Shown one piece after another: positions 1 through 64,000 of a stretch of 64,000 nt of DNA. This DNA comes from Candidatus Pantoea bituminis (GTDB lineage: Bacteria > Pseudomonadota > Gammaproteobacteria > Enterobacterales > Enterobacteriaceae), in the NCBI RefSeq assembly GCF_018842675.1, contig NZ_JAGTWO010000004.1, positions 1,674,001 to 1,738,000 of the forward strand, read 5' to 3'. The notes under the pieces are model-generated. The model saw nothing but the letters and a program-made list of their open reading frames with translations, made no database searches and was not told the origin of the DNA. Within the stretch, counting starts at the first letter, position 1. The number at the start of each line of letters is the position of its first letter. Made by a program: the position numbers and the translations under genes.

Positions 1-679
1 CCAGCGAAACATAGGTCAATACCATGCCAAGTGCGCCAGCGTTGGCAAAGGCAAAAGCCAGGAAACGCGGCTGACGCAAAATTGCAGCGTATTGCGCCAG
101 CGGCAGGCCTTTTACCCGCAGCGTATTGGCGGGACGGGTTTCCGGTAACCAGAAGATCACTAATACCGTGATCAGCGCAGCGTAACCGCACAGGAACCAG
201 AAGGGCGCGCGCCAGTCAAATGCGCTGGCCAGTAATCCACCCAGCAACGGTGCCAATGCCGGAACGATATTCAGCGCGCCATTCAGAAATCCATAAGCGC
301 GCGCGGCGTCATCGCCGCTTAAGCGATCACGTACGCCGCTGAAGGCCACCACCGCGGTACAGCAAACTGCGCAACCTTGTACCAGACGCGCAATCAGGAA
401 CAGCGGCCAGGAAGTGGCTGTGGCAGCAATGATGCTGCCGATGATGTAGAGCGCCAGGCCAATCAGGGCAATAGGTTTGCGGCCATAATTATCAACCAGC
501 GGGCCGGTAACGAGCTGACCTAATCCCATTACCAGCAAAAACAGCGGAATGGTAATCTGAATCAGGCTGACGGGCGTAGCTAAACCTTCAGCTATTTGAG
601 GCAGAGTGGGCAAATAAAGATCGATGCCTAAAGGCGCTAACAGCACCAAGCTTAATAACAATAACGTAAATTTTTGCAT
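1..679 (-). CDS. Bcr/CflA-type MFS multidrug efflux transporter, N-terminal part
   Basis: About 226 N-terminal codons are visible; the rest lies beyond the left edge. The reading starts at an ATG at 679 (MQKFTLLLLSLVLLAPLGID), a first membrane helix of the kind seen in Bcr/CflA drug:H+ antiporters. Later come the MFS cytoplasmic-loop signature 'DNYGRKP' near residue 75, the 'ARLVQGC' helix-4 motif and 'LAPLLGG', typical of the 12-helix drug-extrusion branch. Role by family: inner-membrane export of drugs or metabolites driven by the proton gradient. The substrate cannot be told. No strong ribosome site precedes the start. It is separated from wbaP by a bidirectional terminator. Confidence 0.8.
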   Translation of the reverse strand, partial: MQKFTLLLLSLVLLAPLGIDLYLPTLPQIAEGLATPVSLIQITIPLFLLVMGLGQLVTGPLVDNYGRKPIALIGLALYIIGSIIAATATSWPLFLIARLVQGCAVCCTAVVAFSGVRDRLSGDDAARAYGFLNGALNIVPALAPLLGGLLASAFDWRAPFWFLCGYAALITVLVIFWLPETRPANTLRVKGLPLAQYAAILRQPRFLAFAFANAGALGMVLTYVSL

Positions 680-764
680 AGCAACCAGAGGGTAAAACGT
701 TCGTTAAAACGAGGCGAAGAGGGTAATGACTCAGCAGGCAAAAGGAAAGAAAATAAACGCGCAT

Positions 765-800
765 AAAATGCGATGCCTGCTTTAGCAGGCATCGCATTTT
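765..800. terminator. Bidirectional intrinsic terminator after wbaP
   Basis: A perfect 16-bp inverted repeat (765-780 and 785-800) with a TTTA loop, GC-rich inside and flanked by A-run and T-run. It lies between the end of wbaP and the start of the MFS gene, both on the minus strand, so its main job should be to end the wbaP transcript. Confidence 0.85.
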
Positions 801-817
801 AAAGAGATATCATTAAA

Positions 818-2284
818 TCAGTAAGCGCCATCACGGCGGAATACCACACCTGCGGTTTTAAACAAGATAGCGATATCAGTCCACAGCGCCCAGTTTTTGA
901 CATACCAGGAATCGAAATAGACGCGGGTATCATAATCGATGTCGTTTCGCCCACTGACCTGCCATAAACCGGTCATACCGGGCTTCGCCATCAGATAGTA
1001 ATCGACATCGCCAGCGTAACGCGCCAGTTCAGCTTCAACAACCGGACGTGGCCCCACTAAACTCATCTCACCCCGTATTACGTTCCATAATTGCGGCAGT
1101 TCATCAAGGCTGGTTTTACGCAGAAAACCGCCAATTTTGGTAATGCGGGGATCGTTCTTAAGTTTGAAGTCTTTATCCCATTCAACACGCGCCTCTTCGC
1201 TGGTGGCGAGCAAATGTTCCAACACTTCTTTCGAGTTAGTTACCATTGAACGGAACTTCAGGCATTTAAACTTTTTACCATCCTGACCAATGCGTTCATG
1301 ACCATAAATTGCGTTGCCGCCGTCCCGTTTTACCATTGAGCAGAGCAGAGCGAAAACGGGCGCCAGAAACACCAGCAATATTGAGGCGACCACGATATCA
1401 AAAGCGCGTTTAAGGAAGCGTGACGAATGCTTAGCAAGGTTATTGCTGACACGCAAAATCATCACTTCATGGCTAAAAATGAACGACATGTCGGTGCCAT
1501 ACAAAGGCACGCCACGTAGGGTAGGAATAACTGAAACACTACGGCAATTCATTTTGGAGAGGAATTTCAGCCAACGGTCACGCATCGGCTGCTGCTCATA
1601 TTCCATCGCTACGATGAACTGGATATTGTCACGGTCAATGGTCTGCCAGTTAATGTCTTTCCAGGCCACCACCGGTACGCCATTTACGCTCTGCTGCTTT
1701 GGCACGTCATCAATTGAGATAAACGCCTGCACGTTGTAGCCAAGAATCTCTTCGCTTTGCAATGCCGCATACGCTTCGGTGGCGTTCTTACCCGAACCAA
1801 TGATGATGGTGTCTTTTTGCCATTGGCCGGCTTTGTTGATCGCTCGTTTCACGAATGCACGCATCAACGGCAGAAGAATCAGCGCATAGGTCCAACTGAA
1901 AACCCACACCATGCGTGAAAAATCCCACTTAGAAAAAGCAATCAGGGCGAGATCGAGCAGGGAGAAGACGAACAACGTTTTAACGACTTCTTTCAGCTCG
2001 AACCAAAAGGGTTTGCGGTAAGTGTAGTGACGTAATCGAACCCAGAACCAGCCAGTACACATCACTGACATAATAAACTGTGCGGTAAAACGGTATTCGA
2101 TTTGATGCGGAGGAATAAACGAATCCAGCTCTCCCCAAATACCCTGGATTGTGGCGGCGGATAAAAATAGCGCCAAATTTAAAGCAATAAGATCGGAAAA
2201 ACTTAAGGCAAACTTCACGATGATGTTTTTACGTGTTCCGCTCCATGAGCGGCTCGCGTCATTCATTACTAATGTACTTGCCAT
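818..2284 (-). CDS. wbaP: Undecaprenyl-phosphate galactose phosphotransferase, WbaP type
   Basis: Inner-membrane enzyme that moves galactose-1-phosphate from UDP-galactose to undecaprenyl phosphate, the first step of O-antigen or capsule/exopolysaccharide repeat-unit assembly. About 488 aa, full length for WbaP/RfbP. Four N-terminal helices lead to a central domain with 'FSHEVM'. The C-terminal bacterial sugar-transferase domain has 'KFRSMV', the DE catalytic pair in 'TSLDELPQLWNV', 'SLVGPRP' and 'KPGMTGLWQVSGR'. The frame opens at a TTG (2305), but the ATG at 2284 is preferred because a purine-rich stretch precedes it. It stands alone, away from a polysaccharide cluster, as reported for the second wceG/wbaP copy in some Pantoea (general knowledge). 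Confidence 0.9.
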   Translation of the reverse strand: MASTLVMNDASRSWSGTRKNIIVKFALSFSDLIALNLALFLSAATIQGIWGELDSFIPPHQIEYRFTAQFIMSVMCTGWFWVRLRHYTYRKPFWFELKEVVKTLFVFSLLDLALIAFSKWDFSRMVWVFSWTYALILLPLMRAFVKRAINKAGQWQKDTIIIGSGKNATEAYAALQSEEILGYNVQAFISIDDVPKQQSVNGVPVVAWKDINWQTIDRDNIQFIVAMEYEQQPMRDRWLKFLSKMNCRSVSVIPTLRGVPLYGTDMSFIFSHEVMILRVSNNLAKHSSRFLKRAFDIVVASILLVFLAPVFALLCSMVKRDGGNAIYGHERIGQDGKKFKCLKFRSMVTNSKEVLEHLLATSEEARVEWDKDFKLKNDPRITKIGGFLRKTSLDELPQLWNVIRGEMSLVGPRPVVEAELARYAGDVDYYLMAKPGMTGLWQVSGRNDIDYDTRVYFDSWYVKNWALWTDIAILFKTAGVVFRRDGAY

Positions 2285-2353
2285 AAAACCTGCTCTCTTC
2301 TTCAAGTAAAAGATGGCCTGACCAGAATCAAGTACGCGTTCAGGAGTGGGCTA

Positions 2354-2379
2354 CTGAAAATAATTAAATATATTTTCAG
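2354..2379. promoter_or_regulatory. Operator-like inverted repeat upstream of wbaP
   Basis: CTGAAAATA at 2354-2362 is repeated in inverse at 2371-2379 with an 8-base all-AT spacer, a perfect dyad about 70 bases before the wbaP start. The symmetry and AT-rich spacer suit a dimeric regulator. It does not match the RcsAB box I know, so no regulator is named. Confidence 0.4.
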
Positions 2380-2622
2380 TCTGTTACAGTCATTAGAGCC
2401 AAAGTTGCTGCGTCGAGGGCGATGGGAAAAATCGTGACATCCATCACGAAAAACTGCAGCGTTGTTTAAGAGTATGCAGGAGATATTTGATAGAGTTAAT
2501 ACGGAACTATTCTGAAAACCAAAAAATGCACTAAAGATTAATTGGGTTATCTTATTGAAAAGAGAGGATAAAACCTTTTTATTCGAAGTTGGAACTAATG
2601 ATTTTAAGACTCATTTTCAGAA

Positions 2623-2651
2623 TTACCGCCAAATATGTTATCTGGCGGTAA
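2623..2651 (-). terminator. Hairpin after the small unknown gene
   Basis: A 9-bp perfect stem (TTACCGCCA with TGGCGGTAA, 11-base loop) begins 11 bases past the stop codon of the 77-aa gene. The T-run on the minus strand is poor, so this is a weak intrinsic terminator or a 3'-end stabilising hairpin. Confidence 0.45.
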
Positions 2652-2661
2652 GTATTCCGGG

Positions 2662-2895
2662 TCAGGCTGGTTTTCTTAATACCCAACGATCGCCTTCTTT
2701 ATCGTAATGCGCTATTTCCAGATCCACGGGATTATCATCTATCCACGCAGGAACGCTGGTCTCTTGATCCCAGCCATCAAGCTGATAACTTAAGCCGGGA
2801 TTGGTCTGGCAGGGAATGCTGACGGTTTCAAAATTCTCGCTGTCGAACTCGGCATCAATGATCTCGTAACGGCCAATTTTAACGACGTGTCCCAT
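2662..2895 (-). CDS. Small hypothetical protein, 77 aa
   Basis: A short acidic soluble protein (starts MGHVVKIGRYEI) with no signal peptide or membrane segment. The ATG at 2895 has a good GGGAG ribosome site 7 bases upstream and the frame ends at a hairpin, so it looks like a real gene. It sits just downstream of cvrA on the same strand, 77 bases apart, and could be co-transcribed. I do not recognise a family. The alternating charged and aromatic residues suggest a small beta-rich fold, but no function can be given. Confidence 0.65.
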   Translation of the reverse strand: MGHVVKIGRYEIIDAEFDSENFETVSIPCQTNPGLSYQLDGWDQETSVPAWIDDNPVDLEIAHYDKEGDRWVLRKPA

Positions 2896-2972
2896 TCAAT
2901 TCTCCCGTTTATACTGGGTTGAATATTTAGCTTAGTGGGTTTATGCCGAATTACGAGCCTGATTTTGTAGGA

Positions 2973-4700
2973 TTAATCCTTGTCTTCTGCTGGACGTACG
3001 CCGATTTTCACAATGCGATTGTCCTCTTTTTCTGCAACGGTCCAGGTTAATTGCTTCCATTCCATATGATCGCCAACTACCGGGGTTCCGCCGAGCATAT
3101 TTAGCATTAGCTGCCCGAGCGATTGTTGATCATTGGTCTCTTCATCAAGTTCCAGACCGTAGATTTGCGCGATATCTCGTAAACGTGCTTCCGCGTCGAG
3201 AATGAAGTCTCCAAAGAAACGTTGATCTAATGAAACCGGCGGCGATTGGCTAAACATCTTGCCCAGTGCGGGCAGGTCGCGCTCACGTCCAATGACGCAG
3301 ATCACATCGTTTTCTTTTAAACGCGTTCCGCCATTGGGGTGCATCAATACGTTGTCTCTGAACAGGGCGGCTATCCTGGTTTCACGCGGCATTTGGAGAT
3401 CGCGAAGTGCTGCTCCCACACACCATTTGTCTGCGCTCAATTGATAGACAAATTGTTCCCACGGGTTTTCCGGGTGAATGTCCAGGCCAATGCGGCTAAT
3501 AGGAGAGGCCGTTGGCGGCACGACTACTTTGGCTTTCTTCGCAGCAAAGCCAAGCGAAGTACCTTGCAGCATTAAAGAGACCAGCACCACAAAGAAGGCG
3601 ATATTAAAATAGAGCGAGGCATTTTCTAAGCCTGCCATCATCGGGAACACTGCCAGGATAATCGGTACGGCGCCGCGTAAACCTACCCAGCTGATAAATA
3701 TGCGCTCACGCCCGGTAAAGTTACGAAACGGTAACAGACCAATAAACACCGAAAGCGGGCGCGCCACCAGAATCAGCCACAACGACAAAATCATGGCCGG
3801 TACGGCGATATGCCAAAGATCGGACGGGGTGACTAACAGACCCAACACGATAAACATGCCGATTTGGCTTAACCATGCCATACCATCAAAGGTTTGTAAG
3901 ATGCCGTGGCGGTTGCGGATTGGGCTATTCCCTAATAAGAACCCGCACAGGTAAACCGCCAAAATGCCGCTGCCTTCCAGCATGGTAGTCAGGGCGAAGA
4001 CTAAGATGCCGCCGCTTAATGCCAGTAAAGGATATAAGCCGCTGGCCAGGTTGATACGGTTTATCAACTGTTGCAACGCCCAACCGCCGCCGAGTCCCAG
4101 CGCAATGCCTAAACCAAACTGCTGAATCAGATGAACCAGAAACATCCAGTCGAGGCCGGTTTGCCCCTGCTGGATCATTTCTATCAACGTGATGGTAAGA
4201 AACACCGCCATTGGATCATTACTGCCCGACTCGATTTCCAGCGTTGAGCTGACGCGCTCATTAAGACCTTTATCGCCAAGTAGTGAAAATACCGCCGCAG
4301 CGTCAGTGGAGCCGATGATTGCGCCAATCAGGAAGCCCTGCATCATGTCCAGATTGAATAGCCATGCGGCGACCAGGCCGGTTAATCCCGCGGTAATCAT
4401 TACGCCGACGGTGGCAAGCGAAAGCGCCGGGCCCAACGCAACTTTAAAAGAGCTGGCTTTGGTACGCATTCCCCCATCTAACAAAATGATCGCGAGTGCC
4501 AGGTTTGAGATGAGGTAAGCCGCAGGATAGTTATCAAAGGCGATGCCGCCAATGCCATCGACACCGGTCAACATGCCCAGCGCAAGAAAGATAACCAGAA
4601 TAGGGATGCCTAAACGTGAGGAGAATGAACTGAGTAAAATGCTTGAAGCAACCAGCACAGAACCAATGATAAACAGACTATAAACAATATTGTGGTTCAA
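2973..4700 (-). CDS. cvrA: K+/H+ antiporter NhaP2/CvrA
   Basis: Inner-membrane cation:proton antiporter of the CPA1 family, thought to export K+ and limit cell volume and K+ toxicity. 575 aa, same as the E. coli protein. Roughly residues 1-385 form the membrane domain, including '[13 protein letters not shown]' and '[13 protein letters not shown]' with the conserved Asp residues of the transport site. A regulatory RCK-C-like part follows (around '[15 protein letters not shown]') and then a CorC/HlyC-like C-terminal domain. The start is a TTG at 4700, supported by an AGGAG site 7 bases upstream. Confidence 0.95.
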
Positions 4701-5073
4701 ACCCGGTCTCCTGCGGTAATAAGGGCGGTATCAGCGAGTGTGGCAATATTCCATGCTATGTATGAAAGATAATGTTTTATCAATGAGTTGTCATCGTCAA
4801 TATTCTAATTATATGAAATGTTAATAACCCTGCAGAATAGGATTAATGTGAAGAATGAAGGGGTTGGCGGGCCAGACGAAGAAAAGAGGGTGTTTTTGCA
4901 GGTTATTCAAAGGATAAAATAGAGAGGCCAGCCTCTATCCAGGAACGTTAAGCAGAAGATCGGTTGACTAGACCCGCTTACCCCCGGTCTCTTACCTCAG
5001 TAAGTTTTCGGGAGATTCACAGACTAACCCGCAGACAACAACTTAACTTCTCGAAAAAGGCTGGCTAAGTTAC
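4701..5073. other. Gap between cvrA and yeaH
   Basis: A 373-base stretch without a gene. It must carry the cvrA promoter and the 3' end of the prkA-yeaH transcript. A short inverted repeat (AGAGGC/GCCTCT type) near 4922-4938 is visible. No convincing terminator or promoter could be assigned by eye. Confidence 0.5.
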
Positions 5074-6402
<1,329 letters not shown>

Positions 6403-6441
6403 TTACCAATGTCACAGCATCGGCTTGCTTACAGGCTTTGA

Positions 6442-8376
6442 TTAGGACGATTTGCGCACACGCAGATACCATTCGCACAGCAGGCGAACCTGTTTGCGGG
6501 TATAGCCTTTTTCCATCATGCGATCGACAAAATCATCATGTTTTTTCTGTTCATCCGTTGAGGTTTTGGTGTTGAATGAAATCACCGGCAATAACTCTTC
6601 CGTGTTAGAGAACATTTTCTTCTCAATGACGGTACGCAGCTTCTCATAGCTGGTCCAGTTTGGATTGCGGCCATTGTTGTGTGCACGGGCACGCAGGACA
6701 AAATTCACAATCTCATTACGGAAGTCTTTCGGGTTACTGATCCCGGCCGGTTTCTCGATTTTTTCCAGCTCAGCGTTGAGCGATTCACGATCAAAGAGTT
6801 GCCCGGTATCAGGGTCACGATATTCCTGATCTTGGATCCAGAAGTCTGCGTAGGTCACGTAGCGATCAAAGATGTTCTGACCATATTCGGAGTAAGATTC
6901 CAGATAGGCCGTTTGAATCTCTTTGCCAATGAACTCAGCATATTTCGGAATTAAATAGCCTTTCAGATGTTCCAGATACTTCTCGGCCTGATCTTGCGGG
7001 AACTGTTCACGCTCAATCTGCTGTTCAAGTACATAGAACAGATGCACCGGGTTAGCGGCAACTTCTACATGGTCGAAGTTAAATACGCGTGAAAGGATTT
7101 TAAAGGCGAAACGTGTTGATAGACCGTTCATGCCTTCGTCTACGCCCGCGTAATCGTGGTATTCCTGCCAGGATTTCGCTTTAGGATCGGTATCCTTCAG
7201 GGTTTCACCATCATAAACGCGCATTTTTGAGTAGATACTGGAGTTCTCAGGATCTTTCATGCGCGACAAGATGGAGAAGCGAGCCAGCGTTTCCAGCGTG
7301 CCCGGTGCGCAAGGCGATGTCGCTAATTCACTGTGATTCAGCAACTTCTCATAGATCTTGATCTCTTCGGAAACGCGCAGGCAATAAGGCACTTTAACGA
7401 TGTAAACACGGTCAAGAAACGCCTCATTATTTTTGTTGTTACGGAACGTCACCCATTCAGATTCGTTTGAGTGCGCCAAAATAATGCCGTTGAACGGCAG
7501 GGCGGAAATACCTTCGGTACCGTTGTAGTTACCTTCCTGCGTCGCGGTTAACAAAGGATGCAGCACCTTAATTGGCGCTTTAAACATTTCGACGAACTCC
7601 ATGATGCCTTGGTTCGCACGGCACAGCGCACCAGAATAACCGTAAGCATCAGGATCGTTTTGAGCGTGGTTTTCCAGTTTACGGATGTCCACTTTACCCA
7701 CAAGCGCAGAGATATCTTGGTTGTTTTCATCGCCTGGTTCAGTTTTAGCGATGGCTAACTGTTCCAAAATCGACGGCCAAACTTTTACGACTTTGAAGCG
7801 GGTGATATCGCCACCAAAGTCATGCAAACGCTTAGCGGCCCAAGGGGACATGATGGTGCCAAGGTAACGACGCGGTACGCCATACTCTTTCTCAAGGATG
7901 TTGGCATCTTCTTGCGGGTTAAACAGGCAGAGTGGATGGTCGTTTACCGGGCTGCGCTCGCCATCTGCGCTCAAAACGTAAATGGGCACGCGCTGCATTA
8001 ATGCTTTAAGGCGTTCAGCCAGCGAGGACTTACCCCCACCAACCGGTCCCAGTAAATAGAGAATTTGTTTCTTCTCTTCAAGCCCTTGAGCGGCGTGTTT
8101 CAGATAGGAAACGATTTGTTCGATCGCTTCTTCCATGCCGTAAAACTCTTCGAACGCCGGATAGCGTCCCATCACACGATTGGAGAATATTCTGGAAAGG
8201 CGTGGCTCTTGAGCAGTGTCGACCATTACTGGCTCACCTATAGCCATTAATAGTCGCTCTGCAGCATTAGCGTATGCACTGCGATCTTGTTTACAGGTAG
8301 CAAGAAATTCCTGCAGTGTGAACTCTTCGTCCTTGGCAGCTTCATAACGCTGACGATAGTGATCGAATATATTCAT
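6442..8376 (-). CDS. prkA: Serine protein kinase PrkA (YeaG)
   Basis: 644 aa, identical in length to E. coli YeaG and intact throughout. N-terminal PrkA AAA+ domain with Walker A 'GPVGGGKS' at residues 110-117, then the C-terminal PrkA kinase-like domain ('NWTSYEKLRTVIEKKMFS'). Soluble serine protein kinase/ATPase acting in sustained nitrogen starvation and stationary-phase stress with YeaH. The start at 8376 has an AAAGGACGGG ribosome site. A sigma-54 promoter lies about 90 bases upstream, matching known NtrC control of E. coli yeaGH. Divergent from mipA, as in E. coli. Confidence 0.96.
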   Translation of the reverse strand: MNIFDHYRQRYEAAKDEEFTLQEFLATCKQDRSAYANAAERLLMAIGEPVMVDTAQEPRLSRIFSNRVMGRYPAFEEFYGMEEAIEQIVSYLKHAAQGLEEKKQILYLLGPVGGGKSSLAERLKALMQRVPIYVLSADGERSPVNDHPLCLFNPQEDANILEKEYGVPRRYLGTIMSPWAAKRLHDFGGDITRFKVVKVWPSILEQLAIAKTEPGDENNQDISALVGKVDIRKLENHAQNDPDAYGYSGALCRANQGIMEFVEMFKAPIKVLHPLLTATQEGNYNGTEGISALPFNGIILAHSNESEWVTFRNNKNNEAFLDRVYIVKVPYCLRVSEEIKIYEKLLNHSELATSPCAPGTLETLARFSILSRMKDPENSSIYSKMRVYDGETLKDTDPKAKSWQEYHDYAGVDEGMNGLSTRFAFKILSRVFNFDHVEVAANPVHLFYVLEQQIEREQFPQDQAEKYLEHLKGYLIPKYAEFIGKEIQTAYLESYSEYGQNIFDRYVTYADFWIQDQEYRDPDTGQLFDRESLNAELEKIEKPAGISNPKDFRNEIVNFVLRARAHNNGRNPNWTSYEKLRTVIEKKMFSNTEELLPVISFNTKTSTDEQKKHDDFVDRMMEKGYTRKQVRLLCEWYLRVRKSS

Positions 8377-8800
8377 AGCGATGCCCGTCCTTTCGTTTTT
8401 AGCACAGGTAAAGGAGCGTAATTAGTTGCTCATGCAGCTCCCGGAAAATATTCTCTATTGAGTACAGCAACCCTTATGCCAACCTGACGTCTTTTAATCC
8501 GGATACACAATTCTTATGGTTACTCTGCTCGTACAAAAAAGTCTCGTCTTACTTCTAACTGTAGAAGGCATTTAAGAAATTTCCTCCGCGTATTGAGATG
8601 ATGTAGTGATATATCAATAGCAAAGTCATTTAATTGCAAAACAACCTTGTCAGGAAAAACGGCGTTGAGGAGGAGAAATTTAACCATTCATGCCTTCTTT
8701 CAGCGATGAATGCTAAGCCTGCTCCATATAACGGTTAAACCCGTGAAAAAAAGCCGTTAGACTCCATGGGTGATTGTTATATTTATGGAATGAATAAATT
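8377..8800. other. Divergent prkA/mipA control region
   Basis: A 424-base gap with the sigma-54 promoter for prkA on the minus strand near its left end. The mipA side is AT-rich with a possible TATATT -10 near 8778, but the matching -35 spacing is poor. Enhancer (NtrC) sites were looked for and not clearly found. Confidence 0.55.
8467..8482 (-). promoter_or_regulatory. Sigma-54 (-24/-12) promoter of prkA-yeaH
   Basis: Read on the minus strand: TTGGCAT, then AAGGG, then TTGC. This is the YTGGCA-N6-TTGC pattern with GG and GC exactly 10 bases apart. Transcription should begin about 12 bases further on, giving an 80-base leader before prkA. Established: E. coli yeaGH is sigma-54/NtrC dependent. 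A sigma-S promoter may also exist. Confidence 0.82.
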
Positions 8801-9550
8801 GTGAACCAATTCAAACTTAAAGCCCTTGCTGCTCTTTTACCTTGTTCTTTACTCTTTAATGTCGCCCAGGCTGCACCCTTATCACTTGGTGCATCAGTAA
8901 TTTATGCTGAATCACCTTATCGTGGCGGACAGGATCGTTACATTCCCGTACCGGTAATTAATTATGAAGGCGAGAACTTCTGGTTCCGTAGCCTGCAAGG
9001 CGGCTATTACCTCTGGAAAGACCCACAAAATCAATTGTCATTAACGCTGGCTGGCTCGCCGCAACAGTACGATCCTGGTGACAACGATTTGGGGGATATG
9101 AAACATCTGGATAAGCGTCGCATGACATTAATGGGCGGCGCAACGTATCGCCATACCGCCGATTGGGGCATTGTGCGCACTGCATTGCTGGGTGATGTGC
9201 TCAATAACAGCAACGGGATTATTTGGGATCTGACTTACTTGTACCGCTTCGAGATGGGTGATTTTTCTGTCACGCCAGGCATCGGGGCGATGTGGAACAG
9301 CGCTAACCAGAACCGCTATTATTATGGTGTTTCAGGTCATGAGAGCGCGCGTACCGGCATTGATCGTTATGACCCAGACGACAGCTGGTCACCCTATCTT
9401 GAACTCAGCGCCAGCTATCAAATCTCACCGCAATGGAATGCCAGTGTCATCGGACGCTATACCCGTTTTGACAGTGAGATCAAAGAAAGCCCAATGGTTG
9501 ATAAAAGCGGCCAGGCTACACTCTGGACTGGCATCAGCTATACCTTCTGA
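8801..9550 (+). CDS. mipA: MltA-interacting protein MipA
   Basis: 249-aa outer-membrane protein of the MipA/OmpV family, a scaffold between the lytic transglycosylase MltA and PBP1b in peptidoglycan growth. A signal peptide (residues 1-24, ending 'VAQAAP') is followed by alternating beta-strands and a C-terminal 'GISYTF', ending in the terminal phenylalanine typical of outer-membrane barrels. It starts at GTG 8801 with only a weak ribosome site. Position beside prkA and before yeaE is as in E. coli. Confidence 0.92.
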   Translation: MNQFKLKALAALLPCSLLFNVAQAAPLSLGASVIYAESPYRGGQDRYIPVPVINYEGENFWFRSLQGGYYLWKDPQNQLSLTLAGSPQQYDPGDNDLGDMKHLDKRRMTLMGGATYRHTADWGIVRTALLGDVLNNSNGIIWDLTYLYRFEMGDFSVTPGIGAMWNSANQNRYYYGVSGHESARTGIDRYDPDDSWSPYLELSASYQISPQWNASVIGRYTRFDSEIKESPMVDKSGQATLWTGISYTF

Positions 9551-9563
9551 TTATGCACCAAAT

Positions 9564-9588
9564 GAGGGCATTTTATGCCCTCTGCTCT
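9564..9588 (+). terminator. Terminator after mipA
   Basis: GAGGGCA/TGCCCTC stem (7 bp, TTTTA loop) 14 bases after the mipA stop, followed by a T-rich tract. It separates mipA from yeaE. Confidence 0.75.
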
Positions 9589-9622
9589 TTTCTGGTGCCT
9601 TAAATTGATGCAGGAGAGCAGA

Positions 9623-10474
9623 ATGAACAAAACAGTCACCTTTGCTAGTCAACATACCCTTCCCGCAATAGGTCAAGGAACCTGGTTTATGGGCGAAGAT
9701 AACGCCCATCGACAGCAGGAAGTCAAGGCGCTGCAAGCCGGACTCGATTGTGGACTCAAGCTTATCGACACGGCTGAAATGTATGCAGATGGCGGCGCAG
9801 AAAGCGTAGTGGGAGAAGCCTTACAAGGACGACGCGATGAGGCCTTTCTGGTTTCCAAAGTTTACCCGTGGAATGCGGGCGAATATGACGCTATCGAAGC
9901 CTGTGAGCGCAGTCTTGCCCGGCTCAAGACCGATCGTATCGATCTCTATTTATTGCATTGGCGTGGCAATGTACCGCTAGAGGAGACCATCAGAGCGATG
10001 GTCTCGTTGCAACGGCAGGGTAAAATTCTGCATTGGGGCGTTTCGAATTTCGACATCGACGACATGATGGAATTGTGGAGCGAATCGGGCGGTGAACACT
10101 GCGCGACTAATCAGGTGCTTTACCATCTTGCTTCACGGGGCATTGAATATGATCTGCTGCCTGAATGTCAGCAGCGTAATCTGCCCATTATGGCTTACTG
10201 TCCGTTGGCTCAGGCTGGACGTCTACGCAACGCGCTGTTCTCGGAGGCTGCATTAGGAAAAATTGCACAGCAAAAGGGCATAAGCGTGGCGCAATTACTG
10301 TTGGCTTGGGTCATACGCAAAGCAGGCGTTCTTGCTATTCCAAAAGCCAGTTCGATCGCGCATGTTCAGGAAAATGCTGCGGCGCTGGATATTGAATTGA
10401 CGGATGAAGATCTGTTTCTCATCAATCAAGCCTTTCCGCCGCCGCCGCATAAATTACCGCTGGATATTGTTTAA
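9623..10474 (+). CDS. yeaE: Aldo-keto reductase YeaE (methylglyoxal reductase)
   Basis: 283 aa, NADPH-dependent (beta/alpha)8 aldo-keto reductase; the E. coli enzyme reduces methylglyoxal and related aldehydes. Visible family features: 'LIDTAEMYADG' with the catalytic Asp and Tyr, 'VSKVYPWNA' with the catalytic Lys, 'LLHWRG' with the catalytic His, and the cofactor motif 'AIPKASS' near residue 245. The start at 9623 is chosen over an in-frame upstream ATG (9575) because CAGGAG lies 7 bases before it. Convergent with yeaD. Confidence 0.93.
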   Translation: MNKTVTFASQHTLPAIGQGTWFMGEDNAHRQQEVKALQAGLDCGLKLIDTAEMYADGGAESVVGEALQGRRDEAFLVSKVYPWNAGEYDAIEACERSLARLKTDRIDLYLLHWRGNVPLEETIRAMVSLQRQGKILHWGVSNFDIDDMMELWSESGGEHCATNQVLYHLASRGIEYDLLPECQQRNLPIMAYCPLAQAGRLRNALFSEAALGKIAQQKGISVAQLLLAWVIRKAGVLAIPKASSIAHVQENAAALDIELTDEDLFLINQAFPPPPHKLPLDIV

Positions 10475-10501
10475 ATGTGAAAAAATTAAACGATGTCGCC
10501 G

Positions 10502-11377
10502 CTACGCTTTTTTGCGTAAACGAAAAGTTGTTCCTAATCGCGCAGGTTTCTCGCCTGCGCTACGCAGGGGTGTATTGATGCGCGCTGTTTCTACACATAC
10601 CAGCGTTCTATACCCATCGTTCGCCATATCCGCCATGCTACAAGAAAGCTCAACGCCGGGATTCCAGGTAACAACATCGCTGTGATGGTGATGATAAACC
10701 TCAATCAGACGTTGTCCTGCCTTATCGTGAATCACAGAGCAATCTTCAGCTTGCGTGAAAATACGATCAACACGTCCCGGATAACGCTGCTTACCCTCGC
10801 TGGTGCCCTGAACGTTGTTTTCGACTTTATCAATATAGGTTTTGCCCAGACCGCTGACTTCAACCTCAGCGATATCCGCCACGGTAAAATAGCTGTGCAG
10901 CGCTGCTGTCGCTTCAAAATCGCCGTGCGCTTCTAATTCGATTTCGCAATGTTGACCTAAACGAAAACGAGCAAACAGGGTGAAATCATGTGGCCATAGC
11001 TTTTTGGTTTGTGCATTACTTTCCAGCACAAAGGTCAATATCACACCCTCATCGTTTTCATCGTGTGCGGAAAGTGTCCAGGTTTGATTACGGGCAAAGC
11101 CGTGGGCGGGTTCACCTGCCGGGCCAAACCACGGCCAGCAAATAGGCACACCGCCACGGATCGCTTTACCGGGTGAGAAGGGGGTTTTATCGCTCAACCA
11201 AATCACCGGTTTTTCACCGCTGGGTTGCCAGGCAATTAAATGCGCGCCCTGCAGCGTAATGGCAGCGCGTACTTTAGGATGGCTGATGACAATCGCAGGC
11301 AGATCGCCCACCTGACGTTGCGACAGATAAGGCGTAATTTGAGTCACAACGGGCAATGAAAAGAGTTTGTCTTGCAT
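10502..11377 (-). CDS. yeaD: Glucose-6-phosphate 1-epimerase YeaD
   Basis: 291 aa, aldose-1-epimerase superfamily; interconverts alpha and beta anomers of glucose-6-phosphate. Family signs: 'QGAHLIAWQPSGEKP' near the N-terminus, 'RGGVPICWPWFG', and 'HSYFTVADI' carrying the catalytic His region, then 'WNPG' near the C-terminus. The ATG at 11377 has an AGGAAGGA ribosome site; the frame is open further upstream but has no support. It follows gapA on the same strand beyond the gapA terminator. Confidence 0.93.
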   Translation of the reverse strand: MQDKLFSLPVVTQITPYLSQRQVGDLPAIVISHPKVRAAITLQGAHLIAWQPSGEKPVIWLSDKTPFSPGKAIRGGVPICWPWFGPAGEPAHGFARNQTWTLSAHDENDEGVILTFVLESNAQTKKLWPHDFTLFARFRLGQHCEIELEAHGDFEATAALHSYFTVADIAEVEVSGLGKTYIDKVENNVQGTSEGKQRYPGRVDRIFTQAEDCSVIHDKAGQRLIEVYHHHHSDVVTWNPGVELSCSMADMANDGYRTLVCVETARINTPLRSAGEKPARLGTTFRLRKKA

Positions 11378-11407
11378 GTGCGAATCCTTCCTGTGCGGAC
11401 CATAAAA

Positions 11408-11429
11408 AAGGGCGACCGAAGTCGCCCTT
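11408..11429. terminator. gapA terminator
   Basis: AAGGGCGAC/GTCGCCCTT stem with a CGAA (TTCG on the minus strand) tetraloop, followed on the minus strand by a T-run. Located 24 bases beyond the gapA stop, before yeaD. Confidence 0.9.
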
Positions 11430-11452
11430 ATTCTCAACACTGTCTGGCTATC

Positions 11453-12463
<1,011 letters not shown>

Positions 12464-12494
12464 CTATTTGTTAGTGAATAAAAGGTTGGCTGTA

Positions 12495-12522
12495 AAATTA
12501 CAAAAACCTTACCAGGCGTCAA
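12495..12522 (-). promoter_or_regulatory. gapA P1 sigma-70 promoter
   Basis: On the minus strand TTGACG (12517-12522), a 16-base spacer and TAATTT (12495-12500). The element and its downstream leader closely match the main E. coli gapA promoter. Confidence 0.8.
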
Positions 12523-12571
12523 GCGGAATCGTGTCAATTGTTGCGACAGGTCAATCCACTCAACAGGAATA

Positions 12572-12601
12572 ATTCGTTGCGCAAACGCTTGCGCAACGAA
12601 T
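12572..12601. repeat. 13-bp perfect hairpin in the gapA/msrB gap
   Basis: ATTCGTTGCGCAA pairs perfectly with TTGCGCAACGAAT around an ACGC loop. It lies 120 bases upstream of the gapA start and 193 before msrB, outside any gene, with no T-run. It could be an operator or a hairpin in a longer gapA leader. Confidence 0.55.
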
Positions 12602-12658
12602 GTGTCATTGCGCTTCGTTAACACCATCGCCGAATATAAAGGGATACCTAAGATAAAA

Positions 12659-12674
12659 GGTGATCAGAGTCACA
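12659..12674. promoter_or_regulatory. CRP-like box between gapA and msrB
   Basis: GGTGA-N6-TCACA, one mismatch from the CRP consensus TGTGA-N6-TCACA. Established: E. coli gapA expression involves CRP. It could serve either divergent gene. Confidence 0.5.
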
Positions 12675-12793
12675 AATCTACGTTGTGGAGGTCTCGACGA
12701 AAGGATGAGCACGAAATAAGACCCGACTAATGTTGTTCATTTGTTAGAATAGTAGTCGATTTTTTCAGAATGACACCCTCCGGAATCTCTTAA

Positions 12794-13204
12794 ATGGCTA
12801 AAGAAACCGCACCCGAAGCAAAAATTGCGCAATTGTCTGAAATGCAGCGTTACGTTACTCAGCATCGTGGCACAGAACCGCCTTTCAGCGGCGCGCTATT
12901 GCAAAACAAACAGGACGGCATTTACCACTGTCTGGTGTGTAATTCACCGTTGTTCCTCTCTGAAACAAAATATGACTCAGGTTGTGGCTGGCCGAGCTTT
13001 TACGAGCCCGTCAGTGACGAAGCGATTCGCTATATTGAGGATGACTCACACGGCATGCAGCGTATTGAAATTCGTTGTAATAACTGTGATGCGCACCTTG
13101 GGCATGTTTTCCCAGATGGCCCACAGCCTACCGGCGAGCGCTATTGTGTGAATTCAGCCTCGTTGAACTTTACCGATGAGCAAGGCGAACAAACAGAAGG
13201 GTAA
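12794..13204 (+). CDS. msrB: Peptide methionine-R-sulfoxide reductase MsrB
   Basis: 136 aa; reduces the R isomer of methionine sulfoxide in proteins with thioredoxin. Two CxxC zinc pairs ('CLVC' near residue 45 and 'CNNC' near 95), 'CGWPSFYEP' and the catalytic Cys in '[11 protein letters not shown]' (near residue 119) are all present. It overlaps yeaC by one base, indicating a two-gene operon ending in a strong terminator. Same order and orientation as E. coli (gapA divergent). Confidence 0.96.
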
Positions 13205-13491
13205 TGGCAATGAAGCAAGAACTTGAAGCCATGCTCAATGCGATGACGCCAGAAGTCTATGAGCGGCTCTCTACTGCGGTTGAAACCGGCAAATGGCCTG
13301 ATGGTGTGGCGCTAACACCAGAACAGCGTGATAACTGCATGCAGTTAGTGATGTTGTGGCAGGCGCGTCATAACGAGAGCCCGCAGCATATGAGCATTGG
13401 CAAGGGTGGCGAAATGGTGATGAAATCCAAGAAGCAGCTTAAGGAAGAGTTTGGCATAGAGCCAGATATCACTCGCATCAACTTGCATTAA
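13204..13491 (+). CDS. yeaC: DUF1315 protein YeaC
   Basis: 95-aa cytoplasmic protein of unknown function. Family core 'GKWPDGVALTPEQ' and 'LVMLWQARHNE' is clear, with 'MVMKSKKQLKEEFGI' near the C-terminus. The first ATG overlaps the msrB stop (TAATG) and a second ATG follows two codons later; both are served by AAGGG. Translation coupling with msrB is likely. No catalytic motif is recognised. Confidence 0.9.
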   Translation: MAMKQELEAMLNAMTPEVYERLSTAVETGKWPDGVALTPEQRDNCMQLVMLWQARHNESPQHMSIGKGGEMVMKSKKQLKEEFGIEPDITRINLH

Positions 13492-13521
13492 AAAAGGCTG
13501 GCGATTAAGCCAGCCTTTTTT
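13491..13521. terminator. Bidirectional terminator between yeaC and pncA
   Basis: AAAAAGGCTGGC, 6-base loop, GCCAGCCTTTTTT, lying between convergent yeaC and pncA and starting at the yeaC stop. Confidence 0.92.
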
Positions 13522-13538
13522 AGTTTTTGCCTGCTGTT

Positions 13539-14147
13539 CTAAATCAGAACCGCACCTTGCGCAGCCATCTGCGAAAAGGCGATTTCGCTGTCATCAGGGT
13601 TGAGGTTTACACCACGGCAACCTTCTTTAACCACGTCGACCTGATAGCCCAGCTCAAGGGCATCCAGCACGCTGTATTTCACGCAATAATCTGTCGCCAG
13701 CCCTAACATCACCAGATGCGTGATACCGCGTTCACGCAGCCAGCTGTCGAGTTCTGTTTTACGGCGATGCCCATTATCAAAAAAGGCGCTATAGCTGTCG
13801 ACATCCTGGTCCTGACCTTTATGGAACCTGGCGTCAAATAAGCTGGTATCGAGTCCGGGATGAAAATCAGCGCCTTTCGAACCCTGAATACCATGATCTG
13901 GCCACCAAATTTGTGCTAAACCATTCAGCTCGCCAAGGGTATAAACCGGTTCACCTGACACGGAAGCAAAACTGCCGTGATCTGCCGGATGCCAGTCTTG
14001 TAACGCCAAAACACATTCACCGTTTTGATGGAATTCACGCGCATAGCGATTAGCCACCTCAACGGTTTTATCGCCCTCGTGAACCGCCATCGGGCCGCCC
14101 GGACAAAAGTCGTTTTGAATATCAATGATGATAAGTGCCCGTTTCAT
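13539..14147 (-). CDS. pncA: Nicotinamidase PncA
   Basis: 202 aa; hydrolyses nicotinamide to nicotinate and ammonia in the NAD salvage cycle. Isochorismatase fold with catalytic Asp in 'IDIQNDFCPGG', metal ligands in 'DWHPADHGSF', and the nucleophilic Cys in 'GLATDYCVKYS'. Start at ATG 14147, with GGAG 9 bases upstream; an ATG at 14162 lies directly after the ansA stop and would add 5 residues. It is co-directional with ansA with no gap, so the two are probably co-transcribed and translationally coupled, as in E. coli. Confidence 0.95.
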   Translation of the reverse strand: MKRALIIIDIQNDFCPGGPMAVHEGDKTVEVANRYAREFHQNGECVLALQDWHPADHGSFASVSGEPVYTLGELNGLAQIWWPDHGIQGSKGADFHPGLDTSLFDARFHKGQDQDVDSYSAFFDNGHRRKTELDSWLRERGITHLVMLGLATDYCVKYSVLDALELGYQVDVVKEGCRGVNLNPDDSEIAFSQMAAQGAVLI

Positions 14148-14163
14148 TACCAGTCGCTCCATA

Positions 14164-15177
14164 TCAATCTTCGGTCAGTTCGCCACGCAAATTTTGCTGC
14201 ATTTTGGCACGAATTTGCTCGCTTGACAGATTTTGGCTAAGTAAAAAATGCAGCTTGGTTAATGCTGCTTCTACGGTTAAGTCGAACCCACTGATCACCC
14301 CTGCATGCTCAAGCGCGTTACCTGTAGCGTAACCGCCCATGTTGACCTTGCCTGAGATGCACTGGGTTAAATTCACCACAACAATGCCGCGATCGCTAGC
14401 CTGCTGCAGCTCGGCTAAAAATTCAGCATTTTGCGGTGCATTACCCACGCCATACGATCGCAGGATAAGGGCTTTAACTGGCTGGCGCAGGAAGTTTTTC
14501 ACCACGTCAGCGGAAATGCCAGGGTAAATAGTCACCACGCCAATGGGTTGCGGCGTAATGGTATGAACAATCAGTTCGCCGACGCTCTGAGGTGCGGGAG
14601 GCGTATTCAATTTACGAATATGAATGCCCGCCTCCAGAAGGGCTGAAAGGTTAGGGGAAGCAAAAGCATTGAATCCGTCAGCATGCGCTTTCGTTGTACG
14701 GTTGCCACGGTAGAGCGTGTTGTTGAAAAACAACGCGACTTCGTTAATAGGATAATTCGCCGCGACATACAGTGAATTCAACAAGTTTTGTTGGCCATCT
14801 GAGCGCAGTTCTGCCAAAGGAATTTGCGAACCCGTAACGATAACTGGCTTGGCTAAATTTTCCAGCATAAAAGAGAGTGCTGAGGCAGTGAAAGCCATGG
14901 TATCGGTACCATGTAGAATCACAAAACCATCATAATGATCATAGTTTTGACGAATATCTTCAGCAATCGATTGCCAGTCTTGCGGCGTCATATCTGAAGA
15001 GTCAATTAATGGCTGATATTCATGAATGGTGAAATCAGGCATTTCAGGGCGGTGAAACTCAGGCATATTGGCGAGCTGCTGCTGCAGATGTCCTGAAACC
15101 GGAATGTAACCTTGGGCAGAACGTTGCATACCAATGGTACCGCCCGTATAGGCTACATAGATGTTTTTCTTTTGCAT
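14164..15177 (-). CDS. ansA: Cytoplasmic L-asparaginase I
   Basis: 337 aa; hydrolyses asparagine to aspartate and ammonia in the cytoplasm, with low affinity. No signal peptide. Catalytic Thr in 'YTGGTIGMQ' (near residue 12) and the second Thr-Asp-Lys set around 'HGTDTMAFTAS' (near residue 90). Start MQKKNIYVAY at ATG 15177, matching the E. coli N-terminus; a TTG two codons earlier is not needed. First gene of the ansA-pncA unit. Confidence 0.96.
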   Translation of the reverse strand: MQKKNIYVAYTGGTIGMQRSAQGYIPVSGHLQQQLANMPEFHRPEMPDFTIHEYQPLIDSSDMTPQDWQSIAEDIRQNYDHYDGFVILHGTDTMAFTASALSFMLENLAKPVIVTGSQIPLAELRSDGQQNLLNSLYVAANYPINEVALFFNNTLYRGNRTTKAHADGFNAFASPNLSALLEAGIHIRKLNTPPAPQSVGELIVHTITPQPIGVVTIYPGISADVVKNFLRQPVKALILRSYGVGNAPQNAEFLAELQQASDRGIVVVNLTQCISGKVNMGGYATGNALEHAGVISGFDLTVEAALTKLHFLLSQNLSSEQIRAKMQQNLRGELTED

Positions 15178-15226
15178 TATCAAACTCAGACTTGCCTTAA
15201 AACGCGCAGTATAAGGGCTATAGCGG

Positions 15227-15257
15227 GGAAAAGCAGCCCAGCCAGTGGCCGGGCTGC
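15227..15257 (-). terminator. sppA terminator
   Basis: GCAGCCC/GGGCTGC outer stem with an inner GCC/GGC pair, followed on the minus strand by TTTT. It lies 6 bases beyond the sppA stop and before ansA. Confidence 0.75.
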
Positions 15258-15262
15258 GAGGT

Positions 15263-17125
15263 TTATCGCACTACGCCACAGTTTAAACAGAAGGCGTAAC
15301 GATTTTGTGGATCGTTAAGGTGATCAAACATACCTGGCTGATTTTTTACTGCGCTCATCACATCTAACATTGGCGCGGGTAACCAAGCTTTCAGCGTATC
15401 AGGCAGCACGGCTTGTACCGATGCATTTACCTGACTCAACATCATATCAATGAAAGTCGGATCGTCCTGGTACCAGCTGAGCTGCGGATTAGCAACTTTC
15501 GCCAGTTCGCCCGCTTTTTTCACAGCATCATCAAAATCACCCAACGCATCCACCAGACCATTGGCTTTTGCATCGCTACCCGTCCAAACGTGGCCTTGCG
15601 CAATGGCATCAATCTGCTCTGGCGTTTTATGGCGCGATTTCGCCACTAAGCCGACAAAGTTGTGATACCCATTCTCGATGGTTAGCTGCATCATTTGCTG
15701 CACTTCTTGCGGCAGCGCTTTGGTCAGCGCGATATCGGCAAGCGGCGAAGTCGCCACACCATCAGTATGCACACCAAGCGTATCCAAACTGTTTTCCAGC
15801 GTATTGATCACCCCAAAAATACCGATGGAACCCGTAAGCGTGCTCGGGTTAGCTACGATGTAATCTGCTGGCGTTGAAATCCAGTAACCACCAGAAGCTG
15901 CCATACCGCCCATGGAAACCACCACCGGTTTACCGGCTGCATGCGCCGCCGCCAACTCTTCACGAATCGCTTCCGACGCCGTGACGCTTCCACCGGGACT
16001 GTTTACCCGCAGAATGATGGCTTTAATTTTCGGGTCGAGGCGAGCATCACGAATCTGTGCTGCCGTCGTATCACCACCCACATTGCCTGGCGACTCTTCA
16101 CCATCCATGATTGCGCCGCTGGCCATGACCACCGCAATGTTGCCATCTTGCTGTGCGTTTGTAGGTTTCACGCTGTAATCGTAAATACTGACATTGTGAT
16201 AGTCATTGTTCTGCTTATTCAGACCAAAGGCTTTCACCAACTCCTGATCGGCAGCAGCACGCGAGTCCAGGATGTCGACCAGTTTGTTATCCAGTGCATA
16301 CTTGGCGGTATCACCGTTTACAGCTTGCAACCCGGCAATTATCGCCGTCGCACCCGGGAACAGTTGCTCAGGCGTAATCTGACGATTTGCGGCAACCGTG
16401 TTCAGGTAGTTTTGCCACAATTGTCCCACCCAGCGACTGTCCGCATCACGTGCTGCTGGCGACATGTCATCGCGCAGGAAAGGTTCTACAGCAGATTTAT
16501 AGGTGCCCACTCGGAACACGTGTGAAGTGACTTTGAGTTTCTCCAGCAGCGATTTGTAATACAAACCGTTGGTGGCGAAACCGTGAAGATCAACGGTACC
16601 TTGTGGCGACAGGTAAATCTTATTGGCGTAGCTGGCGAGGTAATATTGCGCCTGACTGTAGCTGTCGCCTAATGCGTAGATAGGCTTGCCGCTGTCACGG
16701 AACTCGCGCAGTGCTTTGCCAACATACTGCAGCGAAGGTTGATCGCCACCCGCAAAATCACGCAGATCAAGTACCATGCCTTTAATGTTTTTATCATCTT
16801 TGGCCTGGCGAATTGCGTCCACGACATCAAACAGTGAGTTCTCTTGTAGACGATCGCTGCTGGCACCCAGCAACTGACGACCAATCTTGCTCAAACGATT
16901 GCTCACCGAAGGTTTATCGACCAGCACACCATTTAGGTCAACTTTCAGAGCACCTTGCTGCACGGGAGCTGAACTATTGCCAGAACCACTGACCTGTAAC
17001 CAAATCCCCACACCTACCACAATCAAAAAAATCAGGAATAAATTAAGAATAAATTCCCTGATAAAATTCAATACCCGCCATGTCCAGCGGAACAGACCAG
17101 CAATTATTCGCCACAATGTGCGCAT
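15263..17125 (-). CDS. sppA: Signal peptide peptidase SppA (protease IV)
   Basis: 620-aa inner-membrane serine protease that degrades cleaved signal peptides. One N-terminal membrane helix (about residues 18-45), then two tandem S49 domains. The catalytic Lys is in '[10 protein letters not shown]' (near residue 205) and the nucleophile Ser in '[10 protein letters not shown]' (near residue 405), so the Ser-Lys dyad is split across the halves as in E. coli. The start at 17125 has GGAGAG 5 bases upstream; an in-frame ATG at 17137 is less likely. Divergent from ydjA. Confidence 0.96.
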
Positions 17126-17299
17126 CAGACTCTCCATATTCGTGTAGCCGGAAGTGGCCGCCGCGCGGACCAGGCCTCCTTTGACGACCTCATCCTAATG
17201 AGCGGCGTGCTAAAAGTCAGCAGGAAATCACTGCGGACTGTTACAAAAAATCTGGCTGTGCCAGGATTAAAACAGCATGACATACAACAGGAGAAAAAC

Positions 17300-17851
17300 A
17301 TGGATGCGCTTGAATTACTGGTAAATCGACGTTCGGCTTCGCGTTTATCTGAACCGGCCCCTGCCGGAGAGGCGTTAGAGAATATTCTCCGGGCAGGTAT
17401 GCGCGCGCCGGATCACGGTACTCTGCAACCGTGGCGCTTCATTATTGTCGAACAAGAAGGGCGTGATCGCCTGAGCAAACTGCTGGAAAAAGCAGCTCGT
17501 GAAAAGCAGTTGGATGATAAAGCTATCGATAAAGCCACGCAGTCTCCTTTCCGTGCCCCGATGATTATTACGGTGGTGGCACATTGCCAAGAGCATCACA
17601 AGGTGCCGCGCTGGGAGCAGATCGCTTCAGCCAGCTGTGCCGTGATGGCGATGCAGATGGCGGCCGCAGCACAGGGATTTAATGGCATCTGGCGCAGTGG
17701 TCCCTGGACCGACGACGAGACTGTACGTGACGCTTTTGGTTGCCGTGAACAGGACGCCATTGTGGGTTTCCTTTATTTAGGTACACCACAACTGAAATCC
17801 AGCACCACTGTTGTCCATCCTGACACGACGCCCTTTGTCAGTTATTTCTGA
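17300..17851 (+). CDS. ydjA: FMN nitroreductase-family protein YdjA
   Basis: 183 aa, the exact length of E. coli YdjA. Minimal nitroreductase fold: '[12 protein letters not shown]' near the N-terminus for FMN phosphate binding, '[17 protein letters not shown]' and 'GFLYLGTP' near the C-terminus. Uses NAD(P)H and FMN; the natural substrate is unknown. The ATG at 17300 follows ACAGGAG. In E. coli it heads the ydjA-selD-topB cluster; the same order is kept here but selD is a relic. Confidence 0.94.
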
Positions 17852-18029
17852 TAGGCATCCAACACACTTTAAAGCAGGGTGCCGCTTGGCCCTGCATCTT
17901 TGAATGGATCCTGTGCGAATGATCGAGAACCTGTCAGACCACGCTTACGCTTAAGGTCTCACCAGGCTAACATAGCGCCATCATTTTCAGCGTTGTTAAC
18001 TGTACGAATCTCAGCACAAGGATCCCTAC

Positions 18030-18491
18030 ATGTCAGAATGTATTCGCCTGACGCAATACAGCCATGGAGCGGGCTGCGGCTGTGATAAATCGCCGCACGT
18101 GTTAGACAAAAAGCGCATTAATGTTTTTCCGCAATCCTCAGCTTTCGCAGAAATTGCGGGCGAGGATGGGATGACCGATGTGCCCGGTTTTGGTCTGTTT
18201 GGCCATCTTAGCGAAGTGTGTCAGGGATCGTCATTGCGCGCGGAAGTTCAGTTTGAACAGATTCCGACGCTAGCGGGCGTCGATGTCTTTATTGCTGCAG
18301 TTGCCGTGCCGAACGTAACGTTACCAGCGGCAACGAACGCGTTGCGCTGCGATGCTCAAACCTTTGGCGGATTGCGGGTGGCGTTTCATCCGCTGGCAAT
18401 TGAAGCACACCGCCATTGTGCAAAATCACCCCTGTTCATGTCAGCACGATGTGTAACTTGCTGCCTGCTGACGCGCAAGTGCCCGTTATAA
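18030..18491 (+). pseudogene. selD: selD relic with large internal deletion
   Basis: An open frame of 153 codons keeps the two ends of selenide-water dikinase. Residues 1-23 (MSECIRLTQYSHGAGCGC...) still hold the catalytic Cys region. The frame then jumps to the family's C-terminal part ('MTDVPGFGLFGHLSEVCQG', then 'CDAQTFGGL', normally CDPQTSGGL). The whole middle, about 190 residues with the ATP/Mg-binding Asp motifs, is missing, against about 347 residues for an intact enzyme. The last 25 residues no longer resemble SelD. Start and AAGGA ribosome site survive. It sits in the normal ydjA-selD-topB slot. Selenophosphate synthesis by this copy is not possible. Confidence 0.9.
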
Positions 18492-18526
18492 CCGTTGTTC
18501 CCTGAAGTTAAGGATTGCCTGAGTAA

Positions 18527-20447
18527 ATGCGTTTGTTTATTGCGGAAAAACCCAGTCTTGGTCGGGCGATTGCCGACGTTCTGCCAAAACCCCATCGCCG
18601 TGGCGACGGCTATATTGCCTGTGGTAACGATCAAATTGTAACCTGGTGCGTTGGGCATCTATTAGAACAGGCGCAACCCGATCACTACGATAGCCGTTAC
18701 GCTCGCTGGTCACTGGCGGACTTACCTATTATTCCTGAAAAATGGCGTTTGCAACCACGTCCTTCCGTTGCGAAACAGCTCAAAGTTGTCGAAGGGTTAC
18801 TGAAGCAAGCCGATGAAGTTGTCCATGCTGGCGACCCGGATCGCGAAGGTCAGTTGTTAGTGGATGAAGTGCTTGACTACTTGCAGCTGCCTGCCGAAAA
18901 ACGCAGCAAAGTGCAGCGCTGTTTGATCAACGATCTTAATCCATCAGCGGTGGATCGTGCGGTCAATCGGTTACGCGAAAATCGCGAATTTATTCCGCTG
19001 TGTGTTTCTGCCTTAGCGCGCGCGCGCAGACTGGCTTTATGGCATCAACATGACCCGGGCCTGGACATTGTTAGGCAGAAACGCCGGATACGACGGCGTG
19101 CTTTCGGTAGGTCGTGTTCAAACGCCGGTTCTGGGTTTAGTCGTACGCCGTGATGAAGAGATAGAAAACTTTATCCCAAAAGATTACTTCGAAGTAAAAG
19201 CGCATATTGTCACGCCTGAAGAGATGCGTTTCACAGCCAATTGGGTGCCAAGCGACGCTTGTGAGCCCTGGCAAGACGAAGAGGGCCGATTGCTCAACCG
19301 CACGTTGGCTGAACACGTCGTTGCGCGTATTGCGGGAAAACCGGCGCGGGTGACGGCTTACAGTGATAAACGTGAAAGTGAAACGGCACCTTTGCCATTT
19401 TCACTTTCCAGCCTGCAAATTGAAGCGGCAAGACGTTTTGGATTAAGCGCTCAAACGGTTCTTGATACGTGTCAACGCCTGTACGAAACGCACAAACTCA
19501 TTACGTATCCACGTTCCGATAGCCGCTATTTACCCGATGAACATTTTGCCGGCCGTCATGCGGTATTAAAGGCTATTCAGGCCCATCAACCGAATCTTAC
19601 GCCGCCTGGCGACTTTAGCGCAGATCGCAAGAATCGCTGTTGGGATGATAAAAAAGTGGATGCGCATCATGCAATTATTCCGACTGCACGTTCCAGCGCC
19701 GTCAAGCTAACCGAAAATGAACAAAACGTTTACGGATTAGTCGCGCGTCAATATTTAATGCAGTTTTGTCCTGATGCGCTTTTTCGTAAATGCACTATTG
19801 AACTGGATATTGCTGGTGGCAAGTTCGTTGCCAAAGCACGTTTTCTGGCGGAAGCGGGTTGGCGTGCTTTGCTGGGTGGTAAAGAGCGAGATGAAGAGAA
19901 CGATGGCACGCCGCTGCCAGTGGTAGCTAAAGATGATGAACTGCTTTGCGAGCAGGGTGAAGTGTTAGCAAAACAGACTCAGCCGCCACGACCGTTTACT
20001 GATGCCACGCTTTTATCAGCCATGACTGGTATCGCGCGCTTCGTGCAGGATAAAGAATTAAAGAAAGTGCTGCGAGCAACCGATGGTTTAGGGACCGAGG
20101 CTACACGTGCAGGCATTATCGAGCTGTTATTTCGCCGGGCGTTTTTAGTGAAGAAGGGGCGTTCAATCAATGCGACTGAGACGGGTCGCGCGCTGATTCA
20201 TTCTCTTCCCGATTTGGCGGCAAGACCCGATATGACTGCGCAGTGGGAATCAACCCTGACACGTATCAGTGAAAAAGCCTGTCGCTATGATGAGTTCATG
20301 CATCCGCTGGTGCACACGCTAACGGGTTTGATTCAGCAGGCAAGACAGCAGCCTTCGGGACATGCCTTTCGTGGTTTACCTTCCACCGGCAAGAAAAGGC
20401 CTGCAGCCAAGGCCAAGGCTAAACGTAAAACCAAGGAGACAGGATGA
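18527..20447 (+). pseudogene. topB: DNA topoisomerase III, frameshifted
   Basis: Type IA topoisomerase that decatenates replication intermediates. The Toprim part is clear at the start ([20 protein letters not shown]; '[10 protein letters not shown]'). The frame is lost at the (GC)6 run 19016-19027: the family has [12 protein letters not shown] and the sequence gives ARARRLALW. Adding one GC unit restores the frame through to the stop at 20447, about 640 aa in total, including the active-site Tyr region '[13 protein letters not shown]'. As written, the first piece ends after 208 residues and the second begins in the wrong frame. ynjH overlaps its stop by 4 bases. Confidence 0.9.
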
Positions 20448-20758
20448 GACGTAATTCTGCTTTAGCGTGTTTGATTATGATGTTGATATGCGCCACGGCG
20501 CAGGCAAATAATCGGCATGAACAGTACAACCAAGGTCAGGCCAGTCAAGGCGGCAATACAGATGTGGTGGTGGACTTGCCGCCAGAAGCCTGGACGCAAG
20601 GGCAAAACCGTCAGCCTAATTGTTTGAAGTGCTGTATTTTTGATAATCGTAATTATACCGAAGGTGCCGTGGTGAAATCTGAAGGCGTGCTGTTACAGTG
20701 CGCGCGGGATGAGCAATCCATTGGCACAAACACTCTGATATGGAAAATAATCAAATAA
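20444..20758 (+). CDS. ynjH: DUF1496 exported protein YnjH
   Basis: 104 aa with a cleavable signal peptide (residues 1-21, ending 'ATAQA'). The mature part carries the DUF1496 core with a cysteine cluster '[17 protein letters not shown]' and '[10 protein letters not shown]', so it is likely periplasmic with possible disulfides. Function unknown. It begins with ATGA overlapping the topB stop, which indicates translational coupling. The mature N-terminal part is Gln/Asn-rich and longer than in the 90-aa E. coli protein. Confidence 0.85.
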
Positions 20759-20780
20759 AAAAGCGTGGCCTTGGCCACGC
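20756..20780 (-). terminator. xthA terminator
   Basis: GCGTGGC/GCCACGC stem with a 4-base loop, followed on the minus strand by TTTTTT. It lies just past the xthA stop and overlaps the ynjH end, so it may serve both convergent genes. Confidence 0.85.
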
Positions 20781-20785
20781 TGTGA

Positions 20786-21592
20786 TTAAAACTGAAAAGT
20801 AGACCAAATCGGCGCGTGATCGGAGGGTTTTTCCATACTGCGCAATTGATAATCGATACCCGTATCAGTACAACGTGATGATAATGGCTGACTTGCCAGA
20901 ATTAAGTCGATGCGCAAACCGCGGTTGTCATCAAATCCTTTGGAACGATAATCAAACCATGAGAAACAATCTGCCGTTTCAGGATTTTTATCGCGCCAGG
21001 TATCCACTAAACCCCACTGCAGCAATCGGTCCATCCATTCACGCTCTTCAGGCAGGAATGAACATTTTCCGGTGCGCAGCCAGCGTTTACGGCTCTCTTC
21101 ACCAATACCAATGTCTAAATCTGTGCTGCTGATGTTCATGTCACCCATGATTAATACCGGTTTATCTGCGGTGTGGTTTTCTGTCAGATAACTTTGCAGG
21201 TCACGGTAAAATTTCTCTTTAGCAGGAAATTTAGTCGGGTGGTCGCGGCTTTCGCCTTGCGGGAAGTAGCCATTTATAACGGTAATATCGCCCATTGGGC
21301 TAGGAATCTCAGCCATGATCAGACGGCGCTGTGCCTCTTCGTCATCGCCAGGAAAGCCACGGCGTACAGAGACAGGCTGAACCTTCGTTAACAACGCCAC
21401 GCCATAATGACCTTTCTGGCCGTGATAAAAGACGTTATAGCCCAGTTTTGCCACATCCTCGAGCGGAAACATATCATCATGGACTTTCGTTTCCTGTAGA
21501 CCGATGACATCGGGCTGATGTTTTTCCACCAACGCTTCCAGTTGATGTGGGCGCGCGCGCAATCCGTTGATGTTAAATGAAACAAATTTCAT
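20786..21592 (-). CDS. xthA: Exonuclease III
   Basis: 268 aa, same length as E. coli. Main AP endonuclease and 3'-repair exonuclease of base-excision repair. Active-site residues visible: Glu in 'GLQETKVHD' (near 34), Asp and Asn in 'MGDMNIS' (near 151), and 'PSDHAP' with the catalytic His (near 259). The start [10 protein letters not shown] at 21592 matches the family; a longer frame to 21604 has no support. Downstream of the tyr tRNA and rtT repeat array on the same strand. Confidence 0.97.
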
Positions 21593-21717
21593 GGTGTCGA
21601 CCATTGTTCAGCAAATGATGCGCTGGATGGTAGCGATTTTCAGGGAGAATGTCATGGTTGAGCGGGCGAGATTATCTGTTGCAGTTTTGTCTCTTGCTGA
21701 TTAACACAGCGAACTTG

Positions 21718-22303
21718 ACGCTCGGCGTAAACCTTCGGTCGAAACTTCTCATCCTTCTCATATAGAGCAGGTTGAATTTTTCATTTGAGGTGGAATCGGA
21801 GTATCTGAGAGGGTGGTGGGAGAAGGATTATGCGGCGCGCTGCGCCTTCCCTGCGGGCCGCGCTGAAGCGCGTTGTCTCGCTACGCTCGGCTCGAACCTT
21901 CGGTCGAAGCTTCTCATCCTTCTCATATAGAGCAGGTTGAATTTTTCATTTGAGGTGGAATCGGAGTATCTGAGATGGTGGTGGGAGAAGGATTATGCGG
22001 CGCGCTGCGCCTTCCTGCGTGCCGCGCTGAAGCGCGTTGTCTCGCTACGCTCGGCTCGAACCTTCGGTCGAAGCTTCTCATCCTTCTCGTGTAGAGCAGG
22101 TTAAATTTGTCACTTGAGGTGGAATCGGAGTATCTGAGATGGTGGTGGGAGAAGGATTATGCGGCGCGCTGCGCCTTCCTGCGGGCCGCGCTGAAGCGCG
22201 TTGTCTCGCTACGCTCGGCTCGAACCTTCGGTCGAAGCTTCTCATCCTTCTCGTGTAGAGCAGGTTGAATTTTTCATTTGAGGTGAAATCGGAGTATCTG
22301 AGA
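21718..22303 (-). repeat. rtT-like tandem repeats downstream of tRNA-Tyr
   Basis: Three full units of 164-165 bases plus one partial unit, read on the minus strand directly after the second tRNA-Tyr. Each unit starts with a copy of the tRNA 3' end (AATCCTTCTCCCACCACCA), with repeat starts near 21812, 21977, 22141 and the tRNA itself at 22305. Units contain short GC-rich hairpins (CGCGC/GCGCG, GGCGC/GCGCC). This is the arrangement of the E. coli tyrT rtT array, where 178-bp repeats follow tyrTV. Copies differ at only a few positions. No open frame like the E. coli tpr is evident. Confidence 0.88.
22141..22303 (-). ncRNA. rttR: Candidate rtT RNA, first repeat unit
   Basis: In E. coli an rtT RNA of about 171 nt is released when the tyrT transcript is processed and is linked to the stringent response. 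The first unit here is in the equivalent position, starting right after the tRNA CCA end. That an RNA accumulates in this organism is inference. Confidence 0.45.
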
Positions 22304-22388
<85 letters not shown>

Positions 22389-22430
22389 AGGGATATAATC
22401 TTGTGAGCTCAGGCGAAGAAACGATTCAGA

Positions 22431-22515
<85 letters not shown>

Positions 22516-22549
22516 ATGGCCTGAATCTTTGTGCCTGAAGGCGGGGCGC

Positions 22550-22577
22550 ATCATACCAAATGGGCAATGGGTGTAAA
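22550..22577 (-). promoter_or_regulatory. tyrT promoter with stringent discriminator
   Basis: TTTACA (22572-22577), a 16-base spacer and TATGAT (22550-22555), then GCGCCCCGCC. The hexamers and the GC-rich discriminator equal those of E. coli tyrT, the classic ppGpp/DksA-repressed promoter. FIS sites upstream are likely but were not resolved. Confidence 0.92.
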
Positions 22578-22621
22578 GCGCCCATGTTGAAATGATGAAT
22601 CGTTTGCCCACTTTTTACGCG

Positions 22622-22652
22622 TAGCGCTGAATTCCCAAGCAATTCAGCGCTA
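22622..22652 (-). terminator. Hairpin between purU and tyrT
   Basis: TAGCGCTGAATT pairs perfectly with AATTCAGCGCTA (12 bp, 7-base loop), starting 7 bases beyond the restored purU stop. No T-run follows, so it may be a weak terminator or 3'-end protector that insulates the tyrT promoter. Confidence 0.6.
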
Positions 22653-22658
22653 AAGCGT

Positions 22659-23506
22659 TTAAAGAATAATCGTGCGGTTGCCGTAAACGAAAACGCGTTG
22701 GCCAAGAACTTTATATAATGCATTGCTTAATACATTTTTTCTACGTCGCGACCGGCTCGCATCATCTCATCCGCGGTATAGCTGTGATCCACATTAATCA
22801 CGTCCTGCATGATGATTGGGCCTTCATCAAGATTATCATTCACATAGTGCGCAGTTGCACCGATGATTTTAACGCCGCGTTCATAGGCTTGATGATAAGG
22901 GCGCGCCCCGATAAAGGCAGGCAAAAACGAATGGTGAATATTGATAATTTGATTGGGATAACGCTGAACAAAAGCGGGCGTTAATACGCGCATGTATTTC
23001 GCTAATACCACGTAATCGGGCTGATACCGATCAATCTCTTCTACCATGCGGTTATCATGCTCTTCACGCGTCAATCCTTCATGGCTTACCAGCGCAAAAG
23101 GAATATCGAAGCGTTCAACTAAAGAACGTAAAGTATCGTGATTACCAATAACAGCCGCAATTTCCATATCCAGACCGCCAAAAGCACTTTTCATCAGCAG
23201 ATCGCCAAGACAATGCGCTTCTTTAGTCACCAAAATTACAACGCGACGACGTCCAGCGCTGTGTAATTCGCGGACTGAACCTTGGGGCAGGGCACTATCT
23301 AAATCGGCTAGCAGTGTGTTGTCGTTAAAAATCCCTTCCAGCTCAGTGCGCATAAAGAAGCGCCCGGTGCGATGATCAACAAACTCATTGTTTTGCACGA
23401 TATTGAGTTCGTGCTTGTAACAAATATTAGTGATTTTGGCGATCAGACCTTTTGCATCGGGACAAATGGTACGTAGAACTTTTCTTTGCATGGTTTGCGC
23501 TTGCAT
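22659..23506 (-). pseudogene. purU: Formyltetrahydrofolate deformylase, C-terminal frameshift
   Basis: Makes formate and tetrahydrofolate from 10-formyl-THF, feeding PurT and balancing one-carbon pools. An ACT domain (residues 1-90) is followed by the formyltransferase-like domain with 'INIHHSFLPAFIGA', including the catalytic His. After 'GRDVEK' the frame reads MY-stop. Adding one A to the run of six (T on the plus strand, 22735-22740) restores the family ending NVLSNALYKVLGQRVFVYG and a stop at 22659, 282 aa. As written, about 23 C-terminal residues are lost; the catalytic part remains. Confidence 0.9.
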
Positions 23507-23562
23507 CTCAATAAGAGTCCTGTCAAAGCATTAAGGGTAAAACTGTTGTGCTGGTGGCTCAC

Positions 23563-24017
23563 TCAGCCGCAACACTTCTTGTATTTTTTATCGGAGCCAC
23601 ACGGGCAGCGATCGTTGCGCCCTAACTCTGGCGCTGTTCCATCAACATAGTACCAGCGTTGATCCTCGCGAAGAAAGCGTGAACATTCATAGAGAGCGTG
23701 AATGCTGTTTTTTTCGCGGTATCGCGCAAAAAGGTAACGAAAGCTTCATTATCATGGCTTCCGATAATACAACGAGTTACATTCAGACTTAACCATTCGG
23801 TGCCGGGAAAACTTTCAGATAAAAGCCCTGCAAGAGTGGATTCACGTTTGGCTGGATGCCAGGTCGAGACAAGGTAAGCAGCATCTTGCTTAGCATAAGC
23901 GCTGTAACGTGAACGCATGAGTTGTTCAGCAGTTGCCGGGGTTTGATTGCCTTTCAGAAAGGGCTCACAACATAGGCTATACTGCTTTCCGCTGCAGCAG
24001 GGGCACTTTTCAGACAC
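23563..24017 (-). pseudogene. ychJ: SEC-C motif protein YchJ, frameshifted
   Basis: Small protein of unknown role with two cysteine clusters, 'CPCCSGKQYSLCC' at the N-terminus and a SEC-C zinc motif '[13 protein letters not shown]' at the C-terminus. The frame is lost at a run of five A (23728-23732 on the plus strand). One more base gives [13 protein letters not shown] and full length (151 aa) ending at 23563. As written, 131 residues are made and the C-terminal zinc motif is lost. GTG start at 24017 with AGGAG 6 bases before. Divergent from rssA. Confidence 0.85.
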
Positions 24018-24113
24018 GTAAGCTCCTGAGAGTGTGAAGAAGAAAAATAATAAGCGCTATGGTAGCCGACCCCAAGCTGCGAAGCTATGTATTGAAGCAG
24101 GACCAGAGAACAG

Positions 24114-25018
24114 ATGAGAAAAGTAAAAGTTGGATTGGCACTGGGTTCAGGCGCAGCCAAAGGATGGGCACATATAGGTGTAATCAAGGCTCTTGAACGC
24201 GCAGGCATTGAAATTGACGTTGTTGCTGGATGCTCTGTCGGGGCTTTAGTCGGTTCGGCTTACGTGAATAACCGATTAGCCGTGATGGAAAAGTGGGTCA
24301 GCGCCTTTAGCTATTGGGATGTCATTCGTCTGATGGATGTCTCCTGGCAACGCGGCGGATTACTGCGCGGTGAGCGGGTATTTAACCACATCCGACAGTT
24401 GATCCCACATGATTCTATTGAAGCCTGTAACAAGCCTTTTGGTGTCGTGGCGACCAATCTCAGCACAGGGCGGGAATTGTGGCTTACGGAAGGTGATCTT
24501 CATCAGGCTGTGCGTGCTTCCTGTAGTATGCCAGGCTTATTACCACCTGTCGGCTACAATGGTTATTGGTTAGTCGACGGCGCGGTAGTCAATCCTGTTC
24601 CTGTCTCGCTGACGCGAGCGATGGGTGCTGATATCGTTATTGCTGTTGATCTTCAACATGATGCACACTTAATGCAGCAAGACTTGTTATCGGTTACACC
24701 GCAAAACAGTGAGGAAGAAGCTGCTGCGGCTGCGTTAGACTGGAGAAGTAAGTTGCGTCAGCGTCTGGTGAATTTTACCCAGCGTCGCGCATCACAAACG
24801 CCTGGAGCGATGGAAATTATGACAACATCAATTCAGGTTTTGGAAAATCGCCTTAAACGCAACCGCATGGCAGGTGATCCTCCCGATGTTCTTATTCAGC
24901 CGTTTTGTCCGCAAATTTCCACACTGGACTTTCATCGTGCCGAAGAAGCTATTGAGGCAGGTAAGGCCGCTGTTGAGAAAAAATGGATGAACTTTTACCG
25001 CTGGTCCGCAGTAGATAA
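24114..25018 (+). pseudogene. rssA: Patatin-like protein RssA, C-terminal frameshift
   Basis: Patatin-family protein encoded with the RpoS regulator RssB. The oxyanion loop 'LGSGAAKGWAHIG', nucleophile elbow 'GCSVG' and dyad 'VDGAVVNP' are intact. The frame shifts at the A6 run 24978-24983: KKWMNFYRW is read where KKMDELLPLVRSR-stop is expected. Restoring one A gives 301 aa, exactly the E. coli length, ending at 25018. As written, the frame instead runs on to 25133, adding about 50 foreign residues and overlapping rssB. The catalytic part is unaffected. Confidence 0.88.
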
Positions 25019-25117
25019 TCAGGTTGTTCATTCACAGATGTCACTTCGGTCAATTCTGAAAGGCGCAACTGCGTTTTATGAACCACTATTGAATTATCTG
25101 GTACGCAGGGGGAGAGA

Positions 25118-26134
25118 ATGGAAAAACCACTAATCGGCAAAAAGATACTCATTGTCGAAGATGAGGCCGTTTTCCGTTCGTTGCTGGACCAATTTTTGTT
25201 ATCGATGGGTGCTGTGACGTTACAAGCGGAAGACGGTGTAGACGCGATAGCGCAGCTACAACAGCACACTGTTGACCTTATAATTTGTGATCTTGAGATG
25301 CCGCGTATGAACGGCATTCAGTTTGTTGAGCATATTCGGACACGGGGTAATAGTGTACCGGTGTTGGTTATTTCAGCCACAGAAAACATGGCTGACATTG
25401 CCCATGTCTTGAGATTAGGTGTACAGGATGTGCTGCTCAAACCGCTGAAAAACTTTGAACGCTTTCGTGAAGCGGTATACGAATGCCTTTACCCTTCGAT
25501 GTTTACCTCTAAAGTCGAAGAGGATGAACAGCTTTTTCAGGACTGGGACGCCTTAGTTCGTGATCCCAAAGCCGCCGCAAAATTGCTTAAGCAACTTCAG
25601 CCGCCGGTACAGCAAAATATCGCCAATTGCCGCGTCAATTATCGTCAGTTAACCATGGCTGAGCAGCCGGGGTTGGTGCTGGATATTGCCGCGCTATCTG
25701 ACAAAGACCTGGCTTTCTATTGTCTGGATGTTACCCGAGCAGGCGACAATGGCGTTCTGGCTGCGCTGCTCTTACGGGCGCTGTTCAATGGCTTGCTGCA
25801 AGAACAGTTATCGGGACAAAAACAGCTGCTTCCTGAACTCAACGGTTTGCTCCGGCAGGTAAATTTACTCTTGCGGCAAGCAAACCTGAGCGGTCAGTTT
25901 CCGCTCTTAGTGGGTTATTATCACCGCGGTTTGAAAAATTTGATATTGGTTTCAGCAGGTTTAAATGCCACTTTGCATGTTCATGCCCATCAAATTCAAC
26001 TCAGTAATGGGGTTCCCCTTGGCACTATGGGAAGTACCCACCTCAACCAGATCAGTCAGCGTGCAGACACCTGGCAATGCCACGTGTGGGGCGCTGGTGG
26101 CCGCATTCGTCTGATGTTATCTGCTGAAGAATAG
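25118..26134 (+). CDS. rssB: Response regulator RssB, RpoS adaptor
   Basis: 338 aa. Binds sigma-S and delivers it to ClpXP for degradation. N-terminal receiver domain with the acidic pair 'EDE' at 15-17, phospho-acceptor Asp58 in 'IICDLEMPRMNG' and the signalling Lys in 'DVLLKP'. The C-terminal part is an inactive PP2C-like domain. Complete and in frame. With H-NS (29.7 kb) and rssA it forms the general-stress control neighbourhood conserved with E. coli. Start MEKPLIGKKI at 25118 has a GGGGGAGAGA ribosome site. Confidence 0.95.
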   Translation: MEKPLIGKKILIVEDEAVFRSLLDQFLLSMGAVTLQAEDGVDAIAQLQQHTVDLIICDLEMPRMNGIQFVEHIRTRGNSVPVLVISATENMADIAHVLRLGVQDVLLKPLKNFERFREAVYECLYPSMFTSKVEEDEQLFQDWDALVRDPKAAAKLLKQLQPPVQQNIANCRVNYRQLTMAEQPGLVLDIAALSDKDLAFYCLDVTRAGDNGVLAALLLRALFNGLLQEQLSGQKQLLPELNGLLRQVNLLLRQANLSGQFPLLVGYYHRGLKNLILVSAGLNATLHVHAHQIQLSNGVPLGTMGSTHLNQISQRADTWQCHVWGAGGRIRLMLSAEE

Positions 26135-26149
26135 ACAGAAAAACAAAAT

Positions 26150-26179
26150 TCTCCTGGCGCTGGAGACAGGTCCAGGAGA
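26150..26179. terminator. Inverted repeat after rssB
   Basis: TCTCCTGG (26150-26157) and CCAGGAGA (26172-26179) form an 8-bp stem with a 14-base loop, 16 bases past the rssB stop. No clear T-run follows, so it is a possible weak terminator ahead of the galU promoter. Confidence 0.4.
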
Positions 26180-26326
26180 TGGCTTTACACTTGGGTAATA
26201 GTCTTAATTTCTGCGGATTCACTTCTTCCAGGATAAATCCGTTCGATAGTAACTGATATACTCATTTCCGAATTTAAACCGACATATCAAGTATTAACTT
26301 GAACGGCCTATAAGAGAGGTATCTTA

Positions 26327-27235
26327 ATGTCTGCCTATAAGTCCAAAGTAAAAAAAGCGGTAATCCCGGTAGCTGGTTTGGGTACACGCATGTTGCCTGC
26401 CACTAAAGCGATTCCGAAAGAGATGTTACCGCTGGTCGATAAGCCGTTAATCCAGTATGTCGTTAACGAGTGTATCGCGGCTGGAATTAATGAAATTGTG
26501 CTGGTAACGCACTCTTCTAAAAACGCCATTGAGAACCACTTCGATACCAGCTTTGAATTGGAATCCATGTTGGAAAAACGTGTTAAGCGTCAGTTGCTGG
26601 ATGAAATTCAGTCTATCTGTCCTCCACATGTCACCATCATGCAGGTTCGTCAAGGTATCGCTAAAGGCCTTGGCCATGCGGTAATGTGCGCACATCCGCT
26701 GATCGGTGATGAGCCTGTTGCGGTTATTCTGCCGGACGTGATCATCGACGAATATGAATCAAATCCGACCAAAGATAACCTGGCAGAAATGCTGAGCCGT
26801 TATGAAGAGTCAGGCCGCAGTCAAATCATGGTTGAGCCTGTTGCCGATGTAACCGCTTACGGTGTGGTAGATTGCCAGGGCGCAGAACTGAACCCAGGTG
26901 AAAGTGCTCCGATGGTTGGCGTTGTTGAAAAACCAAAAGCGGCTGAAGCACCTTCAAATCTGGCTGTAGTAGGACGTTATGTTCTGTCTGCTGATATCTG
27001 GCCACTGCTGGCTAAAACGCCTCCAGGTGCGGGTGGTGAAGTTCAGCTGACTGACTCCATCGCTATGTTGATGGAAAAAGAAACCGTTGAAGCTTACCAC
27101 CTGAAAGGTGTTAGCCATGACTGCGGTAACAAACTGGGCTACATGCAAGCTTTCGTTGAGTATGGTGTTCGTCACTCAGTATTGGGCAAAGATTTCTCTG
27201 AATGGCTCAATAACGAGATTGGCAACAAAAAGTAA
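26327..27235 (+). CDS. galU: UTP-glucose-1-phosphate uridylyltransferase GalU
   Basis: 302 aa; makes UDP-glucose from UTP and glucose-1-phosphate, the entry to LPS core, exopolysaccharide, trehalose and UDP-glucuronate. Signature '[19 protein letters not shown]' near residue 20 and 'GLGHAV' near 115 are intact, as is the 'VEKP' uridine-site loop. Followed 22 bases later by ugd and then an epimerase, so its product is directly passed to UDP-sugar acids. In E. coli galU is followed by hns instead. Confidence 0.97.
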
Positions 27236-27257
27236 TTTATAAACACGGGATAACTCA

Positions 27258-28598
27258 ATGAAAGTCACTGTATTTGGTATCGGCTATGTCGGTCTGGTTC
27301 AGGCTGCGGTGTTGGCCGAAGTCGGACATGACGTTCTGTGCATTGATGTCGACGAAAACAAGGTCGAAAACCTCAAAAAGGGCATCATCCCTATTTTTGA
27401 ACCAGGTTTGACGCCGTTAGTAATGTCTAATTACGAAGCGGGCCGCCTTAAGTTCAGCACCGACGCTAAATTGGGCGTCGATCATGGTGTGATGCAATTT
27501 ATTGCTGTGGGCACGCCACCCGACGAAGATGGTTCTGCCGATCTAAAATATGTTACCGCCGTGGCACGAACCATTGCGCAGCACATGAACGATCATAAAG
27601 TGGTTATCGACAAATCTACCGTTCCTGTTGGAACCGCAGATAAAGTGCGTTCGGTAATGGCTGAAACACTTCAGGCGCGTGATGCTAACATCAGTTTTGA
27701 TGTGGTTTCTAACCCTGAGTTTCTTAAAGAAGGTGCTGCGGTAAATGACTGCATGCGCCCAGAGCGCATCGTTGTCGGCACCGACAATGATGAGGTGGTT
27801 GAACTGTTACGCGAGCTCTATGAGCCGTTTAACCGTAACCACGATCGCATGATTTTGATGGATATCCGAAGTGCAGAACTGACTAAGTACGCCGCGAACT
27901 GCATGCTGGCGACTAAAATCAGCTTCATGAATGAGATGTCGAACCTCGCTGAGCGCTTAGGCGCAGATATTGAAAAAGTGCGCCAGGGTATTGGATCTGA
28001 TCCACGCATTGGCTATCACTTCATCTATCCAGGCTGTGGTTATGGCGGCTCATGCTTCCCGAAAGATGTACAGGCACTGATTCGCACCGCTGAGTCAATT
28101 GGCTATCAACCACGCCTTTTACAGGCCGTGGAAGATGTGAATGACAACCAGAAGAATAAGCTGCCTACGTTCATTAAGCGTCACTTCGGCGAAAACCTGA
28201 GCGGTAAGACCTTTGCTTTATGGGGTTTATCGTTTAAGCCGAACACCGATGACATGCGTGAAGCCTCCAGCCGTGTGCTGATGGAAACACTGTGGGAAGC
28301 GGGCGCGTCGGTTCAGGCTTTTGATCCTGAAGCAATGGATGAAGCGCAACGCATCTATGGTCACCGCAGCGATCTTAAGCTGATGGGTACTAAAGAAGCA
28401 GCATTGCAGGGCGCTGACGGGCTGGTGATTTGTACGGAATGGCAGAATTTCCGTGCACCTGACTTTGACGTTATCAAAAATGCACTGAAAGAACCCGTGA
28501 TTTTTGATGGTCGTAACCTGTATGATCCAGAGCGTACAAGCAAACGCGGTTTCGTTTATTATGCAATCGGCCGCGGAGCGTCCATCAATATTGCGTAA
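27258..28598 (+). CDS. ugd: UDP-glucose 6-dehydrogenase (long type)
   Basis: 446 aa; oxidises UDP-glucose twice with NAD+ to UDP-glucuronate. N-terminal Rossmann '[21 protein letters not shown]', the catalytic Cys in '[11 protein letters not shown]' near residue 260, and a C-terminal UDP-binding domain with '[14 protein letters not shown]'. It is longer than the E. coli cps-locus Ugd (388 aa) and belongs to a different branch. The tight galU-ugd-epimerase layout indicates one operon for UDP-uronic acids used in surface polysaccharide or LPS modification (inference). Confidence 0.93.
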
Positions 28599-28612
28599 TT
28601 GACGAGGGATTT

Positions 28613-29620
28613 ATGAACTTTCTGGTAACCGGCGCCGCAGGCTTTATTGGATTTCATGTTAGCCAACGCTTGTTGGCCGCCGGTCACCAGGTTGTCGGAA
28701 TCGACAACCTGAATGACTATTACGACGTCAACCTCAAAAAATCCCGCCTCGATTTAATAAAGCACTCTCCAGATTTTAATTTTATTGAACTGGATTTAGC
28801 CGACCGTGAAGCTATGGCTTCACTTTTTCAGCAGCATCAATTCCAACGCGTCATTCATCTTGGCGCGCAGGCAGGGGTTCGTTACTCAATTGAAAATCCC
28901 GGCGCCTATGCAGATGCTAACCTCATTGGCCATCTCAATGTTCTTGAAGGATGCCGTCACCATAAAATAGAGCATCTGCTCTACGCATCCTCCAGTTCGG
29001 TATATGGTCTCAACCGTAAAATGCCTTTCTCTACCGACGATAGCGTTGACCATCCTGTATCGCTTTATGCGGCGACTAAAAAAGCCAATGAGCTGATGTC
29101 GCATACCTATTCGCATCTTTATCAATTACCGACCACAGGATTGCGCTTCTTCACCGTATACGGTCCTTGGGGACGCCCCGATATGGCATTGTTCAAATTC
29201 ACACGGGCGATGCTCGCCGGTGAAGCCATTGATGTTTATAACCAAGGCCAAATGAAGCGTGATTTCACTTATATTGATGACATTGCTGAAGCCATTGTGC
29301 GTTTGCAGGATGTCATTCCGCAGAAAGATGATAACTGGAGCGTAGAAACAGGTTCGCCTGCTACCAGTTCTGCGCCTTACCGTGTTTATAATATTGGTAA
29401 CAGCCATCCAGTGACATTAATCAGTTACATTGAAGCAATTGAAAAAGCGCTGGGAATCACCGCCATTAAAAATTTAATGCCAATGCAGCCTGGCGATGTA
29501 CTTGAAACCAGCGCCGATACGCAGGCTTTATTTGATGCGATTGGCTTTAAGCCGCAAACCAGCGTTGAAGAGGGCGTTAAGCGCTTTGTCGATTGGTATC
29601 GTGACTTTTATAAAATTTAA
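28613..29620 (+). CDS. NAD-dependent epimerase, UDP-glucuronate 4-epimerase-like
   Basis: 335-aa short-chain dehydrogenase/epimerase. 'GAAGFIGFHVSQRLL' at the N-terminus binds NAD; 'SSSVYG' and the catalytic 'YAATKKANE' (Tyr-x3-Lys) follow, then 'RFFTVYGPWGRPDMA', typical of UDP-glucuronate 4-epimerases (GalE/CapI/WbnF group). The substrate is inferred from the adjacent ugd: it would give UDP-galacturonate. It starts 14 bases after ugd with a GAGGG ribosome site and ends at a terminator. Confidence 0.85.
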   Translation: MNFLVTGAAGFIGFHVSQRLLAAGHQVVGIDNLNDYYDVNLKKSRLDLIKHSPDFNFIELDLADREAMASLFQQHQFQRVIHLGAQAGVRYSIENPGAYADANLIGHLNVLEGCRHHKIEHLLYASSSSVYGLNRKMPFSTDDSVDHPVSLYAATKKANELMSHTYSHLYQLPTTGLRFFTVYGPWGRPDMALFKFTRAMLAGEAIDVYNQGQMKRDFTYIDDIAEAIVRLQDVIPQKDDNWSVETGSPATSSAPYRVYNIGNSHPVTLISYIEAIEKALGITAIKNLMPMQPGDVLETSADTQALFDAIGFKPQTSVEEGVKRFVDWYRDFYKI

Positions 29621-29626
29621 AGATAA

Positions 29627-29650
29627 AAAAGGAAGCCTTGGCTTCCTTTC
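29627..29650 (+). terminator. Terminator of the galU-ugd-epimerase unit
   Basis: AAAGGAAGC/GCTTCCTTT stem with CTTG loop, 10 bases past the epimerase stop. Convergent hns lies beyond it. Confidence 0.8.
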
Positions 29651-29718
29651 CTGATGTGTAAAAGGCAGGTCTGTAATCGATCAAAATGACCCGCCAAATT
29701 ACGAAGCACTCACTGCTA

Positions 29719-30126
29719 TTAAAGCAAAAAGTCTTCTAGCTGTTTACCTTGTTCTTCAAGGGCTTTTTTAATAACTGCTGGAGTACGACCTTGACCTGTC
29801 CAGGTTTTAGTTTCGCCATTTTCATCAACGTACTGATATTTTGCAGGACGTGCTGCACGCTTGGCTTTGCCTGAGGTTTTGGACTCAGCTAATGCGCTGA
29901 GCAGCTCATTAGGATCTATACCATCTGCCATCAGCATTTCACGGTATTGTTCCAGCTTACGCGTGCGCTCTGCGTTTTCCGCTTCAACTTGAGATTCTTC
30001 GTCGCGGCGTTCATTCACCACAACTTCCAGTTTCTCCAGCATTTCTTCAAGCGTTTCAACTGTACATTCTCTGGCTTGAGCACGCAGAGTGCGGATATTA
30101 TTAAGAATTTTAAGTGCTTCGCTCAT
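29719..30126 (-). CDS. hns: Nucleoid protein H-NS
   Basis: 135-aa DNA-bridging repressor of AT-rich and horizontally acquired genes. The N-terminal coiled coil for oligomerisation covers about residues 1-65. The C-terminal DNA-binding domain has the hook motif '[14 protein letters not shown]' near residue 108. The start [10 protein letters not shown] at 30126 has an AGGA site; a longer in-frame start is a shadow. Full, intact, with a consensus-like promoter. Position next to tdk and near galU is as in E. coli. Confidence 0.97.
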
Positions 30127-30552
30127 TGTCCTGATCTCTGAATAATGAATAAAAGAGTTGTTCTGCCCGCTAATAATAGTGTTGGCAAAAAATAACTTCA
30201 ACAGCAAATTATGTTCATTAGTTAATCATGGATATTAAATTCATCTTTGAGAGACATAACCTAAACGAGACGCTAAGAAATTACTGAGTAGAAAATTTAT
30301 ATATCCAGAAACCTTATATAAAATAAGGTATCATTTATTTTATGACTAAAAGTGATGATTACTGACTTAAAGACAGCTTTATGTACTTTTAGTTTCAACG
30401 AAAGTTCTCCCGCTCACTAAAATAGTGGGGCATTAATAGACGAGTAGCTGAGCAGTTGTACAATACATCACCATTAATTCTCAGCGGCGTGTTTGATCGT
30501 TTGTGCTAAAATGGCCGGCATTCTGTTTCGTCCAAACTGAGATTCAGCTCAT
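30127..30552. other. Divergent hns/tdk control region
   Basis: A 426-base AT-rich gap. The hns promoter lies at 30173-30201. The tdk side has no clear promoter by eye. H-NS autoregulation through its AT-rich sequence is expected from E. coli. Confidence 0.55.
30173..30201 (-). promoter_or_regulatory. hns sigma-70 promoter
   Basis: TTGAAG (30196-30201), a 17-base spacer and TATTAT (30173-30178) on the minus strand, about 40 bases upstream of the ribosome site of hns. Confidence 0.75.
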
Positions 30553-31173
30553 ATGGCTCAACTCTATTTTTATTATTCCGCTATGAATGCCGGAAAGTCG
30601 ACTGCGCTATTACAGTCATCTTACAATTATCAGGAACGTGGTATGCGGACGTTAGTTTATACCGCGGAGATAGACGACCGTTTTGGTGTGGCTAAAGTCA
30701 GCTCCAGAATTGGTCTTTCATCACCTGCTTCGCTTTATAATTCAGAGACTAAGCTTAACGTTGATATTGCCGCAGAACATGCGCGTCAGCCCGTGCACTG
30801 CGTTCTGGTTGATGAGAGCCAGTTCTTAACGCGCGAACAGGTTAAAGCGTTATCAGACGTCGTTGACGACCTTGATATCCCGGTGCTTTGTTATGGGTTA
30901 CGCACTGATTTTCGCGGTGAGCTTTTTACGGGCAGTGAATATTTACTCGCCTGGGCTGACAAGCTAGTAGAACTGAAAACGATCTGCCATTGCGGGCGTA
31001 AAGCCAGCATGGTGCTGCGGTTAGACAGCAACGGCAAGCCTTTTAGTGAAGGAGAGCAGGTAGTGATAGGCGGTAACGAGCGCTACATTTCTGTATGCCG
31101 TAAACATTATAAGCAGGCAATTGACCAAGGCTCGCTCCAGGCGATACATGGAACACGATCTGTTGAAACGTGA
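30553..31173 (+). CDS. tdk: Thymidine kinase
   Basis: 206 aa; phosphorylates thymidine and deoxyuridine with ATP in pyrimidine salvage. Type II (zinc) thymidine kinase: P-loop 'SAMNAGKST' at residues 9-17, catalytic Glu in 'VDESQFL', lasso-loop and zinc Cys/His in 'CHCGRKA' and 'VCRKHYK'. Complete and followed by a strong terminator shared with adhE. Confidence 0.96.
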
Positions 31174-31191
31174 TCGATAAGTAACAGAAAC

Positions 31192-31217
31192 AAAAAACCC
31201 GCCGCAGCGGGTTTTTT
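31192..31217. terminator. Bidirectional terminator between tdk and adhE
   Basis: AAAAAACCCGC, CGCA loop, GCGGGTTTTTT between convergent tdk and adhE. Near-ideal for both strands. Confidence 0.93.
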
Positions 31218-31229
31218 ATTCATAAGCAA

Positions 31230-33916
31230 TTACGCTTTTTTGGTTTTCTTCTCAACTTTCACGTCTTTCACCGGTTGAGCCGCAACGGCCTCTGCGATGC
31301 TTGAGAACGGTTCTACATATTCACGACCGTAGAAGGTATCCAGCATGATCTGTTTCAATTCAGCAATCAGCGGATAACGTGGGTTGGCGCCTGTACATTG
31401 GTCATCAAATGCGTCCTCTGCCAGTTTATCGACCTTCGCAAGGAAATCTGCCTCCTGAACGCCAGCTTCGCGTATAGATGTCGGGATACCCAGTTGCGTT
31501 TTCATCTCATCAAGCCATGCCAGCAGTCTTTCAATTTTCTGCGCAGTACGGTCACCTTCACGACTCAGACCTAAATGGTCAGCGATTTCCGCGTAGCGAC
31601 GACGGGCTTGCGGACGATCGTACTGACTAAATGCCGTTTGCTTGGTTGGGTTGTCATTCGCGTTATAACGAATGACGTTAGCAATCAGCAGAGAGTTAGC
31701 CAGACCGTGCGGAATATGGAATTCAGAACCGAGTTTGTGTGCCATTGAGTGACAAACGCCCAGAAAAGCATTAGCAAATGCGATACCCGCGATGGTTGCC
31801 GCATTATGTACGCGCTCGCGTGCAACCGGGTTCTTAGCGCCTTCCGCGTAGCTGGTGGGTAAATTCTCTTTCAATAATTTCAAGGCTTGTAATGCCTGGC
31901 CGTCAGAGTATTCATTCGCCAGCACCGAAACATACGCTTCAAGAGAGTGAGTGACTGCATCCAGGCCACCAAAAGCGCAAAGTGAACGCGGCATATCCAT
32001 CACCAAATTGGCATCAACAATGGCCATGTCAGGTGTTAAAGCATAATCAGCTAATGGATATTTTTGACCTGTTGCATCGTCAGTGACCACAGCGAATGGC
32101 GTAACTTCTGAGCCTGTACCCGATGTGGTGGTAATAGCAACCATGCGCGCTTTTACACCCATTTTTGGGAATTTATAGATGCGTTTACGGATATCCATAA
32201 AGCGCAGCGCTAACTCTTCAAAATGGGTTTCAGGATGTTCGTACATCACCCACATAATTTTGGCCGCATCCATCGGTGAACCGCCGCCTAGCGCGATAAT
32301 CACGTCAGGTTTAAAGCTGTTCATCTGTTCTGCGCCTTTACGTACGATGCTGAGTGTAGGATCGGCTTCAACTTCAAAAAACACTTCAGTTTCGATGCCG
32401 TGAGATTTAAGCACTCGCGTAACCTGGTCGGCATAACCGTTATTGAACAGGAAGCGGTCGGTCACGATGAATGCACGTTTCGCGCCATCAGTTGCTACTT
32501 CCTCCAGGGCGATAGGCAGCGAACCACGACGGAAGTAAATAGACTTCGGAAGTTTATGCCACAACATATTTTCAGCTCGCTTGGCGACAGTTTTCTTATT
32601 GATAAGATGTTTGGGTCCAACGTTTTCTGAGATGGAGTTGCCACCCCATGAACCACAACCTAATGTCAAAGACGGCGCAAGTTTGAAGTTGTACAAGTCG
32701 CCGATACCACCTTGCGAAGCGGGCGTGTTAATCAAGATACGCGCGGTTTTCATTTTATCGCCGAAATAGTGTACGCGCTCAGTTTGGTTATCTTGATCGG
32801 TATAAAGGCAAGAGGTATGACCGATACCGCCCATCTCTACCAGTTTTTCGGCTTTACTCACCGCATCCTGAAAATCTTTTGCACGATACATCGCTAATGT
32901 TGGTGAGAGTTTTTCATGGGCAAAAGGCTCTGACTCATCAACCAGTTTCACTTCGCCAATGAGAATTTTGGTATTCTGCGGCACTGAAATGCCTGCCATT
33001 TCAGCAATTTTCACTGCGGGCTGGCCGACAATGGCGGCATTCAACCCACCATTTTTCAGGATGATACCTTGAACAGCGCTTAACTCTGCGCCCTGCAGCA
33101 TATAGCCGCCATGGCTTGAGAAGCGTTCGCGTACGGCCTCGTAGACAGAATCCACCACAATGACGGATTGCTCAGAGGCACAAATCACGCCGTTATCGAA
33201 GGTTTTAGACATGAGGATAGAAGCGACAGCGCGTTTGATGTCTGCGGTTTCATCAATAACGACAGGGGTATTACCTGCACCCACACCAATGGCTGGCTTA
33301 CCAGAACTGTAAGCGGCTTTCACCATGCCCGGGCCCCCGGTCGCAAGGATCAGGTTGATATCTGGGTGATGCATTAACTGATTCGACAGTTCCACAGACG
33401 GTGTATCAATCCATCCAATGATATCTTTAGGAGCGCCGGCGGCAATAGCGGCCTGCAGGACAATATCTGCAGCTTTATTGGTGGCATCTTTTGCACGTGG
33501 ATGAGGCGAGAAAATAATACCGTTGCGGGTTTTAAGACTGATTAGTGCTTTGAAAATCGCGGTTGAGGTTGGGTTTGTGGTCGGAACGATACCGCAAATC
33601 AACCCAATCGGTTCCGCAATGGTAATCGTACCGAAAGTATCATCGGTATTTAACACACCACAGGTCTTTTCATCTTTATAGGCGTTGTAAATATATTCAG
33701 AGGCGAAGTGATTTTTGATGACCTTGTCTTCAACAATTCCCATGCCGGACTCGGCTACAGCCAATTTTGCCAGAGGAATACGGGCGTCGGCGGCGGCGAG
33801 GGCGGCAGCGCGGAAAATAGCGTCAACCTGTTGTTGAGAAAAGTTGGCGTATTCACGCTGGGCTTTTTTACACGTTCAACCAGTGCATTAAGTTCAGCGA
33901 CATTAGTAACGGCCAT
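31230..33916 (-). pseudogene. adhE: Aldehyde-alcohol dehydrogenase AdhE, frameshifted near the start
   Basis: Bifunctional fermentative enzyme: acetyl-CoA to acetaldehyde to ethanol, forming filaments (spirosomes). The true start is ATG 33916 with AGGAG. After 'AELNALVERVKK' the frame is lost at the run of six T (33864-33869 on the plus strand). One added base restores AQREYANFSQQQV and a full 895-aa frame. The remaining 844 codons are intact, with the CoA-aldehyde domain Cys in 'GVICASEQ' and the iron alcohol dehydrogenase domain ('GGGSPMDAAK', 'FGGLDAVTHSLEAY'). An internal ATG (33764) could not give a working N-terminus. An FNR-like box lies upstream. Confidence 0.92.
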
Positions 33917-34375
33917 GATGCTCTCCTGAAAGAAGTTAAACTTTTTAGTAAACAAGCCTGACCACTGAGTATAGTTCCGCTGCGTTAATACGGCGGTAAC
34001 AGTTAAATTGCCAGGCTTTTCAGCTGTTTAATAAAAAATTCATCGCATTCTGGGTGGAGCGCCCTGAATACTTTTGATGCGGAAAGATTACCTGGTTTGA
34101 GGTAGGAGAATGATGATCTGGATCAATTTACATGCAAGCTGACACCATTCAGCTAACCGAAGCGTTTGAATCAATGCATCGGTTATAAAGTCATCACCTG
34201 AATAGCGGGCATATTTTGACGTATAGCGGCATGAACCATGACAATTTTAATAGCTGGATGATCAAACCATATAAAACGCAAAATGACAGAATAAATACCT
34301 GAGAGACGCGCTGGCTTAGGCTTGGCTTTTGCCTTACATTAGGCGCGATTTTTTCATTCTGGAATGGAGTTCATC
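33917..34375. other. Divergent adhE/ychE control region
   Basis: A 459-base gap carrying both promoters. An FNR-type dyad at 34113-34126 is the only regulator site that stands out. No open frame or repeat was seen. Confidence 0.55.
34113..34126. promoter_or_regulatory. FNR-type box upstream of adhE
   Basis: ATGAT-CTGG-ATCAA matches TTGAT-N4-ATCAA with one mismatch. It lies 197 bases upstream of the adhE start. Anaerobic control fits AdhE's fermentative role; the assignment is inference. Confidence 0.5.
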
Positions 34376-35023
34376 GTGAACCCTGCGCTGTTAGATTTGT
34401 CTGGTTATGTTAAGTTTTTTGTGGGCCTTTTTGCTCTGGTTAACCCGGTGGGTATTATTCCGGTATTTATCAGTATGACCAGTTATCAGGGCGCAGCCGA
34501 ACGCAATAAAACCAATCTTACGGCTAACCTGGCGGTGGCGATCATTTTATGGACTTCGCTGTTTTTGGGCGATGCCATTCTGCATATATTCGGTATTTCT
34601 ATTGATTCATTCCGTATCGCAGGTGGGATTCTGGTTGTCACCATTGCAATGTCGATGATCAGCGGCAAGCTGGGTGAGGATAAGCAGAATAAGCAGGAAA
34701 AAACCGAAACGGCAATCCGCGAAAGTATTGGCGTTGTGCCCTTGGCGCTACCTTTAATGGCCGGGCCCGGCGCAATCAGTTCAACAATTGTGTGGAGTAC
34801 GCGTTATCACAGTTGGCTTAATTTATTAGGTTTCAGCCTTGCTATAGCGATTTTTGCGTTTTGTTGTTGGTTGTTATTCAGGGCGGCGCCGCTCATGGTG
34901 CGTGTACTTGGCCAAACCGGTATTAACGTTATTACACGCATTATGGGTTTATTGCTCATGGCACTGGGTATTGAATTTGTCGTTACCGGAATGAAAACAC
35001 TCTTCCCTGGATTAGTCGGTTAA
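34376..35023 (+). CDS. ychE: MarC-family membrane protein YchE
   Basis: 215 aa, six predicted membrane helices, MarC/UPF0056 family; function unproven, with amino-acid transport suggested for some members. Conserved core 'LFALVNPVGIIPVFISMTS' and 'LALPLMAGPGAISSTIVW' is intact. The start is set at GTG 34376, with GGAG 6 bases upstream: this gives exactly the E. coli length and N-terminal alignment. The ATG at 34364 overlaps the ribosome site and is rejected. Confidence 0.9.
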   Translation: MNPALLDLSGYVKFFVGLFALVNPVGIIPVFISMTSYQGAAERNKTNLTANLAVAIILWTSLFLGDAILHIFGISIDSFRIAGGILVVTIAMSMISGKLGEDKQNKQEKTETAIRESIGVVPLALPLMAGPGAISSTIVWSTRYHSWLNLLGFSLAIAIFAFCCWLLFRAAPLMVRVLGQTGINVITRIMGLLLMALGIEFVVTGMKTLFPGLVG

Positions 35024-35066
35024 AAAAGTCCGGCTTATTTTTCATGTAAAAGGAAAAATCGAACCA

Positions 35067-35100
35067 TAAAGGTGCAATATTCTCTTTTTTTGCACCTTTA
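35067..35100. terminator. Hairpin after ychE
   Basis: TAAAGGTGCA and TGCACCTTTA form a 10-bp perfect stem around a T-rich 14-base loop, 44 bases past ychE. The usual 3' T-run is lacking, so the terminator role is tentative. Confidence 0.45.
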
Positions 35101-35180
35101 TGATGCAAGTATTCGTCTTGCTAAACATAGTCTGCCTATTATCATATTCATTACTACAGCCTCAGCATTGAAAATAATTA

Positions 35181-35196
35181 TGTGATAATCATCACA
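35181..35196. promoter_or_regulatory. CRP box upstream of the opp operon
   Basis: TGTGATAATCATCACA is a perfect TGTGA-N6-TCACA dyad. It lies about 390 bases upstream of oppA1 and 158 bases past ychE, in a promoter-rich AT stretch. CRP-cAMP control of peptide uptake is inferred. Confidence 0.6.
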
Positions 35197-35587
35197 TGAT
35201 AATCCTCTGTATATTATTTTCTTTACGTTACTAAAAACCATGTTTATCTGCTAATCCCTCTTTTATTACCACTCTCTTGACGCTTTTCCGCATTATCACT
35301 AAAAAATACATAATTGTTATTTTGTGAGCGCATTAACGTCATCATTAGGTTTTAACTTTTATTTTTCATAGGGTTAATCTATTTTCAGGCTAAAAATTAA
35401 CACTTTCGCCCAAGCAATTCTCATGATAAAAGAGAATCAGGTAACATTTTTGTTATTTTGCTTTGGCGCCCTTCGAATGCTTCTGATAATTTCGTCGCTC
35501 CAAAAAATTTTACCGATCAGACAAAAGTGAGAACGATTTTTGCTTAAAGGCTATCGGGATGTATAAATTTAAGGTTGGCGCTGTCGA

Positions 35588-37222
35588 ATGATTGGGATAA
35601 TGAACTCGCAAAAAACTGTGATGCATTTAGCCATGAGCTTAACGCTCATTATGCCCCTCACTTACGCTGCAACGGTTCCTGATGGCATCAAGCTTGCACC
35701 TAATCAACAAATTGTTATTAACAATGGCAGTGAAGTGGCTTCACTCGATCCGCATAAAACCGAAGGTGTACCTGAATCAAATATTATTTTGAATTTACTT
35801 GATGGATTGGTGAATACCGACAACGCCGGCAATGTCGTGCCGGGCGTGGCGGAATCATGGCAAAACCAGCAGGGCAAAATCTGGGTCTTCACGCTGCGCA
35901 ATAACGCCAAATGGAGCGACGGCAAACCCGTCACTGCGCAAGATTTTGTCTATAGCTGGCGCCGACTCGCCGATCCTAAAACCGCTTCGCCTTATGCAAG
36001 CTATCTGCAGGCTGCGCATTTTACGAATATAGATAATGTCCTTGATGGTAAAATGTCGTCCGATCAACTGGGTGTAAAAGCGCTAGACGATCGGCATCTG
36101 CAAATCACCTTGAGTGAGCCAGTGCCTTATTTGGTTGCCATGCTGGCACATACCGCAATGAAACCGGTCTACGCACCCGCCATAAAACAGTGGGGTGAAG
36201 CCTGGACGCGTCCAGGACATTACGTAGGCAATGGCGCTTATACCTTGAGCGACTGGGTGGTGAACGAGAAAATCGTGCTGAAGCGCAATCCGCTTTACTG
36301 GAACAACGCACGCACTGTGATTGAGCAGGGCACCTTCTTACCCATTTCTTCCGAAAACAGTGACATCAATCGCTACCGCAGTGGCGGCACTGATATCACT
36401 AACAGCGCGGTTCCGCCTGAAATGTTCAAGCGCCTGCAGGATGAGCTTGGCGATCAGGTCAAAGTCAGCCCGCTGCTCTGCACCTTCTATTACGAGATAA
36501 ATAACAAGAAGCCGCCATTTAACGATCCACGCGTGCGCGCGGCCATCAAAATGACGTTAGATCGCGATATCATCGCCAATAAAGTCATGGGGCAAGGGCA
36601 AATTCCTGCCTATAGCTTCACGCCACCCTTTACCGCAGGCATGACATTATCGCCACCGGCGTGGTTTGAGCAATCACAGCAGCAACGTAACGAACAAGCG
36701 AAGAAATTGCTCGCTGAGGCCGGTTTTGATACTAAAAATCCACTGCGGTTCACGTTGCTTTATAACACGTCAGATCAAAACAAAAAGCAGGCGATTGCGG
36801 CGGCATCGATGTGGCAAAAAAATCTTGGCGCAACGGTTAATTTGCAAAATCAGGAGTGGAAAACCCTGCTCGAAACGCGTCGCCAGGCACAATACGATGT
36901 CGTTCGCGCAACATGGTGTGCGGACTACAACGAACCTTCCACATTCCTGAATATGCTGATCAGTAATGCCTCAATCAATACGGCTTTTTACAGCAACGAA
37001 AATTTTGATCGGTTAATGGCTCAATCCCTTAACGCCAGTGATGAAGCACAGCGCGCAGCGCTCTATCAGCAAGCTGAAACACAACTCGACAAAGACTCAC
37101 CAATTGTGCCAGTTTACTACCGCGTTAGTGTACGTCTGGTGAAACCTTGGGTGGGCGGGTTTACCGGCACCGATCCGCAAGACATGACAGACCTGAAATA
37201 CTATTTCATTAAACAACATTAA
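35588..37222 (+). CDS. oppA: Periplasmic oligopeptide-binding protein, first copy
   Basis: 544 aa, solute-binding protein family 5. Signal peptide (about residues 1-27, ending 'LTYAAT'). Family signs: 'ASLDPHKTEGVPES', 'VAESW' near residue 88 and 'WKTLLETRRQAQYDV'. It is complete, unlike the second copy. It resembles the second copy along its whole length but has diverged, so the pair is an old tandem duplication with perhaps different peptide preference. Start may be ATG 35588 or ATG 35600 (MNSQKTVMHL); neither has a strong ribosome site. E. coli has one oppA here. Confidence 0.88.
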   Translation: MIGIMNSQKTVMHLAMSLTLIMPLTYAATVPDGIKLAPNQQIVINNGSEVASLDPHKTEGVPESNIILNLLDGLVNTDNAGNVVPGVAESWQNQQGKIWVFTLRNNAKWSDGKPVTAQDFVYSWRRLADPKTASPYASYLQAAHFTNIDNVLDGKMSSDQLGVKALDDRHLQITLSEPVPYLVAMLAHTAMKPVYAPAIKQWGEAWTRPGHYVGNGAYTLSDWVVNEKIVLKRNPLYWNNARTVIEQGTFLPISSENSDINRYRSGGTDITNSAVPPEMFKRLQDELGDQVKVSPLLCTFYYEINNKKPPFNDPRVRAAIKMTLDRDIIANKVMGQGQIPAYSFTPPFTAGMTLSPPAWFEQSQQQRNEQAKKLLAEAGFDTKNPLRFTLLYNTSDQNKKQAIAAASMWQKNLGATVNLQNQEWKTLLETRRQAQYDVVRATWCADYNEPSTFLNMLISNASINTAFYSNENFDRLMAQSLNASDEAQRAALYQQAETQLDKDSPIVPVYYRVSVRLVKPWVGGFTGTDPQDMTDLKYYFIKQH

Positions 37223-37382
37223 GTCGCGAATTTACCTGGCGAGACAGCCGGGAAGTTAGCGACCGTAAAGGCCACCATTCGGGGTCGATGACATCCTCAG
37301 GTGCTCACACCGAGGATCCCGGAAACGGGGACGCCAAGGCGGAACAATGCCTGGGTGAAAATAAAAAAACTGGAGTGTAATA

Positions 37383-39022
37383 ATGAACAACATCACGAAG
37401 AAAAGCCTTATCGCAGCAGGTGTGTTCGCGGCGATGAGCGCGCTGGCAGGGAACGCTGTTCAGGCGGCATCAGTGCCATCTGGCGTTGAATTAGCGGCAA
37501 AGCAAGAACTGATTAAGGGTAATGGCGATGAAGTTCAGTCGCTGGATCCGCACAAAATTGAAGGCGTACCTGAATCAAACGTTAACCGCGATTTGTTAGA
37601 AGGTCTGTTGATCAGTGATGTTCAGGGCAAACCTGTTCCGGGCGTGGCTGAAAGCTGGGAAAATAAAGAGGCTAAAGTCTGGACTTTCCATCTCCGTAAA
37701 GACGCCAAATGGTCTAACGGTGAGCCTGTTACCGCACAAGATTTCGTCTTTAGCTGGCAGCGCCTGGCCGATCCAAAAACGGCTTCCCCTTACGCCAGCT
37801 ATTTGCAGTACGGCCATCTGCTGAATGTTGATGACATCATTGCAGGCAAAAAAAGCCGTCTGAGCTGGGCGTAAAAGCCATTGATGACCACACGCTGGAA
37901 GTCACGTTGAGCGAAGGTGTGCCTTATTTCTATAAGCTGCTCATTCATCCCTCTATGTCACCTGTATACAAGCCAGCAATTGAAAAGTTTGGTGATCAGT
38001 GGACTCAGCCGCAAAACTGGATCGGCAACGGTGCATTTAAGCTGGAATCACACATTATCAACGAACGTATTACGCTGGTTCGTAACCCGCAGTATTGGGA
38101 CAACGCCCATACTGTGCTGAATAAAGTGACATTCCTGCCAATCTCTTCAGAAGTCAGCGATGTTAACCGCTACTTCTCAGATAACGGCAGTGATATGACT
38201 TATAACAACATGCCTATCGAGCTGTTCAAAAAGCTACAGCGTGACAATGGCAAAGAGCTGCATGTTGATCCTTATCTCTGTACTTACTATTACGAAATCA
38301 ATAACCAGAAAGCGCCGTTTACCGATCCACGCGTTCGTGCTGCGCTGAAGCTGGGTATCGATCGTGACATCATCGTAAATAAAGTCCTGGCGCAAGGCCA
38401 GATGCCGGCTTACAGCTTCACGCCTCCGGCAACCGACGGCATGGATATTCTGCCGCCAGACTGGTTCAAATGGCCGCAAGAAAAACGTAATGAAGAAGCG
38501 AAAAAATTGTTAGCCGAAGCGGGTTACACGGCGGATAAGCCGTTGACCTTCAACCTGCTGTACAACACCTCCGATTTGCATAAGAAATTGGCAATCGCAG
38601 CATCTTCTATCTGGAAGAAAAACATTGGCGTTAACATCAAGCTGGAAAATCAGGAATGGAAAACCTTCCTGGATACGCGTCATCAGGGGAATTTTGACGT
38701 TTCACGCGCGGCATGGTGTGCTGACTACAATGAACCGACTTCATTCCTGAACATTATGTTGTCAGACAGCAGCAACAACACCTCGCATTACAAGAGTGCT
38801 GACTTTGATAAAGCGGTACATGAAGCCTTAAGCGCAGCAGATGACAAAGCGCGCGCGGCTGATTATCAGCAAGCTGAACAGGTTCTTGATAAAGATTCAG
38901 TGATTGTACCGCTGTTCTATTACGTGAACGCGCGTCTGGTGAAACCTTATGTCGGTGGTTATACCGGTAAAGATCCACTGGACAACGTCTACGACAAAAA
39001 CTTGTATATCATTAAACATTAA
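37383..39022 (+). pseudogene. oppA: Oligopeptide-binding protein OppA, second copy, frameshifted
   Basis: This copy is closer to E. coli OppA (MNNITKKSLIAAGVFAAMSA signal, 'DDIIAGKK', 'EGVPYFYKLLIHPS'). The frame is lost at the seven-A run 37848-37854: KKSRLSWA-stop replaces a segment that should read K-PSELGVKAIDDHTLEV. One added base restores 546 aa to the stop at 39022. As written, 163 residues, then a separate frame from 37907. Strong GGAG ribosome site. It is followed by an attenuating terminator and oppB, the normal position of the main binding protein of the system. Confidence 0.92.
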
Positions 39023-39044
39023 TAGCACACAGGCTATCGGCAGC

Positions 39045-39071
39045 GGCGGCGCTTCTCGCGCCGCCTTTTTT
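39045..39071 (+). terminator. Attenuating terminator between oppA2 and oppB
   Basis: GGCGGCGC, TTCTC loop, GCGCCGCC and T6. Placed as in E. coli, where it lets the abundant binding protein be made in excess over the membrane complex. Confidence 0.9.
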
Positions 39072-39113
39072 AGTTTTATTGCGTTGTGAAGCAACAGCCT
39101 GGTGGATACGGCA

Positions 39114-40034
39114 ATGTTAAAATTCATTCTGCGTCGATTGCTTGAAGCAATCCCGACGCTCTTCGTCTTGATTACGATCTCATTTTTTATGATGCGTCTG
39201 GCGCCCGGCAGCCCATTCAGCGGCGAGCGCACATTATCGCCAGAAGTCATGGCCAACATTGAGGCGAAATATCACCTCAACGATCCGATCGGTAAGCAAT
39301 ATCTGGATTATCTGGTTCAGCTCGGTCATGGCGACTTTGGCCCATCATTTAAATACAAAGATTACTCCGTGAACTACCTTGTCGCCCACGCCTTCCCGGT
39401 TTCGGCCAAGCTTGGACTGGCGGCCTTTTTGCTGGCAATGGTGCTGGGTGTGACGGCGGGTGTGGTCGCCGCTTTGCGGCAAAACAGCCTATGGGATTAC
39501 GCCGTGATGGGGGTGGCAATGACCGGCGTGGTGATACCCAGTTTTGTGGTCGCGCCGCTGCTGGTCTTGGTATTCGCGATCACGCTGAAGTGGTTACCGG
39601 GTGGTGGCTGGAACGGCGGACAATGGAACTACATGCTGCTGCCGATGGTAGCCCTTTCGCTGGCTTACATCGCCAGCATCGCGCGTATTACCCGTGGTTC
39701 GATGATTGAAGTCATGCACTCTAACTTTATTCGTACTGCCCGCGCCAAAGGCTTGCCGCTGCACCGTATCGTTTTACGGCATGCGCTGAAACCCGCACTG
39801 CTGCCTGTTATCTCCTATATGGGACCGGCTTTTGTCGGCATCATCACCGGTTCAATGGTGATCGAGTCTATTTACGGTCTGCCAGGCATAGGCCAGCTGT
39901 TCGTCAATGGCGCATTAAACCGCGATTACTCGCTGGTCATGAGCCTGACGATTCTGGTCGGTGTGCTTACCATTGTATTTAACGCGATTGTCGACGTGCT
40001 TTATGCCGTCATCGATCCAAAAATTCGCTACTGA
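39114..40034 (+). CDS. oppB: Oligopeptide ABC transporter permease OppB
   Basis: 306 aa, same as E. coli. Inner-membrane permease with six helices and a BPD_transp_1 domain; 'TARAKGLPLHRIVLRHALKPALLP' holds the EAA-type loop that contacts the ATPase subunits. Forms the channel with OppC. The start at ATG 39114 has GGTGGA upstream; the frame's earlier GTG (39102) is that ribosome site. Confidence 0.96.
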   Translation: MLKFILRRLLEAIPTLFVLITISFFMMRLAPGSPFSGERTLSPEVMANIEAKYHLNDPIGKQYLDYLVQLGHGDFGPSFKYKDYSVNYLVAHAFPVSAKLGLAAFLLAMVLGVTAGVVAALRQNSLWDYAVMGVAMTGVVIPSFVVAPLLVLVFAITLKWLPGGGWNGGQWNYMLLPMVALSLAYIASIARITRGSMIEVMHSNFIRTARAKGLPLHRIVLRHALKPALLPVISYMGPAFVGIITGSMVIESIYGLPGIGQLFVNGALNRDYSLVMSLTILVGVLTIVFNAIVDVLYAVIDPKIRY

Positions 40035-40048
40035 TTCTGGAGTTCGCC

Positions 40049-40957
40049 ATGATGTTGAGTAAGAAAAACAGCGAAGCTCTTGATGCATTCAGTGAAAAAC
40101 TGGAAGTAGAAGGGCGCAGCCTTTGGCAGGATGCGCGTCGCCGCTTTATCCATAACCGTGCAGCATTGATCAGTTTGTTGGTTCTGCTGTTGATCACGCT
40201 GTTTGTCATCATTGCACCGATGCTGTCGCAGTTCGCCTATGACGACACCGATTGGGGCATGATGTCCGCAACGCCAGACACCACGTCAGGACACTGGTTT
40301 GGCACCGACTCTTCGGGACGTGACTTGTTAGTGCGCGTTGCCATTGGCGGTCGAATTTCCTTGATGGTAGGGATTGCTTCCGCGTTGATCGCGGTGATTG
40401 TCGGCACGTTATACGGTTCGGTTGCCGGTTATCTCGGCGGGAAAACTGACTCGGTCATGATGCGTATTCTTGAAATACTGAACTCATTTCCGTTCATGTT
40501 CTTCGTCATTTTGCTGGTGACTTTCTTTGGCCGTAACATTTTGCTGATCTTTGCCGCCATCGGCATGGTTTCATGGCTGGATATGGCACGTATTGTACGT
40601 GGTCAAACCTTGGGACTAAAACGCAAAGAGTTCATAGAAGCGGCGCATGTTGGCGGCGTCTCAACGTACAACATTGTGTTACGTCATATCGTGCCGAACG
40701 TGCTTGGCGTGGTGGTGGTGTACGCCTCTTTGCTGGTACCGAGTATGATTCTGTTCGAATCATTCCTGAGCTTCCTCGGTTTAGGTACGCAAGAGCCGCT
40801 CAGCAGTTGGGGTGCGTTGCTCAGTGACGGCGCCAATTCAATGGAAGTCTCTCCGTGGCTGCTGTTTTTCCCGGCGGGTTTCCTGGTCGTTACGCTGTTT
40901 TGTTTTAACTTTATCGGCGATGGCCTGCGTGATGCCCTCGACCCGAAAGATCGTTAA
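40049..40957 (+). CDS. oppC: Oligopeptide ABC transporter permease OppC
   Basis: 302 aa, identical in length to E. coli. Second membrane permease; N-terminal OppC_N segment with the first helix near residues 40-60, then BPD_transp_1 with the EAA loop 'EFIEAAHVGGVSTYNIVLRH'. Fourteen bases after oppB and 11 before oppD, so one transcript. Confidence 0.96.
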   Translation: MMLSKKNSEALDAFSEKLEVEGRSLWQDARRRFIHNRAALISLLVLLLITLFVIIAPMLSQFAYDDTDWGMMSATPDTTSGHWFGTDSSGRDLLVRVAIGGRISLMVGIASALIAVIVGTLYGSVAGYLGGKTDSVMMRILEILNSFPFMFFVILLVTFFGRNILLIFAAIGMVSWLDMARIVRGQTLGLKRKEFIEAAHVGGVSTYNIVLRHIVPNVLGVVVVYASLLVPSMILFESFLSFLGLGTQEPLSSWGALLSDGANSMEVSPWLLFFPAGFLVVTLFCFNFIGDGLRDALDPKDR

Positions 40958-40968
40958 GGAATTTCCCG

Positions 40969-41982
40969 ATGACTATTCATGAATTTCAGCCAGCCCTGGC
41001 TGCCCGTTCGGGAAGTGATCTGCTGTTAGATGTTAAAGATTTACGCGTCACCTTCGATACGCATGATGGCGATGTCACCGCCGTTAATGACCTGAATTTC
41101 TCACTGCGTGCTGGCGAAACGCTGGGTATTGTCGGCGAGTCTGGTTCAGGCAAATCACAAACCGCTTTTGCATTAATGGGGCTGTTGGCGAAAAACGGCC
41201 GCATCGGCGGTTCGGCGATGTTCAACGGCAATGAGATTCTCAATCTGCCCGAGAAAAAGCTAAATAAACTGCGTGCCGAGCAGATTGCCATGATCTTTCA
41301 GGATCCCATGACGTCGCTCAATCCCTATATGCGCGTGGGTGAGCAGTTGATGGAAGTGCTCAAACTACACAAGGGCATGAACAGCGCACAGGCGTTTGAA
41401 GAGTCAGTGCGCATGCTAGACGCAGTAAAAATGCCGGAAGCGCGCAAGCGCATGAAGATGTATCCGCATGAGTTTTCTGGTGGTATGCGTCAGCGCGTCA
41501 TGATCGCTATGGCGCTGATGTGTCGTCCAAAGTTGCTGATTGCAGATGAACCTACTACAGCGTTGGATGTGACAGTGCAAGCGCAGATCATGACGTTGCT
41601 GAACGATCTGAAGCGTGAGTTCAACACGGCCATTATCATGATCACCCATGATCTGGGTGTCGTGGCCGGGATCTGCGACAAAGTGCTGGTCATGTATGCC
41701 GGACGTACCATGGAATATGGTCGTGCGCGCGATGTGTTCTATAAACCGGCACACCCTTATTCGATTGGCCTGCTCAATGCCGTTCCGCGTCTGGATGCAG
41801 AAGGTGAGAGCCTGACGACCATCCCAGGCAATCCACCCAATCTGCTGCGCCTACCGCAAGGTTGTCCGTTCCAGCCGCGCTGTCCTCACGCCATGGACAT
41901 CTGTACCCAAGCGCCGCCGCTATTACCGTTTGAAGAGGGACGTTTACGCGCCTGCTTCAAACCGGTGGAGGAATTAGTATGA
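40969..41982 (+). CDS. oppD: Oligopeptide ABC transporter ATPase OppD
   Basis: 337 aa, cytoplasmic ATPase subunit. Walker A 'GESGSGKSQ' near residue 62, signature 'FSGGMRQR' near 168, Walker B 'LLIADEPTTALD' near 188, and the C-terminal oligopeptide-transporter tail with the cysteines 'GCPFQPRCPHAMDIC', which in this family bind an iron-sulfur cluster. Overlaps oppF by 4 bases (ATGA). Confidence 0.96.
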   Translation: MTIHEFQPALAARSGSDLLLDVKDLRVTFDTHDGDVTAVNDLNFSLRAGETLGIVGESGSGKSQTAFALMGLLAKNGRIGGSAMFNGNEILNLPEKKLNKLRAEQIAMIFQDPMTSLNPYMRVGEQLMEVLKLHKGMNSAQAFEESVRMLDAVKMPEARKRMKMYPHEFSGGMRQRVMIAMALMCRPKLLIADEPTTALDVTVQAQIMTLLNDLKREFNTAIIMITHDLGVVAGICDKVLVMYAGRTMEYGRARDVFYKPAHPYSIGLLNAVPRLDAEGESLTTIPGNPPNLLRLPQGCPFQPRCPHAMDICTQAPPLLPFEEGRLRACFKPVEELV

Positions 41983-42980
41983 GCACCATAGCTGAGAAAA
42001 GAGTGTTGCTTGAAATCGCCGATCTGAAGGTGCATTTCGATATCAAAGATGGCAAACAGTGGTTCTGGCAGCCATCAAAAAGCTTAAAAGCGGTGGACGG
42101 CGTCAGCCTGCGTTTGTACGAAGGCGAGACGCTGGGCGTGGTCGGAGAGTCAGGCTGTGGCAAATCCACCTTAGCGCGTGCGATCATCGGCTTGGTAAAA
42201 GCCACAGATGGCCGCGTTGCGTGGTTAGGGCGCGACCTGCTGGGACAAAGTGAAGAGGAGTGGCGTAAAGCCCGCAGCGATATCCAGATGATTTTCCAGG
42301 ATCCGCTGGCTTCACTGAACCCGCGCATGACCATTGGCGACATCATTGCTGAGCCGCTGCGCACCTATCATCCCAAAATGGCGCGTCAGGAAGTCAAAGA
42401 TCGCGTCAAAAATATGATGATGAAAGTAGGGTTACTGCCAAACCTGATAAACCGTTATCCGCATGAATTTTCAGGCGGCCAATGTCAGCGTATTGGTATT
42501 GCGCGTGCGCTGATTCTTGAGCCAAAACTGATCATTTGTGATGAGCCGGTTTCAGCGCTCGACGTGTCAATTCAGGCGCAGGTGGTCAACCTGCTACAGC
42601 AGTTACAACGTGAAATGGGCTTGTCACTGATCTTTATTGCGCACGACTTGGCCGTCGTGAAGCATATTTCCGATCGTGTCCTGGTGATGTATCTCGGACA
42701 TGCTGTGGAATTAGGCACTTACGATGAGGTTTATAGCAATCCGCAGCATCCTTACACCAAAGCGTTGATGTCAGCGGTGCCCATTCCCGACCCGGATCTG
42801 GAAAAGAACAAGCAGATTCAATTGCTGGAAGGTGAGCTGCCTTCGCCAATTAATCCGCCATCCGGCTGCGTATTTCGCACCCGATGCCCGATTGCTGGAC
42901 CAGAGTGCGCGAAAACGCGTCCATTACTGGAAGGCAGTTTCCGCCATGCTGTCTCTTGCCTCAAGGTCGACCCGTTATAA
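41979..42980 (+). CDS. oppF: Oligopeptide ABC transporter ATPase OppF
   Basis: 333 aa, second ATPase subunit. Walker A 'GESGCGKST' near residue 58, signature 'FSGGQCQR' near 165, Walker B 'LIICDEPVSALD' near 183, C-terminal 'GCVFRTRCPIAGPEC' cysteine tail. Start overlaps the oppD stop, indicating translational coupling. Last gene of the operon, ending at a strong terminator. Confidence 0.96.
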   Translation: MSTIAEKRVLLEIADLKVHFDIKDGKQWFWQPSKSLKAVDGVSLRLYEGETLGVVGESGCGKSTLARAIIGLVKATDGRVAWLGRDLLGQSEEEWRKARSDIQMIFQDPLASLNPRMTIGDIIAEPLRTYHPKMARQEVKDRVKNMMMKVGLLPNLINRYPHEFSGGQCQRIGIARALILEPKLIICDEPVSALDVSIQAQVVNLLQQLQREMGLSLIFIAHDLAVVKHISDRVLVMYLGHAVELGTYDEVYSNPQHPYTKALMSAVPIPDPDLEKNKQIQLLEGELPSPINPPSGCVFRTRCPIAGPECAKTRPLLEGSFRHAVSCLKVDPL

Positions 42981-42983
42981 AAC

Positions 42984-43011
42984 AAAACGCCGGGCAGTTG
43001 CCCGGCGTTTC
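42984..43011. terminator. Bidirectional terminator between oppF and yciU
   Basis: CGCCGGGC, AGTT loop, GCCCGGCG with flanking A and T runs, between convergent oppF and yciU. Confidence 0.88.
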
Positions 43012-43025
43012 TTCATCATTGGCGC

Positions 43026-43349
43026 TTATTCACGCCACAAGATATGGCACAGTTTATTGTCTTTCTCGCGGCACAGCAGAACGCGCGCAAACACATCAGT
43101 GATCGGTTCACCGTCCGCTTCACCTAATCCGATCACGACTTCTGCGAAGAAGTCTGGATTCAAATCGTAATCAACATGTTCAGACCAGTCTTCAGACGGA
43201 TCGAACAATTCTGCGCCGCCACGCTCTTCGAATTGTAAATTGAAGAGGATGATATCCGCCGGATCGAGGTTGTCACCTGCCAGTTCGAGAAAAATATCGT
43301 AAGCCTGTTCCAGGGTTTCGTCTTCGGTAAGGCGATTATTTAAATCCAT
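43026..43349 (-). CDS. yciU: DNA-mimic family protein YciU (DUF440)
   Basis: 107 aa, very acidic ('[24 protein letters not shown]'); the family, including HI1450, is proposed to mimic double-stranded DNA by its negative surface. Role in enterics unknown. Lies 44 bases after clsA on the same strand and likely shares its transcript, as in E. coli. Confidence 0.93.
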
Positions 43350-43393
43350 GATCTATCCCGTTGCCCAAGGGCGTTTACACAATTTTGCTCGTT

Positions 43394-44854
43394 TTACAGT
43401 AAAGGACTAAAGAAGTAAAACAGTCGTTCAACGATACGTTGCCACCAGGCACGTTTCGCCCAGCGCTTGCCATCCAGCAGTCTTGAGCGGGCGATGTAAT
43501 CATCCTGAACACAAGCAAGGTCGCTGCCAAAGCCTGCATCATCGACCACTAAGGTGATCTCAAAGTTGAGCCATAAGCTGCGCATATCCAGGTTAACCGT
43601 ACCGACCAGGCTGAGTTGCCCATCAACCAGCACGCTTTTGGTATGCAGCAAGCCATCCTCAAACTGATAAATCTTAACACCCGCTTCCAGTAACTCACTG
43701 AAAAAGGCGCGGCTGGCCCAGCCTACCAGCAGTGAATCATTGTGGCGTGGTACCACAATGCTAACATTCACGCCACGTAAAGCTGCGGTGCAGATCGCAT
43801 GTAACAGATCGTCGCTGGGCACGAAGTAGGGCGTGGTCATGATCAATTGCTCACGCGCGGAGTAAACTGCGGTTAACAAAGCCTGATGAATCATGTCCTC
43901 GGGAAAACCTGGACCCGAGGCGATAACTTGTACCGTGTGACCACTCTCTTTTTCGAAAGGCATGATGTTGCGATCGGGCGGCGGCGGAAGAATGCGTTTG
44001 CCGGTCTCAATTTCCCAGTCACAGCTAAAGACAATGCCCATTGCGGTAGCCACGGGGCCTTCCATGCGCGCCATCAAATCGACCCATTGTCCTACGCCTG
44101 CGTCCTGTTTGAAAAAGCGTGGGTCCACCAGATTCATGCTACCGGTGTAAGCAATATAGTTGTCGATTAATACTACTTTGCGGTGCTGGCGGAGATCCAT
44201 ACGGCGCAGAAACACACGCAACAAGCTGACCTGCAACGCTTCGACCACATCAATGCCCGCATTGCGCATCATACCTACCCAAGGGCTGCGGAAGAACGTT
44301 ACGCTGCCCGCTGAATCCAGCATCAGACGGCAATGTACGCCACGCCGTGAGGCAGCCATCAAGGACTCAGCAACTTCATCCGCCAGGCCACCGGGATGCC
44401 AGATATAGAACACCATTTCAATGTTATGACGAGCGAGCTGAATATCACGAATCAGCGCCTGCATGACTTCATCGGAGCTGGTTAACAGCTGTAGCTGGTT
44501 GCCTTTTACGCCTGCAATGCCCTGACGGTTTTGACACAGCTGAAAAAGTGAGCGTGCTACGTCGCTGTGTTCGGTGGCAAATATTTCACGGCATTGTTTA
44601 AGATCGTTCAGCCACCTTGCGGTTGAAGGCCACATGGTGCGCGCACGCTCGGCGCGCCGTTTACCTAAATGTAGCTCGCCGAACGACAGATAAGCGATAA
44701 TGCCAACCAACGGCAGAATATAGATAATTAACAGCCAGGCCATGGCTGAAGTCACGGCACGACGCTTCATCAGTACTCGCAGCGTGACTCCGGCAATCAG
44801 TAGCCAGTAGCCAAACAGCAATAACCAACTGATAAGCGTGTAAAAAGTGGTCAT
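43394..44854 (-). CDS. clsA: Cardiolipin synthase A
   Basis: 486 aa; condenses two phosphatidylglycerols to cardiolipin in the inner membrane. Two N-terminal helices (about 5-60) and two phospholipase-D HKD motifs: '[18 protein letters not shown]' near residue 224 and '[18 protein letters not shown]' near 404. Intact and full length. Divergent from yciY, whose promoter region it shares. Confidence 0.96.
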
Positions 44855-44954
44855 TAAGTGGACGTCCTGTTCGCGCTTTGGTCTGAGAAGTTTACGTGCA
44901 GATGTCGGTCAGTGAAACCCTTTATCGTTGACCCTTCACGATAAGAGATACGAT

Positions 44955-44982
44955 TTGGCATTGGCGTACAGATCTCTATAAT
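44955..44982 (+). promoter_or_regulatory. yciY promoter
   Basis: TTGGCA (44955-44960), a 16-base spacer and TATAAT (44977-44982), 34 bases upstream of the yciY start. Perfect -10. Confidence 0.7.
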
Positions 44983-45016
44983 GCGTCCGCGTGATATCGA
45001 AGTCAGAGAGGAAGTC

Positions 45017-45190
45017 ATGAGACGAAGCAAAAATGAAGTAGCTCGCTGGAGAATGTTACGTCAGGCTCACCGCCGCCGCTCGCGTTGGCTGGAAGGGCAG
45101 TCACGACGCTATAAGCGCATTCACGGCATTCGGCATCAACTTGCTCAGCAGCAACGTCGTTCCATTCTGTTCATTACGCAAATTTTATAA
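45017..45190 (+). CDS. yciY: Small basic protein YciY
   Basis: 57 aa, strongly Arg-rich (MRRSKNEVARWRMLRQAHRR). It matches the E. coli small protein YciY in length and in the core 'SRWLEGQSRR'. Start at ATG 45017 with AGAGAGGA upstream; the longer open frame to 44981 covers the promoter and is rejected. Promoter and terminator are both visible, so it is a self-contained gene. Function unknown; the charge suggests nucleic-acid or membrane-phosphate binding (inference). Confidence 0.85.
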   Translation: MRRSKNEVARWRMLRQAHRRRSRWLEGQSRRYKRIHGIRHQLAQQQRRSILFITQIL

Positions 45191-45193
45191 AAT

Positions 45194-45220
45194 AAAAAAG
45201 CCGCACGATGCGGCTTTTTT
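45194..45220. terminator. Bidirectional terminator after yciY
   Basis: AAAAAGCCGCA, CGA loop, TGCGGCTTTTTT, between yciY and the convergent small membrane gene. Confidence 0.9.
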
Positions 45221-45221
45221 A

Positions 45222-45395
45222 TTAATGTCCGGTCATCACTAATTTTAGGTTGACCAGCTGTAGCGCGGCGGCAAGAACAATCAGCATGACAATCAAATGC
45301 TTTCTACGCTTCCAGCCATGTTTGCGCCACAGCATAATCGCTGAGCCAATCAGTACAGCAATAACCAACAGCAGCGCCAAAATAACCATTTGCAT
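45222..45395 (-). CDS. Small two-helix membrane protein, unknown
   Basis: 57 aa (MQMVILALLLVIAVLIGSAI...) with two hydrophobic segments, about residues 1-22 and 34-52, joined by the basic stretch 'WRKHGWKRRKH'. The loop is likely cytoplasmic by the positive-inside rule. It lies where E. coli has the potassium-channel gene kch, between yciI and clsA. It is not a fragment of a channel (no TVGYG filter). A TTG 18 bases upstream could also start it. Sequence family not recognised; ribosome site weak, so it may depend on yciI transcription. Confidence 0.6.
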   Translation of the reverse strand: MQMVILALLLVIAVLIGSAIMLWRKHGWKRRKHLIVMLIVLAAALQLVNLKLVMTGH

Positions 45396-45411
45396 AATGC
45401 AGAGCCCAATC

Positions 45412-45451
45412 AAAAAAATGGCTTCTGCGCTGATGCTCAGAAGCCATTTTT
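45412..45451 (-). terminator. yciI terminator
   Basis: TGGCTTCTG/CAGAAGCCA, 9-bp stem with flanking A7 and T5, 14 bases beyond the yciI stop. Confidence 0.88.
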
Positions 45452-45465
45452 ATATAATGCGGAAA

Positions 45466-45762
45466 TTAAAAAACGCGTTTGAACGGCTTTACCGCAACGT
45501 TCTTATATACGCCTGCGGCAATGTAAGGATCATCTTCAGCCCAGGATTGAGCGGTTTCCAGTGATGGAAACTCAGCGATAACCGTTGAACCCGTAAAACC
45601 CGCTACACCCGGATCGTTGCTGTCAACAGCGGGCATGGGTCCAGCAATGATCAGGCGACCTTCTTCATGCAGCAGTTTCAGGCGTGCGAGATGTGCAGGG
45701 CGCACGGCGTTACGTTTTTCCAGTGAGTCGGCATTGTCTTCTGCATAAATGACGTAAAGCAC
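45466..45762 (-). CDS. yciI: YciI-family protein
   Basis: 98 aa, same length as E. coli. Ferredoxin-like alpha/beta barrel related to dehydrochlorinases; activity unknown. '[17 protein letters not shown]', '[17 protein letters not shown]' and the conserved '[12 protein letters not shown]' are clear; the His and Asp in these blocks are the proposed active site. Divergent from tonB, as in E. coli. Confidence 0.94.
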
Positions 45763-45906
45763 TTGGTAGCTCCGATTAATTCTTCTGAATTTCGCAACAC
45801 GTTAAGTGATCGTTAATCAGAGTGCAAACGAAAGAAGAGATGCGCAACTTTAGTGAGCATCCAGGGTTTAAAAAACGCTTTTCTTTCAACCTGGCTACAG
45901 CAGTTA

Positions 45907-45936
45907 TTGAAACTGATTGCTATTTGCATTTAAAAT
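45907..45936 (+). promoter_or_regulatory. tonB promoter region
   Basis: TTGAAA (45907-45912), 18-base spacer, TAAAAT (45931-45936). The stretch TGATTGCTATTTGCATTTAA closely resembles the E. coli tonB promoter, which is Fur-controlled; a loose Fur-box match overlaps it. Confidence 0.6.
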
Positions 45937-45965
45937 CGCTGCTTCACTCAATGACTGCGATTGTT

Positions 45966-46727
45966 ATGACCACGCTGACTATGCCATTACCAAAACGCAC
46001 GCCGATTTCCATGTTACTTTCCGTTGCATTACACGGCGCGGTGATTGCAGGCGTCCTTTATGCCTCGTATAACCAGGTTATTGAAGTTCCTAAGGCGTCG
46101 CAGCCGATCAGCGTAACGATGGTGGCTCCCGAAGTGCAGCCTGAACCGGCACCTGCTGTTGTACAACCGCCACAACCGGAACCGCAACCTGAGCCAGAGC
46201 CTGAACCGGTTCCTGAGCCACAGCCTGCGCCGGAACCGCCTAAGCCTGTGCCCGTTCCCATTCCTAAGCCCGAACCGAAGCCGAAGCCGAAGCCGAAACC
46301 TAAGCCAGAGCACAAACGCGAGCAGCCGAAGCGCGAAGTGAAACCGCGTCAGGAAAGCAAACCGCAGGCGAATCCCTTTAAGCAAGAGACGCCGACAACA
46401 CAAACTAAGCCGACTACTGCGCCTAAAACGAATCCTGCGCCGACACAATCGGTCTCAAATGGACCCAAAGCGCTGAATGTCAGCAAACCTGCTTATCCCG
46501 CACGTGCTTTTGCGTTGCGTATAGAAGGGCGCGTTCGTGTGCAGTTTGATGTGGATAGCGATGGCCGCGTTGATAACATCCGCGTGCTCTCAGCGGAGCC
46601 GCGTAATATGTTTGAGCGAGAAGTGAAGCAGGCGATGAAGAAGTGGCGTTATCAGAGTGGTCGTCCGGGACAAAATTTGACCATGAATATCGTGTTCAAA
46701 ATGAACGGTGGCGCAAGTATCGAATAA
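45966..46727 (+). CDS. tonB: Energy-transducing protein TonB
   Basis: 253 aa. Couples the proton gradient through ExbB-ExbD to outer-membrane siderophore and B12 receptors. The N-terminal helix (about 13-33) has the conserved Ser/His face ('[10 protein letters not shown]'); the periplasmic spacer has Glu-Pro repeats and then Lys-Pro repeats (about 65-120). The C-terminal TonB domain has '[20 protein letters not shown]' and 'WRYQSGRPG'. Start ATG 45966 chosen by alignment with E. coli; the open frame extends upstream through the promoter. Convergent with yciA. Confidence 0.93.
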
Positions 46728-46762
46728 CCGTTCTTTATTGAGGATGGGGTAATGTGGGGGAT

Positions 46763-46800
46763 GTCCGACAGTTAACGCGTTTTTCTTTTAACCATCGGAC
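46763..46800. terminator. Hairpin between tonB and yciA
   Basis: GTCCGA and TCGGAC with an inner GTTAA/TTAAC pair and matching CA bulges, T-rich loop, between convergent tonB and yciA. No clean T-run follows. Confidence 0.45.
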
Positions 46801-46879
46801 TCTCCTTCCCAGACTCGGACGTTGAGAGTTTTCAACCTTATCCGTTAGATTTCGCCAGCACAGTTTATTTCAACGTCAC

Positions 46880-47302
46880 TCAGGCATGGGGTTGCTGATT
46901 GGCTCGGCCTTGCGGCAGCGGACGAGAGTTTCCTTCATTATCCACCGCAACATAAATAAACACCGCTTCCGTCGCGCAATATGTCTGGCCAATCGGTTCT
47001 GACGAGACTTTCTTGATCCATACCTGAACGTTAATCGTCATGGAGCTGTTGCCAGTGCGAATGCAATTGGCATGGCAGCTCACGACATCTCCCACAGCGA
47101 CCGGCTTGAGGAACGTCATACCGTCCACACGCACTGTCACTACGCGTCCTTCTGCAATTTCCTTAGCCAAAATTGCGCCGCCCATGTCCATCTGCGACAT
47201 GAGCCAGCCACCAAATATATCGCCATTGGCATTGGTATCCGCCGGCATGGCTAAGGTACGCAACACCATTTCGCCTTGCGGCAACTTATGCTTATCGTCC
47301 AT
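46880..47302 (-). CDS. yciA: Acyl-CoA thioesterase YciA
   Basis: 140 aa hotdog-fold thioesterase of broad acyl-CoA range. 'LRTLAMPADTNANGDIFGGWLMSQMD' holds the active-site Asn/Asp helix region; 'GRVVTVRVDGMTFLKPVAVGD' is typical. C-terminus 'GRANQQPHA' is a few residues longer than in E. coli (132 aa). First residues MDDKHKLPQGE replace the E. coli leader. Followed by the sense-strand order yciC-yciB-yciA on the minus strand, probably one operon. Confidence 0.95.
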   Translation of the reverse strand: MDDKHKLPQGEMVLRTLAMPADTNANGDIFGGWLMSQMDMGGAILAKEIAEGRVVTVRVDGMTFLKPVAVGDVVSCHANCIRTGNSSMTINVQVWIKKVSSEPIGQTYCATEAVFIYVAVDNEGNSRPLPQGRANQQPHA

Positions 47303-47371
47303 TGCTTCAGTTTCTTATGCAGGTGATGGCGGCAGGCGCCAAAAATTGCCCGGCGCGTACCGGGCGAATCA

Positions 47372-47908
47372 TTATTTTTGTTCTTGCGGCATCTGTCGCC
47401 AGATGTAGAGTCCGCTGAATAAGGTAAACAGCAGGGTAAGGCCGGTCAAACCAAACACTTTAAAGTTAACCCAAACTTCCTGAGGCAACCAAAAGGCCAC
47501 ATAAATATTTGCCAGGCCGCACATCAGGAAGAATATCGCCCAGGCAACATTCAAGCGACGCCAGATGGGGCCAGGAAGCTGCAGTTCTTTACCTAACATG
47601 CTCTGGATCAGCGGTTGTTTCATGAAAAATTGGCTAAACAGCAATGCCAGCGCGAACAGGCTGTAAATCACCGTTACTTTCCATTTAATGAACTCATCGT
47701 TATGGAAAACCAGGGTCAATGTGCCAAACACTGCAACCAGCACAAAGGTAAAGATAGTCATTTTCTCTAGCTTGCGATACAGCACCCAGCTAACAACCAA
47801 GGCTAAGCCTGTCGCAACGATCAGCGCGCCGGAGGCGACAAAGATGTCGTACATCTTGTAGAAAACGAAAAAAACCACCAAGGGAAGAAAATCGAGTAAC
47901 TGCTTCAT
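47372..47908 (-). CDS. yciB: Inner-membrane septation protein YciB (IspA)
   Basis: 178 aa, five membrane helices, needed for normal cell division and envelope integrity in enterics and Shigella spread. Core '[19 protein letters not shown]' and '[15 protein letters not shown]' is conserved. Start [10 protein letters not shown] at ATG 47908, with an ATG two codons earlier as an alternative. The large open frame upstream overlaps yciC antigen-free sequence and is not used. Confidence 0.94.
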
Positions 47909-47964
47909 AGTCATTCCAGTAAAGGCAGAGGCGTTAGTTGATGCGCCCGCAGGCGCACCCACAA

Positions 47965-48698
47965 TTAACGTAACAGCATATAGAGCCGGTACAGGTAGAT
48001 AATCAAGACAACGGAAACCAGATTGCCCACTGCGGTCAGCATTACTGAAGTTACATTTACCGGCAGCACGGTCAAAGAGGAGAAGAAGAACATAACCGCG
48101 ATTTTTGCCAGCAGCCAAAGAATAATAGCCGGAGCAATGAGCTTCATATTCTGCCACGCCATACGCATGCTGGCGCGCATAGACGCGAATACACCCATAT
48201 TTTCACTGGCTAACATCACAGGTGCCAGCGAAAACAGAATCGCAAAAATCACGCCCGGGATTAAAACCACCATGAAGCCGAGTTGAACCAGCAAGGTGAT
48301 GAGGAAGGTTTGCAGTAACAGCTTCGGCAGCAGCGGTGCAGAGGCACCAATTGCACGTAAGGCGCTAACGCGTTGACCGGAAGAGACCATTGGGATCAGG
48401 CACAGCATGCCACCTAACAGCAAGGCGTTGCCCACCAGCGCGGCAAAGGTGCCCGCGGCGGAAGCGCGAAGTAATACACGCTGCTGTTCGGGTGACATAT
48501 TCTGAACCATGTCAAACAGAGAAGTGGCGCTGGAATCGCCTTGTTGCAAAATCGCCAATTGATCTTCACCGGGCGTCATTACGTGCGCCAGCATGACCGT
48601 GATAAAAGCGGTCAACAGCGACATCAGCACGACAGTTAATAACTGGTGGCGAAAAAATTTCCAGTGTCACGGTATAACGAGCTTGCCGTGATAGACAT
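47965..48698 (-). pseudogene. yciC: UPF0259 membrane protein YciC, frameshifted
   Basis: Multi-helix inner-membrane protein of unknown role. The true start is ATG 48698 (MSITASSLYRDTGNFF) with AAGGAG 6 bases upstream. The frame breaks at the run of six A on the plus strand (48652-48657): GNFFATSY-stop is read instead of GNFFRHQLLTVVLMSLL. One added base restores 244 aa to the stop at 47965. As written, only a 221-residue form from an internal ATG lacking the first helix region could be made. yciB and yciA follow on the same strand. Confidence 0.88.
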
Positions 48699-48725
48699 GT
48701 ACACTCCTTGGAGAAACCGGGTTGA

Positions 48726-49142
48726 TTAACCCGGCGATTGTACATGTTCTGGCAGCTCGCTGGCACCCGCCGCGGCATAACTTTCTGTCATCACAGGTAA
48801 AGATGGGTGAAAAAGTGCTGGAAGACCGTGACGCGCTCTGGCGCGATCGCAGGCTTCGTTCCACTCACCATTTTCACCGGACATGGCAAACTCTCGACAA
48901 GGTGTTGGCCGCTGTTCATAAATACCGCAAGAAACGCACCCGCCGATTTCACCCTCTAACGCGATACAGCGTGGTGTACGCGTATTGGTGCCGATCATGT
49001 TGCGCATCAACAGGCTGAGAGGTTCAGTTAATTCAGTGGGCACAACGCCGCCCGCGTCTTGAGCTTCAGCCCAGTAAAAAGAGACACGGAAGTGGGCGCA
49101 GCAGGCGCCACAGCTGATACATGGATTTGTTATTTCGCTCAT
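48726..49142 (-). CDS. YkgJ-family cysteine cluster protein
   Basis: 138 aa with the CxxCxxC cluster family pattern: '[20 protein letters not shown]' at the N-terminus and later '[18 protein letters not shown]'. Such proteins bind zinc or an iron-sulfur cluster; activity unknown. Similar to E. coli YkgJ. Start MSEITNPC at ATG 49142 is preferred over an upstream in-frame GTG. It is inserted between yciC and ompW, which adjoin in E. coli, 27 bases before yciC on the same strand. Confidence 0.88.
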
Positions 49143-49256
49143 TTGATCGCCAGCTACTCCTGAGCATCGAACCAAAATCACCAGAGAAGATAAGCAAAAT
49201 AAGCGGGGGCAAATTTTTCAGCAAGCTCTATTTTCAACATCATGGCTCCGTCTAAA

Positions 49257-49270
49257 TTGATCTAAATCAA
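49257..49270. promoter_or_regulatory. FNR box upstream of ompW
   Basis: TTGAT-CTAA-ATCAA, a perfect FNR consensus dyad, 127 bases before ompW. Established: E. coli ompW is activated by FNR and ArcA under low oxygen. The position would fit a class II promoter with start near 49305. Confidence 0.75.
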
Positions 49271-49396
49271 TCCTTTGTTTTTTAAGCAAATTAGTCGAAA
49301 TGATTTGGATGCATTTTTCAAAAAATCGCGTTAAACCTTTGCCGACAAATAAATGACAACATCTCCCCACGATTAAAATTCTGCAAAGGAGCGACC

Positions 49397-50028
49397 ATGA
49401 AACTGGCAAAATGCGCGATGCTACTGACTCTGGTATTACCTCAACTGGCACTGGCTCATCAGGCTGGCGATTTTTTTATGCGTGCAGGCAGCGCAACCGT
49501 ACGACCAACCGAAGGATCGGATAATGTGCTGGGCATGGGATCATTCTCCGCCAGCAATGATACGCAGCTTGGCCTGACTTTTACCTATATGGCAACGGAT
49601 AACATTGGCGTGGAACTACTTGCAGCGACGCCGTTCCGCCACAAAGTGGGTCTGGGACCAACCGGCACGTTGGCCACGGTGCGCCAGTTGCCGCCAACGC
49701 TGATGGCGCAATACTATTTTTTGACAGCAAAAGCAAAGCGCGCCCCTATATCGGCGTAGGTATTAACTACACCACTTTTTATGATGCCGATTTTAATAAC
49801 ACTGGACGCGATGCCGGATTAACTGATTTGAGCGTTAAAGATTCGTGGGGTATGGCAGGACAAGTTGGATTGGATTACCAGATTAACCGCGACTGGATGC
49901 TGAATGCTTCGGTGTGGTACATGGATATTGATACAGAAGTGAAGTTTAAAGCAGGCGGTGAGCAGCAGAACATTAATATGCGTATCGATCCTTGGGTATT
50001 TTTCTTCGGTGCGGGTTACCGTTTCTGA
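49397..50028 (+). pseudogene. ompW: Outer-membrane protein OmpW, frameshifted
   Basis: Eight-stranded outer-membrane barrel with a hydrophobic channel. Signal peptide 1-20 (ending 'LALAHQ') and early strands are intact. At the run of six T (49717-49722) the frame shifts: QYYFLTAKAK replaces QYYFFDSKSKARPYIGVG. One added T restores 210 aa ending in the typical barrel terminus 'FFFGAGYRF'. As written, 120 residues. Strong AAAGGAG ribosome site and FNR box upstream. Confidence 0.92.
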
Positions 50029-50034
50029 TAAAAG

Positions 50035-50064
50035 AAAAAGGCCGCTTTTCATAGCGGCCTTTTT
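50035..50064. terminator. Bidirectional terminator after ompW
   Basis: AAAAAGGCCGCT, 6-base loop, AGCGGCCTTTTT between convergent ompW and the BON lipoprotein gene. Confidence 0.92.
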
Positions 50065-50080
50065 AGTGGTGAACAATGTG

Positions 50081-50395
50081 CTATTTAATTTGCATGTTAT
50101 TCACAACAGATTTCACACCCGCTACGCTTCGCGCCACTTCTACCGCACGATTCGCCATTTGTGGCGAACTCACAAAACCGCTCAGCTGAACTTTTCCTTT
50201 GAAGGTTTCTACATTAATTTCAGTCGATTTCAGCGAGTCATCTTTCAAAAGCTGACCTTTAACTTTAGTCGTTACCACGGTGTCATCAATATAACCGCCG
50301 GTGCCTTCTTTAGTTGGTGTTGGCGCACAGGCGCTCAGTGTCAGCGCAACCACACTCGCAATCAACGCACCTGTCAGCACTTTAAACCATTTCAT
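50081..50395 (-). CDS. BON-domain lipoprotein
   Basis: 104 aa. Lipoprotein signal with lipobox 'LTLSAC' (lipidated Cys near residue 22), then a single BON domain (about 40-104: 'DDTVVTTKVKGQLLKDD', 'VQLSGFVSSPQMANRAVEVA', 'GVKSVVNNM'), as in OsmY and DolP. Probably anchored to the outer membrane and binding phospholipid or murein; role unknown. Start MKWFKVL at 50395 with AGGGAGAG; a longer in-frame start is a shadow. It lies between ompW and trpA, its own short transcript. Confidence 0.88.
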   Translation of the reverse strand: MKWFKVLTGALIASVVALTLSACAPTPTKEGTGGYIDDTVVTTKVKGQLLKDDSLKSTEINVETFKGKVQLSGFVSSPQMANRAVEVARSVAGVKSVVNNMQIK

Positions 50396-50503
50396 TGCTT
50401 CTCTCCCTGTCACAAAGGTGATGCGACGTTACCATAACGGCGCGAGTTAATTGTGGTGCAAGAATTCAATAATGGGCAACTGCGAGGAGATAAAGAGAAA
50501 GAA

Positions 50504-50533
50504 ATCATGCCTTACCGCACGATAAGGCATGAT
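50504..50533 (-). terminator. trp operon terminator
   Basis: ATCATGCCTTA/TAAGGCATGAT, 11-bp stem with 8-base loop, 5 bases beyond the trpA stop on the minus strand, followed by a T-rich stretch. Confidence 0.82.
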
Positions 50534-50537
50534 TTTG

Positions 50538-51341
50538 TTAGCGGCTGGCTGCTTTCAAATTGCTGACGAACGCTTTGAGCTCGCTCAGCATCACGTCAGG
50601 TTGTGCATGATTCTTTTCGATGATCTTCACAATCGCCGATCCGGAGATAGCACCCGCTGCACCTGATGCAATGGCTTCTTTCACCTGACCAGGTTCAGAG
50701 ATACCAAAACCCTGTAAAGGCGGGGCCGCATTGTATTCACGCAGTTTGGTGATCAGATGATGCAGCGGCAGGCTGGCGCGATTCTCAGCACCGGTTACGC
50801 CGGCACGTGACAGCAGATAAGTATATCCACGGCCATGTGAAGCGATCTCACGCAATAAATCATCGCTGGCGTTTGGTGGGCAAATGAAGATTGGCGCAAC
50901 ATTATGGCGCAGGGCGGCCTGACGGAAGGGCGCAGATTCCTCAACCGGCACATCAGCAACTAATACAGAATCCACACCAGCTTCTGCACAGCGTGCATAA
51001 AACGCATCAATACCATTCGCAAACACCAGGTTGGCATACATCAGTAAGCCAATAGGTAATTCGGGATATTTTTGACGAATGCTTGCCAACATTTCGAAAC
51101 ATTGAGCCGTCGTGGTACCCGCAGCGAAGGCACGCAATGTTGCGTTTTGAATTGTCGGGCCATCAGCCAGCGGGTCGGAAAAGGGAATGCCTAACTCCAG
51201 CGCATCTGCACCGCCTTCAACCAGCGCATCAATTACGCGCAAAGAGAGTTCAGGTGACGGATCGCCCAAGGTGACGAAAGGAACAAAAGCACCTTCTTTG
51301 TTCGCTGCCAGACGCTTGAACAGTTGATCATAACGTTCCAT
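50538..51341 (-). CDS. trpA: Tryptophan synthase alpha subunit
   Basis: 267 aa TIM barrel; cleaves indole-3-glycerol phosphate to indole, which is channelled to TrpB. Catalytic Glu in '[16 protein letters not shown]' (near 49) and Asp in '[11 protein letters not shown]' (near 130). Overlaps the trpB stop by one base (51341). Last gene of the operon. Confidence 0.97.
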
Positions 51342-52531
51342 CAGATTTCTCCCTGCGCTGTCAAAATATCATGAACGGTGAAGATGTCTTTGTCGCCGCG
51401 ACCGGAAAGGTTGACCACAATAAGCTGCTCTTTTTCAGGATCAGCCTGAATAATTTTCAGTGCATGCGCCAGCGCGTGTGACGATTCCAGTGCGGGGATA
51501 ATGCCTTCAGCACGACACAACTGTTTAAACGCAGCCAGGGCTTCATTATCAGTGATGGATACGTAGTCGGCACGGCCAATGCTGTTCAGGTGTGCATGCT
51601 GAGGGCCAACGGACGGGAAATCGAGACCGGCAGAAATCGAATACGACTCTTCAATCTGTCCATCTTCTGTCTGCATCATTGGCGCTTTCATACCGAAGTA
51701 AATGCCAACGCGACCATGTTTCAGCGGAGCACCGTGCTCGCCGGTTTCAATGCCGTGTCCTGCTGGTTCAACGCCAATTAACTTCACGCTGGTATCATCA
51801 ATGAAATCAGCAAACATACCGATAGCGTTTGAACCGCCGCCCACGCATGCGATCACGGCATCTGGCAAACGGCCTTCTCTTTCAAGGATCTGCTTTTTAG
51901 TCTCTTCACCAATCATGCGTTGGAATTCACGCACAATAGTTGGGAAAGGATGAGGGCCAGCAGCGGTGCCCAACATGTAGTGCGCGGTTTCATAGCTACC
52001 AGACCAGTCGCGCAATGCTTCGTTACAGGCATCTTTCAGGGTCGCGGATCCGCTGTGAACAGGGATCACTTCCGCACCCATCAAACGCATACGAAAGACG
52101 TTAGGCGACTGACGCTCGACATCTTTGGCACCCATGTAAATGCGGCATTTCATGCCAAGCAGTGCACAAGCCAATGCCGAAGCTACGCCATGCTGCCCGG
52201 CACCGGTTTCGGCAATAATTTCGTTTTTACCCATGCGCTTCGCTAACAGCGCCTGACCCAGAACCTGGTTAGTTTTATGCGCGCCGCCGTGCAGCAGATC
52301 TTCACGCTTCAGGTAAAGACGCGTTTTGGTGCCTTTAGTCAGGTTTTTACACAACGTTAACGCTGTGGGACGTCCCGCATAGTTCTTCAACAAATCGGTG
52401 AATTCAGCCTGAAACTCAGGGTCTTTTTGCGCGTCAACAAACGCTTCTTCCAGCTGGCGCAAGGCTGGCATCAGGATTTGCGGTACATACATACCGCCAA
52501 ATTCGCCAAAATAGGGATTCAGTAACGTCAT
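51341..52531 (-). CDS. trpB: Tryptophan synthase beta subunit
   Basis: 396 aa PLP enzyme; joins indole and serine to tryptophan. PLP-binding Lys in '[12 protein letters not shown]' (near residue 87) and the phosphate loop 'GGGSNA' (near 233) are intact. Start [10 protein letters not shown] at 52531 with a GAGAGATG ribosome site; the longer frame overlapping trpC is not used. 47 bases after trpCF. Confidence 0.97.
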
Positions 52532-52578
52532 TTTTTCATCTCTCTTTTTCTGACCCGCAGCAACGCGGGTCCGGCAAA

Positions 52579-53940
52579 TCAATAGGCGCGAAGCGTCTGG
52601 AACACGGCCGCAATTTTGCTGGCATCTTTAATCCCCGGCGAACTTTCTACGCCAGAGTTAAAGTCGAGACCCGCACAACCTTGTCGTGCCGCTTCAACGC
52701 AGTTGTCAGCACTTAATCCGCCTGCCAATAATACATTATCGAGCTTTTGGTCTTGCAAAAGTGACCAGTCAAAGCGCTGGCCGCTGCCGCCGTTTCCGTT
52801 ATCAAAGACATAGCGATCAACATGTGGCCAGTCGCGTTCCGGTAAAGCACCTTCAATACGCAACGCTTTCCAGATTTTCACGGATGCAGGTAAGGCTTGC
52901 CGTAATTCAGCGACGTAAGCACGGTCTTCATCGCCATGAAGCTGAATCGCAACCAGCTGTAACTCTGCTGCTTGCGTGACAATGTCACTAATTGCAGCGT
53001 TGCGATAAACACCTACATAGCTCAGTGGTGCGCCTGCTATCACCGTTTTTGCTTTGACGCTGTCCACATAACGTGGCGAGCTTTCAACGAAAATTAGACC
53101 ACCAAAAATCGCACCGGCTTCGTACGTAGCGCGAGCATCTTCAGCTCGCGTCAGCCCACAGACTTTATTGCTGCCCAGCGTGACGCGACGCACCGCACTT
53201 TGTAAATCATCTTCTTCCATCAGGGCAGAACCGATCAGGAAACCATTAGCAAAATGACTAAGCTCACGAATATCGGCGTAGCTGTTAATACCCGATTCGC
53301 TGATGACAGTAACGCCATGCGATAAACGTGGCGCCAGTTGGCGAGTCCGATTGAGATCAATCGACATATCACGCAGATCGCGGTTATTAATACCCACCAC
53401 TTTGGCTTCCAGCGCAATGGCACGCTCCAGCTCATCTTCGTTGCTGACTTCCGTTAGCACGCCCATTTTCAGGCTGTGCGCTACCGCGGCGAGCTGACGA
53501 TATTGATCATCGTCCAGCACCGATAGCATCAGTAAAATGGCATCTGCCTGATAGTGACGGGCTAAATAAATTTGATACGCATCGATAATGAAATCTTTGC
53601 ACAATACCGGCTGAGTAATCGCTGCGCTGACAATGGGCAGGAAAGCAAAATCACCCTGGAAGTATTTTTCATCGGTTAATACCGACACGGCAGAAGCGTA
53701 ATGACGATAAACGCCTGCAATGGCTGCCGGATCAAAATCAGCACGAATCAAACCTTTAGAAGGTGATGCCTTTTTGCATTCTAAAATAAAGGCAGTACGC
53801 GCGCCTTGCAGTGCATCGTAGAAATTACGCGATGCCAGTTCTACGCTGTTTTGAAAGCTGGACAGCGGCTGCTGCTGCTTACGCGCTTCAACCCAAACCG
53901 CTTTATCCTGAACAATTTTTTCTAACACTGTACCTTGCAT
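52579..53940 (-). CDS. trpCF: Bifunctional TrpC-TrpF
   Basis: 453 aa fusion of indole-3-glycerol-phosphate synthase (residues 1-255; '[13 protein letters not shown]', '[12 protein letters not shown]', 'GINNRDL') and phosphoribosylanthranilate isomerase (256-453; '[11 protein letters not shown]' with the catalytic Cys, '[12 protein letters not shown]'). Carries steps three and four of tryptophan synthesis. The fusion is normal for enterics. Three bases before trpD... the trpD stop lies 2 bases upstream, so coupling is tight. Confidence 0.97.
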
Positions 53941-53942
53941 GG

Positions 53943-54941
53943 TTATCCTCTTGCTGCCAGAGCGACCACGCGCTCGTAAGCCTGCCCGCTACGGATTGCG
54001 GCGAGCGCACGCTGTGCATTTTCACGCAAATCTTCATTGCCAAATACTTTGAGCAGCATAGCCACATTCACGGCAACGGCTTCCTCGTGGGCCTGCTCGC
54101 CATTACCCTGGAGTAAACGTGTAAGAATGTCACGGTTTTCTTCCGGCGTGCCGCCTGCCAAGGCTTCCTTGGGATGGAAGCCGAATCCAAAGTCTTCTGG
54201 CGACAGCAGGTAACGCGTAATTTCGCCATCACGCAGTTCCGCTACGTGCGTTACATCATGCAGCGCCACTTCGTCCATACCGCCCCCATGAACCACAGCG
54301 GCACGCTGGTAACCCAATACTTTTAATGTCTGCGCAATAGGAAGCACCAGCTCTGCGCTGTAAACCCCAATCACGGCCAACGGCGGGCGCGCGGGATTGA
54401 TCAGCGGGCCGAGCACATTAAACAGTGTGCGGGTTTTGAGCTGCTGGCGAACCGGCATCGCATGGCGGAATCCAGTGTGATATTGCGGAGCAAACAGGAA
54501 ACAAACGTTCAGATCATCCAGCGCTTTACGCGCCTGCTCAGCAGGCATATCCAGATTAATGCCAAATGCAGCCAGCAGATCGGATGAACCCGACTTGCTG
54601 GAGACGCTGCGGTTGCCATGCTTCGCCACTTTCAGTCCACAGGTCGCGGCAACAAATGCGCTGGCGGTAGAAATATTAATGCTGTTGCTGCCGTCACCGC
54701 CGGTGCCAACGATATCGGCAAAGGCATAATCGGGACGCGGGAAGGGTTTAGCATCTTCCAGCAACGCCGTTGCGGCACCCGCAATCTCCTCTGGCTTTTC
54801 GCCGCGAACTTTCATCGCGATGAGCGCAGCGGCTAACTGTGTTGGCTCGAGCTGCCCGGTAATGATTGCGCTGAATAGCTGATGGCTTTCAGCCTGATTT
54901 AGCGTCTGCGCCTGGTAAAGTTTTTCCAGAATAGTATGCAT
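53943..54941 (-). CDS. trpD: Anthranilate phosphoribosyltransferase, separate TrpD
   Basis: 332 aa; adds phosphoribosyl to anthranilate. '[14 protein letters not shown]' binds PRPP (near 79), '[15 protein letters not shown]' is the second substrate loop. Start [10 protein letters not shown] at 54941 with GGGAGAA. It is a stand-alone protein here, whereas E. coli carries TrpG and TrpD fused. The trpG stop is 13 bases upstream, in a different reading frame, so the separation is real and not a sequence fault (no conserved linker is found in any frame). Confidence 0.95.
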
Positions 54942-54954
54942 TTTGTTCTCCCTG

Positions 54955-55536
54955 TTACTTCGCCAGCGCCCAAGCCAGCGTCTGCTCAAGCAGACGTGCG
55001 CCTTGAGTAGTCAAAATGGATTCAGGATGGAACTGGAATCCGCAAACACGATCTGCATCGTGGCGCACTGCCATCACCATGCCGTTAAAGCTGGCGTTGA
55101 CCGTTAATTCGTCGGGTGTGTTGCTGCCAACCAACGAGTGATAACGCGCCACTGGCAGCGGATTGCTCAGGCCAGAAAACATCGCTTCACCGTCATGCGT
55201 GATAATGGATGCTTTGCCGTGCAGGATTTCGCCCGCCTGGCCCACGTGTCCGCCATAGGCTTCCACAATGGCTTGATGACCAAGGCAAATGCCAATAATC
55301 GGCAGGCGACCCCGCAGCACACGAAGCAGCTCAGGCATGCAACCGGCATCTTTCGGTGCGCCCGGGCCTGGTGACAACATCAATACCGGGTTCTCCATAC
55401 GCTGCAGATGGTCGATCAGCAATTCTGCAGGTAGGTTGTTGCGATAAATCACCACGTTGTGACCGAAAGTTCGCAACTGGTCGACGAGGTTATAGGTAAA
55501 TGAGTCGATGTTATCGAGCAGCAGAATATCGGCCAT
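54955..55536 (-). CDS. trpG: Anthranilate synthase glutamine amidotransferase TrpG
   Basis: 193 aa class I glutaminase that gives ammonia to TrpE. Catalytic triad visible: Cys in '[11 protein letters not shown]' (near 84), His and Glu in '[11 protein letters not shown]' (near 170). Starts with ATG overlapping the trpE stop by one base (TGATG), which couples the two subunits of anthranilate synthase. Confidence 0.97.
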
Positions 55537-57098
55537 CAGAAAATCTCCTTGCAGTGATGGGCTGTTGCAATGGCGCGCAACACCGCGCGGGCTTTATTGC
55601 GGCTTTCATCCGCTTCAGCTTGGGGATTGGAATCCAGCACGACGCCAGCACCGGCTTGCACGGTGGCAACGCCGTCTTCAACGTAGGCAGAGCGAATCAC
55701 AATGCAGGTGTCTAAGTCGCCGTTAGCGGTGAAGTAACCCACTGCGCCGCCGTAACTGCCACGACGTGAACCTTCCGCAGCGGCAATGCGTTGCATCGCG
55801 CGGACTTTTGGCGCACCGCTTAGCGTGCCCATATTCATACAGGCGCGATAGGCATGCAGCACGTCAAGATCCTCGCGCAATGTGCCCACAACGCGTGACA
55901 CTAAATGCATCACAAAGGAATAACGATCGACTTTAGTCAGATCGGCGACATAGCGGCTGCCGGGCACGCAGATACGCGCTAAATCGTTACGCGCCAGGTC
56001 AACCAGCATCAGATGCTCAGCCAACTCTTTATGGTCGGTGCGCATTTCAAGCTCAATGCGGCTGTCGAGATCGCGATCCAGCGAACCATCAGCATGACGA
56101 CCCCGCGGACGCGTACCGGCAATCGGGTAGATTTCAATCTGGCGTGAAGTTGCGTCATATTTCAGCGAACTTTCCGGTGATGCGCCAAACAGCGTGAAAT
56201 CCTGATCCTGCATGAAGAACATGTATGGGCTGGGATTACTGCTTTTCAGCGTGTCATACGCTGCCAGCGGCGACGGACAAGGCAGCGAGAAGCGGCGCGA
56301 AGGTACAACCTGGAAAATCTCGCCAATGCGAATCGCTTCCTGCATGTCGCGTACTACTTCGCAATATTCTTCGTCACTTTGATTAATGTTCAGCGTCATC
56401 TGTTCAACAGATTGAACCGGTAACGGCGCTGCTGGCTGCAGCATTTGGCCATGCAACTGTTCAATACGCCCTTGTAAGCGTTGGAATTCGCTGGTGGAGG
56501 GGCTGAACAGGCTAGCCTGCAAACGTGCGCTGCGTTCCTGATGATCCAGCACTAAAAGGGTTTCAGCTAAATAGAAGCAGTAATCAGGACAGCGCTGATG
56601 ACTTTCCAGTTCGGGGAGTTCTTCAAAGCCAGCCACTAAGTCGTAAGCAAACAGACCGCCCAACAGCAAAGCTTCACGTTCATCGGCGGGTGCGTTCACC
56701 AGTTGAGGAATCAAACGCAGCGCATCGAATACGGAAAGCGCCTGTAAGCGGGAGTCTTCATCTTGCAGCGCTTCTGTGGTGGGAAAGGTTAAAACTCGTC
56801 CATCGGGGCGCGCTTCAATCTTCACGGAGTCCGGTAGCGCGGCATCCAGCAGCGGCAGCAGCGCGCGGCCATTTTCCGAAAGCGCTTGTAAGGTGACGTT
56901 ATTGCCAAGCGCACTGATACGCAGGGCGCTGTCAACGATCAGCAAGCTTTTTAGGTTACGTTTACTGTCGATATCCGCAGATTCAAGCAGCAAGGTTGCC
57001 GGGCGTGCGCCGCATAACTGATGAAACACTGCGGCCGGATCTTCGCGATAGGGCGCGGTGCCGGTAATCAACTTCACTGTAGGTTTCGCATTTGGCAT
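55536..57098 (-). CDS. trpE: Anthranilate synthase component I
   Basis: 520 aa; makes anthranilate from chorismate with TrpG. Feedback tryptophan-binding region near the N-terminus ('[18 protein letters not shown]', LLESA motif), and the chorismate-binding domain with '[10 protein letters not shown]', '[12 protein letters not shown]' and '[10 protein letters not shown]'. Full length. First structural gene after the leader and attenuator. Confidence 0.97.
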
Positions 57099-57122
57099 GA
57101 TGAATTCTCTGAATTTCGCTCG

Positions 57123-57147
57123 AAAAAAGCCCGCTCGGTGGCGGGCT
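57123..57147 (-). terminator. trp attenuator terminator
   Basis: AGCCCGC, 6-base loop, GCGGGCT, then T6 on the minus strand, 19 bases after the trpL stop and 25 before trpE. It is the 3:4 hairpin of the classic attenuator; an upstream competing stem involves the trpL coding end. Confidence 0.92.
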
Positions 57148-57165
57148 CAGGTATCTGCACAGCGT

Positions 57166-57249
57166 TTACGCTAGTTGTGCACGACGTCGTCGCCCGTATC
57201 TGGGAACATCGCGCCACCAACCGTTTAAAAGCGTATGAACAACAGCCAT
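57166..57249 (-). CDS. trpL: trp leader peptide
   Basis: 27 codons from ATG 57249, with tandem Trp codons ('LLNGWWRDVP', codons 11-12). Stalling of ribosomes at these codons when charged tRNA-Trp is scarce prevents the terminator from forming. The peptide is about twice the length of the E. coli one (14 aa) and has an extra Arg-rich tail ('GRRRRAQ'). Its upstream leader resembles the E. coli one. Confidence 0.85.
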   Translation of the reverse strand: MAVVHTLLNGWWRDVPRYGRRRRAQLA

Positions 57250-57283
57250 GATTAAATACCCGTTACGTGTGAACTTGTGTACT

Positions 57284-57312
57284 AGTTAACGGGTTCATGG
57301 CTTAAATGTCAA
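57284..57312 (-). promoter_or_regulatory. trp promoter and TrpR operator
   Basis: On the minus strand TTGACA (57307-57312), 17-base spacer, TTAACT (57284-57289). The half-site AACTAGTAC next to the -10 equals the E. coli trp operator; the other half is degenerate here (GAACCCGTT), so TrpR repression may be weaker. Confidence 0.85.
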
Positions 57313-57379
57313 TACACTTTTTCTCTGACCGCCAAAATCGTTATCATGCTGGCCAGTTTAGATTTTTACTGGAGTTAGC

Positions 57380-58264
57380 TTGAGCGATATCGCCCGTTTC
57401 CCTATTTATGATTTACACAGCCACACGCGGGCATCTGATGGCTTTCTCACGCCGCAGGCCCTTGTGCAGCGCGCTGTTGAGATGCGTATTGGCGTTTTAG
57501 CAATTACGGATCACGATTCAGTGGGCGGCGTTACGGAAGCGCAGCAGGTGGCTATTGATCAAGATTTGCCCATCAAAGTTGTGGCTGGCGTTGAGATTTC
57601 AACGGTGTGGGAGAATCATGAAATTCATATTGTCGGACTCAATATTGATATTCACCATCCAGTAATGAGCACTTTTTTGGCTGCACAGCACGATCGCCGT
57701 CAGACACGTGCCGAACATATTGCGGAACGACTGGAAAAAGCACAGATTCCCGGCGCGCTGGCGGGTGCAACGCGTTTGGCGGAAGGTGGCGTGATCACGC
57801 GTGGCCATTTTGCCCGTTTTCTGGTTGAACAAGGACGGGCGGATAATTTTGCGCAGGTTTTCAAATCTTACCTGGCGCGCGGTAAAACCGGTTATGTCCC
57901 GCCACAATGGTGTACAATTGAACAAGCTATTGATGCAATTCATCATTCTGGTGGTTGTGCCGTGCTGGCTCATCCCGGACGTTATGGACTGTCCGCAAAA
58001 TGGCTTAAGCGTTTAGTCGCTTATTTTCGCGATGCCGGCGGTGATGCGATGGAAGTTGCACAGTGCCAGCAAGCACCTAATGAGCGCACACAGCTGGCGC
58101 AATACGCCAGAGATAATGGGTTAGCTGGTTCACAAGGTTCTGATTTTCATCAACCCTGTCCGTGGATTGAATTGGGACGCAAATTATGGCTGCCCGCAGG
58201 CGTCGAGCCGGTCTGGGAACGTTTTCCGGCTTTGGCACCTGCATCTGATTGCACGGAAAGGTGA
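57380..58264 (+). CDS. rnm: 5'-3' exoribonuclease RNase AM (YciV/Rnm, TrpH)
   Basis: 294 aa PHP-domain metal-dependent phosphoesterase. E. coli YciV trims the 5' ends of rRNAs (5S, 16S and 23S) and short RNA. Metal ligands in 'YDLHSHTRASDG' (near residue 10), 'ITDHDSVGG' (near 40), 'EIHIVGLNID' and 'GSDFHQP' near the C-terminus. The start is TTG 57380, supported by GGAG 6 bases upstream. Divergent from the trp operon. Confidence 0.94.
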   Translation: MSDIARFPIYDLHSHTRASDGFLTPQALVQRAVEMRIGVLAITDHDSVGGVTEAQQVAIDQDLPIKVVAGVEISTVWENHEIHIVGLNIDIHHPVMSTFLAAQHDRRQTRAEHIAERLEKAQIPGALAGATRLAEGGVITRGHFARFLVEQGRADNFAQVFKSYLARGKTGYVPPQWCTIEQAIDAIHHSGGCAVLAHPGRYGLSAKWLKRLVAYFRDAGGDAMEVAQCQQAPNERTQLAQYARDNGLAGSQGSDFHQPCPWIELGRKLWLPAGVEPVWERFPALAPASDCTER

Positions 58265-58276
58265 CACGAGGTTTCT

Positions 58277-58897
58277 ATGAGTCAATTTTTTCATATCCAT
58301 CCTGACAATCCGCAGCCTCGCCTGATTAATCAGGCCGTGGAATATCTCAATAAAGGCAGCGTGATTGTTTACCCCACCGATTCTGGCTATGCCTTGGGGT
58401 GTCGTTTAGAAGAGAAGGGCGCAATGGAGCGCATTTGCCGTATTCGTCAGCTGGATGGCAATCATAATTTCACCCTGATGTGCCGTGACTTATCTGAATT
58501 ATCAGTCTATTCACAGGTCGATAATTCCGCGTTTCGTCTGCTAAAAAACAACACGCCGGGGAATTACACCTTCATCCTGAAAGCCACCAAAGAAGTACCG
58601 CGCCGCCTGATGAGCGACAAGCGTAAAACCATTGGCCTGCGCGTGCCCTCAAATCCGGTGGCTCTGGCGCTGCTTGAAGCGTTAAATGAGCCAATGATGT
58701 CGACCTCTTTGATTTTGCCAGGCAATGATTTCACCGAATCAGACCCAGAAGAGATTCAGCACAGCATTGGCAAATTGGTCGATCTGATTATCGATGGAGG
58801 AACGTTGGGGCAGCAGCCAACCACGGTCGTTGATTTGACGCATGATGCGCCTGAGATCATCCGCGAAGGCGTTGGCGATACCCGTCCGTTCCAGTAA
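58277..58897 (+). CDS. yciO: Sua5/YciO/YrdC-family protein YciO
   Basis: 206 aa with the YrdC-like fold that binds RNA and nucleotides. 'VIVYPTDSGYALGC' near residue 32 is the family start of the active site; 'KRKTIGLRVPSNP' near 117. TsaC relatives make threonylcarbamoyl-AMP for tRNA t6A; YciO itself is not essential and its role is unclear. 12 bases after rnm, so co-transcribed. Confidence 0.95.
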   Translation: MSQFFHIHPDNPQPRLINQAVEYLNKGSVIVYPTDSGYALGCRLEEKGAMERICRIRQLDGNHNFTLMCRDLSELSVYSQVDNSAFRLLKNNTPGNYTFILKATKEVPRRLMSDKRKTIGLRVPSNPVALALLEALNEPMMSTSLILPGNDFTESDPEEIQHSIGKLVDLIIDGGTLGQQPTTVVDLTHDAPEIIREGVGDTRPFQ

Positions 58898-58902
58898 TTT
58901 CC

Positions 58903-59550
58903 TCAGGCACCGCGCGTCGGTGCCTGACCAATATTTGTCTGCAGCCAATCTTTGAAATCACGGTAGGGAATATAGAGCGAAACGTCTTTAAGTATGATCT
59001 TTCCGCTGCGACCATTTTTAATGGCGTCTGTATATCCCACAATAACACCACCCAGCGTTTCATCGCGGTTATAAACACCGCCGCCAGACATTCCTTGCAC
59101 CACTCCTGCATTTGAAGCCATCGCCATACAAGGACTTTTATTCCAATTATTCCGAATGGCTGTGCGCGCTAAATTAGTGCCCGTTGATTCCACAGGCAAG
59201 GCGGAAATAAAGCTGTAGCCATACATTTTTATTGAATCGCCAATATCACTGTTACGGAATTTGGCTAATGTCTTTGCGTCATTCTTGTGATAAATAATCG
59301 CAAGATCGCAATAAGGATGATAGGCCTTTACGCGTTGAACGGCATATTTCGCAACGTGTGCGGCTGTCAGGCTATATTCAGGTGTGAGGGGGATGCTGCT
59401 GCCCAAAGTGCCAAGACCAAGGATCGTCGGGATGCCGGTCACGCTCATGTCTACGTGCTGCATCGCCGTACGACTGTACTCGGTTTGGCCCACAGAACAA
59501 CCGCTCAAAGCCAGCGCGACAAGCGCTGGGCACAGAAACAGTTTTTTCAT
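58903..59550 (-). CDS. Trypsin-like serine-protease-fold lipoprotein
   Basis: 215 aa. Lipoprotein signal with lipobox 'ALSGC' (lipidated Cys18). The mature part has the hallmarks of a chymotrypsin-fold peptidase: 'LTAAHVA' (His65), 'YCDLAII' (Asp82) and 'QGMSGGGVYN' (Ser155, in place of the usual GDSGGP). The complete catalytic set suggests an active envelope protease, but no substrate is known. In E. coli the corresponding locus holds yciQ, so this is an accessory gene. No neighbour in an operon; a 765-base AT-rich region precedes it. The start ATG 59550 has a weak ribosome site. Confidence 0.75.
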   Translation of the reverse strand: MKKLFLCPALVALALSGCSVGQTEYSRTAMQHVDMSVTGIPTILGLGTLGSSIPLTPEYSLTAAHVAKYAVQRVKAYHPYCDLAIIYHKNDAKTLAKFRNSDIGDSIKMYGYSFISALPVESTGTNLARTAIRNNWNKSPCMAMASNAGVVQGMSGGGVYNRDETLGGVIVGYTDAIKNGRSGKIILKDVSLYIPYRDFKDWLQTNIGQAPTRGA

Positions 59551-60315
59551 GGTTTTTTCTTTATTTAGGCATGTCTTTAATATCCCTGGTGAGGATTTTC
59601 GACATGCAATATCAGGTTCATCACTGAACCGTATTAACGCAACAATTCCGGATGCGCCGGTTTATTGTATTAATGAAGAAGCAAAATATTTATTAATGAA
59701 ACATGAGATATAATTTAATTTTTAGGTGAATAGCGTTAATCTTTCACTCTGATTTTTTTGCTCTTCGGGGTTAAATTGTACACAGATAATAAGGCTGTAC
59801 AATTCAATAAAATTAATATTAGTCAAATAAACCTGAATATCATGATTTAATTCAACCTATGGTGCATTAAGTTTGATAATTTATTTTTTATCAATATCAC
59901 ATGCTGGGTAAAATCAATTAAACGATACATTATGCCGACAAGCTCTTTTTTTATGGTTTAAATGATGTATGTGAAATGCCAGTAGAGTTTAAGATACCGT
60001 TACTTATTGAGTTGTCAGTACTTTTAATTAAATCATATTGTTTAATAAATTTAATGCTCACTAAGTATAAAGTTTTCGATATTGCCGTTTTGAGTGCTGC
60101 TTGAAATAGTAAATAAGTCGTGTTTAACGACGAGTTATTAGGCGTGAATTATCGCCAATTAACACTATTATTAGGAAGAGTGCCATCTTCATAAACCGCG
60201 TTACATCAGGGTTAAATGCCTGTATAATAGGCCAAACTTTTTAAGTTAACCTGTTGATTTGAAAAGACTTATCACCCTACCGTGACGCCTGGGAAGGCGA
60301 CAATGAGGAAGCTCA
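59551..60315. other. AT-rich gene-free region before rluB
   Basis: 765 bases, distinctly more AT-rich than its neighbours, with no open frame of useful size on either strand. It holds the promoter of the protease-like lipoprotein, an operator-like dyad (59774-59804) and the rluB leader (about 60220-60315). It may be a remnant of a lost yciQ or of an acquired segment bound by H-NS, but no coding trace is visible. Confidence 0.55.
59774..59804. promoter_or_regulatory. Operator-like dyad in the AT-rich region
   Basis: AATTGTACA (59774-59782) and TGTACAATT (59796-59804), a perfect 9-bp inverted repeat with a 13-base spacer; half-site centres 22 bases apart, two helical turns. It lies 224 bases upstream of the protease-like lipoprotein. 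The regulator is unknown. Confidence 0.45.
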
Positions 60316-61206
60316 ATGAGCGAAAAGTTACAGAAAGTATTAGCGCGTGCCGGCCATGGTTCGCGTCGTGAAATCGAAACAATGATCGCCGCCGGACGCG
60401 TCAGCGTTGATGGCAAACTGGCTACGCTAGGCGACCGTATCGAAAACAGTAAAGCCCTTAAAATTCGCATTGATGGTCATCTGGTCTCGATTGCCGAATC
60501 CGCAACGGAAGTCTGTCGCGTCTTGGCATATTACAAACCAGAAGGTGAACTTTGCACCCGTAGTGACCCTGAAGGTCGCCCAACTGTCTTTGATCGTTTG
60601 CCGCGACTGCGCGGTTCACGCTGGATTGCTGTTGGTCGTCTGGACGTCAATACGTGTGGATTGATGCTGTTCACTACTGATGGTGAGCTGGCAAACCGTC
60701 TGATGCATCCAAGCCGTGAAGTTGAACGTGAATACGCCGTGCGTGTATTTGGTCAGGTAGATGACGATAAAATCCGTCAATTGAGCAAAGGCGTGCAGTT
60801 GGAAGATGGCCCAGCCGCTTTCAAAACTCTGCGCTTTGGCGGCGGTGAAGGCATTAACCAATGGTATAACGTAACGCTGACCGAAGGACGAAACCGTGAG
60901 GTACGTCGTTTATGGGAAGCGGTTGGCGTGCAGGTGAGCCGTCTGATGCGTGTGCGTTATGGTGATATTCATCTGCCGAAAAACTTGCCACGTGGCGGTT
61001 GGACCGAGCTGGATCTTCCTGCGGTCAACTACTTACGTAATTTGGTCGGTATGGATGACGAAACGGTTACCAAACTGGTTGTTGAGAAAGATCGTCGTCG
61101 TACCAAGGCTAACCAAATTCGTCGAGCCGTAAAACGTCACAGCCAGACCGGAACTGCGCAGCGTCGTCCTACCGGTGGCAAAAGCAGCAAACGAACGTCT
61201 TCTTAA
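60316..61206 (+). CDS. rluB: 23S rRNA pseudouridine-2605 synthase RluB
   Basis: 296 aa. Isomerises U2605 of 23S rRNA. S4 RNA-binding domain (residues 1-60, '[15 protein letters not shown]'), then the catalytic domain with Asp in '[18 protein letters not shown]' (near 110) and '[15 protein letters not shown]'. Basic Lys/Arg/Ser tail typical of the family. Start ATG 60316; an ATG 12 bases upstream (60304) is out of frame or leader. Confidence 0.95.
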
Positions 61207-61222
61207 GTTTCCTGTTCATCTA

Positions 61223-61248
61223 AACGCAGCTTAACCGCTGCGTTTTCT
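61223..61248 (+). terminator. rluB terminator
   Basis: AACGCAGC, 6-base loop, GCTGCGTT then TTCTTTTATT, 17 bases after the rluB stop. Convergent btuR lies beyond. Confidence 0.88.
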
Positions 61249-61270
61249 TTTATTACCCGCTTATTCTTTA

Positions 61271-61861
61271 TTACCAGTCAATTCCTTGCTGCGCCTGAAT
61301 GCCGACATCAAAAGCGTGTTTAACCGGACGCATCTCGGTCACTGTGTCAGCCATTTCCATGAGGCTGCGATGGCAACCACGTCCTGTAATAATGACGCTT
61401 TGTTGCAAAGGACGCTGAACAAGTGCAGCAATCAGCTCCTCAAGCGGCAGGTAATCCATACTGACCATGTAAGTGATTTCATCAAGGATCACCAAATCAA
61501 GATGACTATCTGCGAGCATGCGTTTGGCCTGTTCCCATACGGCTAAACAGGCATCGGTGTCAGCCTGACGATTTTGCGTTTCCCAGGTAAATCCGGTCGA
61601 CATCACCTGAAACTCAACGCCATGTTGCTCCAGCAGATTGCGCTCGCCGTTAGGCCATTCGCCTTTTATGAACTGGATTGCGCCGACACGCTTACCGTGA
61701 CCGCAAGCTCGCAATGCAGTACCAAATGCCGCCGTGGTTTTGCCTTTACCATTGCCGGTGAAAACCATCAGAATACCGCGTACCTCGGTCGCGGCGGCAA
61801 TGCGTGCATCAACGTGTTCTTTTAATCGTTGCTGACGTTGCTGGTGGCGATCTTCACTCAT
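61271..61861 (-). CDS. btuR: Cob(I)yrinic acid a,c-diamide adenosyltransferase
   Basis: 196 aa, same as E. coli. Adds the adenosyl group of ATP to cob(I)alamin and related corrinoids (CobA/CobO/BtuR family). P-loop 'FTGNGKGKTTAAFG' near residue 35 and 'VILDEITYMVS' near 120 are intact. Overlaps yciK stop by one base, so co-translated. It fits scavenging of cobalamin via TonB-dependent uptake. Confidence 0.96.
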   Translation of the reverse strand: MSEDRHQQRQQRLKEHVDARIAAATEVRGILMVFTGNGKGKTTAAFGTALRACGHGKRVGAIQFIKGEWPNGERNLLEQHGVEFQVMSTGFTWETQNRQADTDACLAVWEQAKRMLADSHLDLVILDEITYMVSMDYLPLEELIAALVQRPLQQSVIITGRGCHRSLMEMADTVTEMRPVKHAFDVGIQAQQGIDW

Positions 61862-62622
61862 TATTCAGCTGCTCCCGGTTTTCGGCCTGGCTGGGCATCA
61901 AAACTCATACCGGTTTTACGACGGCTATCATCACCCATCAGATAAAGATAGAGCGGCATTAAATCGGCTGGGGTTTTTAGCTTGTTTGCATCTTCCTCAG
62001 GGAAGGCGCTGGCTCGCATTTTTGTGCGCGTTCCACCCGGATTGATACAGTTCACCCGCAAGTGCTGATTTTTATATTCATCAGCCAATACTTGCATCAT
62101 ACCTTCAGTAGCAAACTTCGACACGGCGTAAGCACCCCAGCCGGAACGCCCGGTGCGTCCTACGCTGGACGTGGTAAAGATCAGTGAGCCGGCATCCGAT
62201 TTTAACAGCAGCGGCAGCAACGCCTGTGTGAGATAAAAAGTGGCATCGACATTTATCTTCATGACTTGTTGCCAAACGTGAGGATCAAGCTCAGCCAGCG
62301 GGACAATCTCACCTAAAATACCCGCATTGTGTAATACGCCATCTAAGTGCGAAAATTGCAGTGCCAACTGTTGAGCAATGTGTTGGCAATTTTCTGGCGT
62401 AGCTTGTGCCAGATCGAACACCACGCTGTGCGCGGGTCGCTTGTTTAACTGATTGATTGCCTTCTCGGTGAGCTGAAGTCGCTCAAGATTGCGTCCCAGC
62501 AGAATGACTTCCGCGCCGTAGCGCGCGTAGGTTAACGCGGCTTCACGGCCAATACCGTCAGAAGCGCCGGTGACGAGAATAATTCGATTATTGAGCAAAT
62601 CGCTTTTCGGTTGATAGTGCAC
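61861..62622 (-). CDS. yciK: Short-chain dehydrogenase YciK
   Basis: 253 aa classical SDR. Cofactor motif 'VTGASDGIGREAALTYA' near residue 18, 'LHNAGILG', catalytic Ser in 'TTSSVGRTG' and 'YAVSKFA' (Tyr-x3-Lys near 162). Substrate unknown. First gene of yciK-btuR, as in E. coli; divergent from sohB. Confidence 0.95.
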   Translation of the reverse strand: MHYQPKSDLLNNRIILVTGASDGIGREAALTYARYGAEVILLGRNLERLQLTEKAINQLNKRPAHSVVFDLAQATPENCQHIAQQLALQFSHLDGVLHNAGILGEIVPLAELDPHVWQQVMKINVDATFYLTQALLPLLLKSDAGSLIFTTSSVGRTGRSGWGAYAVSKFATEGMMQVLADEYKNQHLRVNCINPGGTRTKMRASAFPEEDANKLKTPADLMPLYLYLMGDDSRRKTGMSFDAQPGRKPGAAE

Positions 62623-62797
62623 AGGGGAATCCTCTAGCGAAGGTCAAAGTGTTTTCGTTTTATGCCTCAATTTCATGTGATGTGCAATCATCGACAGGCG
62701 CATTCTGTGCCAGGTGCTGGCATTTCAGGCGACGCTTGGGTGTAAACGAGTTAAACTATTCTATTGTCTCTAATTCTCTGTTTAATAAGGCGACGTA

Positions 62798-63844
62798 ATG
62801 GATCTTCTTGCAAATTATGGACTCTTTCTCGCAAAAGTTGTGACGTTGGTGATTGCCGTCGCGGCTATTGTGCTGATCATCATGAATGCGACGCTGCGCA
62901 AACGCGGTCAAAGCGGCCAGCTGCGTCTGACACATCTGGGTGATGATTATCAGCAGATGAAAGACGATGTGCAGTTAGCGAAGATGAAACCGCAAGTGCA
63001 AAAACTGTGGTTGAAAAATCATAAGAAAGCTGAGAAGCAGAAAGCAAAAGCGGAAAAGCGTGCGGCTAAGCAGGGTGAAACCGAAATCGTGAAGCCGACA
63101 CTGTATGTCATCGATTTCAAAGGCAGCATGGACGCCAGCGAAGTGACTTCATTACGAGAAGAAATTTCAGCCGTGTTAGCTGTAAAACAGAGCGGTGATG
63201 AGGTGTTGTTGCGTCTGGAAAGTCCTGGCGGGGTGGTTCATGGTTATGGTTTGGCAGCGTCACAGCTGCAACGCTTGCGTGATGGTGGCCTGCGCGTTAC
63301 GGCTGCTGTTGACAAAGTTGCGGCTAGCGGCGGTTACATGATGGCTTGTGTGGCCGATCGTATTGTCGCCGCGCCGTTTTCCATAATCGGTTCGATTGGC
63401 GTTGTCGCTCAAATTCCAAACTTTAATCGTCTGCTTAAACGTAACGACATTGATGTGGAATTGCATACTGCTGGCCAATACAAACGTACGCTAACGCTGT
63501 TTGGTGAGAACACCGAAGAAGGACGTGAAAAATTTCAGGAAGATCTTAATGAAACACATGTGCTGTTTAAAGATTTCGTTCATGAAATGCGTCCATCATT
63601 GAATATCGATAACGTGGCTACCGGTGAACACTGGTATGGACGCCAGGCATTAGACTTGGGTTTGATTGATGAGATTGGCACCAGTGATGATCTCATTATT
63701 CGTCAAATGGATAGCTTTAATGTACTGGGCGTTCACTACGCGCGTCGCCGCAAGATGATTGACCGCGTTACGCATAGCGCCGGTTCTGTCGCCGAGCGAC
63801 TATTAATGAAGCTCTGGCAACGGGGTGAAAAGCCCTTGTTGTAA
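62798..63844 (+). CDS. sohB: Inner-membrane serine peptidase SohB
   Basis: 348 aa, S49 family. N-terminal helix (about 10-31), then a Lys-rich coiled segment (about 60-95, 'KKAEKQKAKAEKRAAKQ'), then one S49 domain with nucleophile Ser in 'VAASGGYMMACVADRIVA' (near 178) and general-base Lys in 'AGQYKRTLT' (near 230). Multicopy E. coli SohB suppresses a degP mutation, so it probably helps envelope quality control. Second S49 protease of the window (with SppA). Confidence 0.95.
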   Translation: MDLLANYGLFLAKVVTLVIAVAAIVLIIMNATLRKRGQSGQLRLTHLGDDYQQMKDDVQLAKMKPQVQKLWLKNHKKAEKQKAKAEKRAAKQGETEIVKPTLYVIDFKGSMDASEVTSLREEISAVLAVKQSGDEVLLRLESPGGVVHGYGLAASQLQRLRDGGLRVTAAVDKVAASGGYMMACVADRIVAAPFSIIGSIGVVAQIPNFNRLLKRNDIDVELHTAGQYKRTLTLFGENTEEGREKFQEDLNETHVLFKDFVHEMRPSLNIDNVATGEHWYGRQALDLGLIDEIGTSDDLIIRQMDSFNVLGVHYARRRKMIDRVTHSAGSVAERLLMKLWQRGEKPLL

Positions 63845-63849
63845 GATAT

Positions 63850-63873
63850 AACCCGGCGAGAGCCGGGTTTTTT
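63850..63873. terminator. Terminator between sohB and yciN
   Basis: AACCCGGC, GAGA loop, GCCGGGTT then TTTT, 6 bases after sohB; convergent yciN follows. Confidence 0.88.
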
Positions 63874-63885
63874 AATGCGGTGGTT

Positions 63886-64000
63886 TTACTCCAGGTGATA
63901 TTGAGATGATAACGCGACCGCGAGATATTTAAACACGTTAAACACCGCCGTTGTTTTCGCTGTAGGGATCTCATTCTCATCAAGAAAAAAGGGACCGCGA
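63886..64000 (-). CDS. yciN: YciN, C-terminal part
   Basis: The last 37 codons of a minus-strand frame reach the right edge. The reading '[18 protein letters not shown]' then '[16 protein letters not shown]' matches the C-terminus of the E. coli small protein YciN (83 aa, unknown function). The order sohB-yciN is as in E. coli, where topA comes next. Confidence 0.88.

Follow-up and report, generated by a model that had tools for sequence, protein, structure and literature searches.

Introduction

A 64,000-nucleotide stretch of the Candidatus Pantoea bituminis chromosome (contig NZ_JAGTWO010000004.1, positions 1,674,001 to 1,738,000; hereafter the window) carries eight conserved genes that each lose frame at one short repeat, which raises the question of whether these genes are decaying or were written incorrectly in the assembly. 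The eight disruptions, placed by alignment to congeners, were as follows (positions are those of the window):

topB, 18527..20447, + strand: DNA topoisomerase III, in two frames, with a net change of -2 in a CG-rich dinucleotide run
purU, 22662..23506, - strand: frame lost close to the 3' end, at a T run
ychJ, 23566..24017, - strand: internal frame change at an A/T run
rssA, 24114..25133, + strand: patatin-like, frame change close to the 3' end
adhE, 31230..33946, - strand: frame lost close to the 5' end, at a T run (the range takes in a leader extension present in congener ORFs)
oppA2, 37383..39022, + strand: second oligopeptide-binding protein, in two frames, with the change at an A run
yciC, 47965..48700 (5' limit approximate), - strand: frame lost close to the 5' end, at an A run
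ompW, 49373..50025, + strand: in two frames, with the change at a T run

Results

Each of the eight genes has a single frame change and no stop substitution

The original prediction, made from the sequence of the window, was that each gene had been broken by one contraction of a low-complexity run. DNA alignment of the window with four congeners (G015, G017, G030 and G032) recovered one frame change per gene in 8/8 cases, and the same genes were without frame change in G030 and G032, whose proteins were searched against the window. The predicted A/T runs of 5 to 7 bases as written were found at seven sites, each net -1, while topB was short by one dinucleotide unit (net -2 in a CG/GC run). As written, the rssA ORF overshoots its normal stop. 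The adhE leader, which is not part of the canonical gene, contains a second T run that has one base fewer than its counterparts in G030, G032 and G015 (the site differs in G017).

Frame-changing sites numbered 10, 10 and 9 when the window was compared to G032, G015 and G030, respectively. Over the same region, G015, G030 and G017 differed from G032 by 2, 3 and 1 such sites, none of them at a run longer than 3; thus, the disruptions exceed what would be expected by chance. Three of the 10 sites relative to G032 were not gene lesions (two lay in leader extensions and one in a tRNA region), and rssA was absent from the site filter because of its position close to the ORF end.

One explanation is that the disruptions are real and recent, with run contractions accumulating under relaxed selection in a host-restricted lineage, as in stink-bug gut Pantoea. 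The absence of stop substitutions from the eight genes, as had been predicted, argues against such pseudogenisation. This screen was confined to the window and used 56 ORFs of G032 (≥ 90 aa, > 60% identity to the window); stops fell within aligned segments in 3/56. Two of these were topB and ychJ, in the zones where the two frames overlap, and the third was a spurious ORF across tRNA/RtT repeats.

Frame changes depend on run length and are mostly losses

Lesion rates were calculated by inferred run length (the written length plus one), pooling the window region with samples from elsewhere on the chromosome. Ten chromosome samples were drawn, of which nine were analysed, as the 700k sample had no aligned coding DNA; sites occurred in most of the nine, and 3/9 aligned without any. 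The rate at A/T runs rose from 2/496 at length 5 to 10/124 at length 6 (unevenly distributed, with 10/81 in the window-region set and 0/43 in the chromosome samples), 11/30 at length 7 and 2/2 at length 8. Runs of G/C behaved similarly at shorter lengths (1/358, 3/39 and 3/3 at lengths 4, 5 and 6). Base losses outnumber gains across the sampled sites: net -1 exceeded net +1 by 29 to 1 among the 37 sites of the window-region set, by 12 to 4 among the 18 sites of the chromosome samples, and by 44 to 8 among 69 unfiltered sites.

Under-calling of runs covers only part of these sites. A written run of at least 5 was touched by 26/41 net -1 sites and by 27/55 of all sites, leaving 15/41 net -1 sites off such runs (by data set, 18/37 of all sites in the window-region set and 10/18 in the chromosome samples). 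Some of the off-run sites are alignment noise, and some may represent a different type of error. Dcm methylation was considered as a second error source and rejected, as the observed/expected ratio of CCWGG was 0.80, cf. 0.79–0.81 in congeners, with no extra depletion. Two off-run sites adjoin CCWGG in a congener.

Slippage-rescued frameshifts occur at poly-A tracts in the insect endosymbionts Blochmannia and Buchnera, and the present genome resembles these in that conserved genes are broken at A/T tracts. Unlike in those endosymbionts, the lesions here extend to G/C runs and to a CG dinucleotide run, and A/T runs of at least 8 are almost missing from the sampled DNA. Frameshifts throughout the genome might be real and tolerated, with the RNA polymerase or ribosome slipping on A/T tracts so that frame is restored in part of the product. 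According to the available portions of two reports, slippage over repeats of 3–8 bases, G and C included, can partly rescue frameshifts (PMC3812077), and transcriptional insertions in A/T runs increase with run length (PMC5574713). The breaks are not confined to A/T tracts, however, since 7/400 G/C runs (inferred length 4–6) and a CG dinucleotide run are also affected. In the available text of PMC5574713, run insertions were described in A/T runs only, and no transcription error restoring a frame was described.

Genes in clusters rich in essential genes are broken as often as genes in the window

The window alone is insufficient to identify an artefact, and the matter was decided by DNA from elsewhere in the genome. 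A set of 94 E. coli proteins was searched against five clusters rich in essential genes, and four of the proteins (leuO, yacG, coaA and yidB) had no match in the genome's own DNA. Fifteen of the 90 scored genes were split, including rpoB, dnaE, dnaN, ftsI, rpsB, rpsE, rpsH, rplC, rplD and rplV, compared to 0/86 in the congener control G032. Genes with < 93% of their length covered were not counted as split (ftsL, mutT, trkA and rplX in this genome; ftsL, accA, trkA and yhdN in the control). Frame sense was identical at all 16 junctions of the split genes. Genes in these clusters were broken no less often than those in the window (15/90 vs 8/56; Fisher P = 0.82), a rough comparison given that the reference proteins used for scoring were not the same in both sets.

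A whole-genome search for intact orthologues of rpoB, dnaE, rplC and dnaN found one locus each, broken in every case, while the search for ftsI returned its broken locus and paralogues at ≤ 53% identity, with no intact orthologue genome-wide. One ftsI paralogue (G000:C4:3345106-3346809) was first scored with TAG and TAA inside and was then discarded as a lesion, since its alignment to G032 (94%, 556/556 residues) contains no stop. Relaxed selection fails to explain the split rpoB, dnaE, dnaN, ftsI and rplC, for which the assembly holds no intact orthologue. Rescue by slippage meets a similar difficulty, as RpoB, DnaE, DnaN, FtsI and several ribosomal proteins would need to be rescued simultaneously. 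Taken to its full extent, this would mean that the sequence is correct as written and that roughly one in seven genes, rpoB, dnaE and ribosomal-protein genes among them, is frame-shifted and served by genome-wide decoding slippage, which we consider exceedingly improbable.

Long A/T runs are scarce and intact copies exist elsewhere

A/T runs of at least 8 were about tenfold rarer in the DNA sampled from this genome (2 in 444 kb, or 4.5 per Mb) than in G032 (29 in 611 kb, or 47 per Mb), even though this genome has the higher AT content; E. coli K-12 had 3 in 104 kb. Depletion relative to a first-order model is on its own no proof, and the congener comparison is the better guide, because the finished E. 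coli K-12 genome also falls below the model (10 observed vs 15 expected A/T runs of 7, and 2 vs 4 of 8). Slippage leaves the scarcity of long runs without a reason and, with the evidence given above, we judge rescue of real frameshifts to be extremely unlikely.

Full-length versions were found in other records for 3/3 of the genes tested for near-identity. These comprised 11 full-length relatives for topB (640 aa, 99–100% identity), together with full-length matches for oppA2 (546 aa, 99–100%) and rssA (301 aa, 99%). The best matches among the 35 same-genus genomes searched had ~84% DNA identity, and the E. coli and plasmid collections searched yielded no record covering 80% of the query. By OppD, the nearest named relatives are Candidatus Pantoea deserta (96% aa identity) and P. 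allii (95%). Genome completeness was 95.96, lower than in 32 of 35 congeners.

The intact near-identical copies of topB, oppA2 and rssA speak against recent pseudogenisation, as do the broken single loci of rpoB, dnaE, rplC and dnaN, the equal breakage of essential clusters, and a genome of 5.2 Mb that is not reduced. In its favour, the genome is AT-richer than four congeners over the same region (GC 0.491 vs 0.520–0.536), and host-restricted Pantoea with pseudogene/gene ratios of 35–45% are described in the available part of PMC10720322. Overall, we regard real gene decay as very unlikely.

Discussion

The disruptions of the eight genes are almost certainly consensus errors of the assembly and not a biological feature, a reading that draws on comparative sequence tests. 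Under-calling of homopolymers, which the original prediction had favoured, is strongly supported by lesion rates that rise with run length, by losses that outnumber gains, by the scarcity of long runs, by the breakage of genes that are essential in E. coli, and by the near-identical full-length copies of three of the genes. The sequencing and consensus method would shorten long single-base runs, and certain CG dinucleotide runs, by one unit; the chance of this increases sharply once a run reaches about 6, whatever the function of the gene. The probable cause is long-read base-calling of the nanopore type with too little polishing.

A similar profile of gene-fragmenting homopolymer deletion errors is described for the MinION assembly of Pss508 in the accessible text of PMC12007338. 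As far as that text goes, the two genomes are alike in their losses at homopolymers (A/T more than G/C), in false pseudogenes that are due to frameshifts only, and in lowered completeness. They differ in that most Pss508 deletions, by count, followed runs of 4–5, whereas the rate climbs from about 6 here, and in that the Pss508 errors were examined using raw reads and short-read assemblies, while this genome was examined by comparative tests only. The stink-bug symbiont P. bathycoeliae, as presented in the available part of PMC10720322, belongs to the same or a close genus and also has many disrupted genes. Its genome is reduced (3.16 Mb, cf. 5.2 Mb here), has 54.85% GC and was sequenced with Illumina reads. 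Unlike in P. bathycoeliae, the breaks in the present genome include essential genes and depend on run length.

Where no reads are at hand, two of the tests used here, the run-length curve and the comparison of essential genes, help to tell errors of this type from genuine gene decay, and both are applicable to other assemblies. For Candidatus Pantoea bituminis, the present assembly would give pseudogene counts, claims of host restriction, calls of missing pathways and completeness scores that all err in a predictable direction.

Eight conserved genes of the window are each broken at a single short run

The original prediction that topB, purU, ychJ, rssA, adhE, oppA2, yciC and ompW each lose frame once was confirmed by searching the window with the proteins of two congeners (G030 and G032) and aligning the sites to four congener genomes. 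All eight genes were split or changed frame in the window and were single ORFs in G030 and G032. Each contained one frame change. In seven genes it was a net loss of one base, always at a run of A or T that the assembly gives as 5-7 long; in topB it was a net loss of two bases inside a CG-rich dinucleotide run. Among the 56 matched window ORFs no premature stop substitution was found once two zones of overlap at frame changes and a spurious ORF over the tRNA region were set aside. As controls, three comparisons between congeners across the region matching the window turned up 2, 3 and 1 such sites, and in no case did a run there exceed 3.

The window covers positions 1674001-1738000 of contig C4; to judge by its named relatives, the genome belongs to Pantoea or lies next to it. 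The assembly comprises 5.22 Mb in five contigs with a completeness of 95.96, a value exceeded by 32 of the 35 same-genus genomes searched; the closest of these showed ~84% identity over 5 kb (oppA2 and the opp transporter region). The GC content of the window (1-64000) was 0.491, cf. 0.520-0.536 for the corresponding region in the four congeners. Rfam matches also placed the following feature in the window, which we take to resemble the enterobacterial tyrosine-tRNA arrangement:
21811-22515, minus strand: two tRNA genes, then three RtT repeats

Essential genes are not spared

Biological lesions should spare essential genes, while base-calling errors should not. We therefore scored five clusters of the same genome that are rich in genes essential in E. 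coli (dcw; rpsB to accA; S10/spc/alpha; rpoBC; gyrB to mnmE) with E. coli K-12 proteins, 90 of the 94 given being scorable. Fifteen of the 90 were split (ilvI, ftsI, rpsB, ispU, fabZ, dnaE (twice), mscL, yhdN, rpsE, rpsH, rplV, rplD, rplC, rpoB and dnaN), with an identical frame sense at all 16 junctions; the same proteins gave 0 of 86 split in G032. Twelve of the 15, all except ilvI, mscL and yhdN, are essential in E. coli. Whole-genome searches for other copies, covering five of the split genes, returned no locus besides the broken one for rpoB, dnaE, rplC and dnaN, and only the broken locus and paralogues at ≤53% identity for ftsI. The broken share was similar in clusters and window (15/90 vs 8/56, Fisher p = 0.82; the reference proteins differ between the sets). 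Relaxed selection fails as an explanation, being contradicted by the broken essential genes.

A second GyrB-like gene, probably parE, matched in three pieces and showed three frame changes in alignment to G032. Because secY, gyrB and the chromosomal bamA were intact, not every gene was hit. On contig C4 (sampled loci L117, L119, L120 and L121), rpoB, dnaE, rplC, dnaN and other E. coli-essential genes lay in at least two frames. At ~4069-6492 of L141 (contig C2, 204001-214000) a second, BamA-like gene matched E. coli BamA in four pieces and three frames.

Lesion rate rises with run length

Two sets of alignments to G032 were examined: the window and six other loci (set 1; 145,104 coding positions, 37 sites), and ten further 20-kb chromosome samples, of which nine aligned (set 2; 93,463 positions, 18 sites, in 6 of the 9). 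Counting only net -1 sites and taking the earlier run length as written plus one, pooled lesion rates were 2/496, 10/124, 11/30 and 2/2 for A/T runs of 5, 6, 7 and 8, the rate at 6 being uneven between sets (10/81 vs 0/43), and 1/358, 3/39 and 3/3 for G/C runs of 4, 5 and 6. Losses predominated in set 1 (29 net -1, 1 net +1), set 2 (12 and 4) and the unfiltered list of 69 sites that includes ORF edges (44 and 8). The filter removed sites ≤45 nt from ORF ends, and with them rssA, and admitted leader and tRNA-region sites (3 of 10 window sites).

A written run of at least 5 was touched by 19/37 and 8/18 sites in sets 1 and 2, respectively, and by 26 of the 41 net -1 sites of both sets; under-calling of runs does not by itself explain sites away from runs. 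Two net -1 sites in L117 (~1783 and ~7979) lay outside long runs, where the congener has CCWGG. A methylation-linked base-calling error, perhaps the cause at these two sites, found no support in CCWGG counts.

Long runs are missing and near-identical copies of three genes are intact

A/T runs of at least 8 numbered 2 in 444 kb of the genome's own DNA vs 29 in 611 kb of G032 (Fisher p = 1.4e-5), although the G032 sample was GC-richer. In the own DNA, runs of 6 were 1.3 times and runs of 7 1.0 times as frequent as a first-order model predicts; the corresponding G032 figures were 2.2 and 2.6. E. coli K-12 had 3 runs of at least 8 in 104 kb, and because its runs of 7 were below expectation (0.7 times), the congener comparison outweighs the first-order model.

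The copy search covered three of the eight genes, topB, oppA2 and rssA, and the matched entries may stem from the same isolate or from others. The written C-terminal piece of topB retrieved 11 full-length proteins of 640 aa that were 99-100% identical to it, and both topB pieces matched these at 99.4-100%. For oppA2, the written pieces were 99.4% and 100% identical to a protein of 546 aa from a cluster of 8; for rssA, the part preceding the frame change was 99.3% identical to one of 301 aa from a cluster of 18.

Real frameshifts could also be tolerated if slippage rescued their products. According to PMC3812077, repeats 3-8 bases long, also those of G and C, do permit a partial rescue, so this alternative keeps a probability above zero. 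It fails, however, against the number and kind of broken genes and the missing long runs, and PMC5574713 reports no frame-restoring transcription error. Under-calling of runs accounts for the direction of the lesions, the run-length curve and the indifference to gene function, as well as for the missing long runs and the intact near-identical copies. In PMC12007338, on a MinION assembly with a similar error profile, correction lowered pseudogenes from 23.3% to 5.6%. Overall, the eight-gene breakage is confirmed and the artefact interpretation first offered for it is supported; it is not a biological feature. The result serves as a caution about this assembly, in whose annotation many false pseudogenes are to be expected.
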